Assembly: GCF_018860745.1 (NCBI RefSeq)
Contig: NZ_JAHKPY010000002.1
Span: 62,001-126,000 of the forward strand
Source: Zobellia uliginosa
Lineage (GTDB): Bacteria; Bacteroidota; Bacteroidia; Flavobacteriales; Flavobacteriaceae
Reading direction: 5' to 3'
Length of the DNA stretch: 64,000 nt
The notes below the pieces were generated by a model. The model ran no database searches. It was not told the origin of the DNA and worked only from the letters and a program-made list of their open reading frames with translations. Made by a program: the position numbers and the translations under genes. Positions 1 through 64,000 of this stretch are shown one piece after another (within the stretch, counting starts at the first letter, position 1; every line of letters starts with the position of its first letter).

Positions 1-135
1 TGTTTTTTGTATAGGTTTTTTTTATGGATTCCTTAAAACTATACAATAGCTTGCAAGGGTAATTAAGTTTTAAAATTCTACTTAATACAATGATCTTTCT
101 CTTTCTTATAATTATAAGAACTAAACCAGTTTAAA

Positions 136-2241
136 ATGAAAACTATGAAAAAAATTAAATACATTTTTGTTGTATTTTTTATGATTTTAGTAAGTTGTGA
201 TGCTGATGATAATCGCATTGCTGTAGCACTTTCAAATCTAACAGTAAGTCCAGAAGTAAGTGATGATGGTTCGGGTAAAGTCGTTTTTAGAACATCGGCG
301 ACTGGGGCCAATGTTGTTAAATATGATTTTGGAGATGGGACAACTGGAGAATCTATCACGGGATATACTACACATACCTATACTAATAGCGGTCAGAATA
401 CCTATACTGTAATCTTAACAGCTATTGGTTCGGATGGCAATACTATAACAGAAACCGTTGATGTAACTGTTGATGTTCCAGTAATGAATTCAGACCTTGT
501 AAATTTACTTACGAAGGGTGATTCAAAAAAATGGTTTTTAGCTGCATCACAAGCTGGCCATTTGGGCTTAGGTCCAGCACGGGATGGTATTGATGGAGAT
601 TGGTGGTATCCTAAATGGTATTCCTCTCAGGCTTTTGAAAAATGTGGAAGCGAAATTTCTGATTGTTTCTGTGATGATGAGTTAACTTTTTCTGTTGATA
701 GCAATGGTGAGGTTTCTTATGTACTTGATAACAAAGGTCAAACATTTTTTAATGTAGGACATAGAGATGTTGTTGCTGGAACTGAAGAAGAAGATTATTG
801 TTATGACTATGATACTTCAGGTACAAAATCGGTAATTATTTCGACAGTTGAAGGTAATGTTCCTGAAGCTGAAACTACTGGGATGCAAATGGATTTTTCC
901 GATGGTGGGTTTATGAGTTATTATGTAGGTTCTTCATCTTATGAAATCCTTTCCATAAGCGAGAACTTACTTTATGTTAGGACTTACGATACATTGAATC
1001 CTGATTTGGCATGGTATCTAAAGTTTTCTGCAGAAGTCTCCACGGATGGAGGTGAAGAAAGTCTTGAAACAATTTTCACCAATTTGGTTTGGTCAGATGA
1101 ATTTGATGTGGATGGAACTCCTAATACTGATAATTGGACCTATGACCTAGGTGCTGGTGGTTGGGGGAATGGTGAAGCTCAGACTTATACCGATAATCCT
1201 GAAAATGTTATAGTTGAAGATGGTGTATTAAAAATTACCGCAAAGGGAACTATTGGTGGGGCAAGTGGTGTTAAACATTATTATGATGATATTACTTTGT
1301 TAGAAACAGGTGGCGCTGCGTCCAATTTGGAAGACTTTGAAGGAACTGCCCCGGAATTTAGTGGTTTTGGTGGAGCCTCTTCCACAGTAATTGATAATCC
1401 AGATGCTTCAGGTGCAAATACTTCTCTTAAGGTCGCAGAGTCTCTTAAGAATAATGGAGCTGAGACTTGGGCCGGAACTTTATTTGATGTAACAACGCCT
1501 ATAGATTTAAATACCTATACTAGTATAAGTGTTAAAACTTGGTCTCCTGCAGTTGGTGCAATAGTTAAATTAAAATTAGAAAACCAAGCCAATGCAGACG
1601 AGTTCTTTGAAGTAGACGCTCTTTCTACGGTTGAAAATGAATGGGAAACCTTAACTTTTGATTTTAGCGATGCTCCTGTTGGAACATATGATCGTGTAGT
1701 TCTGTTTTTTGACTTTGGAGTTAGTCCTGTTGGTGATGCCGCTTATACCTCGGCTCGAATTAAATCAGAAAATTTATATGAGTTTACATATGGTCGTGTA
1801 GAGATTAGGGCAAAGCTTCCATCAGCAGGAGGTACTTGGCCCGCGTTATGGGCTTTGGGAGCCAATTTTGATACGGTAGGATGGCCTGCTTGCGGTGAAA
1901 TTGATATTATGGAACATGTAGGGAACAATTCTAATACAACTTCAAGTGCATTACACTATACTGGTAATTCCGGAGGCAATGCGGTTACGGGTTCAACATC
2001 TGTACCAACGGCTACCTCAGAGTTCCACAATTATACGGTAGAATGGACAGCTGATAGTATTAAGTTTGTTGTAGATGATGAGTTGATACATACCAGCTTT
2101 GTCAATTCTAGTGATACACCTTTTAATAGCGATTTCTTTTTTATTATGAATATTGCAGTTGGGGGCACACTTGGAGGTACAATTGATACTGCTTTTACTG
2201 AAGATACTATGGAGGTTGATTATATCCGGGTTTATCAATAG
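136..2241 (+). CDS. GH16 family glycoside hydrolase lipoprotein (laminarinase-like) with PKD domain and inserted domain
   Basis: Likely an outer-surface endo-beta-1,3-glucanase or related GH16 enzyme. The 701-residue product starts with a lipoprotein signal (basic start, hydrophobic run, VSC lipobox with Cys near residue 21). A PKD-type domain with a YDFGDGT motif follows (about 33-115), then a Cys-containing module found in flavobacterial lipoproteins (about 125-300). The GH16 catalytic fold begins at about 320 (WSDEFD). Its catalytic motif GEIDIME puts the nucleophile and acid/base Glu at about 588 and 593. The GH16 fold is interrupted at about residues 373-535 by a carbohydrate-binding-like beta-sandwich; see findings. 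A start at the third Met-containing codon (145) is also possible. The gene stands alone and ends at a strong terminator. Substrate (laminarin, mixed-linkage glucan or another glucan) cannot be told from the sequence. Confidence 0.88.
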   Translation: MKTMKKIKYIFVVFFMILVSCDADDNRIAVALSNLTVSPEVSDDGSGKVVFRTSATGANVVKYDFGDGTTGESITGYTTHTYTNSGQNTYTVILTAIGSDGNTITETVDVTVDVPVMNSDLVNLLTKGDSKKWFLAASQAGHLGLGPARDGIDGDWWYPKWYSSQAFEKCGSEISDCFCDDELTFSVDSNGEVSYVLDNKGQTFFNVGHRDVVAGTEEEDYCYDYDTSGTKSVIISTVEGNVPEAETTGMQMDFSDGGFMSYYVGSSSYEILSISENLLYVRTYDTLNPDLAWYLKFSAEVSTDGGEESLETIFTNLVWSDEFDVDGTPNTDNWTYDLGAGGWGNGEAQTYTDNPENVIVEDGVLKITAKGTIGGASGVKHYYDDITLLETGGAASNLEDFEGTAPEFSGFGGASSTVIDNPDASGANTSLKVAESLKNNGAETWAGTLFDVTTPIDLNTYTSISVKTWSPAVGAIVKLKLENQANADEFFEVDALSTVENEWETLTFDFSDAPVGTYDRVVLFFDFGVSPVGDAAYTSARIKSENLYEFTYGRVEIRAKLPSAGGTWPALWALGANFDTVGWPACGEIDIMEHVGNNSNTTSSALHYTGNSGGNAVTGSTSVPTATSEFHNYTVEWTADSIKFVVDDELIHTSFVNSSDTPFNSDFFFIMNIAVGGTLGGTIDTAFTEDTMEVDYIRVYQ

Positions 2242-2254
2242 TTATTAATAATTA

Positions 2255-2296
2255 AAATAAAAAAAGGTTAGCATGTACATGCTAACCTTTTTTTAT
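2255..2296. terminator. Perfect 22-bp palindromic terminator after the GH16 gene
   Basis: A perfect palindrome at 2266-2287 (GGTTAGCATGT and its complement) is preceded by an A run and followed by a T run. It can work in both directions and separates the GH16 gene from the convergent cytochrome remnant. Confidence 0.85.
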
Positions 2297-2589
2297 TTAG
2301 GTAAAACCGTTATTGTAATTTTAATAAATGGGAAGTTCATCAAAAACAAAGCATTAGATAAGGTCACAAAGTCCATGCTCTAGATTTAATTCCAATCCAT
2401 TTGTTGCGTCCAAGGGATTCTTTGTCCTGTGGAAATCCAATTCTTGTACTTTTATCTTGGGCTCATGGCCATCGAAACCAGTAATAACTCCTTTTTACTC
2501 TATTGGTTAGCCTTTACCATAGAACTAAGTATAACTTTAAAAAAATATTCTATTACCACTACATGGGGTTGTTCATTTAAATTTATAAT
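2297..2589. other. Non-coding stretch, no recognisable gene
   Basis: About 290 bases lie between the GH16 terminator and the 3' end of the cytochrome remnant. A short plus-strand reading frame at 2429-2635 overlaps the remnant and resembles nothing I recognise. I see no tRNA, repeat or promoter here. Confidence 0.5.
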
Positions 2590-3325
2590 TCAATTTGCTT
2601 TCGACTTCCCTTCTTGTTCCAAAGAATCCAAATAGGTGTTGATAAGGTCAATACCTTCATCATGTTTGATGCTCGTACCAATTAGGGGCATAAAATAGCC
2701 AGGAATAGCAGTACCCATTCGATCACTAATTTGCGTACGCTCTACATAAATATTACTTTCTGTAAATGGGGTTTCAAAAGTAAAATAGAATTTATCTCCG
2801 AAATCTCTATTATAAGAGCCCCCTTTTTGATGACAATGGGCACAATTCACATCTAAGTAAGCTCTTGCTCGTTTCTCCAAAGTCAAACTAGTGTCTGACC
2901 AATCAGGAAGTGTAGGAATCTGTGAAACCTCCGGAGCTTCGGCAAGCATATTATTATCCTTAAAAAATTGAAGGATATTCTGCCCATTATGATTAAAATT
3001 CATTGCTCTAGCTTTTGGTCCAATAGGTACGATTTTCTCATTAAGCTCGTGACATTGCACACACATTGTATTTGAAGGAACTACATAATCTACTATTCTT
3101 GAAACTCCTAGGTCATCAATCCAATCTACCTGAAGACCGTGTGCATCATCATCCAATACGGCATCAGTTTGATCTTCGTTCCAAAAATAATTACGAACCA
3201 ACCACTCCCCATTCTTTTTAATCAATACCCTAGTTTCAATACATTTTTTTCCTAAGGAAGAATCTCTTTCGTCATTTAGGTAGTAGAAAGTCTTTGCTAG
3301 TATTGTATTATCAGGAAAATCTAAT
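2590..3325 (-). pseudogene. 5'-truncated diheme c-type cytochrome (SO_2930-like) remnant
   Basis: The frame encodes about 245 residues matching the C-terminal part of the intact 410-residue cytochrome at 31,961-33,193, with both CxxCH haem motifs (CVQCH and CAHCH) kept. The lipoprotein signal, the calcium-binding repeats and the next 180 or so residues are missing. Similarity to the intact copy starts at LLDFPDN; the DNA of the two copies runs in parallel up to about 3,325 and then diverges abruptly. Beyond that point the DNA encodes a Tc-toxin fragment on the other strand. The open frame runs on to 3,351 but those first residues are not cytochrome sequence. No signal peptide remains, so a working periplasmic cytochrome is unlikely. 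Confidence 0.8.
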
Positions 3326-6002
3326 AGCATCAACAGTGAGGAATAACCCACAGGGAAAGGTAGATTATTCTATTCATGGTGGTTATTCGATATATAATTG
3401 GGAGTTGTTTTTTCATATTCCTTTATTGATTGCAACACGACTAAGCCAAAATCAAAAGTTTGATGAAGCCAGAAAATGGTTTCATTATATATTCAATCCA
3501 ACCGCTCCATCTGATGTAGATGAGGGAGCTAAACGTTTCTGGATAACAAAACCATTTTTTAAGGAATTCGATCAGCAAACTAAAACGCTCGAAGAATTAA
3601 TAAATGACCCTGAAAATCAAGCCGAGCTTAAAAAACAATTGGAGCATTGGCAAAACAATCCTTTCAATCCTCATCTCGTGGCCAGATTGCGAAATTCTGC
3701 CTACATGCGGTCTACTGTAATGAAATATATAACAAATTTATTGGATTGGGGAGATCAGCTATTCAGACGAGATAGTATCGAATCGATTAATGAGGCGACA
3801 TTATTGTATGTTATGGCCGCTAACCTATTAGGTGAAAAACCAGATATAACTCCTCCACGTGCAAAACCAAAGGACAGCTCCTTTAATGATATAAAAGACT
3901 CACTTGGGCTATTTGGTACCGCAAAAGTTGATGCCGAGTCATTAATCGATCCATTAGAAATAAATGAAGAAACAGTAGTGGACAATCCATTGAGTATGCC
4001 TCTTCTTTGTTTACCTAAAAATGATAAGTTACTAGGTTATTGGGATAATGTAGCCGATAAGTTATTTAAGATCCGGCATTACATGAATATTGAAGGGGAA
4101 GTCAGACAATTGCCCTTATTTGAGCCACCTCTTGACCCTGCACTTTTAGTAAGAGCTGCAGCGGCTGGACTGGATTTAAATACGATAATGAATGATATAA
4201 CGGCTTCGTTGCCTAATTATCGTTTTCAAATTATACTACAAAAAGCAAATGAGTTATGCAATGATGTCAAGAGCTTGGGTAGTCAATTACTTTCAGCTCT
4301 GGAGAAAAAAGACAGCGAGGAACTGGCCTTGTTGCGTTCAGGACATGAGCTCAAAATGTTGGAGCTGGTACGGGATATTAAAAAACAACAAGTTAATGAA
4401 GCAAAGGAAAATTTGAACGGAATATTTGCAAGTAAAATAAATGTTGAAAATAGAAAGGCTTATTATGAGAATAGGCAATTCAAAAATAGCAAGGAATCAT
4501 CTCATTTGAATTCTCTTAAGGAATCTGCCAAGTATCAAAATTTAAAAAGCTCATATGATATTATTGCTAGTTCTTTAGCACTGGTTCCAAGGTTTACGAT
4601 TGGGGCATGGTCATGGGGAACCACTTATGGAGGAAAAGAACAAGCCGATGCCGCAAAACTACTTGGCATTTCACTAGGAACAGCATCAAACTATAATTCG
4701 ATCACAGCTAATATAGCGAGTGTTGAAGGGGGGCATGGACGAAGACAAGATGACTGGGATTTTCAAGCAGAATCTGCCAGGCTTGAACTCAAGCAAATTG
4801 AAAAACAAATAATTGCTTCAGAAATACGATTGGCAATAGCCGAGAAAGACCTTAGTAATCATGAAATTCAAATGGATCAATCACAAAGCGTGGATGCTTA
4901 CTTGCATGATAAATTCACTAATGCTGAGCTTTATAATCATATGGTGACTCAAATTTCCGGCATTTACTTCCAAACTTACCAAATGGCCTATGATTTGGCC
5001 AAAAAAGCTGAAAAGAGCTACCAATTTGAATTAGGAATATTTGACAGTAACCTTATAAAATTTGGGCACTGGGATAGTTTAAAGAAAGGGTTATTGTCAG
5101 GAGAAAAATTACAATTTGATTTACGCCGTTTAGAAAGTTCTTTCCTTGAGAATAACAATCGAGAGTTTGAGATAACAAAACATATTTCATTACGACGACT
5201 TGATCCCCAAAGATTATTGCAGATTAAAGCAACGGGTAAAGTAGATGGTTTAATAATACCTGAGTGGTTGTTTGATTTAGATTGCCCCGGGCATTATAAA
5301 CGAAGGATAAAGACAGTTGGGTTGTCGATACCATGTATTACTGGACCATATACAAGCGTCAATTGTAAATTAGAATTAGTTTCTAGCAAGATTAGGATAA
5401 ATGCAGTTAATACTGATGACGATAATTTAATTTCCCAAAACTCCAACATAAACACAATCGTAACCAGTTCCGCCCAAAACGACAACGGCATGTTTGAGGG
5501 CAATTTGAGGGATGAACGCTATTTGCCATTTGAAGGTGCTGGAATTGTAGATAGTTCATGGAAATTAGAGCTACCAAAAATGAACCAGTTTGATTACAAT
5601 ACTATTAGTGACGTCATTCTTCATGTTAGTTATACTTCTTTGGTTGGCAATGATGAATTTAAGGAAGATGTAATTGCTGATTATGAGTCAAAATTGAGCG
5701 ATGTCAATGATAATAATAATTATCGCCTGCTAAGTTTAGAACATGATTTTCCAAACGAGTGGCACAAATTTGTAACCGCTGATGTAGATTTTGATGCTGA
5801 ATTAAAGAATGAGCATTTCCCCTATTTCGCTCAATCAAACAGACAAATTAAGAGTAAGGAACTATTTCAGATTAGCACTAACGGAGAATTAGTGCCTGTT
5901 GATAAACTTATTGATACTATAGACATGGAAATTAAAGTCGAAAACGATATTGAAAAGGAACTGGCCACATTTGTAATTGTAGAGTACTCGATAAATTTTT
6001 AG
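3326..6002 (+). pseudogene. Tc toxin A-subunit (TcdA/TcA-like), C-terminal remnant
   Basis: About 890 residues match the C-terminal third of the insecticidal toxin complex A subunit. Recognisable blocks are YNWELFFH, KWFHYIFNPT near the start, a long coiled-coil helical region in the middle (about residues 330-640), and the closing RDERYLPFEGAG followed by FDYNTISDVILH, which in TcA proteins forms the pore and the TcB-binding region. Full TcA proteins are usually over 2,000 residues, so most of the shell and receptor-binding region is absent. The open frame extends back to 3,294 only by reading the cytochrome DNA on its opposite strand. No TcB or TcC gene follows. The frame is otherwise open, so the truncation may be fairly recent. 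Confidence 0.85.
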
Positions 6003-6280
6003 TTTCAATTCGATAAGTTACCAAAAATCGTTTTGTAGACAAGTTTCAAGGCAAACTATCAAATAAAAAAATTGCAATCTCTTCGTAGCAAATTTTGGAT
6101 TGTATAAAATTAGTCGAATTTATCTTGGTTTAAGATTAACAAAATATATATTCGTAATATCAGAAAGTAAAGCATTTTACTTTAAGTTCATTTAAAATAA
6201 CGTCAACAAATCGGTCAACAGGTGAGTTTTTGAGATTGTAACTTATTGATATATAATTTAATACGTGGTTAAGTAGTCGT

Positions 6281-6296
6281 CCTGCCACCCCGACAA
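6281..6296 (+). repeat. tRNA-Pro 3'-end-like direct repeat, copy 1 (candidate attachment core)
   Basis: CCTGCCACCCCGACAA is identical to the copy at 13297-13312. It reads as the 3' half of a T stem (CCTGC), the 3' acceptor strand (CACCCCG) and a discriminator A, as in tRNA-Pro. The bases upstream do not fold as a tRNA, so it is an isolated 3' end. Such fragments are classic by-products of tRNA-targeted integration. No integrase is visible nearby. Confidence 0.5.
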
Positions 6297-6300
6297 AGTA

Positions 6301-6337
6301 AAACCTCGTCAATCATATGATTTACGGGGTTTTTTGT
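6301..6337 (+). terminator. Rho-independent terminator after tRNA-like repeat copy 1
   Basis: AAACCTCGT at 6301-6309 pairs with ACGGGGTTT at 6324-6332, with one G-U pair. An inner AATCATATGATT palindrome extends the hairpin and a T-rich run follows. Its position directly after the tRNA-like fragment is what would follow a tRNA gene. Confidence 0.75.
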
Positions 6338-6658
6338 TTTTAAGTATATCATAAGGGTTTATATGTTTTAATTGAAAACGATAACAAAATCGGATAATAA
6401 ATTAAAAGGCCCAATCCCAAAAGGAGTGTTAAACTCAATGCCCATTACTTTTGTTTTTATGGAGCTTGCGTCATAATTACTAAGGTATCGTGGCTGCAGT
6501 TATATTTTTCGTATTACTTGCCGTGTTTCTGGAAAGGCTTATGTTTTAATTACAGCCACTATCTAGATATTCAAAAGAAAATTTTCTTATCCTTGATTTC
6601 GCTTTTTTGCGTAAATCATCTACGGATAGGTAATCTAAATTAAAACTCATTGCCATAG

Positions 6659-8032
6659 TTACTTTTTAATAAATGGTGAGTGCTTTTTTACAGCATAATT
6701 CGTTTTGAGAAATTTGGATTCCAAAACTTTATTTGAAATAATGATTGCAGCACCTAAGGCTGAACCTAGAGAAGAATTTGTAGTTCTAAGTTTCATAGTA
6801 TTCAAAAACTGGGAAAGTAGTTTAATATAAACTTCATTGTCGCTAAAACCACCATCTATAAAAAGTTGTTTTATTTTAGAGTTTCCAATGGCAATTTTTA
6901 TACTTTTCTCTTGAAGTAAAACTAATTCTAACAGTAATTGATGGTAGGCCTTATCAAAATTATCATAAGGTATTGAAGTTTGGTCTGGCATGTTTTCAGA
7001 AGGTATAGTGTGCCATTTGAACATATGTACAAAATCTCTATTGATTTTAAAAAAGAGGTCTTTGTTGAATTTTATTTTTCTATGGGCATCATGGGGTACA
7101 TTAAAATGCTCGGATAAAACCTTTACTTGAAGCATGTATTCATTGCCCAAAAATAAGGTGGAAACTTTTACGGAGCTTCCATCTATTCTCATGTTGAAGA
7201 GCGAGTTGTTTTTGATATCATCTGGGGTAAGCATTCCTTCGTTGAATGGGTTGATTGATATACTCCACGTCCCGGTAGAAACCAATAAAAAAGGTTTGGT
7301 AATACTGCGTATATAGGGAATTAGAGCAGAAGAGCTGTCATGGATTCCTACGCCCATTTTAATTTTATGTCCCTTATAATGAATCAAATTTGTTTTTCCT
7401 GAGGGCTCAATAGGAGGTAGCTTTTTATCTATTCCTTCTTTATAAACCCATTGGTGATATTCTTTTTTTTGAAAATCCCAAAGTAAGGTATGACAGCCTA
7501 TACTGGTATATTCACTCACAGGAATGTCTGTAAATAGGTAACTCAAGTATTGGGGCAGGTGCAATGAATACTTTATCTTTTTAAAAATTTCTGGTTGCGA
7601 ATTTTTCAGCCAGTATAACTGCATTCCTGTATTTAGCATTCCCATTTTTGGAGAACCTGTTATTCTTGATAGTTTTTTTTCTGGGCCATAAGCTTTATAA
7701 AAAGAATCAGAAACATCTTCTTTTATAGGTTTCAAATAATTGTACAGAGGTGTAAGTGGTTTTCCGTCTTGACCAATATGAACCAGACTAGCTCCGTAAC
7801 ATGAAAAGTTTAGGGATTCAATCTCATATTTAGAAGAGTCAAGCATTTTATCAAACACTTCTTTTACCCATTTTTCCAAGGCTTCAAGGTTTTCCGTTGG
7901 GTAACCATCTTCATCCTCAATTTCATCAAAACGAGCGTATTCACGATGTACTTCTTGGAAGTTATCATCAAATAGAAAGAACTTTTTATTCGTTCTTCCA
8001 ATATCAAATACGGCCGTTACTTTCATTTTCAT
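6659..8032 (-). CDS. FGGY-family carbohydrate kinase (rhamnulokinase-like)
   Basis: Cytosolic sugar kinase of 457 residues, the usual length of the family. The N-terminal phosphate-binding motif is DIGRTNKK (about residues 10-17). The catalytic Asp lies in GVGIHDSSSA (about 230), a GTW ATP-site segment follows near 255, and IDGGFS at 392-397 is the adenosine-binding motif. The neighbouring bifunctional aldolase/dehydrogenase suggests that the substrate is rhamnulose or a similar deoxyketose. No isomerase or transporter gene lies in the window, so the pathway here is incomplete. It is transcribed in the same direction as the aldolase but lies behind the aldolase's terminator, so it probably has its own promoter in 8033-8199. 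Exact sugar specificity is not readable from the sequence. Confidence 0.82.
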   Translation of the reverse strand: MKMKVTAVFDIGRTNKKFFLFDDNFQEVHREYARFDEIEDEDGYPTENLEALEKWVKEVFDKMLDSSKYEIESLNFSCYGASLVHIGQDGKPLTPLYNYLKPIKEDVSDSFYKAYGPEKKLSRITGSPKMGMLNTGMQLYWLKNSQPEIFKKIKYSLHLPQYLSYLFTDIPVSEYTSIGCHTLLWDFQKKEYHQWVYKEGIDKKLPPIEPSGKTNLIHYKGHKIKMGVGIHDSSSALIPYIRSITKPFLLVSTGTWSISINPFNEGMLTPDDIKNNSLFNMRIDGSSVKVSTLFLGNEYMLQVKVLSEHFNVPHDAHRKIKFNKDLFFKINRDFVHMFKWHTIPSENMPDQTSIPYDNFDKAYHQLLLELVLLQEKSIKIAIGNSKIKQLFIDGGFSDNEVYIKLLSQFLNTMKLRTTNSSLGSALGAAIIISNKVLESKFLKTNYAVKKHSPFIKK

Positions 8033-8199
8033 GGTATCATATTTGTGGTACAGGTTATAGGAATTAGCTTTTTAATCTCCAGTGACACTAAATTAATTTT
8101 TTATATTAGCTCTTGTTAGTATAGCTGGAATTTGTATTTAAATTAATGGTAGTAAATTCATTTTTATTTACTTCGAGATAATATTTAATATTGAAAAAA

Positions 8200-8231
8200 C
8201 ACTTCCATGAACCAAGTAATTCATGGAAGTG
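8200..8231 (-). terminator. Terminator of the aldolase/dehydrogenase gene
   Basis: A perfect 12-bp stem (CACTTCCATGAA at 8200-8211, complement at 8220-8231) with an 8-nt loop lies just past the stop codon. On the minus strand it is followed by a T run. Confidence 0.85.
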
Positions 8232-8249
8232 AAACAAAACTCAAATAAA

Positions 8250-10355
8250 CTATCGTACAAATGCATTGGCCATACCGCCATCTACATTAATAATATTTCC
8301 TGTAGTCTTATTCAATACACCAACACAGGCAAAGACCCCATCGGCAATATCTTTCGGATAAATAATTTCGTTCAATAGGTTGCGTTTGGCGTAATGGTTT
8401 GGAAGTTCTTCAACTGTAATACCGTATGCTTTTGCACGACCTTCGGCCCAATCTCCTTCCCATATTTTACTACCAACAATAACCCCATCAGGATTAACGG
8501 TATTCACACGTATTTTATCACCACCTAACTCTGCGGCTAATAAACGAGCCATATGTTGTTGGGCAGCTTTAGCTGTTCCATAGGCTACATTATTTGGACC
8601 TGAAACCAAACCATTTTTACTAGCAATACTAATAACGTCACCACCTAGGTTTTGTTTACGCATAACCGCTACCGCTTGTTTGGCTAGCTCAAATTGACCT
8701 TTTACAAGGACGTTTTGAAGTATATCCCAATCTTTCTCCGTAGTATCTTCTAAAGGTTTGGAAATGGCAAGACCGGCACTATGTACAACGATGTCTACAC
8801 CACCAAATTCCAAACAAGCCTTTTTATAGGCATCTGCAACAGATTCACTTTTTGTTACATCACAAACGGCATAGCTAGCAGTATCTCTAGTATATGTGGC
8901 AACGCCTTCTTCCAACCTATCTTCGGCAATGTCCGTTAATACTACATTGGCACCTTCTTCGGCCAACTTATCGGCAATAGCTTTGCCAATACCACCACCT
9001 GCACCGGTAACCAAGGCTACTTTACGGGATAAAGGTTTTTCTTTTGGCATTCGTTGTAATTTAGCTTCTTCCAGCAACCAATATTCAATATCAAAAGCTT
9101 CTTGTCTTGGTAGTGATGTGTATTCCGTAATAGCTTCTGCACCGCGCATTACGTTAATGGCATTTATGTAAAATTCATTGGCAACACGAGTGGTTTGTTT
9201 ATTTTTTGCAAAGCTGAACATACCTACACCTGGGTAGATAATTATAACCGGACTGGCATCTCTTACGGCAGGGCTATTAGCACGTTTATGGTTGTCATAA
9301 TAGGATTGATATTCTTTTCTGTACTGTTCAAAATCAGGATATAATTTAGCAAGAACGGCCTCCGTATTAGAAAGGTCTTCTTTAGCATCTAGTTTTAATA
9401 CCAAAGGTTGAATTTTAGTTCTTAAAAAGTGGTCGGGACATGAGGTGCCCATAGGCGCTAGGCGCTCCAGGTCGTTACTGTTTATGTACTCAAGAACGAC
9501 ATCACTATCGTTAAAATGGCCGATCATCCTGTTTTCGGAAGAACAAAGGCCTCTAAGCATTGGCATAAGCTGGGCGGCCTTTTCCAGACGCTCCTCTTTG
9601 GGAAGGCTCTCTATCTTTTGCCCCCCGAAAACACTTCCGTTGGCCTTTATTTTGTTCTCAATATATTCCGAGGCCATTTCAATGACCTCAAGACTGTTCA
9701 TGTAACATTCATGAGAAGTGTCTCCCCAAGTAAAAAGTCCGTGGCTGCCCAGAACGATCCCGCGTATACCGGGGTTGTCGTTCAAACATTTTTCCAGTTG
9801 AAGGCCTAGGTCAAAACCGGGCCGTTGCCAAGGTACCCACCCCATGGTATCCCCCCAGATACCTTTGGTCACTTTTTCGCTGTCCTTTGCCGCAGCTACG
9901 GCTATTAATGCATCCGGGTGCAAATGGTCTATATGTTTAAAAGGGAGCAATCCATGCAATGGCGTGTCTATAGAGGGCGCTTTACTGTCTAAATCATAAA
10001 TACAATGGTTAAAAAGGCCGACCATGCGGTCCTCATCTTCCAGCCCGCCGTAGACGTTCTTTAGGTTTCTTAACCTTTCCGTATACAGACCTGCTATTCC
10101 AGCTTTGGTCAATGTCCCGATATCGCCACCGGAACCCTTGATCCACATGACTTCTACATCATCATTGGTCAACGGGTCTTTTTCAATGGTCTTACAGCTT
10201 GTATTTCCGCCACCATAGTTGGTAATCCTTAAATCTGCCCCAAGGATATTTGAGCGATAAAGAAAAAGGGCTACTTGGTCATCGCCCAGTGCAGCGGCTT
10301 TCTTTTCATCCCAAAGATGGTCTACGTACTTAAATTGTTGTGCTGTATTTTTCAT
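8250..10355 (-). CDS. Bifunctional rhamnulose-1-phosphate aldolase / short-chain (lactaldehyde) dehydrogenase
   Basis: Two-domain enzyme of 701 residues. The N-terminal class II aldolase domain (about 20-400) shows NYGGGNTSCK, the metal-site stretch KHIDHLHPDA and a later GSHGLFTWGD. The C-terminal half (about 435-701) is a short-chain dehydrogenase with the nucleotide motif TGAGGGIG and catalytic YGTAK. In the RhaE/RhaW type of rhamnose pathway the aldolase splits rhamnulose-1-phosphate into dihydroxyacetone phosphate and lactaldehyde, and the dehydrogenase oxidises lactaldehyde. I chose the Met at 10,355 (MKNTAQQF) because family members begin there; an upstream Met at 10,382 is possible. 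The divergent GntR regulator at 10,531 probably controls it. Family identity is firm; substrate is inferred. Confidence 0.87.
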   Translation of the reverse strand: MKNTAQQFKYVDHLWDEKKAAALGDDQVALFLYRSNILGADLRITNYGGGNTSCKTIEKDPLTNDDVEVMWIKGSGGDIGTLTKAGIAGLYTERLRNLKNVYGGLEDEDRMVGLFNHCIYDLDSKAPSIDTPLHGLLPFKHIDHLHPDALIAVAAAKDSEKVTKGIWGDTMGWVPWQRPGFDLGLQLEKCLNDNPGIRGIVLGSHGLFTWGDTSHECYMNSLEVIEMASEYIENKIKANGSVFGGQKIESLPKEERLEKAAQLMPMLRGLCSSENRMIGHFNDSDVVLEYINSNDLERLAPMGTSCPDHFLRTKIQPLVLKLDAKEDLSNTEAVLAKLYPDFEQYRKEYQSYYDNHKRANSPAVRDASPVIIIYPGVGMFSFAKNKQTTRVANEFYINAINVMRGAEAITEYTSLPRQEAFDIEYWLLEEAKLQRMPKEKPLSRKVALVTGAGGGIGKAIADKLAEEGANVVLTDIAEDRLEEGVATYTRDTASYAVCDVTKSESVADAYKKACLEFGGVDIVVHSAGLAISKPLEDTTEKDWDILQNVLVKGQFELAKQAVAVMRKQNLGGDVISIASKNGLVSGPNNVAYGTAKAAQQHMARLLAAELGGDKIRVNTVNPDGVIVGSKIWEGDWAEGRAKAYGITVEELPNHYAKRNLLNEIIYPKDIADGVFACVGVLNKTTGNIINVDGGMANAFVR

Positions 10356-10451
10356 TTGAAGGGTTATTACGTTTATTGACAAATGTAGATTATCAAATAA
10401 AGCTTTGTGTCCTGTACTGTACCGCCTAGGTAAAAAATAAATATGTGTATT

Positions 10452-10468
10452 TTGGGTAAATTACCAAA
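10452..10468. promoter_or_regulatory. Candidate operator in the aldolase/GntR divergent promoter region
   Basis: The core GGTAAATTACC is an 11-bp perfect inverted repeat centred on A, and the pairing extends outward with one mismatch. It lies between the divergent aldolase and GntR genes, where a GntR repressor would be expected to bind. No experimental support can be drawn from the sequence alone. Confidence 0.35.
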
Positions 10469-10530
10469 TTACATCTTTACTATTGTGATATTATATGGTC
10501 ATTAAAATTGAAAAATAAAGACTTCAGCTG

Positions 10531-11577
10531 ATGAATATATTTAATTTTATTAAAATAAATGAGAGCTCAAGAGTACCCAAATATAGACAGATTGTGGACT
10601 CGATTATCTATAATATCTCTGCTGGAAATCTAAAGATGGATGATAAAATTCCGTCTATAAATAGGTTTAGTGAAGAGTATCTTTTATCCCGTGATACGGT
10701 AGAAAAAGCCTATAGTATTTTAAGGGAGCGAAAAGTTATTATTTCTATAAGAGGTAAGGGGTATTACATAGCACGAACCAAATTAATTTCAAAAGTTAAT
10801 ATACTTTTTCTTATCAATAAATTGAGTTCGTATAAGATGCGGATTTATAATTCTTTTATAGATAGTATTGGAGGAACGGCACACACCAATCTTTTCATTT
10901 ACCATTGCGAAGAAGAACTTTTCCTTAACCTTCTGGAAAAAAATAGAAACGCATACGATTACTATGTAATTATGCCTCATTTTAAAACCGAAAAATTAAA
11001 ACATACCAGTTACACCCCTGAAGTAATTAGGGCTATTGATCAAATTCCAAAGGAGAAATTGATTATAATGGACAACCCTGTGTCTGAAATAAAAGGGAAT
11101 TTTATTGAGATCTATCAGGATTTTGAGAATGATATTTATAATGCACTTAAGGAAGGTTTTGGTAAAATATCAAAATACGAAAAACTAATCATTACGTACC
11201 CGGAAGAATCGGTTTATCCTTATCCCAAGCGAATTTTACACGGATTTAGGAAGTTTTGCAGCGAGTATAATATAGATTTTGAAGTTCTGGACGAAATCTA
11301 TGATGACATGATTTTGAAAAAAGGCGATTTGTTTATAACGATAAGCGAGTCTGATTTGGTAAATCTTGTCAATCAGATTCGTAATCAAGAATTTGAATTA
11401 GGGGGTGATATTGGTGTTATATCCTATAATGATACCCCTTTAAAACAACTGTTGGGAATTACATGCATTTCTACAGATTTTCAAGTGATGGGTGAAACAG
11501 CGGGCCGCATGATTATGGACAAGAAAAAAGGTAAGGTCAAGAACCCTTTTCGCTTCATAGACAGGAACTCAATTTAG
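10531..11577 (+). CDS. GntR-family transcriptional regulator with periplasmic-binding-like effector domain
   Basis: 348 residues. The N-terminal winged helix (about 12-75) carries the GntR signatures PKYRQIVDSI, GDKIPS-like DDKIPSINRFSEEY, SRDTVEKAY and GKGYYI. The rest (about 85-348) looks like a LacI/periplasmic-binding-protein-like sugar sensor, ending in a VISYNDTPLKQLLGI segment typical of that fold. This GntR/LacI hybrid type is common in Bacteroidota sugar operons. It is divergent from the aldolase/dehydrogenase gene with a 175-bp shared promoter region, so it likely regulates the deoxysugar genes. The effector is not identifiable. Confidence 0.82.
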   Translation: MNIFNFIKINESSRVPKYRQIVDSIIYNISAGNLKMDDKIPSINRFSEEYLLSRDTVEKAYSILRERKVIISIRGKGYYIARTKLISKVNILFLINKLSSYKMRIYNSFIDSIGGTAHTNLFIYHCEEELFLNLLEKNRNAYDYYVIMPHFKTEKLKHTSYTPEVIRAIDQIPKEKLIIMDNPVSEIKGNFIEIYQDFENDIYNALKEGFGKISKYEKLIITYPEESVYPYPKRILHGFRKFCSEYNIDFEVLDEIYDDMILKKGDLFITISESDLVNLVNQIRNQEFELGGDIGVISYNDTPLKQLLGITCISTDFQVMGETAGRMIMDKKKGKVKNPFRFIDRNSI

Positions 11578-11977
11578 AAAACTTGCTCAAGTCCAAAGTG
11601 CTAGAGATTGCCTATTCAGACTATGGGTCCAGTTTCTTATTGGGTTTCTGCGCTTCCGCTCATAGAGAAGACCTTCTATAATGTCAATTATTATTGTTTT
11701 TCAATTTTTATTCTAATTATTGTCACTTCTTACCTTGGCAACTATGCTTTTTAGTCAAACTGTTTTATTCAATTCTGTAAAACAGTATACAGCAGGATGC
11801 CCGGCCGATAAACATTATTTAGTTTAGCCACAAATTACAAATTCAAATAAAGGCTACTTAACCATCACTACTTTCTTTATTAAGAACGAAAATGATATTT
11901 AATATTTTTTGAAAAATTAGAGAAAGAACTTGTGGAAAGTCTCAACTGTTTTAAAACTAGAATCAAATTTTGATAAA
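11578..11977. other. Non-coding stretch upstream of the fbp pseudogene
   Basis: About 400 bases without a credible frame. The only structure I see is a 9-bp inverted repeat (ACTGTTTTA at 11759-11767 and its complement at 11778-11786) with no T run after it. It may hold the old fbp promoter. Confidence 0.4.
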
Positions 11978-12984
11978 ATGACCAATCAAAAAATGACTCT
12001 AGGGGAGTTTATTTTTGACAATCAATCGGCTTTTCCTTATTCCATCGGTGAATTATCAAAACTAATTAATGCCATACGTTTGGCTGCTAAAATCACGAAT
12101 CACGAAGTGAACAAGGCGGGGTTGGTAGATATTCTTGGTGACGCGGGAAATACGAATGTACAAGGGGAAAATCAACAGAAACAGGATGTTTACGCTAACG
12201 TTAATTTATACAAACTCTTATTCAAAGAGGTATTGTATGTGGTATAGCATCGGAAGAAGAAGATTTTATAGCCGTAAATAGTCATGACGGAAAAAATAGT
12301 AATCAATATGTCATTCTTATTGATCCTCTGTACGGCTCTTCAAATATTGACGTCAATGCATCGGTAGGAACTATATTTTCTATATATAAAAGAACTTCGC
12401 CTATAGGCAAACCAGTAGAATTAAAGGATTTTTTACAGCATGGATACAAGCAAGTTGCTGCCGGATATGTTATGTACGGTACGTCTACAATTTTGGTGTA
12501 TAGTACAGGGCGTGGTGTTAACGGCTTTACCTTAAACCCGGCATTGGGAACTTTTTATCTCTCGCACCCAAATATGCAGTTTCCGGAAAATGGAAGGATC
12601 TATTCGGTTAATGAAGGTAATTATGTACATTTTGCTCAGGGGGTTAAGGACTATATAAAGTATTGCCAACGAGAAGAAGAAAACAGACCTTACTCTTCAC
12701 GGTATATAGGTTCATTGGTTTCTGATTTTCATAGAAATTTGATAAAAGGAGGTATTTATATGTACCCTAGGATCGGCCCAAGACAAAATGGCAAGTTACG
12801 GTTAACTTATGAATGTAACCCGATAGCGTTTCTGACTGAACAGGCGAATGGTGTTGCAACTACGGGATATGAACGAATTTTAGATGTTAAGCCAACTGCA
12901 TTGCATCAACGTGAAGCCCTATTTTGTGGGAGTAAAAATATGGTTGAAGATTTAATTCATTTTGTACGTAGGGACACATTGTAA
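11978..12984 (+). pseudogene. fbp: Decayed class I fructose-1,6-bisphosphatase
   Basis: Translated across a frameshift the segment is collinear with class I fructose-1,6-bisphosphatase, from MTLGEFIF near the start to [11 protein letters not shown] at the end. The first frame (start ATG 11,978) stops at 12,247; the second frame takes over near 12,214-12,217 with [13 protein letters not shown]. This fits loss of one base in what should read YK-A-LIQRG. Active-site positions are also changed: the metal-binding DPLDGSSN reads DPLYGSSN, and the usual DVFANE/DVYANE reads DVYANVN. A frameshift plus loss of two metal ligands argues for a true pseudogene, not a sequencing error. A working copy should exist elsewhere in the genome. 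Confidence 0.9.
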
Positions 12985-13296
12985 TTTTTGACTGCTCTCG
13001 GGAGAGTAGCCTGTTATTCCGAAGATAAATATGTATCACGTTAATTAACACATAACTACTGTATCTTATAAAAAATTAAGTATATGTAATTGATTGTTAC
13101 ATGTTAAGGTGTCTTTGTTGAATTTTGAAAAAACAATAACCTAGTCATTTTCTGGATTAATGTTATTTGAAATCAATTGGTTAGCTTTGATATACAGAAA
13201 GCTTAGGAAGCTCTCGTTGATGTCTTAATTGGTGTCTTTTTTTAAAATTGACATATAAAGTACTGGTTTAAAATGGTTTGTGTTCAGGTTTTTAAG

Positions 13297-13312
13297 CCTG
13301 CCACCCCGACAA
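13297..13312 (+). repeat. tRNA-Pro 3'-end-like direct repeat, copy 2 (candidate attachment core)
   Basis: Identical to the copy at 6281-6296 and in the same orientation, 7.0 kb away. As with copy 1, a terminator follows directly and the upstream bases do not form the rest of a tRNA. Same strand and same orientation imply that any parental intact tRNA-Pro lies to the left, outside the window. Confidence 0.5.
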
Positions 13313-13314
13313 GA

Positions 13315-13342
13315 AGCCACTGAGAAATCAGTGGCTTTTTTT
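13315..13342 (+). terminator. Rho-independent terminator after tRNA-like repeat copy 2
   Basis: AGCCACTGA at 13315-13323, loop GAAA, and TCAGTGGCT at 13328-13336 form a perfect stem with a GNRA-type loop followed by seven T residues. Confidence 0.9.
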
Positions 13343-14130
13343 GTTTAATTCATTCGGTTCTTTAATTTTTTTAATTGCTATTAAAAGTATCTATTCTACT
13401 ATTTTAGGTTCCAATATTATTTTGAATGCCATAAAACTGGTTTTCTCAAAACTTCCAGTGATGTATCGTATTTAATACAATGATGTACTGGCTAACAGCT
13501 TTTTGGTCAGTTTGGCAATTTTGCTTAAATCCGAGCTATCTTCTTGGCAATCTATAATACTTAAGAGTTATACTGAAATGTTCCGTTTATTGCGGTGAAA
13601 GTGTTTTTCCAAATTTTCTACGATTGGTGATGTTTGTTTTGTAGTCACCTGACCTGGATTAATGCTGCAATTTTTAATCTTAGAAGGATTTAACTCCATT
13701 AATAAAACTTCTACCAAGTCATTCAAGAGCTTTTTTTAAGGCAAAAAGAAAAAAATTTAGAATACTTAACTAATGATTTTGATGCGCCCGCAACAACAGG
13801 ATGTAATCAACTTATAATTAAGATGTTAAGCGAATTTGGTGATGAACTTTAATTCAGGCGCTAATGGTAATTCACTCATATTTTTATGTTGGCGTTTGTA
13901 CAGGAATCTATTTTTATTGTATTATTGTCAAATAAAGTCTATTTTTTTATGAATTAATTATAATTTATCCTTCAAATTTGAAATATCTATAAATATTTAA
14001 AATTGTTGGATTGAATACATCTGCTACATGTTACAGGTTTCTAATATTCAGGGTAAGGATTTGAAGTTGTAAATGAGAGCGTGTAAATATTCCCTTTTAA
14101 AGCGATTGTCTATAAAAAATGTCTAGTCTA

Positions 14131-14172
14131 AGGAGATTTTGAACTCCTAAATATCTATCCGTCAAATCTCCT
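14131..14172 (+). promoter_or_regulatory. Inverted repeat in the leader of the acyl-CoA cluster
   Basis: AGGAGATTTTGA at 14131-14142 is complementary to TCAAATCTCCT at 14162-14172, with one bulged base and a 19-nt loop. It ends 21 bases before the ligase start codon. It has no T run, so it is more likely an operator or an untranslated-leader hairpin than a terminator. Confidence 0.4.
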
Positions 14173-14193
14173 AAAATATAATAAAACTATACT

Positions 14194-15741
14194 ATGCTAA
14201 ATATCTCTGTACTGTTAGAGGACAGCGCCAAAAAATATCCAAATAAAGATGCCTATATTTTCATGGATACGCATCTTACATATGCCCATACAAATGCTGC
14301 TGCCAATCAAATTGCGAATGGACTTAAAGATTTAGGAATACAGCCAGGAGATAAGGTGGCTTTAAACTGTTTAAACATACCATATTTCCCAATGGTTTAT
14401 TTTGGTATTCTCAAAGCTGGGGCGATAGTAGTACCGTTAAGTGTTCTCCTCAAAAGGGATGAGGTGGAGTATCATCTTAGAGATTCAGAGGCTAAGGCTT
14501 TTTTCTGTTTTTTGGGAGCTCCGGGTTTACCAATGCTTGAAGAAGGTTACGCAGGCTTTCAAAAAGCAAATGGATGTAAAGATTTTTTTATAATTACGGC
14601 AAAGCCCTCTGATGCTTCGCCCATAGAAGGAGTCAAAACTTTAGGGATGTTCATGGGTGGGCAATCGTCAATTACGGAAACGGTAGCTACCGCTGCGGAA
14701 GATACCGCTGTTATTATTTATACTTCAGGCACAACTGGGCAACCAAAAGGTGCGGAACTAACGCATAGTGGTCTTACTTTAAATGCCATTTTGAGTGCTA
14801 ACTTGCGTCATGGTTCTGCAGATGATACTGTGCTTACGGTTCTGCCGTTATTTCACATATTCGCGATGACCGTTTTAATGAATGCAAGTGTATACAGTGG
14901 TAATACTAATGTACTATTACCGCGTTTTGACGCAGAAGCTGTACTCGGACTCATGCAAGAACACAAAATCAACATTTTTGCGGGAGTACCAACTATGTAC
15001 TGGGGCTTGTTGAATTATGAAAATGAAAAGTTTGATTTAGAAGGCATTGCAAGTAACCTTAGGATATGCATGTCTGGAGGAGCTTCTTTGCCAATTAAGG
15101 TACTTGAGGATTTTGAAGCTAAATTCAATGTAGAGATTTTAGAAGGCTACGGTATGTCCGAAGGTTCTCCGGTTGTCACTTTCAATCAGTTAGCTGAAGG
15201 TAGAAAACCAGGATCTATTGGAACACCCGTATGGGGAGTAGATGTAAAAATCGTGGATGAAGAGGGTAACACTCTTCCTGATGGAGAAAAAGGAGAGATT
15301 GTTTATCGTGGTCATAATGTTATGAAAGGCTATTATCGTGATCCGGAAGCAACGGCTAAAACTATTAAAAATGGATGGTTACATTCTGGGGATGTTGGTA
15401 TAAAAGATGAGGATGGATTTTTCTTTGTGGTAGACAGAACAAAGGATATGATCATTAGAGGAGGACTGAATGTCTACCCACGTGAGGTGGAAGATGTTAT
15501 AATGAAACACGAAGCAATATCTATTGTTGCAGTAGTAGGAATTCCTGATGATAGAATGGGTGAACAGGTAAAAGCTTTCGTAGTTTTAAAAGAAGGTATG
15601 ACTGCAACCGGGGAAGAGATTATAACATGGACCAAAGAGCGCATAGCGGCGTATAAGTATCCTAGGGTAGTAGAATTTTTAGATGCTTTGCCACAGAGTG
15701 CAACGGGCAAGATTCTGAAGAAAGAATTACGAAAATTGTAA
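14194..15741 (+). CDS. AMP-forming acyl-CoA ligase (fatty-acid--CoA ligase)
   Basis: 515-residue adenylate-forming enzyme that activates a carboxylic acid to its CoA thioester with ATP. The P-loop-like motif YTSGTTGQPKG is at about 175-186, the GYGMSEGSP motif at about 317, the hinge SGDVGIKDEDGFFFVVDR at about 399-416, and the C-terminal catalytic Lys in ATGKILKKEL at about 506. No signal peptide or membrane segment is seen. It is the first gene of a co-directional cluster and is followed 27 bases later by an aldehyde dehydrogenase, an arrangement fitting oxidation of an aldehyde to an acid and activation of that acid. The chain length used is not readable. Confidence 0.88.
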   Translation: MLNISVLLEDSAKKYPNKDAYIFMDTHLTYAHTNAAANQIANGLKDLGIQPGDKVALNCLNIPYFPMVYFGILKAGAIVVPLSVLLKRDEVEYHLRDSEAKAFFCFLGAPGLPMLEEGYAGFQKANGCKDFFIITAKPSDASPIEGVKTLGMFMGGQSSITETVATAAEDTAVIIYTSGTTGQPKGAELTHSGLTLNAILSANLRHGSADDTVLTVLPLFHIFAMTVLMNASVYSGNTNVLLPRFDAEAVLGLMQEHKINIFAGVPTMYWGLLNYENEKFDLEGIASNLRICMSGGASLPIKVLEDFEAKFNVEILEGYGMSEGSPVVTFNQLAEGRKPGSIGTPVWGVDVKIVDEEGNTLPDGEKGEIVYRGHNVMKGYYRDPEATAKTIKNGWLHSGDVGIKDEDGFFFVVDRTKDMIIRGGLNVYPREVEDVIMKHEAISIVAVVGIPDDRMGEQVKAFVVLKEGMTATGEEIITWTKERIAAYKYPRVVEFLDALPQSATGKILKKELRKL

Positions 15742-15768
15742 AAGAGATCAATCCGATAAAAGTTATAT

Positions 15769-17208
15769 ATGAACAGCACTACCTTAACTGAACCAGTACA
15801 AGTGGAAACGAAAGCATCTGAAATTCTAAGAATTTTCAATGTTCAGAGACAAAATCAGTTTAAAATTGGTAATACATCTGCTTCAGAGCGAATTGCTAAA
15901 TTAAAGAAGCTACACACGGCGGTTTTAAAATATCGACCTCAAATCAAAGAAGCACTTTTTAATGATTATCGAAAACATCCTAGTGAGGTAGATTTAACCG
16001 AAATTTATCCAGTAACTAGTGAGATTAAGGATGCAAAAAACAATTTAAAACAATGGTTAGATGGGGAAAGTGTGAAAACGCCTATTGCGATGTTAGGTTC
16101 AAGTTCACATGTAAAATATGAACCAAAGGGAGTTGTGCTGATTATTTCTCCGTGGAATTTTCCTATCAATTTAACCTTTGGCCCACTCGTTTCGGCAATA
16201 GCTGCTGGCAACGCTGTAATTATAAAACCATCTGAGATTACACCGCACGCTACTGCCATTATGAAGAAAATTGTAACGGAAGTTTTTGATGAAAATGAAG
16301 TTGCACTTCTAGAAGGAGGTGTTAGTACATCAACAGAATTATTGAAACTACCTTTCAATCATATTTTCTTTACAGGTGCACCAAGTATTGGTAAAATAGT
16401 AATGAAAGCAGCTGCGGAACACCTAACATCGGTAACATTAGAGTTGGGAGGCAAATCACCTACAATAGTAGATCAGACAGCAGATGTTAACCTAGCGGCC
16501 AAAAGGGTGGCATGGGGTAAATATGTGAATAATGGACAGGTATGTATTGCTCCCGATTACTTATTTGTACATGAAAGTAAGAAAGCGGAATTCATAGCAG
16601 CCTTTAAAAAACAAATAGAAACGTATTATACAGAAGATGCTTTACAAGAAACTTCGTATAATAGAATTGTAAACCACCACCATTTCGAAAGAGTAAAAGG
16701 GTATGTAGATGATGCAATGTCTAAAGGAGCACACTTGGAAGCTGGTGGAAAATTCAACAAGAGTCAAGATTTTATCGCACCTACTTTAATGACCAATGTT
16801 CCTGCAGATTCTAAATTAATGACAGAGGAAATTTTTGGTCCCATACTTCCCGTTTTTGGGTTTACAGATATAGATAAAGTTATCAATGAGATTAATTCTC
16901 GTGAAAAGCCATTGGCACTTTATATTTATAGCAAAAAGAAAAAGAACATTAATCATATCATAGGTAATACAAGAGCAGGCGGAACATGTATTAATCATAA
17001 TGCTGCGCACTTTTTTAATACAAATCTTCCTTTTGGTGGTTCAAATAATAGCGGTATTGGAAAAGCACACGGGTTAGAAGGTTTTAAATCTTTTTCTAAT
17101 TCTAGAGGCGTTTTTAAGCAGCATGTACCTAATGCATTGGATATGTTGACACCGCCTTATACAGATTTTAAGCAAAAGATCATCAACCTAACCATCAAAT
17201 GGTTTTAA
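15769..17208 (+). CDS. NAD(P)-dependent aldehyde dehydrogenase (class 3 / fatty-aldehyde type)
   Basis: 479 residues, the length of class 3 aldehyde dehydrogenases, shorter at the N terminus than the classical 500-residue forms. Catalytic Cys is about 259 in NNGQVCIAPDY and the general base Glu about 225 in TLELGGKSP. FFTGAPSIGK is the coenzyme loop. The closest recognisable families are fatty-aldehyde and coniferyl-aldehyde dehydrogenases. It probably forms an operon with the upstream ligase. In this setting a long-chain or hydroxylated aldehyde is a sensible substrate, but that is inferred from context. Confidence 0.86.
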   Translation: MNSTTLTEPVQVETKASEILRIFNVQRQNQFKIGNTSASERIAKLKKLHTAVLKYRPQIKEALFNDYRKHPSEVDLTEIYPVTSEIKDAKNNLKQWLDGESVKTPIAMLGSSSHVKYEPKGVVLIISPWNFPINLTFGPLVSAIAAGNAVIIKPSEITPHATAIMKKIVTEVFDENEVALLEGGVSTSTELLKLPFNHIFFTGAPSIGKIVMKAAAEHLTSVTLELGGKSPTIVDQTADVNLAAKRVAWGKYVNNGQVCIAPDYLFVHESKKAEFIAAFKKQIETYYTEDALQETSYNRIVNHHHFERVKGYVDDAMSKGAHLEAGGKFNKSQDFIAPTLMTNVPADSKLMTEEIFGPILPVFGFTDIDKVINEINSREKPLALYIYSKKKKNINHIIGNTRAGGTCINHNAAHFFNTNLPFGGSNNSGIGKAHGLEGFKSFSNSRGVFKQHVPNALDMLTPPYTDFKQKIINLTIKWF

Positions 17209-17415
17209 AGCCACTAGTTTGGTTTAGAAGTGTTTTTGGCGATTGTTTTAATCTGAGTAGTTTAATTGGGGAACATATTTTTTAAAATAATATAACCGGA
17301 TCTATTTAACCATCAAGATGATAATGGCAGCTTTAAAACGAGTCTTAAAATTTATAAGTCGGTTTTTGTTTTATGGCTAAAGCAGTACTTTTAAAGCTCA
17401 AATTAATTTTCTTAA

Positions 17416-18288
17416 ATGCAGACAGTTAAAGAATTAATAGAGTTGATAACTCTAAAAAGAATAGATGAAACGGTATTTGAAGGAGAAAACTACCAGGCGC
17501 CGTGGGGAAGGGTTTTTGGAGGGCAAGTGTTGGCACAAGCTTTACATGCGGCCTATCAAACTGTTCCGGAAGATCGTATAGCACATTCTTTACATGGCTA
17601 TTTTATATTGGGCGGAGATTTAGGTTTCCCCATTCGTTATGAAGTAGATACTATTAGAAATGGAGGAAGTTTTACCACAAGAAGAGTGGTGGCAAAACAA
17701 AATGGCAAGGCTATTTTTAATATGGCAGCATCATTTCAAGTGGAGTCTGATGGAGTTAGTCATCAGTTTCCGATGCCTAATTTAATTCCACCAGAGAAAC
17801 TAACAACCAGTCTAGAACAAGTAGAGGAAATTAAAGATTTGTACCCTAGTGCCTATAGAAGACTTAAAGCAATACAGCCCAAGGTTTTTGAGTTTAAACC
17901 AGTAGAAAAATTCACGACACAGTTAATAGAGAATGGTTCTCCTTTCTTTAATACGTGGTTGCGTACCTCTGGTAAAGCAGAAATTACGGTACCAATGCAA
18001 CAGCAACTATTAGCTTATGCTTCTGATTACAACTTGCTTACCACCGCAACTTTACCGCACCGTGAGCAATTGAATAAAGGCGAGACTTTCTATGCTAGCT
18101 TAGATCATGCTATTTGGTTCCATCGCGATTTTGATATTCAAAATTGGTTGTTGTATAGTATGGATAGTCCAAGTGCTTCTAACTCTCGTGGGTTTGCTAG
18201 AGGTAGTGTGTATGATAGAAAAGGGGTGTTGGTAGCTTCTGTAGCCCAAGAAGGCCTAATGCGTCAAAGCTTATCGCTAGAAAAATAA
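17416..18288 (+). CDS. tesB: Acyl-CoA thioesterase II
   Basis: 290 residues with the double hot-dog architecture of TesB. Family marks are FEGENYQAPWGRVFGGQ near residue 20-36, HSLHGYFILGGD, SFTTRRV and the C-terminal SLDHAIWFHRDFD. It hydrolyses acyl-CoA to the free acid and CoA and probably relieves build-up of acyl-CoA intermediates during catabolism. The 207-base gap before it suggests a separate promoter, although it keeps the cluster direction. Confidence 0.9.
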   Translation: MQTVKELIELITLKRIDETVFEGENYQAPWGRVFGGQVLAQALHAAYQTVPEDRIAHSLHGYFILGGDLGFPIRYEVDTIRNGGSFTTRRVVAKQNGKAIFNMAASFQVESDGVSHQFPMPNLIPPEKLTTSLEQVEEIKDLYPSAYRRLKAIQPKVFEFKPVEKFTTQLIENGSPFFNTWLRTSGKAEITVPMQQQLLAYASDYNLLTTATLPHREQLNKGETFYASLDHAIWFHRDFDIQNWLLYSMDSPSASNSRGFARGSVYDRKGVLVASVAQEGLMRQSLSLEK

Positions 18289-18533
18289 TGTTATTACAAG
18301 CCAACTAATTTTATATTGTAAAAACAATACTTTAAATCAAAAAAATAGGAAGGCAAACCTAAAGAATACTTCTTATAAGATTATTCTACAAAGTACGCTT
18401 TAGTCAAGTTCATTATATTGATCCATTCCATACAGGAAATAATATTTTCAAATTCTTAAAGTTTAAGGTTCTATTAAAGGAATGTGTTAAAATTTTGCGG
18501 TCAATTTTTCGAAATTGCTTATATTTAGGATTC

Positions 18534-18552
18534 ACTCAAAAACGTTTTGGGT
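18534..18552. promoter_or_regulatory. Imperfect inverted repeat before the Crp-type gene
   Basis: ACTCAAAA-ACG-TTTTGGGT pairs at 7 of 8 positions and ends 21 bases before the start codon of the regulator. The position would suit autoregulation. Evidence is weak. Confidence 0.25.
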
Positions 18553-18573
18553 CATTCAAAAACAATTTAAAAA

Positions 18574-19164
18574 GTGGATTCTTTGCAAAATCTTAAAGAT
18601 AAAATTCTCTCGTATAATAAGGTCGATGATAATGTTTTGGACTATTGGTTGTCACTCTACGAAAGAATTGAACTGAAAAAAGGGGAAGCACTCATTTCTC
18701 CAGGGCAAATGGTTAACCGCTTTTATTACTTAGATTCCGGTTGTATCTACTATTACAAAGTTCAAGACGGGGAAACTAAAGTCTTGGAATTTTATACAGA
18801 GGGTATTTTTTTTACGGACTTACCCGCATATGTTCAAGGCTCTCCTTCTAGGTATTATTTAAGGGCAACTGAAAATTCAAGAGTATTTGCAATTAAAAAA
18901 TCAGATGCTGAGAATTCATTTGATAGTTCGCACCAATTGGAAAGATTTGGAAGATTATCAATGCAGGAGGCATTTATGAAATCCTACAGTAGGGTGGAAC
19001 GCATCAGTAGTCGTACAAACGAAGAACGTTATTTGCGACTTTTGGAAAAAAGACCGGGATTGCTACAAAGTGTGCCTCAATATCTTATTGCTTCTTATTT
19101 GGGACTAACTCCGGTAGGTTTATCTAAAATCCGAAAGAGATTAATGAAGGTAAAGCAGGTCTAG
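18574..19164 (+). CDS. Crp/Fnr-family transcriptional regulator
   Basis: 196 residues starting at GTG. A cyclic-nucleotide-binding-like beta barrel (about 25-125, with KGEALISPGQ and FYYLDSGCIYYY) is followed by a short C-terminal helix-turn-helix (about 145-190, YLIASYLGLTPVGLSKIRKRL). The phosphate-binding signature of true cAMP receptors is not evident, so the ligand is unknown. This type is common in Bacteroidota. It sits inside the acyl-CoA cluster in the same direction and is a plausible local regulator. Confidence 0.82.
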   Translation: MDSLQNLKDKILSYNKVDDNVLDYWLSLYERIELKKGEALISPGQMVNRFYYLDSGCIYYYKVQDGETKVLEFYTEGIFFTDLPAYVQGSPSRYYLRATENSRVFAIKKSDAENSFDSSHQLERFGRLSMQEAFMKSYSRVERISSRTNEERYLRLLEKRPGLLQSVPQYLIASYLGLTPVGLSKIRKRLMKVKQV

Positions 19165-19287
19165 CCATCTGTAACTTATTATCATATTTTTCGGGTATAT
19201 TGAAATGCTTATATGCGGTTTATTAAACTAGTTTAATGAGATTGGGTGAAATATCATTTAAATTGATGTTTCATAAAATATAACGCA

Positions 19288-21102
19288 ATGGCAAATCAAT
19301 ATGTAGATTTAGAAACACTAAAATTCTTATTATATAAGGTAAATAATTTGCAAGATGTTCTGGACCAAGAACGCTATGCAGAATATGATAAAGAGTCGGT
19401 AGAAATGATGCTGAACTCAGTTAAAGACTTTTCCGATAAAGAGCTTTACCCTTATTTTAAAGAGATGGATGAGCAGCCGGCGCATTATAAAGATGGTGAA
19501 ATCGTTGTGCATCCGCAGGTTACCAAATATATGAAAGCCGGTGGCGAAATGGGTTTGATCGCCGGATCGTTTTCGTATGAACATGGAGGTATGCAAATGC
19601 CTGCTATGGCAGCACACGCATCTGCTTTTATACAAGATGCGGCTAACAATCATTTACCTGGTTATATTGGGTTGACAGTGGGTTCGGCAGAACTCATTGC
19701 CCATTTTGGTAGTCAAGCACTAAAAGACACTTACCTCTCTAATATGTTATCGGGAAAGTGGGGAGGTACTATGTGTTTAACAGAACCGCAGGCGGGGAGT
19801 TCGCTTTCGGATATTACCACATCTGCTACACCAGATGGCGATACCTATAAAATTCACGGACAGAAAATATTTATATCAGGAGGGGATTATCAAGGCGCAG
19901 AAAATATTGTGCATTTGGTTTTGGCACGTATTAAAGGTGCTCCTGCAGGCACAAAAGGAATATCCTTGTTTGTGGTTCCTAAAAAGAAACCGACTGCTAA
20001 TGGGGATTTAACCCCAAACGACGTAACTGTGGTTGCTGATTTCGAAAAGATGGGGCAGCGTGGCTATTGTACAACACACTTGTTTTTTGGTGATAAAGAA
20101 AATTGTGAAGGTTGGCTGGTTGGTGAGGCCAATAAAGGGCTAAAATACATGTTTTTAATGATGAACGGCGCTAGGATAGGCGTAGGCAGAGGTGCTGCAG
20201 CTATTGCTTCAGCAGCTTACCAGGCATCTTTAAACTATGCGAACGAAAGACCGCAAGGGCGTAAACTAACAAGTACTGGAAAAAAAGATGCAAACCAGGA
20301 ACAGACCTTAATTATTAATCATGCTGATGTGCGTAGGATGTTATTGCTACAAAAAGTAATTACAGAAGGTGCTCAAAGTTTAGTGCTTTTAACTGCAAAA
20401 TATCATGACCTTTCTATAGCAAGTGCAACTGCAGAGGAGCGTGAAAAATACAGATTGTTATTAGAGATCATGACCCCTTTGGTTAAAACATACCCATCTG
20501 AAGCAGGTATTACATCTGTAAATAATGGGGTTCAAGTTTTAGGGGGATATGGATTTTGTTCTGAATATATACTTCAGCAATACTTAAGAGATATCCGTAT
20601 TTCGGCTATTTATGAAGGCACAACAGGTATTCAATCCCAAGATTTATTAGGTAGAAAAATTACGATGGATAATGGGAAGGCATTAGAGCTACTTTCTGTT
20701 GAAATTACAAATACCATCAAAGCAAGTATGGTGCATGATTCTTTAAAACCTTATGCTAAAAAATTAGCTGGAAAATTAGAATTGACCAAACAAGTACTCC
20801 AAGGTCTAATGGGCTTTGCCATGAAGGGTGATTATCAACGTTTTCTTGCAGACGCCACTCCTTTTATGGAATTTTTCAGTACCATAGTTCAAAGTTGGTT
20901 ATGGTTGAATATTGGGCTAGAGTCGCAAAATGCTCTCGTAATTGGTAATAAAGACCACAGTGTAGAATTCTATGAAAGTAAAATTCATGCCATGGAATTT
21001 TATTTCAAATATGAACTGCCAAAAACAACAGGTCTAGCAGAAATTCTTATGGATAATGCAAAAGCATTGACTATTGGTACGGATAAAGAGGTCTTTATTT
21101 AA
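19288..21102 (+). CDS. Acyl-CoA dehydrogenase (long form with C-terminal extension)
   Basis: 604-residue FAD enzyme introducing the alpha-beta double bond in acyl-CoA. It shows CLTEPQAGSSLSDI (about 166-179), KIFISGGDYQ and the catalytic-Glu segment IYEGTTGIQSQDLLGRK, with Glu about 443. The extra C-terminal domain (about 470-604) is typical of the 600-residue acyl-CoA dehydrogenase subfamily. It probably catalyses a beta-oxidation step for the cluster's substrate. Confidence 0.9.
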   Translation: MANQYVDLETLKFLLYKVNNLQDVLDQERYAEYDKESVEMMLNSVKDFSDKELYPYFKEMDEQPAHYKDGEIVVHPQVTKYMKAGGEMGLIAGSFSYEHGGMQMPAMAAHASAFIQDAANNHLPGYIGLTVGSAELIAHFGSQALKDTYLSNMLSGKWGGTMCLTEPQAGSSLSDITTSATPDGDTYKIHGQKIFISGGDYQGAENIVHLVLARIKGAPAGTKGISLFVVPKKKPTANGDLTPNDVTVVADFEKMGQRGYCTTHLFFGDKENCEGWLVGEANKGLKYMFLMMNGARIGVGRGAAAIASAAYQASLNYANERPQGRKLTSTGKKDANQEQTLIINHADVRRMLLLQKVITEGAQSLVLLTAKYHDLSIASATAEEREKYRLLLEIMTPLVKTYPSEAGITSVNNGVQVLGGYGFCSEYILQQYLRDIRISAIYEGTTGIQSQDLLGRKITMDNGKALELLSVEITNTIKASMVHDSLKPYAKKLAGKLELTKQVLQGLMGFAMKGDYQRFLADATPFMEFFSTIVQSWLWLNIGLESQNALVIGNKDHSVEFYESKIHAMEFYFKYELPKTTGLAEILMDNAKALTIGTDKEVFI

Positions 21103-21377
21103 AGAAATTAGAGGAGGTACACCTGTCAATTCTCATGTATTCCAATACTAAGGAATACGAAAAAGTAAATGATACTTCAGAATAATGGGAGTTGCACAAA
21201 TTTAAATTTTCCTTCCTTCATTTGAAGAGGAGAAAGTCTTTTGTCTTATCGTATGAACGCATGGGTTAGTGCCTCCATCCTTAGTGCTATGTTAAGGTAA
21301 GAGTCTGTTATAAAATAAATGCAGGGCTTGTCTAAGCGCTATATTTTAAACGAGTAAATAAAAAATGAAACGAACGA

Positions 21378-22154
21378 ATGAATAGTATAAAACAAAAATT
21401 CGACCTTACTGGTAAAGTAGCAATTGTTACAGGTTCTAGTAAAGGTATAGGACTATCTATTGCTAGAGGTTTGGCAGAAAATGGAGCCAAATTAGTCATC
21501 AGTAGTCGCAAACAAGAGGCTGTAGATGCCATTGCGTCAGAATTTAATGAGGCTGGTCTAGAGGCCATAGGTATTGCATGCCACATAGGTGATGCTGCTC
21601 AACGTGAAGCCCTGGTCAAAAAGACAATAGAAAAATTCGGGCGAATAGATATACTGGTAAACAATGCCGCAATCAACCCTTTTTATGGCCCTTTAGAAAC
21701 TTCTGATGAAGAAGTTTTTGATAAAATCATGAATGTGAATGTAAAAGCCCCATGGTTACTTTCAAATTTGGTGCAGCCACACATGAAGGAGAACGGCAGT
21801 GGAAGTATTATAAATATTTCATCGGTAGAAGGGCTCCATCCCGGTTTTAGGTTGGGCTTGTATAGCATGACCAAATCAGCTTTAATTATGCTTACTAAGA
21901 ATCAAGCCAAAGAATGGGGTAGCTATGGAATACGGTCTAACGTAGTTTGCCCCGGACTGATAAAAACAAAGTTCAGTCAAAGCCTTTGGTCTAATGACAA
22001 ATTGGTAGAAGGCTATAATCAAATGGTGCCATTAAAAAGAATGGCTGAGCCAGATGAAATGGCAGGGGTTGTAATGTTATTGGCTTCAGATGCTGGTTCG
22101 TACATAACTGGTGGTGTATATGCTGCAGATGGCGGATATTTAATTTCGGGATAA
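21378..22154 (+). CDS. Short-chain dehydrogenase/reductase (SDR)
   Basis: 258-residue classical SDR with TGSSKGIG (about 15-22), NNAAINP, the Ser of NISSVEG and catalytic YSMTK. It probably oxidises or reduces a hydroxy/keto acyl substrate using NAD(P). It is followed 52 bases later by an acyl-CoA dehydrogenase, so the two are likely co-transcribed. Substrate unknown. Confidence 0.86.
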   Translation: MNSIKQKFDLTGKVAIVTGSSKGIGLSIARGLAENGAKLVISSRKQEAVDAIASEFNEAGLEAIGIACHIGDAAQREALVKKTIEKFGRIDILVNNAAINPFYGPLETSDEEVFDKIMNVNVKAPWLLSNLVQPHMKENGSGSIINISSVEGLHPGFRLGLYSMTKSALIMLTKNQAKEWGSYGIRSNVVCPGLIKTKFSQSLWSNDKLVEGYNQMVPLKRMAEPDEMAGVVMLLASDAGSYITGGVYAADGGYLISG

Positions 22155-22206
22155 TAACATATACGAGGTACAAAGAACAAATCACAAAGAAACGACATAA
22201 TAAAAA

Positions 22207-23421
22207 ATGAATTTCGAATACTCCAAAAAATCTAAAGAACTTCAAGATAAGCTAAACCATTTTGTAGCTGAACATTTGGTTCCCATTGAAAAGGAAGTAG
22301 AGGCTTTTCACCATGACCCTGCGAATGCATGGACAAAGTGGCCGGGCTTGGAAGGTTTAAAACAAAAAGCAAAAGATGCAGGATTATGGAATCTTTTCCT
22401 ACCAAAGACATATGGGGAATTGAGTCCGGGTTTGACTAATATGGAATATGCTCCGTTGGCGGAAATAATGGGACGAATGTTGTGGTCATCAGAAGTTTTT
22501 AATTGTAGTGCTCCTGATACTGGTAATATGGAAGTACTATCAAAATACGGTACTCCTGAACAGCAAGAAAAATGGCTCAAACCATTGTTGAACGGTGACA
22601 TTAGATCCGCATTCTTGATGACAGAACCAGAAGTTGCTTCGTCAGATGCTACCAATATAGAAACTTCTATAGTAGCCGATGGAGATGAATATGTAATTAA
22701 TGGCCGCAAATGGTGGTCATCTGGGGCAATGGATCCCAATTGTAAGATTGCGATTGTCATGGGTAAAACTGATTTTGAAGCTCCCAGACATATACAACAA
22801 AGTATGGTTTTGGTTCCAATGAATGCACCAGGTTTAAAAGTTATTAGACCCTTAACCGTTTTTGGCTATAATGATTCACCAGAAGGTCATGCTGAGATTT
22901 TATTAGATAATGTTCGGGTTCCCAAAGAGAACTTATTGGTAGGCGAGGGGCAGGGTTTTGCCATCGCACAAGGAAGATTAGGTCCTGGTAGAATACATCA
23001 TTGTATGCGTTTAATTGGTATGGCACAGCGTTCACTAGAAATCATGGCACAACGCACAACACAACGTAAACCTTTTGGACGAACTTTAGATACATACAGT
23101 AGTATTCGTCAAGATATAGCCAAATCAGCCTGTGAAATTGAGCAAACAAGGCTCTTAGTGCTGTCCGCAGCCGATAAAATGGATAAACTAGGTAACAAAG
23201 AAGCCAAAGATTTGATAGCCATGATCAAAATAGTTACGCCAAGCATGACCTTAAAAGTTGTGGATAGGGCAATACAAATATTGGGCGGATTGGGAGTAAG
23301 TAGCGATGTGCCGCTGGCGCATTATTTTGCTGCGGCCAGAACGCTAAGATTGGCTGATGGACCAGATGAGGTGCATATGAGTCAGTTGGGAAAAAATGTG
23401 ATAAAGAAATACATAAAGTAA
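22207..23421 (+). CDS. Acyl-CoA dehydrogenase, ACAD10/ACAD11-like
   Basis: 404 residues, the length of the ordinary acyl-CoA dehydrogenase core. [18 protein letters not shown] and [13 protein letters not shown] are flavin/substrate segments. The C-terminal [17 protein letters not shown] is the signature of the ACAD10/ACAD11 subgroup, where the usual Glu-containing YEGT segment is absent. In mammals these proteins fuse this domain to an aminoglycoside-phosphotransferase-type kinase and act on 4-hydroxyacyl-CoAs through a phosphorylated intermediate. Here the kinase is the very next gene (26-base gap), so the pair looks like the unfused equivalent. The specific reaction is inferred from family and context. 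Confidence 0.87.
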
Positions 23422-23447
23422 ATTATTTACGAGCAACAGATAACAAA

Positions 23448-24515
23448 ATGAATTTAAAACCCGTCAGAGAAGGTGAGGAATTAGATAAAATAAGACTCAA
23501 GAAATTCTTGCTGGAGCATAACTTGATTACTACCACAAAAGATGAGTTGAAGATCAGTCAATTCTCTAATGGTTTTTCAAACCTTACCTATCTTTTAAAT
23601 ATAGATAACAAAGAGTATGTGTTACGTCGTCCTCCATTTGCAGCTCCAAAACGAGGACATGATATGGGGAGGGAATATAAAGTAATTCACAACTTGAATA
23701 AGGTTTTTGATAAAGCGCCTAAGGCATTTGCTTACACCGAGGATATTGAACTCATTGGAGCTCCGTTTTATATAATGAGTAAGGTTTCGGGTGAGATTCT
23801 TACGGCAAGGGAAGCACGCAACAGACAAGTTTCTCCCACAGAATTCAAGATAATTTCAAATACCTGGTTAGATACTTTTGTGAAGTTTCATGAAGTGGAT
23901 TATAAAGCTGCAGGTCTAGATGATTTAGGTAGACCTGTAGGGTATGTAGAAAGACAAGTTACCAATTGGGGTAAGCAATATATGGCTGCTGCAACTGATG
24001 ATGTACCTACTGCAGAAAAGGTAATGAGGTGGATGCATGATCATCAACCAAAAAAGTATGATCACACTTTGATTCACAATGATTTTAAGTATGACAACGT
24101 AGTTTTCAAAGATGATTCATGGAAAGAAATTACAGCTATTTTAGATTGGGAAATGTGCACACTTGGTGATCCATTAATGGATTTGGGCACTTCTTTGGGG
24201 TATTGGACAACTGCCGCTGATCCTGATTTTATGAAGAAAGGTCTGCAATCGCCAACAGTGATGGAAGGCAACCCTACTAGAACAGATATCGTGCAGCAAT
24301 ATGCGACAAAAAGCGGTCGAAATATAGATAATCTTACTTTTTATTATGCATACGGACTATTTAAAATAGCGGTAATCGCACAGCAAATATATTATAGGTA
24401 TAAGCATGGGCATACGAGCGACCCAAAATTTGCTTATCTGAATAAAGCCTCAGAATTATGCTGTAATACAGCTTGGCAAGCAATCCAGAAAAATCAAATT
24501 GATAACTTATTCTAG
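23448..24515 (+). CDS. Aminoglycoside-phosphotransferase-type kinase (ACAD10/11 N-domain and LvaA-like)
   Basis: 355-residue protein-kinase-like phosphotransferase. The catalytic loop is HNDFKYDN with His 210, Asp 212 and Asn 217; the metal-binding Asp is about 233 in ILDWEMCTLGDPLMDLG. A Bacteroidota-wide N-terminal lobe contains LTYLL and YVLRRPP. Related proteins phosphorylate the 4-hydroxyl of 4-hydroxyacyl-CoA (LvaA of Pseudomonas putida and the N-terminal part of ACAD10/11). It sits directly behind the ACAD10/11-like dehydrogenase and four bases before the next gene, so they are almost certainly co-expressed. Antibiotic modification is unlikely in this context. Confidence 0.85.
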   Translation: MNLKPVREGEELDKIRLKKFLLEHNLITTTKDELKISQFSNGFSNLTYLLNIDNKEYVLRRPPFAAPKRGHDMGREYKVIHNLNKVFDKAPKAFAYTEDIELIGAPFYIMSKVSGEILTAREARNRQVSPTEFKIISNTWLDTFVKFHEVDYKAAGLDDLGRPVGYVERQVTNWGKQYMAAATDDVPTAEKVMRWMHDHQPKKYDHTLIHNDFKYDNVVFKDDSWKEITAILDWEMCTLGDPLMDLGTSLGYWTTAADPDFMKKGLQSPTVMEGNPTRTDIVQQYATKSGRNIDNLTFYYAYGLFKIAVIAQQIYYRYKHGHTSDPKFAYLNKASELCCNTAWQAIQKNQIDNLF

Positions 24516-24519
24516 CCTT

Positions 24520-24903
24520 ATGAAAAAACGGTGCTATCTAGAGATCAATGAAAAAGAATTTAGTGCTTTTGTAAAATTGCCAAAAGATAATTCTGTGGTG
24601 ATGCTTAATTTATTGAAGTTTAAAGAACGGGTTTCGGAAACAGGATTGTCTGGTGCTGATTCTTATAAAGAATATATGAAAAAAGCGACTCCCTTTTTTA
24701 TAAAAGCAGAGGCAGATATTCTGTTTATGGGTAAAGAAAGCACCATGTTGATAGGTCCGGGAAATGAAGGTTTATGGGATAAAATTTTATTGATAAAATA
24801 CAATTCAATTTCACATTTTTTAGAAATGATACAATCAGAAGGTTATCCTTCTCATTTAAGAAAACAAGCATTGGAAGATTCTAGGTTAATCCATTGTAGT
24901 TGA
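24520..24903 (+). CDS. DUF1330-like small protein
   Basis: 127 residues starting at the ATG four bases behind the kinase stop (MKKRCYLEIN); an upstream in-frame codon would overlap the kinase. The pattern VVMLNLLKFKE, SYKEYMKKATPFF and FLEMIQSEGY is that of DUF1330/ferredoxin-like alpha-beta barrel proteins, a fold also used by small monooxygenases and isomerases. Function unknown; its tight spacing ties it to the kinase/dehydrogenase pair. Confidence 0.72.
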   Translation: MKKRCYLEINEKEFSAFVKLPKDNSVVMLNLLKFKERVSETGLSGADSYKEYMKKATPFFIKAEADILFMGKESTMLIGPGNEGLWDKILLIKYNSISHFLEMIQSEGYPSHLRKQALEDSRLIHCS

Positions 24904-24978
24904 GAGGTAATGCGATAATTGCTTTTTACATGGTTTGAATAAATAATTCAGAAACACAAAAAGTTAAAAAAGGAACAA

Positions 24979-25734
24979 ATGAATGTAAAGGATAAAGTTG
25001 TAATCATAACAGGTGCAGGTAGTGGTATTGGTGCTGCTACAGCAAAGCTATTTGGAACTCATGGAGCAAAAGTCGTTGTTTCTGATATTAATATAGGGAA
25101 TGCAACGAAAGTTGCCGAAGAAATAAATTTACAAGGTGGTATCGCATCCGCTGTTAAAACCGATGTAACCAAATATGAAGAAGTAAAAAGCTTAGTTGCG
25201 GATACGGTAAATAAACATGGTAGTCTTGATGTAATGGTCAATAATGCAGGTATTGGTGGAAAGCACCAAGCAAAAACGGCGGACCATACTGATGATGATT
25301 GGCATAATGTAATTGCTGTGAACCAAACGGGCGTCTTTTACTGTATGAAGGTTGCAATAAAGCAAATGCTAATTCAAGGTAAAGGAAACATAGTAAACGT
25401 AGCTTCACTTGCCGGCATAAAAGCATCGGGTAACAATTTGTCTTACAGTGCCAGTAAATTTGCGGTTGTAGGTATGACAAAATCAGCAGCATTGGAATAT
25501 GGTAGAAAAAACATACGTATAAATGCTGTTTGCCCTGGGTTTACTCATTCTGCGCTTTTAGAACAATTATTATCCGTAAGTCCGGATATGGGAGACAAGC
25601 TCAAACGTTTTATTCCTATGGGACGCTTTGGGGAAGCAGACGAAATTGCAGAGGCAATCTGCTGGTTGGCATCTGAAAATTCCAAATTTATAACGGGAGA
25701 AACTATAACACTTGACGGAGGAACATCACTATAA
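24979..25734 (+). CDS. Short-chain dehydrogenase/reductase (SDR)
   Basis: 251 residues with TGAGSGIG (about 12-19), NNAGIGG, a Ser in NVASLAG and catalytic YSASK. The C-terminal GETITLDGGTSL is typical of classical SDRs. Five bases separate it from the following enoyl-CoA hydratase, so translation is likely coupled. It may act on a hydroxyacyl-CoA or related alcohol of the pathway; substrate not readable. Confidence 0.86.
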   Translation: MNVKDKVVIITGAGSGIGAATAKLFGTHGAKVVVSDINIGNATKVAEEINLQGGIASAVKTDVTKYEEVKSLVADTVNKHGSLDVMVNNAGIGGKHQAKTADHTDDDWHNVIAVNQTGVFYCMKVAIKQMLIQGKGNIVNVASLAGIKASGNNLSYSASKFAVVGMTKSAALEYGRKNIRINAVCPGFTHSALLEQLLSVSPDMGDKLKRFIPMGRFGEADEIAEAICWLASENSKFITGETITLDGGTSL

Positions 25735-25739
25735 AAAAT

Positions 25740-26507
25740 ATGAATACACTAGAAATAACGTATAAAAAAGAATACGTCATAGTACAAATGAACCGCGGAA
25801 AAGTAAATGCGATCAATACCGAAATGGTAAAGGAATTGGCAGATACTTTTCATGATTTAGAAAAAAATGTTGAAGTAAAAGGAGTTATTCTAACGGGGCA
25901 GCCCCATTATTTTTCTGCAGGTTTGGATTTAATTGAGTTGTATCAATATGACAAGAACCAAATCACTCATTTTTTCAAAATATTCGGGGCATTATATCTT
26001 CAATTGGTACAGTTCAAAAAGCCTTTTATCTCCGCAATTACAGGTCATTCCCCTGCAGGAGGTTGTGTGTTGGCTGTTGCAAGTGATAATAGATATATGG
26101 CAGAAGGAGACAAGTATGTAATAGGTCTAAATGAAGTAGCTGTAAATATACAGATCAGTCAAAACCTAACAGAAGCATATGCTTTTTGGATGGGCGAAGG
26201 TTTAGCGAGCAGATATATTCTAGAAGGAAAATTATTAACAGGTAAACAAGCTTTAAATGCAGGTCTTGTAGATGAATTGGTGCCTTTAAAAAATGTATTG
26301 GAACGCGCTGAGCAGCAAATGAATATATACATGAGGGCAGATCAAGAAATTCTTATAAATACAAAAGCAAAACTTCGCAAACATCTTTGGGATAAATTGG
26401 ACCTAAACGCTGAAACTTCCTTGAAAGAAGCATCCGAGCTTTGGTGGAAGCCCGAAATACGGGCTAAAATGAAAGCTTATGTTGAAAGCTTTTCCAGCAA
26501 GAAATAG
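25740..26507 (+). CDS. Enoyl-CoA hydratase/isomerase family protein
   Basis: 255 residues of the crotonase fold. The oxyanion-hole segments are FSAGLDLIELY (about 60-70) and SPAGGCVLAVASD (about 101-113). The catalytic Glu expected in the second segment region is not obvious (ISQNLTEAYAFW follows), so hydratase versus isomerase activity is open. It is tightly spaced after an SDR, as in beta-oxidation-like operons. Confidence 0.83.
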   Translation: MNTLEITYKKEYVIVQMNRGKVNAINTEMVKELADTFHDLEKNVEVKGVILTGQPHYFSAGLDLIELYQYDKNQITHFFKIFGALYLQLVQFKKPFISAITGHSPAGGCVLAVASDNRYMAEGDKYVIGLNEVAVNIQISQNLTEAYAFWMGEGLASRYILEGKLLTGKQALNAGLVDELVPLKNVLERAEQQMNIYMRADQEILINTKAKLRKHLWDKLDLNAETSLKEASELWWKPEIRAKMKAYVESFSSKK

Positions 26508-26564
26508 CAAAAAAACTAATAAAGAGATTTCTGTAAGCAGAAATTTTAAATGTAAAACTAACAC

Positions 26565-27563
26565 ATGAACAAACAATTATTATTTATAAAAAGACCACAA
26601 GGTGAAGCTAATGCTTCTACATGGTCATTAGAAACCAATCCCATTCCCGAGATTAGTGATGGAGAAATTTTGATAAAACAACATTATGTTTCGTTAGATC
26701 CGGCCATGCGTGGGTGGATGAACGATGCAAGATCGTATATAGCACCAATGGAAATCGGTTCGGTAATGAGAGCGGGTTCTGTAGGTGAGGTGGTTGCTTC
26801 TAAAAATCCAAAATTTGAAGTAGGCCAATATGTAGCTGGTACAGGTGGTGTTCAACAATATGCGGTAACGGACGGTAAAGGTTTTTATCCTGTAGACCCC
26901 AAATTGGCCCCACTACCTACTTATATCGGTTCCTTGGGAATGCCGGGAATGACCGCTTTTTTTGGAATACAGGAAGTAGGAAAGATTAAAGAAGGAGATA
27001 TAGTTGTTGTTTCGGGAGCTGCGGGTGCCGTTGGAAGTATAGTAGGGCAAATTGCCAAGATAAAAGGCTGCCACGTAGTAGGTATAGCAGGTGGTGCCAA
27101 AAAATGCAAATACGTAGTTGATGAACTTGGCTTTGATGCCTGCATAGACTATAAAAATGAAGATGTTAAAGAAAGATTAAAAGTGGAATGCCCAAAAGGG
27201 TTGGACGTCTATTTTGATAACGTTGGGGGTGAAATTTTAGATGCTGCACTTGGAAGATTACGGCTACATGCTAGAATCGTTATTTGCGGAGCTATTTCTC
27301 AATACAATAATAAAGAAGCGGTAAAAGGACCAAGTAATTATCTGTCGCTTTTGGTAAATCGTGCTAGTATGACCGGTATTGTAGTTTTTGATTGGGCAGA
27401 TAGATATAAAGAAGGCGCTGAGCAATTAGGTAAATGGATGGCACAAGGGAAAATCAAAAGTCGCGAAGACATTTATGAAGGAATTGAAAACTTTCCAGAA
27501 ACGTACAACAGACTTTTCTCAGGTGAGAAAATGGGAAAATTGGTATTGAAGGTAATTGAATAA
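26565..27563 (+). CDS. NADP-dependent medium-chain oxidoreductase (alkenal/prostaglandin reductase type)
   Basis: 332 residues of the zinc-free medium-chain dehydrogenase/reductase family. MRGWMND near the N terminus, GSLGMPGMTAFFG and the nucleotide motif SGAAGAVGSIVGQ (about 147-159) mark the leukotriene B4 12-hydroxydehydrogenase / alkenal double-bond reductase group, which also includes curcumin reductase. These enzymes reduce the alpha-beta double bond of enals and enones, including 4-hydroxy-2-alkenals. This fits a cluster handling oxidised lipids, but the actual substrate is inferred. Confidence 0.86.
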   Translation: MNKQLLFIKRPQGEANASTWSLETNPIPEISDGEILIKQHYVSLDPAMRGWMNDARSYIAPMEIGSVMRAGSVGEVVASKNPKFEVGQYVAGTGGVQQYAVTDGKGFYPVDPKLAPLPTYIGSLGMPGMTAFFGIQEVGKIKEGDIVVVSGAAGAVGSIVGQIAKIKGCHVVGIAGGAKKCKYVVDELGFDACIDYKNEDVKERLKVECPKGLDVYFDNVGGEILDAALGRLRLHARIVICGAISQYNNKEAVKGPSNYLSLLVNRASMTGIVVFDWADRYKEGAEQLGKWMAQGKIKSREDIYEGIENFPETYNRLFSGEKMGKLVLKVIE

Positions 27564-27640
27564 TCCCTTTCAAAAGCAGAACGTCTAAGACATCAAAGTT
27601 TAAATACGTAAAGCAAAGGGCGAAAACAAAAAACTGAAAA

Positions 27641-28618
27641 ATGAAAGCAATACGATGTAAAACATACGGTCCACCATCTACTTTGGTATTAGAAGAAGTT
27701 GATAACTTAAAGCCGGGAGCAAAGGAAGTTTTAGTAGAAGTGAAAGCATGCGGATTAAATTTTCCGGATACCCTTATAATACAAGGTTTATATCAATTTA
27801 AACCAGAATTACCTTTTACGCCAGGTAGTGATGTAGCGGGAGTTGTGAAGCAAGTAGGTGAAGGTGTTACTCATTTAAAAGTAGGTCAAGAAGTATTTGG
27901 TTTTGTTGCTCATGGTGGTCTTGCAGAAGAAGTTTTGGTACCGGCAAATGCCTGTTTCCCTAAACCACCCCAAATGAATTTTCCAACAGCCGCCTCATTT
28001 TTAATGGCCTATGGTACTTCCTACCATGCGCTAAAAGATAGAGGAGTATTGGCAGTAGGAGAAACCCTTCTGGTTTTGGGAGCATCTGGAGGCGTAGGGC
28101 TTGCAGCTGTAGAATTAGGTAAATTAATGGGGGCAAAGGTTATTGCTGCAGCTTCAACAGATGAAAAGTTGGCATTATGCAAGGAATATGGTGCCGATGA
28201 AATCATAAATTATACAACGCAAGATTTAAAAACAACCATTAAAGAGCTTACAAAAGGTAAAGGAGTAAATGTTGTATACGATCCGGTAGGTGGTTCGTAT
28301 TCTGAAGCAGCTTTTCGTGGTATTGCTAGAAACGGTAGATATCTGGTAGTAGGTTTTGCTGCTGGCGATATTCCAAAAATACCATTAAATCTTCCTTTGT
28401 TAAAAGAAGCGGCAGTAGTTGGTGTTTTTTGGGGGGCTTTTGCAATGAAGAACGCTAAGACAAATATGGAAAATACAATGGCCCTGATGAAATGGCACGC
28501 AGAAGGTAAATTGAAACCACACATTCACGCTATTTATGATCTGGAAGATACTTCAAAAGCAATGGAAGAAATGACCAATAGAAAAGTTAGGGGTAAACTG
28601 ATTGTAAAAGTTGATTAG
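27641..28618 (+). CDS. NADPH:quinone oxidoreductase-family protein (medium-chain reductase)
   Basis: 325 residues. LNFPDTLIIQGLYQFKP and PFTPGSDVAGVV near the N terminus and GASGGVGLAAVELGKLMGAK (about 146-165) are typical of the quinone oxidoreductase/crotonyl-CoA reductase branch without structural zinc. It would reduce a quinone or an enoyl compound with NADPH. It follows another medium-chain reductase by 77 bases in the same direction. Confidence 0.85.
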   Translation: MKAIRCKTYGPPSTLVLEEVDNLKPGAKEVLVEVKACGLNFPDTLIIQGLYQFKPELPFTPGSDVAGVVKQVGEGVTHLKVGQEVFGFVAHGGLAEEVLVPANACFPKPPQMNFPTAASFLMAYGTSYHALKDRGVLAVGETLLVLGASGGVGLAAVELGKLMGAKVIAAASTDEKLALCKEYGADEIINYTTQDLKTTIKELTKGKGVNVVYDPVGGSYSEAAFRGIARNGRYLVVGFAAGDIPKIPLNLPLLKEAAVVGVFWGAFAMKNAKTNMENTMALMKWHAEGKLKPHIHAIYDLEDTSKAMEEMTNRKVRGKLIVKVD

Positions 28619-28701
28619 TGTTTTTCATGAAACACGCTGTATAAAGTTGAAATCTAGTTAATTCTTATATGAATAAACAAGTAACAACAAAAACTATAAA
28701 A

Positions 28702-29439
28702 ATGAGATTAAAAAATAAAATAGCAGTAGTAACGGGAGGATCAAGAGGAATAGGTCAAGCCATATCTGAACTGTTCGCCAAAGAAGGGGCGACGGTAATT
28801 ATCGTAGACCTTTTGCCACAGGGGCAAGAAGTAGCTGATGCTATCAGTTCTAATGGAGGCAAAGCGGAATTCCATATTGTTTCCGTGACAGATAAATCTG
28901 CTATAGAAAAACTTTTTGCCGAAATCCATCAAAAGTATGGCAGCCTGGATATTTTAATTAATAATGCAGGTATTACTAGAGATAGAACACTTGAAAAAAT
29001 GAGTGAGGCAGAATTTGATTCCGTTGTTGAGGTGAACTTAAAAGGTGTCTTTTTATGTACACAAGCCGCTGCCGTTTATATGAAAGCTAACAAGTATGGT
29101 AGAATTGTTAGTGCAGCATCTAACGTGGGGTTACGAGGTAATTTTGGTCAAACAAATTATGCAGCCACTAAGGCGGGTGTCATTGCGATGTCAAAAACAT
29201 GGACAATGGAACTGGGTAAACACGGTATAACGGCAAACGCAGTTGCGCCAGGATTTACCATGACTGATATGGTAGCTAAAATTCCCGAAGAACACTTTGC
29301 AGCTATAAAAGACAGCATACCTTTAAAAACAGTAGCTCAACCTATTGATATTGCCTATGGTTATCTGTATCTGGCCTCAGATGAGGCACGCTTCGTTTCG
29401 GGCATTTGCTTAACAATTGATGGCGGAACTTCACGATAA
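28702..29439 (+). CDS. SDR, 3-oxoacyl reductase (FabG-like)
   Basis: 245 residues with TGGSRGIG, NNAGITRD, Ser in SAASNVG and catalytic YAATK, and the C-terminal CLTIDGGTSR. This matches FabG-type 3-oxoacyl-[ACP/CoA] reductases. I chose the Met at 28,702 (MRLKNKIAVVTGG), which gives the usual family length; the upstream Met at 28,669 adds an atypical 11-residue tail. The next gene starts five bases after the stop, so the FabG/MaoC pair is probably a reductase-dehydratase unit for beta-hydroxyacyl-CoA. Confidence 0.86.
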   Translation: MRLKNKIAVVTGGSRGIGQAISELFAKEGATVIIVDLLPQGQEVADAISSNGGKAEFHIVSVTDKSAIEKLFAEIHQKYGSLDILINNAGITRDRTLEKMSEAEFDSVVEVNLKGVFLCTQAAAVYMKANKYGRIVSAASNVGLRGNFGQTNYAATKAGVIAMSKTWTMELGKHGITANAVAPGFTMTDMVAKIPEEHFAAIKDSIPLKTVAQPIDIAYGYLYLASDEARFVSGICLTIDGGTSR

Positions 29440-29443
29440 GATT

Positions 29444-29908
29444 ATGGCAAAGCTAGAAATTCAAAATTTCAAAGAATTTAGAAAGTTAGAAGGAAAGCAA
29501 TTGCCAGATGGCGACTGGATGATTGTTACCCAAGAGATGATTAATGATTTTGCGAAAGCAACGGGAGATTTTCAATGGATACACGTTGATGTTGAAAAAG
29601 CAAGGAAACACTCACCCTTTAAAAAACCGGTAGCCCATGGTTTCATGTCGGTATCGTTGCTTTCAAAAATGCTGGAAGATGCTATTCATGTCAAATCAGC
29701 TCAAATGGGAGTAAATTATGGGCTGAATAAAGTCCGTTTTCCTAGTCCCGTTTTAGTCGATAGTAGACTACGACTGGTGGGAAGCATATCAAATATTGAA
29801 AATTATGGCGATACCGGGTTAAAAGTGACTTGGCACTGTACAATTGAGATTGAAGGCTCTGAAAAACCAGCGTGTGCTGCTGAATTTTTGAGTTTAATGT
29901 TTGAGTGA
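29444..29908 (+). CDS. MaoC-family (R)-specific enoyl-CoA hydratase/dehydratase
   Basis: 154 residues, single hot-dog domain. FAKATGDFQWIHVDVEKARKH contains the hydratase Asp and His (motif D-x4-H). PVAHGFMSVSLLSKML completes the active-site signature. The start at 29,444 (MAKLEIQNF) is chosen because it lies just behind the FabG-like stop. It hydrates trans-2-enoyl-CoA to the (R)-3-hydroxy form. Confidence 0.88.
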   Translation: MAKLEIQNFKEFRKLEGKQLPDGDWMIVTQEMINDFAKATGDFQWIHVDVEKARKHSPFKKPVAHGFMSVSLLSKMLEDAIHVKSAQMGVNYGLNKVRFPSPVLVDSRLRLVGSISNIENYGDTGLKVTWHCTIEIEGSEKPACAAEFLSLMFE

Positions 29909-29972
29909 CCCTTTTTTAGGGGCTTTCCCAATGGTGCTTTTTAAATGATTAACTAAAACAAAATACAAACAA

Positions 29973-31793
29973 ATGACTAGACTGTTCGATCTTCTTTATC
30001 ATCAATTAGAACATCATCCACTTGACAAATCATTAAATGGTAGGGATACAAATGGAAATTGGCGATCATATAGTTCCAGGGAGGTCGTTGAAGCTGCCGA
30101 ACAAGCTGCTTCAGGTTTGTTGGAATTGGGTTTACGGCCCGGTGACAAGGTTGGTTTGGTAGTCTATAAGAACAGACCGGAATTTGTGATTATGGATTTC
30201 GCTATTCAGATTGTAGGAATGGTGAGCATTCCACTTTACCCTACTATTAGCGTAGGGGAGTATGAGTATATCTTAAATGAAGCCGAAGTAAAAGCTGCTT
30301 TTTGTGGTGCGGGTGATTTGTTTGATAAGTTAACCGAATCTAAAAATAAGGTAAATAGTTTAGAGCATATTTTTACTTTTGATGAGCATCCGAAGGGAAG
30401 GTTTTGGAAAACTATTTTTAATTCAAAACAGATTGAGAGAATTAGTCAAATAAAAAAAGGTATTGGAGCTCAAGACTTAGCCACTATAATTTATACATCT
30501 GGTACAACAGGAAATCCCAAAGGAGTGATGCTTACGCACACAAATATTATGCATGTGGTAAGAGAAACTACACAACATATGGCAGCTAAAACAGGAGACC
30601 AAGTGTTAAGTTTTTTACCAATGTGCCATATTTTTGAAAGAGCGGTCCTATTCGTATATATTCAGAAAAGTACGAACATATTTTTTGCAGGAACTGATAA
30701 TCTAAGTGGCCCTGATGGGGATTTGGCCTCTGTAAAACCTGCAACATTTGCCACGGTTCCTAGATTATTAGAGAAAGTATACGAAGCTATTTATAACAAA
30801 GGACTTTCACTAGAAGGATCAAAGAAAAAACTTTTTTTCTGGGCATTGGCATTAACCGATGATTGGGAACCCAATCAAAAACTATCTTTAGGAAAAAAAA
30901 TAAAATGGAAAATTGCCGATAAGCTGATTTTTAGCAAATGGAGAGAAGCTTTGGGTGGCAACATTAATGCTATCGTAACTGGCGCAGCTCCTTGTCCGGT
31001 TAAGATTATGCGTGTTTTTTGTGCAGCGGGCATTCCAATTCGTGAAGGCTATGGACTAACCGAAACATCACCTACATTGACCGTTAATACCATGGAACCA
31101 GATGGCGTAATGTTAGGTACAGCCGGGCCAATAATAGATGGTGTTGAAATACTTATTGATCAAGAAAGTGGAGATTACCAAGAAGGCGAAGGAGAAATTT
31201 TAGCTCATGGTCCAAATGTAATGTTAGGCTACTACAAAAAATCAGAAGTTAATGCACAGGTTTTCTGTGAAAAAAACAATAAACGTTGGTTTAGAACGGG
31301 AGATATAGGCAAGTTGGTAAAAGGGCCATCAGGTCGTGAGTATTTAAAGATTACAGATAGAAAAAAAGAACTTTTAAAAACCTCTGGTGGAAAATATGTG
31401 GCTCCGGCACCGATAGAAAACAGATTGCGTGAAGAATTTTTGATAGAGCAAATGATGGTAATTGGTGATAAACAAAAATTCGTTTCTGCATTAATTGTTC
31501 CTGCCGAAGAAGCTCTTAGAAACTACTGCCATAAAAAAGAGATTAATTGGACTAGTTTAGAGGAGATCATTCTACATAAAAAAGTGATAAAAAAGTATCA
31601 AAAAATAATTGATAAATACAATCCGGAGTTCAGTCACGTTGAGCAAGTAAAAAAGTTTAAACTTATTTCTACTCCATGGCTTCCTGTTCACGAAAATGGG
31701 TCAGATGCAGAATTAACACCTACACTCAAATTAAAGCGTAGAGTAATAAGAGAAAAGTTCAAAATTGAGATTGCCGATATCTACAAGGAATAG
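29973..31793 (+). CDS. Long-chain acyl-CoA synthetase (AMP-binding, FadD15/FAA type)
   Basis: 606 residues, longer than the first ligase of the cluster and of the eukaryote-like long-chain subfamily. YTSGTTGNPKGVMLTH (about 172-187), EGYGLTETSPTLTVN, GEILAHGPNVMLGYYKK and the linker DRKKELLKTSGGKYVAP are diagnostic. It activates long-chain fatty acids to CoA esters, probably feeding beta-oxidation by the upstream genes. It is the last gene of the co-directional cluster. Confidence 0.9.
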   Translation: MTRLFDLLYHQLEHHPLDKSLNGRDTNGNWRSYSSREVVEAAEQAASGLLELGLRPGDKVGLVVYKNRPEFVIMDFAIQIVGMVSIPLYPTISVGEYEYILNEAEVKAAFCGAGDLFDKLTESKNKVNSLEHIFTFDEHPKGRFWKTIFNSKQIERISQIKKGIGAQDLATIIYTSGTTGNPKGVMLTHTNIMHVVRETTQHMAAKTGDQVLSFLPMCHIFERAVLFVYIQKSTNIFFAGTDNLSGPDGDLASVKPATFATVPRLLEKVYEAIYNKGLSLEGSKKKLFFWALALTDDWEPNQKLSLGKKIKWKIADKLIFSKWREALGGNINAIVTGAAPCPVKIMRVFCAAGIPIREGYGLTETSPTLTVNTMEPDGVMLGTAGPIIDGVEILIDQESGDYQEGEGEILAHGPNVMLGYYKKSEVNAQVFCEKNNKRWFRTGDIGKLVKGPSGREYLKITDRKKELLKTSGGKYVAPAPIENRLREEFLIEQMMVIGDKQKFVSALIVPAEEALRNYCHKKEINWTSLEEIILHKKVIKKYQKIIDKYNPEFSHVEQVKKFKLISTPWLPVHENGSDAELTPTLKLKRRVIREKFKIEIADIYKE

Positions 31794-31960
31794 GTATAAA
31801 AAAGAATATTAGAAGTTTGGAATAAACCAGGGAAAAACTTTAGGTTACCAATATTAATAGGGGCTATAATATGTGCGATTGTTTCATCTTATTGTAGGTT
31901 ACTTACCTTTAAGATTCCAAGAGGTGTACTATACTAGTACTAGTATGATTAACCTATATT

Positions 31961-33193
31961 CTAATGCTCCAGAGAATTTAGGTATTCATTAATAAGATCA
32001 ATACCCTCTGTATGTTTTATACTAGTGCCAACTAGTGGCATGAAATACCCAGGTATTTGCGTGCCCATTCTATCGGTAATTTGTGTTCGTTCCAAGTAAA
32101 TGTTACTTTCCTCGAGAGAGCTTTCGAAAGTAAAAGTGAATTTATCTCCAAAATCTCTATTGTAAGAGCCTCCTTTTTGATGACAATGTGCACAATTTAC
32201 ATCTAAGTATGCCCGAGCACGTTCTTCTAAGGGTAAATTTGTATCTGACCAATCAGGAAGGACAGGGATTTCTGAAACATCGGGAGCCCCAACTAGCATA
32301 TTGTTATCTTTAAAGAACTGAAGAATATTTTGACCTCTATGCTCAAAATTCATAGCCCTTGCTTTTGGTCCAATGGGTATGATTTTTCCATTGAGTTCAT
32401 GACATTGTATGCACATGGTATTTGAAGGAACCACATAATCTATGGTTTTCGAAATTCCTAGACTATCAACCCAATCTACCTGTAGGTTATGTGCATCATC
32501 ATCTAAAACAGCATCTGTCTGATCTTCATTCCAAAAATAATTCCGAACCAACCATTGTCCCTTTTTTTTAATCAAAACTCTTGTCTCAATACATTTTTTT
32601 CCTAATGAAGGGTCTCTTTCGTCTTTCAGATAATAGAAGGTTTTAGCAAGTATTGTATTATCGGGAAAATCTAATAAATTACCTCCCTTATAGGTAATTT
32701 GCTTGTCCTCTGGTAAAGCCACAACGCGAAGTTTATATGAATAGTCAGTGAATAGGGGAGTACTCATACCATACTCAAATACATTATCATTGAGCTGTAA
32801 ATCGGACATATTATCTTTAAACAGCTTTAGTTCAGATAATCTGGGTAAAAATTCAGGTACGGCGTAAACCTTCACGGTTGGATTGCCATACGGGTTATTA
32901 CCGGCAGAAAGTTCATCTTCATTATTTAGACCATCATTATCACAATCACCAGCTAACCATATGAAGTTAGATGAATTAAACGAGGAATATTCCGATGTAT
33001 GTGGAGGGTCGCAAGGGTTGTTTTTATCCGTACCATTTATTACTTCTTCGCTATCGAAAATTCCATCTCCATCCGTATCAATATCGTAATCTTCAAAATC
33101 ACCGGAGTAATCCGTGTTACACGAATGAATTCCAACAAGCAAAATGACCAACATAAGTATGAAGGGTAGCTTTGAGCTTTCTGTTTTATTCAT
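31961..33193 (-). CDS. Diheme c-type cytochrome lipoprotein (SO_2930-like)
   Basis: 410-residue lipoprotein: signal sequence ending in GIHSC (Cys about 25), then aspartate-rich calcium-binding repeats (DTDGDGIFDSEE and GDCDNDGLNNEDE, about 40-95). The cytochrome part has two haem-attachment motifs, CIQCH (Cys 261) and CAHCH (Cys 334), and a conserved WxxGF-type middle region. It is predicted at the periplasmic or outer face of a membrane as an electron carrier. It follows the propeller/malectin gene by 56 bases in the same direction, which suggests that it accepts electrons from that protein. A truncated paralogue sits at 2,590-3,325. Confidence 0.86.
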   Translation of the reverse strand: MNKTESSKLPFILMLVILLVGIHSCNTDYSGDFEDYDIDTDGDGIFDSEEVINGTDKNNPCDPPHTSEYSSFNSSNFIWLAGDCDNDGLNNEDELSAGNNPYGNPTVKVYAVPEFLPRLSELKLFKDNMSDLQLNDNVFEYGMSTPLFTDYSYKLRVVALPEDKQITYKGGNLLDFPDNTILAKTFYYLKDERDPSLGKKCIETRVLIKKKGQWLVRNYFWNEDQTDAVLDDDAHNLQVDWVDSLGISKTIDYVVPSNTMCIQCHELNGKIIPIGPKARAMNFEHRGQNILQFFKDNNMLVGAPDVSEIPVLPDWSDTNLPLEERARAYLDVNCAHCHQKGGSYNRDFGDKFTFTFESSLEESNIYLERTQITDRMGTQIPGYFMPLVGTSIKHTEGIDLINEYLNSLEH

Positions 33194-33249
33194 TTTGATG
33201 TGTTTAAAAAACTCTCAAACATGTTAGTATCATTCTGAGAATATGGTAT

Positions 33250-36200
33250 TTATTTTTGTAATAGTATTTTAAAAATCAGTCTTTTACCTTTATTGGTTTC
33301 AAAATTCAGAAAATAAATTTGACCTGAACTCAAGGTTTCTATAGGTATCTCGTATAACCCATTTGAAACTACATCTTTAGCATTATAAATACCTACTATT
33401 CTTCCGGAGGAATCATAAAGATAAATTTTAGTAACCTTAACCAAATCAATACCATTATCTATTATTCTAACCCGGGCTACGTCTTTGGCAGGGTTTTTCA
33501 TTAGTATACCAATAATATTTTCATTCTCTTTGTTTGCATCTTCAACAATAATGGTAGTGCTCTGCGTATGAGTCAACCCATTGTTGTCTTTTACGGTTAA
33601 AGAGATTTCATATGAACCTTTTTCACTAAAAACATGACTAAATTCTATCTCGGAAGAAATTGTGGGCCCATCGTCAAAACTCCACGAATAATCTGTTATT
33701 TCAACGTCATCTGTAGAATTTGAAGCAGAAAAAACGACTTTTAACGGAGCAGTACCATTTTCAGGACTTGCATTGATTAGAGCAACGGGGTTCTGATTTA
33801 GGTTCTTGTTAACCGTAATATTTAGACTGGTCGTATTTTTATGTCCATCTATATCCTTAACAGTCAATTCTACGTTGTATACACCGGCATTTACAAAGGT
33901 GTGTTTTGGATTTGATTGAGTAGAGGTTGCGGAACCATCTTTAAAATCCCATAGATAGCTAACTATGGCTTTATCATCAATTGATTTGTCACCTGAAAAA
34001 GTTACGTCTAATGGAGCCGCTCCGCTCGTTGGTATTGCACTGGCAACTGCTATAGGGGCAGTATTTGCCTCTGCTAATATTTCAATGGCCGAAACTTTGG
34101 GACTATTTACTCCACCTGTACCCGGCAGTGAAGTAAAATTCAGATTAATTTCACCATCTGAAATAGTAATCATGAATGATTTTGCTATGGCAGCCTCGGC
34201 ACCTGTATCAGCAAAAATATCGTAATTGTCCAAAACTAGATTATCTTCGATATTTACATCAAAAATCCGTTTTCCAATACCACCTTCAGTACCACCCATT
34301 GCACCATAATAAATTTCAGCAAAATGCAGTATTACCTCGTACTTTCCATTGGGAACGGGAATTTTATAATTCAAATCACGTTTTGAGTCAAAGCGTTCAG
34401 TTTGATATAAAGGAGTTACTTGAGCACTAGAATTAGTATAAGTTTGTCCGTTAAAATAATAATGATCTGCTACAAAGAGATTACCCTCGTAGCTTATTTC
34501 AGGTCCGCCAACATTAATTCTATAGGGAAATGTTAACTTATCTCCTTCTATAGGTTCAAAAACTACAATTTTTCCATTTAAAGTTCCTGCCCATATAGTA
34601 CCGGGAAATATCTCATAATCGCCATTACAAGTAAGACCCAAGGCGTTACCGCCGATTCCCTCTAAAAACGTGGATGTAAATTTCTTTGAGGTACCATCAG
34701 CATTTAGTTCTACCCTCCTTATAATCCCTTGACTTGAACCGGCAAGGAGATTTCCTTTGAGAGCTTCATTAAAATTAGAGGCAGTATATTCATCAATACT
34801 ATTTGTATTCGTAGTCCAAGTAGTAATAGCGTTATCATCTAACCCGTCAGGGTTTGTGACTCCTGGGCCACGCCAATCTCCCTCTACACTATTAGCTGTT
34901 ACAACTGGTGGCCAATTTGCCGGTAATGCAATACTTGCATTGGTAGTGGAACCTGGAGTAGAGCCATCCGGGTCGTATATTTTTGTTCTAAATATGGACC
35001 CGTTCGTTCCCAAATTTTCGGGAGCTGTGAATAGACCGGCACCTATTGGATTTGCTCTTGTAGGATTGGGATGACCTCCATAAAAACTCCCAAAATTATA
35101 CTGGTCTTTGTTCGTGGTTATTAATTGTAAATGGTCCAGATTGTTCATAAACTCACCGTCACTAGCTGCTGATTCAGAATTACTACCTATTTCCTTTACA
35201 TTATAGGCGTTGGTTACATTAGAGTTTCCTTCATTTACCGGAAGACCGCCCCACCCGCCATTAGCTCCGTTATCTGTGGCGTAAACCGCGCCAGATTTGG
35301 TTATTACTAAATCATATGGGTTACGGTAACCTGGAGAAAAAATCTGCACTGGTCCATCTGGAACGATAATTGCCTGGTTTAAGCCATCATTACCACCCCA
35401 AGGGTCATTTTTGTCTACACCGTTATATGCTGGGTTGTTCGGATCAATTATGCCATTAACATTCGGTCTGGAAGGATCATCTAAAGTAGGAAGGTCATAA
35501 ATGTAACTACGCCCGTTATCATCAAGTACTGGCATTTTTTTTATAGCTGTTAAGTTTATGGAAAGTATGGCTCCTGACAAGGCATATTCACATAAATAGC
35601 TGAAATTCATGGATGGCGAACCACCATTTGCATGCCCACCTTGCGCCACAATTAGATAATCTATACCATTAATTGTAGTAAATTCAAGTCCGTTAGTTGC
35701 ATGGTTTTCTTCTGACCTAGGTAATCCTCTTACCAAATCTATAACATCCCACGCACTACCATTCCATGTAAGTTGGGTAATTACGCCAGAGTTGGTATCA
35801 AGATCAACATCTCCAAAGCCACCATCAGATCCCGACCCGACCCGATAATCACTTGAGGTTACGTATAAGACAGGGTTTTCCGCTGTTCCAGTAACGGCTA
35901 AACCAGTTGACTCTCTGCTGTTACAATTTGCTGAAGGACCGCTACATGGAGTGCCATCGTCATCATGGTTTGTTATATTCTTTACCCATGCAATAGTTTC
36001 CTTTGCGGTTACTACATAATTATCGGACGCATTTCGTTTGACAGTTAAGGCATAAATTGTTCCTGAATATTCCAATACATATAAACGACCATCAGGCCCA
36101 AAACTCAAGGAAGTAGTTATAGGAGCCGTACCAAAACCATTAAAGTTTAAGTTGCTCTTTTCAAAATCTATTTGAGCATGTACAGGGTTGGAAATTAAAC

Positions 36201-36276
36201 CAATAGAAATACATAAAAATAGGCCCAGAAAGAATTGTAGACTACTAAAGCAGGGGTTTTTCAAGGTCAATTTCAT
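33250..36276 (-). CDS. Secreted beta-propeller (sugar/PQQ-dehydrogenase-like) protein with malectin, two PKD domains and type IX sorting tail
   Basis: 1,008 residues. A signal peptide ends at about 35 (NPVHAQ). Residues 40-560 read as a glucose/sorbosone-dehydrogenase-like beta-propeller with SFGPDGRLYVLEYSGTI and SPGYRNPYDLVITKSG. A malectin-type carbohydrate-binding domain is at about 579-732 (YRINVGGPEISY), PKD domains at about 750-812 and 829-912 (YLWDFKDGS and YSWSFDDGP), and a type IX secretion C-terminal domain at about 916-1008 (YLYDSSGRIV). It is probably exported to the cell surface. The next gene is a diheme cytochrome, consistent with an extracellular oxidation coupled to electron transfer. 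Two Crp/Fnr-type sites drive leftward promoters upstream. Confidence 0.84.
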   Translation of the reverse strand: MKLTLKNPCFSSLQFFLGLFLCISIGLISNPVHAQIDFEKSNLNFNGFGTAPITTSLSFGPDGRLYVLEYSGTIYALTVKRNASDNYVVTAKETIAWVKNITNHDDDGTPCSGPSANCNSRESTGLAVTGTAENPVLYVTSSDYRVGSGSDGGFGDVDLDTNSGVITQLTWNGSAWDVIDLVRGLPRSEENHATNGLEFTTINGIDYLIVAQGGHANGGSPSMNFSYLCEYALSGAILSINLTAIKKMPVLDDNGRSYIYDLPTLDDPSRPNVNGIIDPNNPAYNGVDKNDPWGGNDGLNQAIIVPDGPVQIFSPGYRNPYDLVITKSGAVYATDNGANGGWGGLPVNEGNSNVTNAYNVKEIGSNSESAASDGEFMNNLDHLQLITTNKDQYNFGSFYGGHPNPTRANPIGAGLFTAPENLGTNGSIFRTKIYDPDGSTPGSTTNASIALPANWPPVVTANSVEGDWRGPGVTNPDGLDDNAITTWTTNTNSIDEYTASNFNEALKGNLLAGSSQGIIRRVELNADGTSKKFTSTFLEGIGGNALGLTCNGDYEIFPGTIWAGTLNGKIVVFEPIEGDKLTFPYRINVGGPEISYEGNLFVADHYYFNGQTYTNSSAQVTPLYQTERFDSKRDLNYKIPVPNGKYEVILHFAEIYYGAMGGTEGGIGKRIFDVNIEDNLVLDNYDIFADTGAEAAIAKSFMITISDGEINLNFTSLPGTGGVNSPKVSAIEILAEANTAPIAVASAIPTSGAAPLDVTFSGDKSIDDKAIVSYLWDFKDGSATSTQSNPKHTFVNAGVYNVELTVKDIDGHKNTTSLNITVNKNLNQNPVALINASPENGTAPLKVVFSASNSTDDVEITDYSWSFDDGPTISSEIEFSHVFSEKGSYEISLTVKDNNGLTHTQSTTIIVEDANKENENIIGILMKNPAKDVARVRIIDNGIDLVKVTKIYLYDSSGRIVGIYNAKDVVSNGLYEIPIETLSSGQIYFLNFETNKGKRLIFKILLQK

Positions 36277-36340
36277 TTAAAAAAATCAATTTTAAACAAT
36301 TGGCAGCTATCGATCTTATCGTAAACAATCAATAAAAATG

Positions 36341-36383
36341 TAAAAATAGTAGCATTGAAATTCTTAAAAAATGACGCATGTCA
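36341..36383 (-). promoter_or_regulatory. Promoter 1 of the exoprotein/cytochrome operon: TGA-N6-TCA site plus -7 element
   Basis: TGACGCATGTCA lies at 36372-36383. On the minus strand, after exactly 23 nt, TATTTTTA (36348 to 36341) matches the Bacteroidota -7 consensus TAnnTTTG at all but the last base. The start codon at 36,276 is 64 bases further on. Confidence 0.6.
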
Positions 36384-36419
36384 TAAAACTAAATTTGCTG
36401 CACTTTTAACGGTTCCGAG

Positions 36420-36462
36420 CAAAAATATGTGTCCATTTTATAGTTTGAAGTAACATATGTCA
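36420..36462 (-). promoter_or_regulatory. Promoter 2 of the exoprotein/cytochrome operon: TGA-N6-TTA site plus perfect -7 element
   Basis: Read on the minus strand, TGACATATGTTA (36462 to 36451) is one base off the palindrome. Exactly 23 nt later comes TATTTTTG (36427 to 36420), a perfect TAnnTTTG. Confidence 0.6.
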
Positions 36463-36537
36463 CATATAGATGACTTTTGGTTAAGGATTTGGTTGTTTCT
36501 TTAGACCTTTCATTTTTATCATAAAATTTCATCTACA

Positions 36538-36580
36538 TGACCTAGGTCATTCTCTAAGCTATGCACCTTGTCTAATTTTG
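36538..36580 (+). promoter_or_regulatory. hsp20 promoter: perfect TGACCTAGGTCA plus -7 element
   Basis: The 12-bp palindrome is at 36538-36549 and TAATTTTG, a perfect TAnnTTTG, at 36573-36580, with a 23-nt spacer. If the -7 element places the start of transcription near 36,585, the palindrome is centred near -41.5, the class II activator position of Crp/Fnr proteins. Confidence 0.75.
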
Positions 36581-36614
36581 GTCTTATATAATTGTTTAAC
36601 TAAAAATTAGAATT

Positions 36615-37049
36615 ATGTCACTAGCGAAATTTAACAAAAGGCCATGGGGAAACCTTATCACCCCGGATTTTTTCAACAGCGATGATTTTTTTAATGGTGG
36701 TTCCTGGTTGAATACAATTCAAGAACCTGCCATGAACGTTAAAGAAAACGATGATAATTTTGAAATTGAACTTGCTGCTCCCGGGTATGACAAGAAAGAT
36801 TTTAATGTAAGTATTGAGAATGGATGCCTGAATATTTCAGCGGAAAATTCAAACTCAAAAGAAGAGGAAGAAGATACTTATAGCCGGAAGGAGTTTAGTT
36901 ATACTTCTTTTCAAAAATCGCTCCGGTTACCAGAAAGTGTATTGGACGATAAAATAAAAGCTACCTACAAGGATGGCGTACTAAAATTTAAATTGGCAAA
37001 AAAAGAAGAAGCAAAAAAACACACTCCTAAAACGGTGGAAATTTCATAA
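36615..37049 (+). CDS. Hsp20/alpha-crystallin small heat-shock protein
   Basis: 144 residues. The alpha-crystallin domain spans about 35-135, with FEIELAAPGYDKKDFNVSI, KEFSYTSFQKSLRLPE and the closing DGVLKFKLAKKE. The usual C-terminal I-x-I motif is replaced by KTVEIS, which may serve the same purpose. It is a cytosolic holdase chaperone. It has its own promoter with the TGACCTAGGTCA palindrome. Confidence 0.93.
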   Translation: MSLAKFNKRPWGNLITPDFFNSDDFFNGGSWLNTIQEPAMNVKENDDNFEIELAAPGYDKKDFNVSIENGCLNISAENSNSKEEEEDTYSRKEFSYTSFQKSLRLPESVLDDKIKATYKDGVLKFKLAKKEEAKKHTPKTVEIS

Positions 37050-37243
37050 TAAGCACTAATCATTACAAATGCCTTCTTATCAAAACTTATATGCGTCCAT
37101 GTAGGTAAGTTTGATTTGAGGGCATTATTTTTTTATACATTTTTCTTTCCTAAATTTATGTGGCCCAAGTGTCATTGATTACACCATAATTGTTTTATTA
37201 GGATTTCAAACGCTATTTTAAAAGTATTATACCTGTGTTCATA

Positions 37244-37286
37244 TGACATATATCACAGGTATACTGGGTAATATGCGGTAATTTGT
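37244..37286 (+). promoter_or_regulatory. Promoter of the 37,323 gene: TGA-N6-TCA site plus -7-like element
   Basis: TGACATATATCA at 37244-37255 is followed after exactly 23 nt by TAATTTGT (37279-37286), a TAnnTTTG with an imperfect end. Confidence 0.55.
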
Positions 37287-37322
37287 ACACTAGTTCGTAT
37301 TCTCTTAGTAAAAAAATGTATT

Positions 37323-37913
37323 ATGATTAAGCAACTGGTATGGCTTATCTTATTTATAGGGCTCACTGGAGATTCAATTTCCAGCGTTACCACCCTTCAT
37401 TATGACATTGTAATGAAAGATAAGGTAATAGGCAGTTTAGACACCCATAAAAGAACAAAGGGTGACCTCACAACTTATGAAAGTTTCACGAGTATCAAAA
37501 CCAAACTATTAACAAAAATAGAAGTAGACTATAAATATGATGTAGCCTTCAACAAATCTTTACTCAGAAAGGCAAAAGTCAGTATTGTTGTTAATAACAA
37601 ACAGCATGCGGAAACCAGTACTTTATGGAAGGACCAACAATACCAAATTATTAAGAACAATAAGGAAAGTAGTATTCAGGACCCTATTCAATATACTACC
37701 ATCTTAATGTATTTTAAAGAACCCAAGCAAATAAAGCATTGCTATTCAGAACAAGATGGTACTATGAATACCATTATACCTCTCGGAAATAATAGTTACA
37801 AGAAAATTAATGCGAACGGTAAAGAGAACATTTACTTTTATAAAAATGGTACTTTGCAAAAAGCTAGTATTGATGGGGGTCTGGTAGATTTTGAATTAAT
37901 ACTACGTGAATAA
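37323..37913 (+). CDS. Exported hypothetical protein (DUF6134-like)
   Basis: 196 residues with a short hydrophobic N terminus (MIKQLVWLILFIGLTG) acting as signal peptide. The remainder is a beta-rich sequence beginning LHYDIVMKDKVIGSL, resembling the flavobacterial DUF6134 family of unknown function. It is followed 67 bases later by cardiolipin synthase and has its own Crp/Fnr-type promoter, so the two may be a stress-responsive unit. Confidence 0.7.
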   Translation: MIKQLVWLILFIGLTGDSISSVTTLHYDIVMKDKVIGSLDTHKRTKGDLTTYESFTSIKTKLLTKIEVDYKYDVAFNKSLLRKAKVSIVVNNKQHAETSTLWKDQQYQIIKNNKESSIQDPIQYTTILMYFKEPKQIKHCYSEQDGTMNTIIPLGNNSYKKINANGKENIYFYKNGTLQKASIDGGLVDFELILRE

Positions 37914-37980
37914 GTCTTATATTTTACTAAGCCAATCCATGAAAAGACTTTTTTTGAAGTAACCAAATCACGTCTTACAA

Positions 37981-39417
37981 ATGACCATTGCACTTTTTAT
38001 TTATTTTTCATTGGCCTTGTTCATGGTTATAAGGCTTTTGCTCTATGGCATACGTCCTACAAAGACATTGGGATGGCTTTTGGCCATTTTCACCATTCCC
38101 GTAGGTGGAATGTTATTTTACTTTGTTTTGGGTCGTAATAGGCGGAAAAACAAGTTTTATAGGCTTAAGAAAACGGAGGAAATATCAGCCTATCTTAAAA
38201 CTGTTGAAGATTATTATGATGATGTTGACAAAAATGAAGATTTAAATATTCCCCCTCCAATCAAGAGCCATATTAAATTGGTAAAGCTAATTGCCAAAAA
38301 CTCCAATTTTTTACCCAGTCTTGGTAATGAGATTACCATATTAAAAGATGGTCCAGCAACCTTTGAAGCCATTTTTAAAGCTTTGGAAAGTGCCCGTAAA
38401 TTTATACACATTCAATATTATATTTTTGAGGAAGGAGAATTGGCAAATCGGTTTTTGACCCTATTACGGCAAAAAAAGAAGGAAGGTGTAGAAATTAGAT
38501 TTTTGTATGATGGTTTGGGAAGCAATACGTTAAGTAAATCCTATTTAAATGATTTGGTTAATGCGGGTATAGAGGTATATAGTTTTTTACCCATTAGGTT
38601 TAAGCGGTTGCTGTCTTCCATTAATTATAGGAACCATAGGAAAATAGTAATCGTAGATGGTCATATTGCGTTTACCGGAGGTATTAACGTATCCGATAAG
38701 TATATTCATGGAGACCCTGTATTAGGGGTTTGGCATGATATGCACTTACGGTTGGAGGGGCCTATTGTAAATAGTTTGCAAGCGGTATTTGCCATGGATT
38801 GGAATTTTGCCAGTGGTAAGGATGACATTCTAACGTTAAGTTATTTTTCCGCAATTCCTAAAGTAGGCACTTCAATTGTACAAACGGTTTCAAGCGGTCC
38901 CGATTCTGATTTTTCATCTGTACACCAACTTTATTTTTCCTTGATCAATAGGGCAAAAAAATATGTGTACATCGTAAACCCCTATATTATTCCAGGGGAA
39001 GCACTTATGGAAGCATTACAAGTTGCAGCTTTAGGCGGAGTTGATGTTAGGATTCTGCTTTCTTCCAATTCGGATAGTTATTTAGTGAAATGGAGCGTGC
39101 AATCTTACTTTGAGGCTTTTTTAGAAGCGGGAATTAAGATATATCAATATCCAGATGGTTTCCTTCATAGTAAAGTAATGTTCTCGGATGATCAATTAAC
39201 GACAATAGGTACGGCTAATTTGGATGTTAGGAGCTTTGAACAGAACTATGAGGTAAATGTATTGGCCTATGATAAAGAGCTTACACAGCAGCTAAAGCAT
39301 GATTTTTTGAACGATTGTAAAATAAGCCATCAATTAGATTATTCAGAATTCAAGAAAAGACGGAAACTGGACCGTTTAAAAGAAGGCTTCGCTAAAGTCT
39401 TTAGTCCAGTTTTATAA
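37981..39417 (+). CDS. cls: Cardiolipin synthase (phospholipase D superfamily)
   Basis: 478 residues. Two N-terminal membrane helices (about 3-25 and 35-55, the second including LAIFTIPVGGMLFYFVLGRN) are followed by two phospholipase D domains. The first HKD motif is NHRKIVIVDG (His 219), the second LHSKVMFSDD (His 396) followed by GTANLDVRSFEQN. It joins two phosphatidylglycerol molecules into cardiolipin at the inner membrane. The position among stress genes suggests membrane remodelling. Confidence 0.92.
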   Translation: MTIALFIYFSLALFMVIRLLLYGIRPTKTLGWLLAIFTIPVGGMLFYFVLGRNRRKNKFYRLKKTEEISAYLKTVEDYYDDVDKNEDLNIPPPIKSHIKLVKLIAKNSNFLPSLGNEITILKDGPATFEAIFKALESARKFIHIQYYIFEEGELANRFLTLLRQKKKEGVEIRFLYDGLGSNTLSKSYLNDLVNAGIEVYSFLPIRFKRLLSSINYRNHRKIVIVDGHIAFTGGINVSDKYIHGDPVLGVWHDMHLRLEGPIVNSLQAVFAMDWNFASGKDDILTLSYFSAIPKVGTSIVQTVSSGPDSDFSSVHQLYFSLINRAKKYVYIVNPYIIPGEALMEALQVAALGGVDVRILLSSNSDSYLVKWSVQSYFEAFLEAGIKIYQYPDGFLHSKVMFSDDQLTTIGTANLDVRSFEQNYEVNVLAYDKELTQQLKHDFLNDCKISHQLDYSEFKKRRKLDRLKEGFAKVFSPVL

Positions 39418-39488
39418 TATGGTAATGATTTATATCCTCTTTTAATAGCGGTCTGTTTCGTATATTGATAAACCAAGAAAAGTTTAAA

Positions 39489-40250
39489 ATGAATATAGGT
39501 CTTGTTTTATCTGGAGGAGGAATAAGGGGTGTTGCGCATATAGGAGCTATCAAGGCCTTGGAAGAGTATGGGATTTTTCCGACCCATATTTCAGGAACCA
39601 GTGCCGGAGCTATTGTTGGAGCATTGTACGCAAGTGGGGCCAATTGGTCAGAGATACTTCATTTTTTTAAGACCATTCCTTTATTTCGTACTAAGAAATA
39701 CGCACGTAGCAAGCCTGGTTTTTTAGACACTGAAAAGTACTATGAAAACTTCAAGCAATTTTTTCCCGAAGACGACTTTGGAGCGTTAAAAAAACCACTT
39801 TACGTTACCGGTACGGATATTATTAGAGGAAAACTCAAAATATTTCACAAAGGACAGGTTATACGGCCCGTACTTGCTTCGGCTTCATTTCCGGGAATGT
39901 TCACACCCATAAAAATCGGAGATGCATATTATGTAGATGGGGGAGTATTGAACAATTTTCCTATTGAACCGCTTAAAAATAACTGCGATAAAATTATTGG
40001 GAGCTATGTAAATCCTCTTAAGAAAATCAGAATTGAAGATTTAAAACATTCGTATACCGTAGTTGAACGGGCATATAAGCTAAAGTCTGCATCTGAGTCC
40101 TTACTGAAGTTTAGTGAATGTGATATGATTATCTTACCGGAAGGTCTATCGGAATTTGGAACGTTTGAAATGAATAGTGTTGATGTAATATTTGATTTGG
40201 GTTATTTGGCAGCTAAAAAAATCCTCGATAAAAATGGAGGTGTACTCTAA
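39489..40250 (+). CDS. Patatin-like phospholipase
   Basis: 253 residues. Glycine-rich oxyanion motif LVLSGGGIRGVAHIG at the N terminus, nucleophile Ser 38 in GTSAG, and Asp 150 in VDGGVLNNFP complete the catalytic dyad. I start at the ATG at 39,489 (MNIGLVLSG), because family members begin there. It is a cytosolic or membrane-associated lipid acyl hydrolase of the bacterial patatin (RssA/YchK) type, and its position after cls suggests a shared role in lipid turnover. Confidence 0.9.
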   Translation: MNIGLVLSGGGIRGVAHIGAIKALEEYGIFPTHISGTSAGAIVGALYASGANWSEILHFFKTIPLFRTKKYARSKPGFLDTEKYYENFKQFFPEDDFGALKKPLYVTGTDIIRGKLKIFHKGQVIRPVLASASFPGMFTPIKIGDAYYVDGGVLNNFPIEPLKNNCDKIIGSYVNPLKKIRIEDLKHSYTVVERAYKLKSASESLLKFSECDMIILPEGLSEFGTFEMNSVDVIFDLGYLAAKKILDKNGGVL

Positions 40251-40298
40251 AATAGAGGAACCTAATTTGGTATGTACTGGAATACTAAATCTTAAACA

Positions 40299-40341
40299 TG
40301 ATTTTTGTCATGTTTCTATAAGGTTGACAATCATATATTTG
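40299..40341 (+). promoter_or_regulatory. Promoter of the LOV-kinase operon: TGA-N6-TCA site plus perfect -7 element
   Basis: TGATTTTTGTCA at 40299-40310 lies in a longer inverted repeat (AAACATGA and TCATGTTT). Exactly 23 nt later TATATTTG (40334-40341) matches TAnnTTTG perfectly. The first gene of the operon starts at 40,356, so the leader would be very short. If the operon's own regulator binds here, this is autoregulation. Confidence 0.7.
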
Positions 40342-40355
40342 ATACACAACCTAAC

Positions 40356-40517
40356 ATGGACACTGTTATCTCAAAATCAATCGACAAGGTATTTTGGCCA
40401 AATTATTTGGTCTGGATTATTATGCTCGTTTTTTTAGGATTTATTTATCAATTGGGTCTTCTGTTTTTCTTCAATATAGTCTACTTTGTAAGACTCTTAT
40501 CTCTTTCGCAATGGTAG
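40356..40517 (+). CDS. Small membrane protein upstream of the LOV histidine kinase
   Basis: 53 residues, MDTVISKSIDKVFWPNYL followed by a single long hydrophobic stretch (about 18-46) and a short basic tail. The TAG stop overlaps the ATG of the kinase (ATGGTAG at 40511-40517), implying coupled translation. It is the first frame after a good promoter. I know no family. It could be a membrane anchor or accessory subunit for the kinase, which lacks membrane segments of its own. Confidence 0.55.
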   Translation: MDTVISKSIDKVFWPNYLVWIIMLVFLGFIYQLGLLFFFNIVYFVRLLSLSQW

Positions 40518-43500
40518 AAAAAATCACAGATAACGATCTCTTTAAGGGTATTTTTGAATCTTCGGTAGAAGGTATATTGGTGGTAGCTAAAAATGGTCGT
40601 ATTTTCAAGGCTAATGCTTCAGTTGAAAAAATGTTCGGTTACAAGTCAGGAGAACTATTGCAAAAAAATGTAGAAGAGCTGGTTCCTCAAGAACTTAAGA
40701 AATCTCACACAAGCTTCCGAAGAGATTTTTCGAAAGCACCTACAAGTAGGGCAATGGGAAGAGGAGGAGATTTATGGGGGCTTAAAAAAGATGGAACTAA
40801 AATACCTTTGGAAATAAGCCTTAATCCTACAAAAATTAATGACGAGCTTGTTGTTATTGCGTTTGTAATTGATATAACGGATAGATATTTGGCTTTAAAG
40901 AAAGCAGCCATTAATATAGAAAAAATGAATGAGGCTCAAAGCCTTGCGCATGTGGGTAGTTGGGTCTGGAACCTGCAAACAAATGAAAGAAGTTGGTCTG
41001 ACGAGTTCTATAGGATATGTGGTTTGTACCCGGGCGATGAGCGACTTACGGCTAACACCGCATCAGAATTTATTCACCCGGAAGATCGCAAATCTACTGC
41101 AGAAGCTGTTGCTTTCGCAATAAATAACCGTAAGCCTTTTTCATATAAAAAAAGAATAGTTAGAACAGATGGTGCTATACGATATATAATGGCTCATGGT
41201 AGGGCCTCTTATGATGATAAAGGTACTCCGTTGGAGTGGTTTGGAACAATTCAGGATATTACTGAACAAAGAAATACCGAACAACTATTAGAGGATAATT
41301 TGTCTAAAAATAGAGCTCTTTTGGAAGCATTACCGGATATGATGTTCATTTTAGATCATGAAGGCAAATTTTTGGACTGTTATGCCCCAGAACCAGAAAA
41401 ACTTTTTGCACCTCCAGCTTCTCTAATTGGGGGGCATATAAAGGAATTATTGCCTCAGCATATTTTTAAGGCTGTCCGAGAGGGAATGGATAAAGCCATA
41501 CGTACGAATGCAATTGAATTTGTTGAGTATGAGTTTGAACTAGAAAATGTTAGACATTTTTACGAGGGTAGAATTGTACCTATGGGCAAAAACAAACTTC
41601 TGACCATCATTAGAGATATTACGGAAGAAAAATCTATAGAAAATATCCTTTATGTCCGTAATCGGGCTTTGGCGGCAACCGCAAACGGAATTATTATCTG
41701 CGATGCACGAAAGCCTGATTTTCCTATAATTTACGGTAACGAGGCTTTTACAACAACAACTGGTTATGAAAAGGAAGATTTTATGGGGAAGAACTGTCGT
41801 TTCTTACAAGGTGATGATAGGGGCCAGGCGGAAATTGAAATAATGTCTAAAGCTGTCAAAAAGGGTGAAGATTGCAGTGTAATATTACGTAATTATAAAA
41901 AAGACGGTTCTTTATTCTGGAATGAAATTAGTATAACGCCCATTTACAATTCCAAAAGAGTGCTAACTCATTTTGTTGGTGTACAGAATAATGTTACTGC
42001 CCATAAAGTAGAGGAAATATTTAAAATAGGGCAGTCTCATGTTATGGATATGATTATTCAACATGAACCTTTAAAAAGTATAGCCTTTAAGATTATAGAA
42101 ATTATAGAAACAGCTATTCCGAACTGTAAGGGTTCCATTCTTTTATTGGATAAGGATTCTGGTAGATTAGAGAAATTGGCAGCACCAAGTCTTTCGGAAA
42201 CTTATACACATGCTTTAGAAAAGATGTTCGTAGCGCCAGATAATGGATCTAGTGGTACGGCCGCATATTTAAAAGAGGAAGTAATTGTTTTAGACACGTT
42301 GAGCGATCCTCTCTGGAAATCATTTAGAGAATTGGCTTTGAAGGATAATATAAGTGCATGTTGGTCTTTTCCTATATTTTCTACCAATAAGGAATTACTG
42401 GGCACTTTTGCTATCTATTTTCCGATTTCAAAAAAACCGTTGGATACAGAAAAAGAAATCATTTATATTATTACCCAAGCTATTAGCGTGGCTATAGAAC
42501 AACATAATGCCAGTGTTGCATTAAAAAACAGTAAAGAGGAACTTTTTTATTATGCAGAGTCTTTAGAAAATAAAGTAGCCGATCGTACGGTAGAGCTAAA
42601 GGATATGGTTCAAAAATTAGTAGAATCCAACTTAAGCCTAGAAGATCAAATTCAAATTACAAAATCAGCGGAGAACAGTGCTATTACCAGTCAAAAGTTA
42701 TTGGAGACTATTTTTAAAAATTTCCCTGGTGGTTTTGTTGGAGTAGTTGATCTAGATTTACGCGTCGTATTTCTTGAAGGTGAAGATTTGGAAGCCCTTG
42801 GTTTTAAAGAATCAATACATGTTGGTGATACAATAGATGATTTAGAAGTAGTGGCTGCTGATGTCCGAAAAAAAGTAACGCAAAAAATTAAAAAAACCTT
42901 AAAGGGAGAGCACTGCACTTTTGAATTGATAATTCAGGAAAAATCTTATCTGGTCAATACTACACCATTGTTCAATGAAGACAGGGAAGTTGAACAGGCG
43001 TTAGTGGTTTATAACAATATTTCTGACCAGAAAAGGGTAGAAGTAGAGATTAGGAATACACTAGAGAAAGAAAAAGAGCTTAATGAGCTAAAATCTCGCT
43101 TTATCTCAATGGCTTCCCACGAATTTAGAACTCCCTTAAGTGCCATTCTGTCGGCAACAAATCTTATAGAGAGACAAAATGAAGCAGGTCTGGAAGAGAA
43201 GAGATTGAAGTATATAACTAAAATCAAGACAAGCATAAAAAACCTTGTAGCTATTCTAAACGACTTTTTGTCCTTAAGCAAATTAGAGGAAGGAAAAGTA
43301 ATAGCAATACCTACTAAATTTGATTTTGTTGAATTCTCTAATTCGTTGCTAGAAGAGATTTCAGGAATCAAAAAACAAGGACAGGTAATAAATGTCATCA
43401 ATAACAAGCCTATGATAGAAGTAGGGCTTGACATTAAATTACTGAGGCATATTGTATACAATTTGGTATCAAATGCTATTAAATATTCGGACGATAACAC

Positions 43501-43789
43501 AAAAATCACCCTAAAAATAGAATCCATTGGTACCAAGCTTTTTATAGAGGTTACAGATCAAGGTATTGGTATTCCTGCCGAGGACCAAGGCTATCTGTTT
43601 CAGCGTTTTTATAGAGCAAAAAACGCAACTAATTTTCAGGGTACTGGCTTAGGGTTGAATATCGTAAGGCAGTATGTGCTCTTAATGGAGGGTAATATTA
43701 GTTTTCAAAGCGAGCTTGACCAAGGCACAACATTTACCGTAGAACTCCCCTTAAATCTATTGAAAAATGAAAAAAGTACTACTTATTGA
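40511..43789 (+). CDS. Multi-PAS hybrid sensor: LOV blue-light-type histidine kinase
   Basis: 1,092 residues from ATG 40,511 (MVEKITDN); longer starts read through the small membrane gene and are unlikely. Order: PAS (about 10-120), PAS with PAC (about 140-260), PAS (about 265-375), LOV (about 390-500), GAF (about 510-670), coiled coil, PAS-like (about 725-840), kinase core. The LOV domain has NCRFLQ with the photoactive Cys at about 429, RNYKKDGSLFWNEISITPI and FVGVQNNVT, giving the flavin-contacting Asn and Gln residues. The kinase H box ASHEFRTPL has His 870, and the VSNAIKYSDD, DQGIGIP and GTGLGLNIV boxes follow. The response regulator overlaps its end by 23 bases. Blue-light sensing is a firm family inference; the output is not shown. 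Confidence 0.9.
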   Translation: MVEKITDNDLFKGIFESSVEGILVVAKNGRIFKANASVEKMFGYKSGELLQKNVEELVPQELKKSHTSFRRDFSKAPTSRAMGRGGDLWGLKKDGTKIPLEISLNPTKINDELVVIAFVIDITDRYLALKKAAINIEKMNEAQSLAHVGSWVWNLQTNERSWSDEFYRICGLYPGDERLTANTASEFIHPEDRKSTAEAVAFAINNRKPFSYKKRIVRTDGAIRYIMAHGRASYDDKGTPLEWFGTIQDITEQRNTEQLLEDNLSKNRALLEALPDMMFILDHEGKFLDCYAPEPEKLFAPPASLIGGHIKELLPQHIFKAVREGMDKAIRTNAIEFVEYEFELENVRHFYEGRIVPMGKNKLLTIIRDITEEKSIENILYVRNRALAATANGIIICDARKPDFPIIYGNEAFTTTTGYEKEDFMGKNCRFLQGDDRGQAEIEIMSKAVKKGEDCSVILRNYKKDGSLFWNEISITPIYNSKRVLTHFVGVQNNVTAHKVEEIFKIGQSHVMDMIIQHEPLKSIAFKIIEIIETAIPNCKGSILLLDKDSGRLEKLAAPSLSETYTHALEKMFVAPDNGSSGTAAYLKEEVIVLDTLSDPLWKSFRELALKDNISACWSFPIFSTNKELLGTFAIYFPISKKPLDTEKEIIYIITQAISVAIEQHNASVALKNSKEELFYYAESLENKVADRTVELKDMVQKLVESNLSLEDQIQITKSAENSAITSQKLLETIFKNFPGGFVGVVDLDLRVVFLEGEDLEALGFKESIHVGDTIDDLEVVAADVRKKVTQKIKKTLKGEHCTFELIIQEKSYLVNTTPLFNEDREVEQALVVYNNISDQKRVEVEIRNTLEKEKELNELKSRFISMASHEFRTPLSAILSATNLIERQNEAGLEEKRLKYITKIKTSIKNLVAILNDFLSLSKLEEGKVIAIPTKFDFVEFSNSLLEEISGIKKQGQVINVINNKPMIEVGLDIKLLRHIVYNLVSNAIKYSDDNTKITLKIESIGTKLFIEVTDQGIGIPAEDQGYLFQRFYRAKNATNFQGTGLGLNIVRQYVLLMEGNISFQSELDQGTTFTVELPLNLLKNEKSTTY

Positions 43790-44834
43790 AGACAATTTAG
43801 ATGTACGCGAAATGACCGCGGAAATTCTAGAACTTGAAAATTATGAAGTATCTACTGCAAAAAACGGTAGGATTGGCATAGAAAAAGCAAAATCTTTTAT
43901 GCCCGATGTTATCCTATGCGATATAATGATGCCCGTTGTAGATGGCTATAGTGTTTTCAAAGAATTAAATGAAGATGAATCTACCGCTAGCATTCCTTTT
44001 ATTTTCTTAACGGCGAAATCTGAAAAATCGGATTTCCGTAAGGGAATGACCATGGGTGCAGACGATTATTTGACTAAGCCATTTGAGGCACAGGATTTAG
44101 TAGAAGCTATAGAGGCAAGGCTCAAAAGAAGTTCTTTTTTACGGAAAGAATTTTCAAGAAATGTTAAAGGCATTAATGAATTTATTAAAGAAGCTTCAAA
44201 ATATCAAAACTTAAAAGACCTTTCGGATAATCGGGATTTGTCTCATTATAAAGCTAAGGAAGAGATTTTTTCAGAAGGAAGTATGGCGCATAGTTTATAT
44301 TTTATTCAAAGTGGAGAAGTCAAAACATACAAGCATAATGAAAATGGTAAAGAGTATGTGACCGGTATGTTCAAAGCTGGAGATTTTATAGGTCAACTCT
44401 GTGTTCTAGGAGATTCTGGACTGTACACAGAAACAGCAGTAGCACTTAATAATTGTGAGATATGCAGTATTCCTAAGAATGATTTTACACAATTATTATT
44501 CAATAATAAAGAGGTTTCACATAAATTCATTGGTATGGTATCCAACAATGTGCTTCACATGCAAGAACAGCTTATGGGTATGGCTTTTGATTCGGTTAGG
44601 AAAAGAGCAGCTACTGCACTTCTGGAATTGTATGACAAAGGTCTTATTAAAGATGGTGATTTAGGCATAAGTATATCCAGAGAGGATTTTGCAGGTTTGA
44701 TAGGTACGGCCACGGAAACCGCTATACGGGTACTCTCTAGTTTTAAGGATAAAGGATTAATTCAATTAGGGGAGTCACGTAGAATTATACTTTCAGATAA
44801 AAAGCAATTACAGCAAGTTGCAGATTTTGGGTGA
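43767..44834 (+). CDS. Response regulator fused to Crp-type sensor and DNA-binding module
   Basis: 355 residues. A receiver domain (1-120) has the acidic pair ED, phospho-acceptor Asp 52 (ILCDIMMP), FLTAKSE and the KP motif. A linker precedes a cyclic-nucleotide-binding-type barrel (about 150-265, EEIFSEGSMAHSLYFIQSGE) and a Crp/Fnr winged helix (about 275-345, ISREDFAGLIGTATETAIR). The recognition helix keeps the Glu and Arg positions used by Crp/Fnr proteins to read TGA half sites. The start codon lies inside the kinase gene, so the two form a two-component pair. It is the prime candidate for the TGA-N6-TCA sites in this window. Confidence 0.9.
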   Translation: MKKVLLIEDNLDVREMTAEILELENYEVSTAKNGRIGIEKAKSFMPDVILCDIMMPVVDGYSVFKELNEDESTASIPFIFLTAKSEKSDFRKGMTMGADDYLTKPFEAQDLVEAIEARLKRSSFLRKEFSRNVKGINEFIKEASKYQNLKDLSDNRDLSHYKAKEEIFSEGSMAHSLYFIQSGEVKTYKHNENGKEYVTGMFKAGDFIGQLCVLGDSGLYTETAVALNNCEICSIPKNDFTQLLFNNKEVSHKFIGMVSNNVLHMQEQLMGMAFDSVRKRAATALLELYDKGLIKDGDLGISISREDFAGLIGTATETAIRVLSSFKDKGLIQLGESRRIILSDKKQLQQVADFG

Positions 44835-44941
44835 TGTTCAAAGATTAGTATCTTAGGCAACTAAGCAGTACACTGTGCTGAACATTACCTTGTTGTAGCT
44901 AAAGTTTAGTCTTGTGAAGTCTTTAATTACCGTAATAATAG

Positions 44942-45523
44942 ATGGAAGAACCACATTTTTTGAACCACGTTTTTAAAGCCGATGAATTTTCTGTTGAAGA
45001 ACTGGAAAACATTATCCCAAAATTTAAAAAAGTTGTTTTTTCTAAAAATGATTATTTATTGGAAGAGGGTAAAACAGAGAACGATTATTGGTTTGTAGAG
45101 CGTGGTTTTGCCCGATCTTATGTGGTAGATACGGAAGGCAAAGACATCACTACGAATTTTTATTCCGAAGGCGATATTATTATTGATTGGACATCTTTTT
45201 TTCTCAGAAACCCCACTAGAGAAAATATTCAGGCTTTGACGGACTGTGTTTGTTGGCAATTAGATTTCAATACTTTTCAAGAACTCTTTCATGGAATACG
45301 AAGCTTTAGGGAACAAGGCCGTACTACGCTGGTAAATAGTTACTTCTCGTTAAAAAATCAAAGTGTTTCAATGATAGCGGATCAAGCATTAGAGCGTTAC
45401 AAAAAGTTGTTAAAGGATAAACCACATATTGTGCAAAATATATCCCTTAAACATATTGCTACTTATTTAGGGGTAACGGACACTTCTCTAAGTCGTATTC
45501 GCAAAGAAATTTCTGGAGGATAG
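44942..45523 (+). CDS. Crp/Fnr-family transcriptional regulator
   Basis: 193 residues: effector barrel (about 25-120, KNDYLLEEGKTENDYWFVERG) and a C-terminal helix-turn-helix (about 160-190, ISLKHIATYLGVTDTSLSRIRKEI). Ligand residues of cAMP-binding proteins are not evident. It lies directly behind the response-regulator/Crp hybrid, though 107 bases away, and could be a second regulator of the same sites or of the three small genes downstream. Confidence 0.83.
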   Translation: MEEPHFLNHVFKADEFSVEELENIIPKFKKVVFSKNDYLLEEGKTENDYWFVERGFARSYVVDTEGKDITTNFYSEGDIIIDWTSFFLRNPTRENIQALTDCVCWQLDFNTFQELFHGIRSFREQGRTTLVNSYFSLKNQSVSMIADQALERYKKLLKDKPHIVQNISLKHIATYLGVTDTSLSRIRKEISGG

Positions 45524-45609
45524 CTTTTCTTGCCTTATGACAAGTTTTATTTTTTTTAGTGCCGCTACCTTAGCGGTATTGAATAGTTACAAAATAAAAC
45601 TTCTACTAA

Positions 45610-45960
45610 ATGGAAAACTTACAAGACTTTATATTATTGTTTCGGGTACTGCCTAGCAACCAACCGCCATCCTCTGAAGAAATTACTGATATGAATCAGA
45701 AATGGAGTGAGTTTATAGGTGGTATTGCCACTCAAGCAAAGTTGATTAACGCAACCAGATTAGCTTTTGATGGTATTTTAATAGACGAAAATCTAAGTGT
45801 TGTTCCGCACCCTAAAATTGTTGATAATGAAATCTTAAGCGGAACCATGACAATTAAGGCCGCCACGATAAATGAAGCAAGTGCTATGGCCAAAAAATGC
45901 CCTATACTTGTTTTGGGAGGTTCGGTAGAAGTACGGTGTATCATATCAATGGAATCTTAA
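45610..45960 (+). CDS. YCII-related small protein
   Basis: 116 residues. The DFILLFRV start, MNQKWSEFIGGIA and CPILVLGGSVEVRCI near the end fit the YCII-like ferredoxin-fold family. Members are dimeric; the function is mostly unknown. It is followed 13 bases later by a DUF1569 protein, so they are likely co-transcribed with the upstream Crp gene as possible regulator. Confidence 0.75.
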   Translation: MENLQDFILLFRVLPSNQPPSSEEITDMNQKWSEFIGGIATQAKLINATRLAFDGILIDENLSVVPHPKIVDNEILSGTMTIKAATINEASAMAKKCPILVLGGSVEVRCIISMES

Positions 45961-45973
45961 AAACCACTGTATT

Positions 45974-46417
45974 ATGAAAACAATTTTTGATATTAAAACA
46001 ATAGACGAACTGAAGGCGAGAATTAGTTCTTTACAGGCTAATTCCCCTGCGCAATGGGGAGAGATGGATGCATACCAAATGCTTAAACACTGTACCTTGA
46101 GCGAAGAAATGTTTCAGGGCAAAAAACAATATAAACGACTTTTTATCGGTAGGTTGTTTGGTGGTATGGCGTTACGTGGTATTCTAAAAGACCAGAAACC
46201 AATGAAAAAAAATCAACCAACACATCCGGAATTCAAAATAAAAGGTACTGGGAACTTTGAAAATGAAAAGGAAAAATGGATGGGTTTATTACAAGATTAT
46301 GCATCATTTTCAAGCCCTCATATTATCCATCCGTTTTTTGGAAAAATGACATCGGACCAGATAGGAATCTATGTTTATAAACATACAGATCATCATTTAA
46401 CACAGTTTGGTTATTAA
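45974..46417 (+). CDS. DUF1569 / DinB-like protein
   Basis: 147 residues with WGEMDAYQMLKHCTLSEEMF, HPFFGKMTSDQIGIYVYKHTDHHLTQFGY, a pattern of spaced His residues typical of the DUF1569/DinB four-helix metal-binding fold. Possible metal- or thiol-dependent transferase; function not known. Nine bases separate it from the next gene. Confidence 0.78.
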   Translation: MKTIFDIKTIDELKARISSLQANSPAQWGEMDAYQMLKHCTLSEEMFQGKKQYKRLFIGRLFGGMALRGILKDQKPMKKNQPTHPEFKIKGTGNFENEKEKWMGLLQDYASFSSPHIIHPFFGKMTSDQIGIYVYKHTDHHLTQFGY

Positions 46418-46426
46418 GCAAAGATC

Positions 46427-47098
46427 ATGTTACGGATTCTATTTGTTATTGTTACCCTTCTTGCTCTTATCATATTCTATTTTGGAATAGGTAAGAATAG
46501 AAGGGTTTTGGTTACCAGTCTGGTATGGTTGCTTTTTATGGGATTAATTTCATACAACGGCTACCTGGAGAATACTGATGCCAAACCACCGCGGTTTTTA
46601 TTTGTAATGGTAGCTACTGCTTTTGTAGTTATGATTATTTATAAATCAGTTGATAAGAGTAATATCAAAATTGGTTTTTTAACTGCCGTTCATACGGTGA
46701 GAGTACCAGTAGAACTATTTCTTTTTGAATTATACTTACAGGAACAAATACCGGCTTTGATGACCTTCAAGGGATGGAATTTTGATATTCTAATAGGTAT
46801 ATTTTCCTTTTTTATCCTTTTTTATTTGGTTTACAATAAAAAGAACCTACCTAGGTTTATGATGTTGTTGTGGAATATTATTGGGCTACTGTTTTTAGCA
46901 ACTATAGTTTTCCTTGCTGTTTTTTCCGCTCCATTGCCTATTCAACAATTCGCGTTTGATCAACCCAATATAGCAGTTGTGCAATTCCCCTATGTTTTCC
47001 TGCCAACCCTTATTGTACCTGTTGTTTTTTTATCACATCTTTTGAGTATAAAAAAGCTTCTTTACAGATACCCATTAGCTGATGCCCAAAGGAAGTAA
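46427..47098 (+). CDS. Hypothetical multi-pass membrane protein
   Basis: 223 residues with about six or seven hydrophobic segments, starting LRILFVIVTLLALIIFYFGI and ending in a short basic cytosolic tail. I recognise no family. It is the third gene of the YCII/DUF1569 group with minimal spacing, so it shares their transcription. Confidence 0.7.
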   Translation: MLRILFVIVTLLALIIFYFGIGKNRRVLVTSLVWLLFMGLISYNGYLENTDAKPPRFLFVMVATAFVVMIIYKSVDKSNIKIGFLTAVHTVRVPVELFLFELYLQEQIPALMTFKGWNFDILIGIFSFFILFYLVYNKKNLPRFMMLLWNIIGLLFLATIVFLAVFSAPLPIQQFAFDQPNIAVVQFPYVFLPTLIVPVVFLSHLLSIKKLLYRYPLADAQRK

Positions 47099-47168
47099 AT
47101 AGTAAAAGATAAAATTGTAGCGTGTTATATGAGCGATTTTATATTAGCAAATAACTAATACATAAAAT

Positions 47169-47399
47169 CTATTGTTTGCGTCTTAACTTATGAAGTATAG
47201 TTAATCCTTTGCTTAAAGCAAGGTCTACTGCCAATTGTTTAACAGTAAAACTAGCCGTACTGGCCATATTAACAGGATTGAGGTGACCTTTTGTGCTTTT
47301 TAGGTCAAATTTTAGGCTCTCTTTTGCAATCTCTTTTTGGAGCTTTAAAATTTTTAAATCGTTTTCTATTTCGGCAAAAGAGCTATATTTTTTTGTCAT
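47169..47399 (-). CDS. Small hypothetical protein (DUF6327-like) of the YtxH/holin operon
   Basis: 76 residues starting MTKKYSSFAEIENDLKIL, mostly helical and basic at the end. It overlaps the upstream gene by four bases (ATGA), a sign of translational coupling. This trio, YtxH, holin-like and this small protein, recurs in Flavobacteriaceae. Function unknown. Confidence 0.75.
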   Translation of the reverse strand: MTKKYSSFAEIENDLKILKLQKEIAKESLKFDLKSTKGHLNPVNMASTASFTVKQLAVDLALSKGLTILHKLRRKQ

Positions 47400-47746
47400 G
47401 GCGTATTAAAAAAATGTTTAGAGAAATTACGCAATAACGGTCTGTGCAAAATATGTCTAAACAAATAGAACATAATGGCAATTACAACGTAAAAAGTTCC
47501 CACAATTAAAAACCCGCTATAAAAGTCTCCCATAGCCTCATTAATAGCTATAGAAACTCCAAGGGAAAACATAAAAACAGCAAGAAATAGAATAGCGCCA
47601 ATACATAAAGATTGAGTTATTGACGCAACTGAACCTGTAAGAACTTTAAAGATTCTTAGTTTGTAGTACTCCTCACTAATTTCTATATAAGACCTCACAT
47701 CTGTATCTACATCAATGAGGTCTTTTTTCAATGCTTCAAATGCCAT
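47396..47746 (-). CDS. Holin-X/phage-holin-like membrane protein
   Basis: 116 residues with an amphipathic N terminus and two membrane helices (about 45-70 and 78-100). It resembles the holin-X (DUF1469-type) family found beside YtxH proteins in many bacteria. It is not a phage gene in this setting; envelope stress association is likely. Confidence 0.8.
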   Translation of the reverse strand: MAFEALKKDLIDVDTDVRSYIEISEEYYKLRIFKVLTGSVASITQSLCIGAILFLAVFMFSLGVSIAINEAMGDFYSGFLIVGTFYVVIAIMFYLFRHILHRPLLRNFSKHFFNTP

Positions 47747-47752
47747 AATGCA

Positions 47753-48082
47753 TTATTTATGTAGTTGAGCGTTTTTCTTTTTTAGGTCTTCTAGTTTTCG
47801 CTCCAGAGTAGCGATGATGTCGTCTGCTTTATAGCTCATGTTGCTAATAGTCTCATCTAATTTGTGCTCAAACTCTTCTTTCTTCTCGTTAGCTGATTTT
47901 GTCAGCTCATCTTTAGCGTGTGATACGCGGTCCGTTAAGTCATGTGTGGCATCCAAAGCTCTATCTTTTATTTTATGTCTGGTTTCTATCCCTTTTTCGG
48001 GAGCATATAAAATTCCGAAGCCTGCACCAATTGCTGCTCCCGTTAATAATGCTAGAAGTACATTTCCACTATCGTTTGACAT
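47753..48082 (-). CDS. YtxH-domain protein
   Basis: 109 residues. A glycine-rich membrane helix (LLALLTGAAIGAGFGILYAPEKG) is followed by a long charged helix (about 35-109) as in YtxH general-stress proteins. It is the first gene of a three-gene operon driven by a promoter with the TGACCTAGGTCA palindrome. Confidence 0.88.
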   Translation of the reverse strand: MSNDSGNVLLALLTGAAIGAGFGILYAPEKGIETRHKIKDRALDATHDLTDRVSHAKDELTKSANEKKEEFEHKLDETISNMSYKADDIIATLERKLEDLKKKNAQLHK

Positions 48083-48118
48083 GATTTCTGATTTTTAATT
48101 AATACTCTTTATATACAA

Positions 48119-48161
48119 CAAAATTAGCGTAGTTAATTTTTGGATATCATGACCTAGGTCA
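48119..48161 (-). promoter_or_regulatory. Leftward promoter of the YtxH operon at a shared palindrome
   Basis: The perfect palindrome TGACCTAGGTCA lies at 48150-48161. On the minus strand TAATTTTG (48126 to 48119), a perfect TAnnTTTG, follows after exactly 23 nt. Confidence 0.75.
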
Positions 48162-48192
48162 GGAAAATTAAAAATATCTACTTGTAATTTAG
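48150..48192 (+). promoter_or_regulatory. Rightward promoter of the 48,239 gene at the same palindrome
   Basis: From the same 48150-48161 palindrome, TAATTTAG (48185-48192) lies exactly 23 nt downstream on the plus strand, one base off TAnnTTTG. One symmetric site thus serves two divergent promoters with the same geometry. Confidence 0.6.
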
Positions 48193-48238
48193 CTGCAGAG
48201 AATGCCCCGACCCAAATATTTGCTATCTCTAAATTAAA

Positions 48239-48727
48239 ATGAATATGAACGTCCCAAAAACAGAACAAAAGCAAGTTTTTTTAAAGTCGTATAGTCAAAT
48301 TGTAGCCTTAGCAGAAGCCCTTAAAATTGTTCGGCAACTTGATCTTAATCAAATGTCTGTTTCCGTTATAGGTAATCTTGGAGAGGATTATATAAATGAT
48401 GATTCAGGGTTGACCACGGTTACCGATGAACTACAACTTTTTTTTAAAGGAATTTTAGGTGGGAGTACGGATTTCGATACTTTTTATAACCCGGAACTAG
48501 GTAGGCTTTTTGTGGTTGGTTTTTTAGTTTCAACCTTTAAAAACACGGTTGGTAAAAGAGCTATTGGAGTATTGTCCGGAGGACCTTATGGTATATTAAG
48601 AGGACTTGGGGTAAAGGAAGCGGAAGCCGTTTCCAGCGTAAAAAAATTAAACGATGGAACTTATCTTCTAGTAGCTAGAGGAGACCGTAGGACCATTGAT
48701 AAGTTGCAAAAAGAACTTACGAACTGA
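48239..48727 (+). CDS. Hypothetical stress-associated protein
   Basis: 162 residues with a glycine-containing middle (GVLSGGPYGILRGLGV) and no signal peptide. The layout, an N-terminal alpha-beta part then a hydrophobic loop then a short alpha-beta tail (YLLVARGDRRTIDKLQKEL), recalls DUF1269/general-stress-17M-like proteins, but I cannot assign it firmly. It is divergent from the YtxH operon and shares its palindromic regulatory site. A start two codons further on (48,245) is equally possible. Confidence 0.65.
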   Translation: MNMNVPKTEQKQVFLKSYSQIVALAEALKIVRQLDLNQMSVSVIGNLGEDYINDDSGLTTVTDELQLFFKGILGGSTDFDTFYNPELGRLFVVGFLVSTFKNTVGKRAIGVLSGGPYGILRGLGVKEAEAVSSVKKLNDGTYLLVARGDRRTIDKLQKELTN

Positions 48728-48800
48728 ACGCATAAAATCAGATGTGGTTTCTTGAATACCGATCAGGCTTATGGCCTAAAAGCGATTTAATTTTTATGGC

Positions 48801-48845
48801 TGACCTAGGTCATAGTTTTCCAACATATTTAGCAGCATATTTATA
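48801..48845 (+). promoter_or_regulatory. Palindromic site before the sigma-like gene
   Basis: Perfect TGACCTAGGTCA at 48801-48812. The nearest -7-like sequence is TATTTATA at 48838-48845, a 25-nt spacer and a poorer match than at the other promoters. Confidence 0.55.
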
Positions 48846-48867
48846 CTGTTAATTTAAAACATATAAC

Positions 48868-49638
48868 ATGGACACTCTAGAATATTACGAAAGCAAAAAG
48901 GACTTTAACGTATTTGTAGCGAGTACCTTCTCAGACCTTCTAAAATATAGACAAAAGGGAAAACAGTCTTTGTTCAATAATTTATTGTTTAAAGACCTCC
49001 ATCAGGTAAAACGCTATATCAAAAAAAGAGTAGCAACCGCTTTGAGTAAAGGAAACCTTCCGAAAGGAAAGTACAAAGTAGATGATTTTATCGATCAACT
49101 TTTTATTACCGTTTATGATAATTTTAATGAGGTAGCGACCAAGGAAGATTTACACCCATGGTTATTTAAGAAGGCCAACGGGCTTCTAGAGGATTCAATT
49201 ATGGAGGAAGAGTTTGATGATTATTTCCTTAAAAATATAGATGATTATTCTAAGCCGGAATGGGATGAGATGGAAGAAAAGTTTAGTACGGATGGTGATG
49301 GTGATTTGGTCATGTTAGATGAGCTAGACGATATTTCATTACCAAAAAACGATTATGTATTGAACCATGTGTTTATAGAGGATGATAAGAAAGAATTTAT
49401 GGAAAAACTAGACCGGGAATTGGGCGAGGAAAGTATTAGAAAACATACCCACATGATTTTACATTTCTTGCCATTACCAATGCGCACTGTTTTTGAGTTG
49501 GCTACTGAGTATGAGTTTTCTGTAAACCAGATTGCCATGATTCGTAATCAAAGTGTTAAAGAGGTTAAGAAACTTTTAGATAACGCTCGTAAAACTCTTG
49601 AAGCCAGTCTTTTTAATAGATATGGTACACAGAAATAA
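48868..49638 (+). CDS. Sigma-70-like (ECF-type) factor with long acidic linker
   Basis: 256 residues. A sigma region 2-like stretch (DDFIDQLFITVYDNF, about 71-110, with HPWLFKKANGLLED) is followed by an unusually long acidic linker (about 115-165). A region 4-like helix-turn-helix is at about 195-245 (PLPMRTVFELATEYEFSVNQIAMIRNQSVKEVKKLL). This is the order in ECF sigma factors but longer, and the match is remote. No anti-sigma gene is adjacent. The palindromic site upstream makes it a candidate second-level regulator. Confidence 0.7.
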   Translation: MDTLEYYESKKDFNVFVASTFSDLLKYRQKGKQSLFNNLLFKDLHQVKRYIKKRVATALSKGNLPKGKYKVDDFIDQLFITVYDNFNEVATKEDLHPWLFKKANGLLEDSIMEEEFDDYFLKNIDDYSKPEWDEMEEKFSTDGDGDLVMLDELDDISLPKNDYVLNHVFIEDDKKEFMEKLDRELGEESIRKHTHMILHFLPLPMRTVFELATEYEFSVNQIAMIRNQSVKEVKKLLDNARKTLEASLFNRYGTQK

Positions 49639-49707
49639 AGTTTTTGATCAAATACATTTTAGTCGGGAAAAGTTCATAACAATATAGTATTATTAAATAA
49701 GAGCATT

Positions 49708-50115
49708 ATGGAAACAAAATCACTAAATCCAAAAACAGAATTATTATTAGGGGCAGGCTTGGATGTTCTTCATTTTGAAAGTGAGGAATGGTTAAGCAAT
49801 ATCGCTTTCTATAAAGATGAAGCTAAGTTTTTTGCTGATTTAATAGAAAAAACCAAAACCCAAGATGCCGCACAAACTGCCTTTGGTAAAATCCTTGAAA
49901 GTTTGGATACCGTACACACGGAATTATTCGATTATTTAGAGAATGATATTGCGGAGCATGAACGTTTACTTTCTCGGTTAGAAATGGGAGAGCGCGGGCT
50001 GTCAGATGCCGTATATAGAGATAAGCATGCACAACTCAAGGGTAGAATGGAAGGTTTTGTAAACAATTTCAGGGAGTTTAAAAAGATGGTTTTTGGATAT
50101 ATAAAGGGTCTTTAA
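49708..50115 (+). CDS. Hypothetical helical protein
   Basis: 135 residues, almost entirely helical, with an LDTVHTELFDYLENDIAEHERLL middle. It contains several Glu and His positions but no clear ferritin or hemerythrin motif. Family not recognised. It follows the sigma-like gene by 69 bases in the same direction and may be co-transcribed. Confidence 0.6.
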   Translation: METKSLNPKTELLLGAGLDVLHFESEEWLSNIAFYKDEAKFFADLIEKTKTQDAAQTAFGKILESLDTVHTELFDYLENDIAEHERLLSRLEMGERGLSDAVYRDKHAQLKGRMEGFVNNFREFKKMVFGYIKGL

Positions 50116-50197
50116 CTATTAACTTATAGATATCAAAGTTGTGGGATTTTAGTATCTGTAAGTAATTTTGGCGCTATGTAAATGTGCTTTTAATCGG

Positions 50198-50254
50198 AAC
50201 AAGCCGAGTCAAATATTGAGAAATATGTTCTTGAAAACTTGATCTCGGCTTGTT
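50198..50254 (+). terminator. Long-loop hairpin with T-rich tail between two hypothetical genes
   Basis: AACAAGCCGAG at 50198-50208 pairs perfectly with CTCGGCTTGTT at 50244-50254, followed by TATTTT. The 35-nt loop is large for a plain terminator, so a small RNA 3' end or leader structure for the next gene is also possible. Confidence 0.5.
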
Positions 50255-50292
50255 TATTTTCAAATTAAAGTCTAAAATAAAATTGGTCTTAT

Positions 50293-50658
50293 ATGGAAGT
50301 GTCTATTTATAAAACAGAAAACCGAACCGCAGATAGCATCGATAATTTTATGGATTTTTATTACGGTCTGCATTTGCACTACTTTGCTAGTGACCTTCTA
50401 TATAAAGGATTGTCGCCCGTACAGATTAGCGCTGCAGTGGCAAAAGCCATGGATATAGCCAAGTCCTCTAAAATGAACATAAGAGAACATTTTAAACCTG
50501 TTTTTAGCAGTGTCTCCAATGAGGTTATAAGCGATTGTAAATTATCTCGGTTGGGTTACGGCCTAGTTCTGATGAATGCGGAAACTAAAATCTCTGCAGT
50601 AGGGGAATGGCAACTTAAGGTATTGGAAACTTTTCTAAGTGGCGATTATACACACTAA
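50293..50658 (+). CDS. Hypothetical protein
   Basis: 121 residues, no signal peptide or membrane segment, with FMDFYYGLHLHYFASDLLYKG and GLSPVQISAAVAKAMDIAKS. No family recognised. It sits at the end of the stress block behind the long-loop hairpin, on the same strand as its neighbours. Confidence 0.55.
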   Translation: MEVSIYKTENRTADSIDNFMDFYYGLHLHYFASDLLYKGLSPVQISAAVAKAMDIAKSSKMNIREHFKPVFSSVSNEVISDCKLSRLGYGLVLMNAETKISAVGEWQLKVLETFLSGDYTH

Positions 50659-50830
50659 ATTTAAAATTTTTTCTGTCTCTGTTTTTATTTATATACTAAA
50701 TAAAGCAAATATTATTTCTAAAAAATAAATGTTACCGCGCTTTATGTTAGGTGTTTATTGATTAATTAGAGTAAATTCGAATTTGGGTTTGGTATATTCT
50801 CTGTAAACCCCTTTTCTATAATAGAACACT

Positions 50831-53104
50831 ATGAAAAATTTCTTGGTAGTAGCATTTAGTTTAGTGGCATTTTGTCAAAGTAATTATGCGCAGAAAGCTT
50901 TAGATAATAAGATGGAAAAAAAAATAGATTCTTTAATGGCCTTAATGACCTTGGAAGAAAAAGTAGGTCAAATGAACCAATACAACGGCTTTTGGAATGT
51001 TACCGGTCCTGTACCTAAAGAAGGCGACGCTTCAAACAAATATGAGCATCTTAAAAAGGGTTGGGTAGGTTCCATGTTAAATGTTCGGGGCGTAGAGGAG
51101 GTTCGTAAAGTACAGAAGATTGTGGTAGAAGAATCTCGCCTCGGTATTCCTTTAATAATTGGTTTTGATGTAATTCACGGATATAGAACCCAAAGCCCGA
51201 TACCCTTGGCAGAATCTGCAAGTTGGGATTTGGAGGCTATTGAAGCTTCGGCTGCTATGGCTGCGGAAGAAGCCGCCGCTAGTGGCATTACGTGGACCTT
51301 TGCACCAATGGTAGATATCTCAAGAGATGCGCGTTGGGGTAGGGTAATGGAAGGTGCCGGCGAAGACCCATATTTAGGAAGTCAAATAGCAAAAGCTCGG
51401 ATAAATGGCTTTCAGGGTAAAGACCTTTCCGCATCCAATACTATTGCGGCCACGGCAAAGCATTTTGCAGGTTATGGTTTTTCAGAATCAGGTAGAGATT
51501 ATAATACGGTAGATGTGGGTACATCAACCCTCTATAACATCATTTTTCCACCCTTTATGGCCGCGGTGGAAGCAGATGTTAAAACTTTTATGAATTCTTT
51601 CAACATACTTAACGGTATACCGGCTACGGGAAATTCGTTTTTACAAAGAGAGGTTTTAAAGGGCGAATGGGATTATAAAGGATTTGTAGTTACAGATTGG
51701 GGGTCAATGACCGAAATGATAACTCATGGCTACTCTAAAGATGGAGAATCTGCTGCAGAAAGCGCTGCCAATGCCGGTAGTGATATGGATATGGAATCCT
51801 ATTTATATGTTAAGCACTTGAAGAATTTGGTGAACGAAGGAAAAGTGTCTTTAGACAAAGTAGATGATGCGGTGCGTAGAATTCTAAGGGTAAAATTTGA
51901 GTTAGGCCTTTTTGATGACCCCTATAAGTACTGTAATGAAGAGCGGGAGAAAACGGTTGTAGGAAGCGATAAAAATATGGAAATAGCTCTTGGTATGGCG
52001 GAAAAATCCATAGTGCTTCTGAAAAATAACGACCAGTTATTGCCCTTAAAAAAGAATGGGATCAATATAGCGGTTATAGGTTCATTGGCAGCAGACAAGA
52101 ATAGTCCGTTAGGTAGTTGGAGGCTTGCTTCCAAAGATAATACAGCGGTTTCAGTATTGGAGGGACTAAAAAAATACAAAGGGAATAAGCTATCTTATGA
52201 GAAAGGGGTGGAATTAGTAAAGGGCCAAGAGACTTTTATCAACGAACTAGATATAAACACTACAGATAGAACCGGCATAGCTGAAGCTGTAGAAGTAGCT
52301 AAAAATAAAGATGTAGTAGTAATGGTCTTGGGTGAGCATGGTTTTCAGTCAGGTGAGGGTAGAAGTAGGACTAATTTAGATTTGTCAGGTTTACAACAAG
52401 AGCTATTAGAAGCTGTCTATGCGGTAAATAGTAACATAGTTTTGGTCTTAATGAATGGAAGACCACTAACAATTAACTGGGCAAATGATAATGTACCAGC
52501 TATTGTGGAAGCTTGGCAATTAGGTTCAAGAAGTGGCGATGCCATAGCTAAAATCCTCTACGGTGATTATAATCCTAGCGGAAAACTTCCTATGACTTTC
52601 CCTAAAAATGTAGGGCAAGTGCCATTATATTACAATTATATGAGTACAGGTAGACCAAGTAATCCAGGTGATAACCTTGTGTTCTGGTCTCATTATACAG
52701 ATGAAGCAAATACACCTTTATATGAGTTTGGGCATGGATTAAGTTACACTTCATTTAGCTATGATAAATTAAAATTAAGTGCCAATTCCTTAAACAAAAC
52801 AGGAGAGCTGAAGGTCAGTTTTGATTTGTCCAATACCGGAAAATACGAAGGCAAAGAAGTTGTTCAGCTATACATACAAGATTTATTCGCCAGTAGAGCA
52901 AGACCTGTAAAAGAATTAAAAGATTTTAAAATGGTTTCTCTAAAGCCTGGCGAGACTAAAAATGTAAGTTTTACCATTTCTGCGAAGAAACTAGAATTCT
53001 ACTCTGCAAATAATAAATGGGAAGCTGAGACAGGTGATTTTAAAGTTTTTATAGGAGGAAGTTCTGCTACGCAATTAGAGTCCGATTTTACATTGAAAAA
53101 CTAA
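50831..53104 (+). CDS. bglX: GH3 beta-glucosidase
   Basis: 757 residues, the usual length of BglX. Signal peptide MKNFLVVAFSLVAFCQSNYAQ. The GH3 N-terminal domain has GFDVIHGYRT, the KHFAGYG segment and nucleophile Asp about 289 in VTDWGSMTEM. The C-terminal alpha-beta domain carries GEHGFQSGEGRSRT, which holds the acid/base region, and a fibronectin-III-like domain closes the protein (about 660-757). It is predicted periplasmic and releases glucose from beta-glucosides such as laminari-oligosaccharides, complementing the GH16 enzyme at the left end. It ends at a strong terminator. Confidence 0.93.
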   Translation: MKNFLVVAFSLVAFCQSNYAQKALDNKMEKKIDSLMALMTLEEKVGQMNQYNGFWNVTGPVPKEGDASNKYEHLKKGWVGSMLNVRGVEEVRKVQKIVVEESRLGIPLIIGFDVIHGYRTQSPIPLAESASWDLEAIEASAAMAAEEAAASGITWTFAPMVDISRDARWGRVMEGAGEDPYLGSQIAKARINGFQGKDLSASNTIAATAKHFAGYGFSESGRDYNTVDVGTSTLYNIIFPPFMAAVEADVKTFMNSFNILNGIPATGNSFLQREVLKGEWDYKGFVVTDWGSMTEMITHGYSKDGESAAESAANAGSDMDMESYLYVKHLKNLVNEGKVSLDKVDDAVRRILRVKFELGLFDDPYKYCNEEREKTVVGSDKNMEIALGMAEKSIVLLKNNDQLLPLKKNGINIAVIGSLAADKNSPLGSWRLASKDNTAVSVLEGLKKYKGNKLSYEKGVELVKGQETFINELDINTTDRTGIAEAVEVAKNKDVVVMVLGEHGFQSGEGRSRTNLDLSGLQQELLEAVYAVNSNIVLVLMNGRPLTINWANDNVPAIVEAWQLGSRSGDAIAKILYGDYNPSGKLPMTFPKNVGQVPLYYNYMSTGRPSNPGDNLVFWSHYTDEANTPLYEFGHGLSYTSFSYDKLKLSANSLNKTGELKVSFDLSNTGKYEGKEVVQLYIQDLFASRARPVKELKDFKMVSLKPGETKNVSFTISAKKLEFYSANNKWEAETGDFKVFIGGSSATQLESDFTLKN

Positions 53105-53109
53105 AAAAA

Positions 53110-53148
53110 ATAGCTTCTAATTTTCAGATACTGAAAATTAGAAGCTAT
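53110..53148. terminator. Bidirectional terminator between bglX and the aldehyde dehydrogenase gene
   Basis: An 18-bp perfect stem (53110-53127 with 53131-53148) and a three-base loop lie between two convergent genes, with A-rich sequence on the left for the leftward transcript. Confidence 0.9.
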
Positions 53149-53157
53149 ACTCATAAA

Positions 53158-54561
53158 CTAGTAAACGGCTTCAGGGGACGTTGTACGAATCAATTTTTCA
53201 TTAACGAATTCATAGATGCCCATCGGAGCTTGTTCTCTACCAAAACCTGAATTTTTAGTACCTCCAAATGGTAATTCAGGGGCAATACCGGTAACGTGAT
53301 TAATATAGACCATACCGGTATCTATTTGTCTTGCTACTTTTAGAGCTTCTTGAGTATCGTTACCAAAAACAGTACTACCTAAACCATATTTGGTAGCATT
53401 AGCAAGCGATATGGCTTCATCTATATTTTTGTAACTATAGAGCATAAACACCGGACCGAATATTTCTTCGTAGTACGCATCCATTTCTGGAGTAATGTCT
53501 GTGATTATAGTTGGTTCTACAAATGCACCAAGACCATTTACACGTTTGCCACCCATTACAATAGTAGCGTTTTGTTGTGCCGCCTTATTAATTTGGGCAA
53601 TAACACCTTGTGCAGCTGCTTCCGTACAAAGTGGGGCTACATTGGTTTCTTTATCCATGGGGTCGCCCACTATTAATGTGCTGAAAAAGTCTTTCACTTT
53701 AGATAAAAATTCTTCTTTCATACGTTCAGGAACAATAACCCTTTTAGGGGAAACACAAACCTGACCTGCATTCCACATTCTACCTTCAACTGCTGTTTTA
53801 ACGGCTTTATCGATATCAACATTCTCAAGTACTATAAATGGATCACTACCGCCTAGTTCGAGGGTCGCTTTTTTAACGTTAGATCCGGCTGCGCCTGCAA
53901 TACTTGCTCCTGCAGGTTCACTTCCTGTTAAGGATACAGCTTTGATTTTCGGATTCGAAACTAATTTTTCAATTTCTTTTCCCGGAATAAAGATATTGGT
54001 ATACACGCCATTAGGTAAACCAGCTTCTGTGAATAAATCTTCCATAAGCTGCGCACATTGTGGTACGTTCGATGCGTGTTTCAATACCATAGTATTACCC
54101 GCCATTAAGTTGGCAGAAGCACTTCTGGTAACTTGATAATATGGAAAATTCCATGGTTGAACGCTCAAAATGGTACCTATAGGTTCGTAAGAGATAAATG
54201 CATCTCCCATTTTTACATCTAATGGTTTATCTGCTAATAATTCAGCTGCATTATCAGCGTAGTAATCAAAAATATCTGCCGATAATTCTACTTCATAAAT
54301 AGACTCTGCCAATAATTTACCCATTTCTAAAGTGGCTAATTTTCCTAATTCCTCTTTACGCTTACGCATTAAAGAAGCCACTTTTTGAATAATCTGAGCT
54401 CTTTTTTCAAATGAAGTTTTTTTCCACGATTGGAAAGCTTCGTCCGCTTTATCGATTATTGCCGCTAATTGGGCATCTGTCATTGGTGGAAACTCTTTCA
54501 CCAATTTGTTATTAAACGGATTTACCGTTTTAATACTCGATGTTTTTTTTGTTGCTTCCAT
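53158..54561 (-). CDS. NAD(P)-dependent aldehyde dehydrogenase (succinate-semialdehyde dehydrogenase family)
   Basis: 467 residues. Catalytic Cys 269 in AGQVCVSPKRV, Glu about 237 in ATLELGGSDPF, and SLTGSEPAG as coenzyme loop. The closest recognisable group is succinate-semialdehyde/short-chain aldehyde dehydrogenases. It follows the DUF1566 gene in the same direction by 25 bases. Substrate not fixed by the sequence; a role in aldehyde detoxification alongside Dps is possible. Confidence 0.88.
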   Translation of the reverse strand: MEATKKTSSIKTVNPFNNKLVKEFPPMTDAQLAAIIDKADEAFQSWKKTSFEKRAQIIQKVASLMRKRKEELGKLATLEMGKLLAESIYEVELSADIFDYYADNAAELLADKPLDVKMGDAFISYEPIGTILSVQPWNFPYYQVTRSASANLMAGNTMVLKHASNVPQCAQLMEDLFTEAGLPNGVYTNIFIPGKEIEKLVSNPKIKAVSLTGSEPAGASIAGAAGSNVKKATLELGGSDPFIVLENVDIDKAVKTAVEGRMWNAGQVCVSPKRVIVPERMKEEFLSKVKDFFSTLIVGDPMDKETNVAPLCTEAAAQGVIAQINKAAQQNATIVMGGKRVNGLGAFVEPTIITDITPEMDAYYEEIFGPVFMLYSYKNIDEAISLANATKYGLGSTVFGNDTQEALKVARQIDTGMVYINHVTGIAPELPFGGTKNSGFGREQAPMGIYEFVNEKLIRTTSPEAVY

Positions 54562-54586
54562 GAATTATATATTTAATGTTAAACAT

Positions 54587-55899
54587 TTAATTTATATCTC
54601 TTACAAGTCTTACATAATTGTATGTACGTTCACCGCCTTCACCTAAATTTCCGCCTTCGTATTTGGTATCGAACCGTACGGCACCAGCACCATGAAAATC
54701 TTTTCCTTCGTTGTTGACTGCCCTGCCAAAAGCAACATACCAGGCGTAAAAGTAAGGCTCGCCACTTCTAAAATGCGCAGAAGTGCTGGTCCAATAATAA
54801 CCAAAATCATCAGTGCCGGCTTCATTAGAAATCGGTGTGCAATTGAATATAGGGTCAATAGCTGGACCTTTATTTTTACTGTCTTTGGCATTTGGTGCAA
54901 AAGAGTAGTCTACAATACCTTGTAATTCTTTTACATTCGGCAAACGCCAATCGGTATAGTCAGCTATGTTAGCATTTTTAGCATAAACCAAAGCATCTTT
55001 CCAATTTAGACCTTTTCCGCTATCTCCTTTTGTCCACATAAGGCCTGTAGCGTTATCAGAAATAGTTCCGTCTTTATTATCGGTAAAATTATTTATTCCA
55101 TAAACAGTACCTCTAACTGCACGCACATGCTTCAGTAGTGGGTTGCCCGTGGGTCTTTCTCCATTTTGGGGAGGTCTTCCATTTTCAGGAGGTGCCCCTT
55201 GGCCTGGAGGAGGCTGGCGATTTGGTGGCGGACCTTTATGGTCTTTCTCCTTATCTGGCGCAGCTGCCGGGTAGGCCTTTATATGCCCTGTAGCATGGTT
55301 TACACCAAAAGCAGCATTGTAACCACCTTCTTCTGTGTGACCAATATTGTATTGCTAGACCAGTATTGTTCACTTTTATCTACCTCTTCATTGTTGACAA
55401 GGGAAAAATAATTGGTATCTAAATACGGCCATCCAGAATCAAAATTACTAATGGAAAATAATTCTTTTGCAGATGGTATTCGCCAATCATCATGACCACC
55501 AAGTTCTAAATTTTCACAATAATCTTTGGCATCTTGCCAATCAAAGCCTTCTGAACTAGGGATTTCTTGCCACATGAGCCCTGAGTTATTATCTGTAATA
55601 GTACCATTCCCATTTTTGGTAAAGGACATTTTTTCGCCTTTCAGATAATTAGCATCTTGACCATAAAGAGAATCACTTTCAGAGATAGCATCAAGCACAT
55701 TTCCATCATTGTCATACAAAGTGTACTGTCCCGTTGCAATCTGTACATAGTTGTTAGTTTTCAGACTATCCTTAGAAATAGTGATTTGAGATTTTTTGTT
55801 CTCCTTATTTTTACAACCAGAAACAAATGCCAATGCTGAAAACCATATGATGGACATACTTAGCAAATTTGCCGTTTTTATTGTTGCTAAATTTTTCAT
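54587..55899 (-). pseudogene. DUF1566-repeat lipoprotein, frameshifted
   Basis: The first half (from 55,899) is a lipoprotein with FVSGC and a DUF1566 unit (GLMWQEIPSSEG, DDWRIPSAKELFSI), ending early at 55,300. Reading one base differently near 55,345-55,355 the sequence continues as HTEEGGYNAAFGVN, a proline/glycine-rich linker and a second DUF1566 unit (GLMWTKGDSGKGLNW, DWRLPNVKELQGI) to 54,587. Together that would be about 437 residues, matching the intact 426-residue paralogue at 57,721-59,001 from end to end apart from the linker. One lost base explains the break. It may be a genuine pseudogene or a base-call error; no other disruption is seen. Confidence 0.85.
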
Positions 55900-55914
55900 G
55901 ATTATTTTCTGAAG

Positions 55915-57534
55915 TTAATTACCTCCTGGACCGCCAGTACCTGGTTCTCCTGTTGGTCCCATTTCTCCTCCAATTTGTGTAACCGTGCTACTTATTGTAA
56001 ATGAATCACCTGAGTCTGTTCCTCCACTATAAGTTCCAGAGGTGTATAATCCATTAACTTCAGTGCCATTGCTTACACTTCCTCCGGTATAGATAGTATA
56101 CGTTTGATCTGTTTCTAATTTTGCGTTGGAATAAATAATTGTATTTACGCTATAGGGTACTTCATAAGTAAGGGCTTCCGTACCATCTTCCGATTGTATG
56201 TTCAATAACTGATTTACATTGACACCATCAAAGATTACTGAGTTTTGTGTGCTTTCGCTCTCTGTAGGGAATGAAGTATTTAGTGCTAACCCTAAAATTG
56301 TTCCTCCAGTTATTTTAAATGTATTATCATCACAATCAAAACTGCCATCGGGCTCATCGGTACGAACTGCTATGGCAATGGTCGTACCACCTGTAACGGT
56401 AATTCCTCCGTTACTATCAATAGCATCATTAAGCGTGGCGTAAACATAAATATTTCCTCCATTAATATATATATCATCACCTGCATTAAGACCGTCATCG
56501 TATGAATTGATGTTCATTGTACCGTCATTAATGGTCAATGTTCCTTTTGCTTCTATACCTTCGCCTTCTGAAGTAGTTATTTCAAAATCACCTCCATTAA
56601 TTGTTACATATGGCGTAATGGAATCATCGGGTTCTTCCTCGTCGTCAATGTCATACGAAGCTGCAATTCCATCATCAATTGCATTAATAGTAAAGGTTCC
56701 GTCGTTGATAATAATATAGCCTTCTTCACAATCCATTGCATCGCTATCTGCTGTTAAATTAAGTGTACCTCCGTCTACAATAATGTAATCGTTGGTGTGT
56801 ATGGCATCAGATGCTGCTTCTGTAACTGTGATTGTTCCACTAATTACCCTAATATAATCATCACTTGCGATACCGTGCTTGTAGTTTCCTGCAACGTTAA
56901 GTGCTCCTGAACCGCTAAAAACCAATTGTCCTTCGCTAAAAAATGTTGCTTTTGCATCTTCATCATCAGGAATATTACTGTAAGTTGATGCATCGGTCAG
57001 GCTGTTTGTACCTTCCAAAACAACAAAAATGGTTTTAGAAGATTGGATGTTGACCGCAGGACCATCAGTATTCGCGATACTTAAATCACTTAACGATAAT
57101 TTGAATTTCTTATCACTGTAAATTTTTAGCATACCATCTGTTGTTGTGCCCGATACTTCGTAAGCCACTTCTGAAATAGTGGAATTAATAGTAACATCGG
57201 CACCATCTTGTGTAATAACCACATCATCAGGAACAGGGTTTGTAATTGAAGCCGAAGCGTTAGAAAATACAATTTGTACGGTATTTTCAAAAGTTGCATT
57301 TTCTACTAAATCATCTTCATCCGCACCTGTGTTATCGGTATCTCCTTCAGCCGTTCCAGAGGTGTTTGTGTTTGTTATGGTAATAGAAGTGTCATCATCA
57401 ACTACTTCTTCATCTACCGTTACAGTATCTTCATCATCATCATCGCTACATGAACTAAAAGTTAATATTGAAGCGCTAAATGCTAAAGCAATAAGGAGTA
57501 AATTGATATTCTTTTTAATTATTATATTTTTCAT
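55915..57534 (-). CDS. Cthe_2159-like carbohydrate-binding beta-helix lipoprotein
   Basis: 539 residues. Lipoprotein signal (LTFSSC, Cys about 29), an acidic D/E/T-rich spacer, then a long run of beta-helix repeats with aspartates at turns: SDAIHTNDYIIVDGG, SDAMDCEEGYIIINDG, GLNAGDDIYINGG, DAIDSNGGITVTGG (about 215-415). This pattern matches the Cthe_2159 family of calcium-binding polygalacturonate-binding proteins. The tail is Gly/Ser/Thr rich (GPTGEPGTGGPGG). It sits between two DUF1566 lipoproteins, so a shared surface complex is likely. Ligand inferred. Confidence 0.83.
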   Translation of the reverse strand: MKNIIIKKNINLLLIALAFSASILTFSSCSDDDDEDTVTVDEEVVDDDTSITITNTNTSGTAEGDTDNTGADEDDLVENATFENTVQIVFSNASASITNPVPDDVVITQDGADVTINSTISEVAYEVSGTTTDGMLKIYSDKKFKLSLSDLSIANTDGPAVNIQSSKTIFVVLEGTNSLTDASTYSNIPDDEDAKATFFSEGQLVFSGSGALNVAGNYKHGIASDDYIRVISGTITVTEAASDAIHTNDYIIVDGGTLNLTADSDAMDCEEGYIIINDGTFTINAIDDGIAASYDIDDEEEPDDSITPYVTINGGDFEITTSEGEGIEAKGTLTINDGTMNINSYDDGLNAGDDIYINGGNIYVYATLNDAIDSNGGITVTGGTTIAIAVRTDEPDGSFDCDDNTFKITGGTILGLALNTSFPTESESTQNSVIFDGVNVNQLLNIQSEDGTEALTYEVPYSVNTIIYSNAKLETDQTYTIYTGGSVSNGTEVNGLYTSGTYSGGTDSGDSFTISSTVTQIGGEMGPTGEPGTGGPGGN

Positions 57535-57720
57535 CGTTCTTTATCTTTATAGTATAAATATTAGTAAATATTTAATTGCAATTTTGAGTTTTCAGTGAAT
57601 GCCCTTTAGTTCTCTGTAAACTAGATGTTATGATCTATTTCTGTTTTTATTAATTTTCGAAAATTGTGTGCTTGTATGTGTTGCATAGAATAATCATGGC
57701 TTGCATTAGTTGAGTTATTA

Positions 57721-59001
57721 TTATAAATCTCTAACCAACCTTACATAATTATTGATTCGTTGCGCATCACCTTGAGGGCCGTGGCCTTTGGGCCAATCTT
57801 TAGGGTCACCAATTTTTGGGTCACTACGCTGCGCACCTGCTCCGTGTACATCCATCCATTTACCATCCATATATCCCATGGCCCTACCAAAAGAAACATA
57901 AGATGCGTTTCTACCTTTTGCCTCAGTAGACCAGTTAGAATGTGTTGTACTAGACCAATAAAAAGGGTAGTCTTTTTGACCAGCTTCATTTATGATTTCA
58001 GAACAATTAAAAAGTGGGTCTATTGCTGCGGATTCTGAAGTGTTAGGGGAACGGGAATAATCAACGATACTTTGTAGTTCTTTTACGTTGGGCAACCGCC
58101 AATCAGAATACCCTGCAAATTCATAGTTTTCGGCATAGTTTAATGCTTCTTGCCATAAGATGCCTTTTTGGTTGTCGTTGTGCATCCACATGAGACCTGT
58201 AGCCTTATCTGAGATGGTGCCATTGCCGTTATCTTCAAAATTATTGATACCGTAATTCTTGTTCCCTCTTACATAGGTTACAAAAAACGTTTTATCACCG
58301 GGACCAAATGGCATCCTTAATCCGTAACCTTTTATACGACCATCGGCAAAATTGACGCCGAATAACAAATCTCCACCCACATACATGTTAGAACTAGCAT
58401 ATTGAGAGTCTATAATTCGTTCTCTTGCACTGGTGTCTCCGTAAGCGAATTTGAAATAATCGGTATCTATAAAAGGAATTAACCCTTCTAAAGATGAAGA
58501 ATTATAACCGCTAGGGTCAACACCACTAAAAACTATTAAAGAAAATTGTTCTTTAATGGTAGGCAATCGCCAATCTGTATAGCCACCTAAATTGAAAGAA
58601 GCAGCACCAGCTGCTGCCTCTTTATAAGTCATTTTATCACTTGCCGTAATTCTTCCATCGCCATTTGTGTCGGGGCTCTGCTGCCACATTAAACCCGTAA
58701 CTAGATCAGTTACCGTACCATCATCATTATCTTTGTATTTAGGGATGCTACCAGGGTAATTTGCATTTTGTCCATAAAAATCATCACCAATAGCTGGTGC
58801 TTTAATTTCAGTACTGTTGTCGTAGAATTTACTCTGATTTGTACCAACAATAGGGTAATCTAAATTACTCTTGTCATTATGTACAATACTATTAAGCCTT
58901 GAGTTTTTACCAGAGCTCAATAACAAAACAATGACTATGAGAACACAACAAAACCCGAATACGATTGATGTCTTTTTTTTAGGTTTTACAATCCGTTTCA
59001 T
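57721..59001 (-). CDS. DUF1566-repeat lipoprotein/exported protein
   Basis: 426 residues with an N-terminal membrane helix (about 12-31, VFGFCCVLIVIVLLL) and two DUF1566 units, GLMWQQSPDTNGDG with DWRLPTIKEQF, and GLMWMHNDNQKGILW with DWRLPNVKELQSI. DUF1566 resembles lectin-like surface domains; function is not known. It lies 21 bases behind dps in the same direction, so it is likely in the dps transcript. The frameshifted paralogue lies two genes further on. Confidence 0.82.
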   Translation of the reverse strand: MKRIVKPKKKTSIVFGFCCVLIVIVLLLSSGKNSRLNSIVHNDKSNLDYPIVGTNQSKFYDNSTEIKAPAIGDDFYGQNANYPGSIPKYKDNDDGTVTDLVTGLMWQQSPDTNGDGRITASDKMTYKEAAAGAASFNLGGYTDWRLPTIKEQFSLIVFSGVDPSGYNSSSLEGLIPFIDTDYFKFAYGDTSARERIIDSQYASSNMYVGGDLLFGVNFADGRIKGYGLRMPFGPGDKTFFVTYVRGNKNYGINNFEDNGNGTISDKATGLMWMHNDNQKGILWQEALNYAENYEFAGYSDWRLPNVKELQSIVDYSRSPNTSESAAIDPLFNCSEIINEAGQKDYPFYWSSTTHSNWSTEAKGRNASYVSFGRAMGYMDGKWMDVHGAGAQRSDPKIGDPKDWPKGHGPQGDAQRINNYVRLVRDL

Positions 59002-59022
59002 AATGGTTCTGTTTAATTTAAA

Positions 59023-59499
59023 TTATGCTAAATGTGAACGTAGCATCCAAGCAGTTTTCTCATGTTGTTCCATCAACCCAGTAACATAATCACTAATACC
59101 TTCAGCTTGCCATTTGTCTGAAATTGGTTTTATTTCTTCTCGTAGAAAAATGATAATGCTTTCGTGGTCTTCTAATAATTCTGCGAATACGCTTTGACTG
59201 TCATTGCCGCCTTTCGCCTTTTCCGTAAGATGTGTCAATTGAGAATAGTCTTTTAATGTTGCTGGTACATAATGACCCAATGCACGTATTTTTTCAGCTA
59301 CAGTATCAACCACCTCTTGTTGCTCTTCATACAACGTTTCTAGATAAAGGTGTACCGAATGAAAATCGGGTCCTTCTACGTTCCAATGGAAGTTTAGAGT
59401 TTTTGAATAGAGTACAAATTCATCTGCTAATATTTTTGATAATTGATCTGCAATAGCTTGTCTATTTTCTGCTGAAATTCCAATGTTAGGTGTTTTCAT
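59023..59499 (-). CDS. dps: Dps-family DNA-protection / iron-storage protein
   Basis: 158 residues, usual length for Dps. The ferroxidase site is spread over LNFHWNVEGPDFHSVHLYLETLYEEQQEVVDTVAEKI (about 40-75), with the conserved His, Asp and Glu; the C-terminal MEQHEKTAWMLRS helix is typical. It forms a 12-subunit shell that oxidises iron with hydrogen peroxide and shields DNA. Its promoter carries the same Crp/Fnr-type site as the stress genes 11-23 kb away. Confidence 0.93.
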   Translation of the reverse strand: MKTPNIGISAENRQAIADQLSKILADEFVLYSKTLNFHWNVEGPDFHSVHLYLETLYEEQQEVVDTVAEKIRALGHYVPATLKDYSQLTHLTEKAKGGNDSQSVFAELLEDHESIIIFLREEIKPISDKWQAEGISDYVTGLMEQHEKTAWMLRSHLA

Positions 59500-59526
59500 T
59501 TTTGTAGATTTTTATATATGATATAC

Positions 59527-59569
59527 CAAAGTTATTGAGATTCAAAAACGATTATACTGATACAAATCA
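59527..59569 (-). promoter_or_regulatory. dps promoter: TGA-N6-TCA site plus perfect -7 element
   Basis: TGATACAAATCA lies at 59558-59569. On the minus strand TAACTTTG (59534 to 59527), a perfect TAnnTTTG, follows after exactly 23 nt. The dps start codon is at 59,499. Confidence 0.7.
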
Positions 59570-59676
59570 TGTTATCGTTTTTTAAGAAAACTTTACAATT
59601 GCAGTACTAATGGAAGAAAAGACTCCCCTTAATATGTACAGAAATCGGAAACGGAAATATGCTTTGAATGATTTTT

Positions 59677-60735
59677 TTAGCTATCAGAATTAGAAAGTGT
59701 TTCTTTGATTTCTTTTACAGTTTGGCGGGCTGTTTTACCCACGCCGTAAATGGTAGCAGAGGCAAATCCGGTCCAATTACCATAACCTACAAGCCATAAA
59801 TTAGGCTCTTTGATTGAACGGGTATAGGTAGTCTCTACTTTATTATTTTCTACAACCCCTAATGATTCTATGTGTTTTAAATTAGCTTTAAAACCGGTAC
59901 ACCAGATAATAGCATCAAACCGTTCTTTGGTACCGTCTTGCCAGATAACGCCATGTTCATAAAATTCTTTGAATGGGCGAACGGCATGTAGCACATTTCT
60001 ACTTCTTGCCTCTTTAACACTTGCTACCATAACTATATTAGCTAAGGAAATACTATGACTGTTTTCTGATTTGACTTTTGATTTCCCTAGAAATTTTTGT
60101 GTCGCTTCATTAAAAAGGTAGCGCCCGTCAATATCATCAGGTAGAAACTGAGGCTCTTTTAATGTTACCCATTGTGTAGGTGTCCCTTTTGATACTTCTG
60201 CTAATATTTGTGCTCCAGAATTTCCTCCACCTATAATCAAGGTTTTTTTGCCTTTAAAAATATCCGGATTCTTATAATCTGCAGAATGTAGTTGTATACC
60301 TGAAAATGTAGTGCTTTTTGGGTATTCTGGTATAAACGGATTTCCTGACGTTCCGGTTGCACTTACTATGGTCTTTGAATAAAAAACACCTTTGTTGGTT
60401 TCGGTTTTAAAGAGCCCATTTTCTTTTTCAACTTTAAAAACATCGGTTTGTCTTTGAATAGCAAAATCGTATCTTTTTTCATAGGCAGATAAGTATGCTA
60501 GAAATTCTGATTTTGAAGGATATTCATTCTTACCTCTAGGCATTGCCCAACCAGATAGGGAGCTGTACGTTGAAGGGGAAAATAATTTAAGGCTATCCCA
60601 GGTTTTTAACCAAGATCCACCAGCTTCTTTTTGATTATCTAATATAAGATAGCTCAACGAGCTTCTTTTTAAAAAATAGCCAACGGATAAGCCTGCTTGT
60701 CCGCCGCCTATAATTATAATATCGTATATTTTCAA
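59677..60735 (-). CDS. Flavin-dependent monooxygenase / NAD(P)-binding oxidoreductase (ArsO-like)
   Basis: 352 residues. FAD motif GGGQAGLSVGYFLKRS at the N terminus, NADP-type motif IIGGGNSGAQILAEVSKG at about 169-186, and IWCTGFKANLKHIE near the C terminus. The pattern is that of class B flavin monooxygenases and the ArsO/YpdA-like group. The Baeyer-Villiger fingerprint (FxGxxxHxxxW) is not evident (ATSGN, FSGIQLHSADY is a variant). Substrate unknown; the neighbouring oleate hydratase hints at lipid or detoxification chemistry. Confidence 0.8.
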   Translation of the reverse strand: MKIYDIIIIGGGQAGLSVGYFLKRSSLSYLILDNQKEAGGSWLKTWDSLKLFSPSTYSSLSGWAMPRGKNEYPSKSEFLAYLSAYEKRYDFAIQRQTDVFKVEKENGLFKTETNKGVFYSKTIVSATGTSGNPFIPEYPKSTTFSGIQLHSADYKNPDIFKGKKTLIIGGGNSGAQILAEVSKGTPTQWVTLKEPQFLPDDIDGRYLFNEATQKFLGKSKVKSENSHSISLANIVMVASVKEARSRNVLHAVRPFKEFYEHGVIWQDGTKERFDAIIWCTGFKANLKHIESLGVVENNKVETTYTRSIKEPNLWLVGYGNWTGFASATIYGVGKTARQTVKEIKETLSNSDS

Positions 60736-60845
60736 ATCAAGTATTGTTTTAAGATTAAAGCAATCCTTATCGCTGCATGAAAATGGTTAAAAACCAATAA
60801 GATAGAATTTACCTTTTTTACAAGGTAATTAAACCCTTTTAAAAG

Positions 60846-62786
60846 TTAATGCGTAAGCTCTTTTGCCCACCCTTTAATTTTATCTAACTGTTCATAAAGA
60901 AAAGAATCATGTTGATCTTCGTCTTCTACTCCTTCAGGTAAAATATGTTCAAAGTAAGTGTTTTTAAGTACACGTTTTAGAACACTTTCTCCAGGAAAAG
61001 GTTTGTAATCGTTTAATGCCTTAGCAGCCTTTAATAGTTGACGAATATCATACTGACCAGCAGCAATATCGGGCACTTGCTTATTAAGGTTCAGCAATTT
61101 ATAAACAGCTATTCTAGCAGTTCTAATTGAAGTGTCTACGGTAAACACAACATCATTAGGCGTTTCTACAAACTGCCCTACAAGACCTAAATTCTTAGAA
61201 CCATTTGGTACAACTTCTGGTCTGTCTCCTGCAGCCCTAGGCATAAACATTGAGGTAATGTATGGCATGAAACTAGTTTTAACAATGGTATTTTTAATGA
61301 TAGTATCAACTTTATCTTCTAAACCAATATGAAAACATAACTCAGCTAAAACCTCATTACCTGTACATTGTGGCATTGGTTTTTTACTATAGTTCCCGTT
61401 TTTATCCATAAATAAAGCATACACCCATATCACCAGAATATCATCTGGTTGTTCAGGAAAGTGCGGTTGGCGATTAATGGTAAAACTCATTAACCAGTTA
61501 GAGTCTGTTATAGTAACAATCCCTCCGGTTGCCGATTTTCCAGAATAGGGGTCGTTTACACAGTATTCTTTTATTTTTTCGGTGAAAGCTGATGGGCGAC
61601 ATGTTAATGTTGCAGATTCCCAAGAAGATTTTTCAACAGAACTGTAGAACTTTTCAGGTTTACCAAATTCAATAGATTTTGTAGCTAAGTTTTTCCATAA
61701 CTGCCATCCGTCACTTTCACCACTTTTAATACTATCAATTCCCTCTATTGGTGCATTTGTATTATCGCCATAACGAGTGTCTTCTGTCATTGAACCTGTG
61801 GTAACAATCACAAAATCGTTTTCAGTTACAGGGATTGTTACTTCTTTATCTTCTTGTTGTGTAATAATGCCTTTAACAACTTTACCTTCCGTATTTATTT
61901 GTACATCTAAATCCTTAACGAAAGTGTTGAACTGAATTTTAACTCCTTTAGATTTTAGATGTTCTGTTAAAGGTTTTACAAAGGTGTCATGCTGATTGTA
62001 TTTTGGAAATACCAAGCATGATAGATCATTAAAACCGTCAATACGGTGTAAAAATCGGTGCATATATAATTTGCACTCTAGTAGACTGTGCCAGTTTTCA
62101 AAAGCGAACATGGTACGAAATAGTGTCCAAAAATTACTTTTAAAAAATGAATCACTGAAATAACTTTCGACGGTAACATCATCTAGCTCTTCTTTCTTTT
62201 TTAGTAAAAGTTTTACAACAGCTAATTGATCTAGTTTGTTTAAATTAAATTTACTAAAATCTAGTACTTCCCCGTTATTATGAATTAATCTAGCTTTTGA
62301 ATAATTGGGGTCGTTATCATTTAATAAACGAAATTCGTCTAAAACACTATAAGGTGCTGGCATTTCTAAAGCAGGAATATCTTGAAAAATATCCCATAGA
62401 TTCTCATAGTTCATTTCCAGTTCTCTACCTCCTCTTATTAGGTAGCCATCCTTAGCATTTCCTGATCCATCTAAAGAACCACCTTCAATGGCAATTTTGT
62501 CAAGAAAAATTATATTTTTCCCGGGTATGTGTCCATCTCTTATAAAGTAATATGCAGCAGACAGACCGGCAATACCAGTCCCAACAATATAAACCTTACT
62601 GTTTTTGAAAGATTTAGGAGGTATACCTTTATTACGTTGGTAATTTCCTGTAAGATCAGCAAAAGGCATGGGTTGATCTTTAGAATTGCGTACTACTTCT
62701 TTACTAGCATCTGGAGCATGATCTACCTGTCCAGGGAATGGTGAAGCGTTTAATACTTTGTCGAATTTTTCTGTTATTTTTCCCAT
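60846..62786 (-). CDS. ohyA: Oleate hydratase (FAD-dependent)
   Basis: 646 residues, the length of the Elizabethkingia oleate hydratase. [19 protein letters not shown] is the FAD motif (about 68-86), [14 protein letters not shown] the substrate/FAD segment containing the catalytic Glu, and [36 protein letters not shown] and [15 protein letters not shown] are family blocks. It adds water to the 9-10 double bond of unsaturated fatty acids to give 10-hydroxy fatty acids. No signal peptide; a cytosolic enzyme acting at membranes. A second, different oleate hydratase begins beyond the HdeD gene. Confidence 0.93.
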
Positions 62787-62917
62787 GTTTTCTAATTTTA
62801 TTTTTAAGTGATACTGCTTTTAAATTTAATAGCAGTGAACGCATTGTATTATGATAAACCTGTCTTTTATATTGAAGCCCCCTAATTAATTGACTATAGT
62901 GTTTTCTTAAAGTTGTC

Positions 62918-63481
62918 TTATAGATTTTTACCCATTTTTTTAAGGTCAAAGCCCAAGAAAATTCTAAATACCCCAGCCGTAATAAACCCGAAGGCAGTCA
63001 TATACACTAAGCTCAGTCCCGCGTAAAAAGGGTAGGTCAAAATTAAAAGGGAAAGAAGGAGTGTTACTATGCCCCAAAATATAAGCAGGCCCCATCGGGT
63101 AACCCCAAATACCTTTAGTTGAAAAGAAAGGCCGAGACTCAGAATACTTTGAAACAGTAGCCAAAAACCCACGAATATGGGTAAAAGCATCATGGTCATA
63201 AGTGGATGAATCAAAAGTAATGTGCCAACAATCAGGTCTAAAAGACCTGCTAGCAAATACCAGTTCAAACCTTCCATTACATTTCTATTTGAAATAGCAA
63301 AAACGATGTGGAATACACCGGATGCTAAAATGAAAAAGCTAAAAAGCATACTTAAGGATAAATAACTTTCTAATGGGGTACGGATTACCCACACCCCAAT
63401 AAATAAGTATAGAATACCCACTAAAATAGATATCCACCAGTTCTTTATAGCTTTTTGAGTCGAATCCAATAATGTGTTCAT
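62918..63481 (-). CDS. HdeD-family (DUF308) membrane protein
   Basis: 187 residues with six membrane helices arranged as three repeated pairs; GILYLFIGVWVIRTPLESYLSLSMLF and GLLDLIVGTLLLIHPLMTMMLLP are typical DUF308 units. HdeD proteins are linked to acid resistance. It lies between the two oleate hydratases on the same strand. The 131-base gap to the next gene may hold a promoter. Confidence 0.88.
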   Translation of the reverse strand: MNTLLDSTQKAIKNWWISILVGILYLFIGVWVIRTPLESYLSLSMLFSFFILASGVFHIVFAISNRNVMEGLNWYLLAGLLDLIVGTLLLIHPLMTMMLLPIFVGFWLLFQSILSLGLSFQLKVFGVTRWGLLIFWGIVTLLLSLLILTYPFYAGLSLVYMTAFGFITAGVFRIFLGFDLKKMGKNL

Positions 63482-63543
63482 AATTATTTTTTTTATCTTT
63501 AGTTATACTATATTTTAAACTGCTAAAGACAATCTATTTTTAT

Positions 63544-64000
63544 TTAATGAAATGCCTTCGCAACGGTTTCCAATTCCACTTTTAATGTTTTATCGAATTT
63601 GTTTATTGGCGGAATTTCCAGGTCGATGTCAAGTAATTCATATACTGCCATCTGAGCAGCCCTAACGGAGTATTCAACAGTAAAAACAACATCATCCGGT
63701 ATTTCTACAAACTGGCTTATAAATGCTAGATTTTTTGAATTTTTGGGTAATGGTAAAGGTCTGTCCGTTTTTAAACGTGGCATGAACATACTGGTGATAT
63801 AGGGCATTCTACATGGTATACAAATGGCATTGCCAAAAACAACATCATAATCGAATTTTAAATGACCAGCGAGTTCTCTAAGAATTTCTTCCCCTGTACA
63901 TTCCGTCATTGGTTTACCAACAAAATTACCAACTCGGTCTGGGTGCAGACCATAGGTAAAGAATACCTGTACATCTGATGGTTGATCTTTATAATGTGGT
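63544..64000 (-). CDS. Second oleate hydratase, 3' part (continues beyond the window)
   Basis: The last 152 codons of a gene that runs off the right edge. [35 protein letters not shown] and FTVEYSVRAAQMAVYELL match the C-terminal region of oleate hydratase and align with the same blocks of the gene at 60,846-62,786, but the sequences differ clearly and this one lacks the long C-terminal extension. It is therefore a second subfamily, not a recent duplicate. Confidence 0.9.
   Translation of the reverse strand, partial: PHYKDQPSDVQVFFTYGLHPDRVGNFVGKPMTECTGEEILRELAGHLKFDYDVVFGNAICIPCRMPYITSMFMPRLKTDRPLPLPKNSKNLAFISQFVEIPDDVVFTVEYSVRAAQMAVYELLDIDLEIPPINKFDKTLKVELETVAKAFH

Follow-up and report, generated by a model that had tools for sequence, protein, structure and literature searches.

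Class II promoters activated by Crp/Fnr-type proteins, such as those of FNR and CRP in E. coli, share with the Zobellia promoters described here a TGA-N6-TCA half-site core and a palindrome centre at -41.5. Bacteroidota use an unusual promoter box, and to our knowledge transcription activation in these bacteria has been little mapped. The FixL-FixJ-FixK system, like the one proposed here, feeds the output of a PAS histidine kinase into a Crp/Fnr-type activator, while DosS/DosT-DosR of mycobacteria likewise places Hsp20, many Usp and low-energy functions under two-component control. In Caulobacter, LovK-LovR similarly ties a LOV histidine kinase to a stress pathway (PMC4844311). Work on Flavobacterium psychrophilum maps the promoter box to -12..-5 and reports TAnnTTGY as an alternative box (PMC9723704). 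No paper on a receiver-Crp regulon in Bacteroidota was recognised in the literature searched, most subscription journals lying outside its scope.

The window analysed here comprises 64,000 nucleotides of Zobellia uliginosa (contig NZ_JAHKPY010000002.1, positions 62,001 to 126,000). Dozens of Zobellia genes, a good number of which serve survival under stress, carry one and the same predicted switch at a fixed distance from the promoter, and a REC-Crp response regulator encoded at 43767-44834, together with a LOV-domain kinase, most likely works these sites.

Genome-wide spacing of the composite site

The composite pattern consists of TGA-N6-TCA followed by a TANNTTTG box. A whole-genome scan returned 69 matches at gaps of 8-38, of which 23 have a gap of exactly 23, against an average of 1.53 per gap over the 30 remaining values; the genome-wide excess has a Poisson p of 1.7e-19. 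The initial annotation of this DNA had proposed such a scan and judged the geometry to exceed chance; the enrichment is present, and the gap counts bear the judgement out. Fourteen of the 23 exact sites fall inside 131 kb of the window and its surroundings. The regulon is dispersed, as first described, but extends over at least ~130 kb plus scattered sites and not over 23 kb. Within the window, TGA-N6-TCA by itself shows no enrichment (18 found, 19.3 expected); the composite with up to two mismatches occurs 26 times, with 14.2 expected, a count reached by 0 of 100 shuffles. Given a box at -12..-5, a position taken from F. psychrophilum, the palindrome centre falls at -41.5, the class II position.

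Sites and genes in the window

The seven palindromes first annotated all lie at their reported positions, and every one of the eight associated boxes begins exactly 23 nt beyond its palindrome. The palindromes at 36372, 36538, 37244, 40299, 48150 and 59558 match TGA-N6-TCA exactly, while the one at 36451 (TGACATATGTTA) departs from it at a single position. Of the eight boxes, five match TANNTTTG perfectly and three do not: TATTTTTA at 36341, TAATTTGT at 37279 and TAATTTAG at 48185. This list is correct as far as it goes but omitted many sites outside the window as well as site 48801, which has a counterpart at gap 23 with a CAnnTTTA box in four congeners (G002, G004, G006 and G008). The features are collected in Table 1.

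Table 1. Composite sites, predicted target genes and regulatory genes in the window.
Feature	Position	Strand	Context
Composite site: palindrome 36372-36383, box TATTTTTA 36341-36348	36341..36383	-	before PKD/malectin exoprotein gene 33250-36276
Composite site: TGACATATGTTA, box TATTTTTG	36420..36462	-	before PKD/malectin exoprotein gene 33250-36276
Composite site TGACCTAGGTCA-N23-TAATTTTG	36538..36580	+	before hsp20 (36615-37049)
Hsp20 small heat-shock protein, predicted target	36615..37049	+	Pfam PF00011
Composite site, box TAATTTGT (TAnnTTGY type)	37244..37286	+	before DUF6134 gene
DUF6134 37323-37913, PLDc cardiolipin-synthase-like 37981-39417, patatin 39465-40250	37323..40250	+	
Composite site TGATTTTTGTCA-N23-TATATTTG	40299..40341	+	before kinase-regulator operon
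Multi-PAS/GAF histidine kinase with LOV domain	40511..43789	+	overlaps response regulator gene, just upstream
LOV domain (PAS_9), residues 432-536 of long reading frame, NCRFLQ motif	41687..42001	+	
Response regulator REC-cNMP_binding-HTH_Crp, proposed activator	43767..44834	+	
YtxH-like protein, predicted target	47753..48082	-	PF12732
Palindrome 48150-48161, boxes 23 nt off on both sides	48119..48192	.	ytxH (-) and 162-aa gene (+)
162-aa protein, no Pfam match, predicted target	48239..48727	+	
Composite site TGACCTAGGTCA, box CATATTTA	48801..48843	+	before 256-aa gene 48868-49638
Dps/ferritin-like protein, predicted target	59023..59499	-	PF00210
Composite site TGATTTGTATCA-N23-TAACTTTG	59527..59569	-	before dps

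The hsp20 orthologue is preceded by a gap-23 site in G002, G006, G008 and G018, and no close hsp20 orthologue is found in G004. The 48150 palindrome serves boxes on both sides, as originally proposed, and both boxes stand at gap 23 in G002, G004, G006, G008 and G018. The same five genomes carry a gap-23 site at the promoter of the kinase-regulator operon, where site 40299 suggests autoregulation. For dps, gap-23 sites occur in G002 and G004, and the 89% relative of G018 is likewise preceded by one; Dps relatives of 60-61% identity in G006 and G008, encoded elsewhere, have no site upstream. The PKD/malectin exoprotein gene has no orthologue in the stretches of relatives compared. The DUF6134, cardiolipin-synthase-like and patatin genes likely form one operon, judging from their spacing. 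The site before them, at 37244, is positioned as described but is the weakest member of the set: its off-consensus box does not fit TANNTTTG and fits TAnnTTGY, and its register is not constant, because the box before the orthologous gene lies at gap 23 in G002 and G004 and shifts to gap 24 in G006 and G008. The comparison of orthologues first suggested for four genes is upheld for hsp20 and ytxH, and for dps save the 60-61% relatives, while the site of the cls operon varies between gaps 23 and 24.

Conservation in orthologous promoters

Among orthologous promoters of 21 site-bearing genes in four congeners, 61 of 62 retain a gap-23 site, compared with 6 of 150 orthologous promoters of 56 control genes (Fisher p 5e-45). 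Repeated at gaps 20, 21, 24, 25 and 26, this comparison yields no conserved sites; at gap 22 it yields two. Between relatives, TGA/TCA, gap and box stay constant while the inner bases and the spacer vary; for example, the hsp20 palindrome is TGACCTAGGTCA in G000 and TGATTTAAATCA in G002. The constant spacing is confirmed, and chance as its origin is rejected on the gap statistics and the orthologous promoters.

For YtxH, a site precedes six of six module copies and none of ten core paralogues. Loss of the ytxH site in genomes without the regulator was considered as a natural knock-out and rejected, the genes concerned being a second, core paralogue; they serve solely as paralogue controls.

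The REC-Crp response regulator and its kinase

Three cNMP-domain proteins are encoded in the window (at 43767, 44942 and 18574). The 43767-44834 protein combines a receiver domain (PF00072, 7e-29) with a cNMP-binding fold and a Crp helix-turn-helix (PF00027, 6.2e-23; PF13545, 6.2e-14), and Crp structures match over residues 158-334. Receiver Asp, Thr/Ser and Lys are present in all 16 aligned regulators, as read by eye. cAMP-binding Crp carries a phosphate-binding Arg/Ser in its cassette; the apparently corresponding regulator segment, GQLCVLG...YTETAVAL, shows no Arg-Ser pair there, again by eye. Additionally, in a Dyadobacter-dominated block from another order, 37 of 40 regulator loci (13 kb or less) contain at least one gap-23 site when the box is permitted a single mismatch at most.

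The longest reading frame of the kinase begins at 40394, but its start is set at 40511 to agree with the 1092-aa length of four orthologues. By sequence, the kinase contains a LOV domain with a photoactive-type Cys, HisKA and HATPase_c. The LOV domain did not appear in the initial annotation. Phototropins, aureochromes and blue-light-activated histidine kinases are among the 60 PDB matches listed for it, which are headed by the sensor-domain diguanylate cyclase 8c05 (E 4.5e-33).

The kinase input may, with about even probability, be redox, oxygen or energy state and not blue light, the LOV domain acting as a flavin redox sensor or persisting as a relic. Blue light is doubtful because the LOV domains of Maribacter aquimaris and M. 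polysiphoniae lack the adduct-forming Cys, with regulator and sites kept, and because in the majority of distant relatives the kinase lacks the LOV motif; moreover, the targets resemble a low-energy response. Against this stands the retention of NCRFLQ in five Zobellia genomes, G018, Kriegella and Cyclobacterium. A non-light input is compatible with the response regulator as activator and concerns the input only.

Genomes with and without the regulator

Gap-23 sites number 38, 46, 39, 30 and 27 in the five Zobellia genomes with the regulator and 9, 12, 11 and 10 in the four without it (exact p 0.008, for genomes of one genus that are not independent), with 0-2 per genome for the reversed-pattern control. 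The family-wide contrast is weaker, with medians of 15 sites in 9 genomes with and 7 in 19 without the regulator (p 0.007), and three family genomes without it still have 20-22. Because the target genes hsp20, dps and MlaE are partly absent where the regulator is absent, the sites may have been gained and lost along with the genes; for MlaE, identity in regulator-less genomes is only 27-28%, leaving no orthologue to compare. The class II geometry put forward initially is supported by the genome-wide spacing, the orthologous promoters, this genus contrast and the paralogue control.

A 229-aa FNR-like protein (G000:C1:499400-500023), present in nine of nine Zobellia genomes searched, could alternatively bind all the sites, including those of the window, with the response regulator acting elsewhere. 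The recognition helices of response regulator and FNR-like protein are near-identical (TATETAIRV and TATESCIRI), a gap-23 TGA(C/T)AATTGTCA site lies directly upstream of the FNR-like gene in all nine genomes, and 9-12 gap-23 sites persist in Zobellia genomes without the response regulator. This reading is nevertheless unlikely: among listed gap-23 TGACNNNNRTCA sites, G/C in the central four bases is found in 43 of 64 where the regulator is present and in 0 of 9 where it is absent, the 131-kb cluster of exact G000 sites surrounds the response regulator gene, and the regulator's operon has its own site in six of six genomes. The FNR-like protein probably uses A/T-centred sites of the same geometry on other genes, and some A/T-centred sites of the cluster could belong to it, because the helix-turn-helix helices are close. 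The early proposal that the window encodes a Crp-type regulator of these sites stands, but a single regulator is replaced by probably two with the same geometry.

Repression, in which a bound Crp-type dimer blocks polymerase, is very unlikely; a dimer at -41.5 would indeed adjoin the promoter -33 region, but repression tolerates variable site positions and the gap is fixed to one base, as activator contact needs. Hardly any weight falls on a short Crp-like protein of the window (44942-45523 or 18574-19164) as regulator, since the 44942 gene, which does adjoin that of the response regulator, has orthologues (82-84%) in all four genomes lacking the latter and best matches of only 36% in G006 and 46% in G008, both of which have the sites, a distribution that rules it out in a cross-genome comparison that covered 44942. 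The expectation that one of the window's Crp-type proteins is the regulator has held so far for the REC-Crp protein and failed for 44942.

Proposed mechanism and comparison with known systems

At promoters of sigma-A type, the sites would serve class II activation: a dimer of the 43767-44834 response regulator would bind TGAC-CTAG-GTCA-like palindromes centred at -41.5 and recruit RNA polymerase to the -12..-5 box. The LOV kinase would phosphorylate the receiver Asp, thereby switching on binding, and the kinase-regulator pair would activate its own operon. The regulon so activated would be one of stress and low energy, comprising Hsp20, Usp, Dps, YtxH, PEP-synthase-like, enolase, MlaE, cardiolipin-synthase-like and other proteins. 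The FNR-like protein, in all nine Zobellia, would serve a different set of genes from A/T-centred palindromes that occupy the same position. Sites, spacing, conservation and co-occurrence with the regulator are results of the computation, from which we infer binding, activation rather than repression, phosphorylation and the stimulus, and consider class II activation by this regulator, with the partner kinase switching binding and with activation of its own operon, to be quite probable.

More tentatively, with the balance somewhat against it, the locus may exemplify a sigma-factor-independent Bacteroidota stress response, in which a receiver-Crp family spanning Flavobacteriales to Cytophagales, with exchangeable kinases, would activate entire survival regulons, divergent gene pairs with one common dimer site among them, under control by blue light or flavin redox. 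The LOV kinase, in such a family, belongs to Zobellia and its kin. The regulon in its entirety, along with the likely regulator and sensor, can be read in the sequence to the precision of one base of spacing, and it offers a concrete proposal for LOV-kinase control in marine flavobacteria, by which the targets of such kinases become testable.

Each described system differs from this arrangement in a specific way. Compared with class II promoters of E. coli, the Zobellia box is TANNTTTG and not TATAAT, the regulator carries a receiver, and a central CTAG is frequent. LovK-LovR is a negative regulator (PMC4844311) acting via sigma-T, whereas the Zobellia response regulator resembles a DNA-binding activator. 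DosR is of NarL type, whereas the Zobellia output domain is of Crp type and not DosR-like. Finally, in contrast to FixL-FixJ-FixK, Zobellia has receiver and Crp-type output fused in one protein.

Conservation of the 23-nt spacing

All seven TGA-N6-TCA palindromes and eight TAnnTTTG-type boxes proposed in the initial annotation lie where it placed them with a gap of exactly 23 nt, and an additional window site that it overlooked is entered in the table. The palindrome alone is not commoner than in shuffles of the window (18 vs 19.3), while the composite of palindrome and box, at up to two mismatches, occurs 26 times vs 14.2, a count reached by 0 of 100 shuffles. Across the whole 4.86 Mb genome, the composite gives 69 matches at gaps of 8-38 nt (reversed control, 43); 23 of these fall at gap 23, the other 30 gaps holding 0-5 each with a mean of 1.53 (Poisson p 1.7e-19). 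Fourteen of the 23 lie at 98.5-229.8 kb of C10, the contig whose 62-126 kb form the window. A looser pattern (box TANNTTTR, at most one mismatch, counted at intergenic positions no more than 200 nt from a start codon) finds 26 matches at gap 23 in 174 kb of C10, vs a mean of 1.17 at other gaps. The proposal of a dispersed regulon with constant geometry stands and is enlarged.

A palindrome centred at -41.5 occupies the class II activator position. In Flavobacterium psychrophilum (PMC9723704), the TAnnTTTG box spans -12 to -5 relative to mapped starts; if this placement is carried over, the palindromes span -47 to -36 with their centre at -41.5, as originally supposed. Beyond the searched TGA, TCA and box letters, 30 C10 sites fix C at -44, T at -42, A at -41, G at -39 and T at -35 in at least 60%, with no further spacer position above 60%; in the relative G018, the T run reaches to -33.

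Orthologous promoters of 21 site-bearing genes carry a gap-23 site in 61 of 62 cases in four congeners (G002, G004, G006, G008; genes of at least 100 aa matched to the source genome at 55% identity or more within fetched stretches). Among 56 other genes, 6 of 150 orthologous promoters have one, and these six belong to G006 and G008 alone. TGA/TCA, gap and box are retained among congener sites, whereas the spacer drifts and the six middle bases vary, in some cases on the two sides at once. The divergent ytxH/162-aa pair shares a single palindrome with a box on either side in the source genome, these congeners and G018, and Kriegella aquimaris and two Maribacter species have a similarly flanked palindrome close to the regulator, in a stretch whose genes are unannotated. 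The DUF6134 promoter, a weak member of the set with box TAATTTGT or TAATTTGC, keeps gap 23 in the source genome, G002 and G004 and has gap 24 in G006 and G008. Its box is of the kind seen at the SM5 promoter of F. psychrophilum, which raises the possibility that a Crp-type site acts at a second class of promoter.

Coordinates of features in the window
Feature	Position	Strand	Observation
Fructose-1,6-bisphosphatase locus	11930-12984		N-terminal part 11930-12247, remainder 12472-12984, in two reading frames
DUF6134 promoter	37244-37286		Box TAnnTTGY
REC-cNMP-HTH_Crp regulator	43767-44834
Short Crp-like protein	44942
Additional gap-23 site	48801
Three Lcl_C-domain genes grouped with a Cthe_2159 carbohydrate-binding protein gene	54587-59001	-	Downstream of dps
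First MCRA-family gene	60846-62786		Close to the second
Second MCRA-family gene	63544 to beyond 64000		63544-65145 in joined stretch; upstream gap-23 site, also in G002 and G004

The split fructose-1,6-bisphosphatase reflects a frameshift, a pseudogene or a sequencing error.

Candidate binding proteins

Full-length orthologues of the regulator (86-90% identity) occur in the same four congeners, and searches of G001, G003, G005 and G007, also Zobellia, returned partial matches only. Gap-23 sites number 38 in the source genome and 46, 39, 30 and 27 in the congeners with the regulator, vs 9, 12, 11 and 10 without (exact p 0.008). Specifically, among gap-23 TGACNNNNRTCA sites facing a perfect box, with TGAT-starting sites excluded and orthologous sites counted once per genome, G or C stands in the central four bases in 43 of 64 in the five regulator genomes vs 0 of 9 in the four others. 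The initial suggestion of a Crp-type protein encoded in the window as binder is thereby favoured, the regulator being the probable candidate on these genomic correlations. The remaining TGACNNNNRTCA sites, those lacking central G/C, would fit an FNR-like protein (229 aa in the source genome, N-terminal CxxC) found in 9/9 Zobellia genomes, with a TGA(C/T)AATTGTCA gap-23 site immediately upstream of its own gene in 9/9. The short Crp-like protein was rejected, its presence across genomes not following the sites; the comparison covered these three proteins, and the source genome has 15 with cNMP domains.

Probable accessory module and putative target genes

No Hsp20 or Dps relative of at least 60% identity was found in genomes lacking the regulator, which gives regulator, genes and sites the look of a single accessory module; G004, with the regulator, also lacks this hsp20. 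As a paralogue control, module copies of ytxH carry a site in 6/6 genomes, the core paralogue in 0/10.

Beyond the window, 20 first genes behind sites were scanned against Pfam. They encode Usp (four), carboxymuconolactone-decarboxylase-like, WG-repeat, PEP-synthase-like, ATP-synthase alpha/beta-family, outer-membrane efflux, enolase, MlaE, chloride channel, YflT-like, EF-hand, rhodanese/metallo-beta-lactamase and HlyD proteins, and four of the 20 have no Pfam match. Enolase (TACCTTCA) and PEP-synthase-like (GAGATTCG) boxes are weak in the source genome, and the sites are thus unequal. In G018, whose regulator is 57% identical, 60 kb contain 28 gap-23 sites (other gaps average 0.70), which stand before genes including MlaE, PEP-synthase-like, YtxH, LOV kinase, patatin, Hsp20, PfkB, hibernation-factor-like S30AE, Usp, ROK and PLDc. 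The set looks like survival and energy-saving genes, and may represent a dormancy or general stress response.

Candidate sensor kinase and probable evolutionary order

Kinase and regulator genes overlap, and a gap-23 site lies upstream of their operon in six genomes. The kinase LOV domain carries the motifs NCRFLQ, LRNY, FWN and GVQ, H replacing the usual Q of GVQ in Z. uliginosa, and phototropins, aureochromes and blue-light-activated kinases are among the PDB matches listed. NCRFLQ is kept in five Zobellia genomes, G018, K. aquimaris and Cyclobacterium qasimii, and is NFQFLQ or NFHFLQ in Maribacter aquimaris and M. polysiphoniae, which have lost the adduct-forming Cys and retain regulator and sites. 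Cyclobacterium qasimii belongs to an order other than that of Zobellia; its regulator fragment, at a contig end, is 77% identical to Zobellia's, vs 69-70% for the two Maribacter, possibly through horizontal transfer or contamination.

In other Flavobacteriaceae and Dyadobacter, regulators of ~40-50% identity mostly adjoin ~370-640 aa kinases without the LOV motif, Winogradskyella vidalii being an exception; receiver-Crp output and promoter geometry therefore seem older than LOV input. A Cytophagales-rich block has at least one gap-23 site in 37 of 40 loci (43 sites in total), these loci being close relatives in which gap 11 also reaches 22.

Crp/Fnr relatives acting as class II activators are already known; as far as a limited literature search shows, the combination of a receiver-Crp regulator, a LOV kinase and the Bacteroidota promoter across a large regulon is new.
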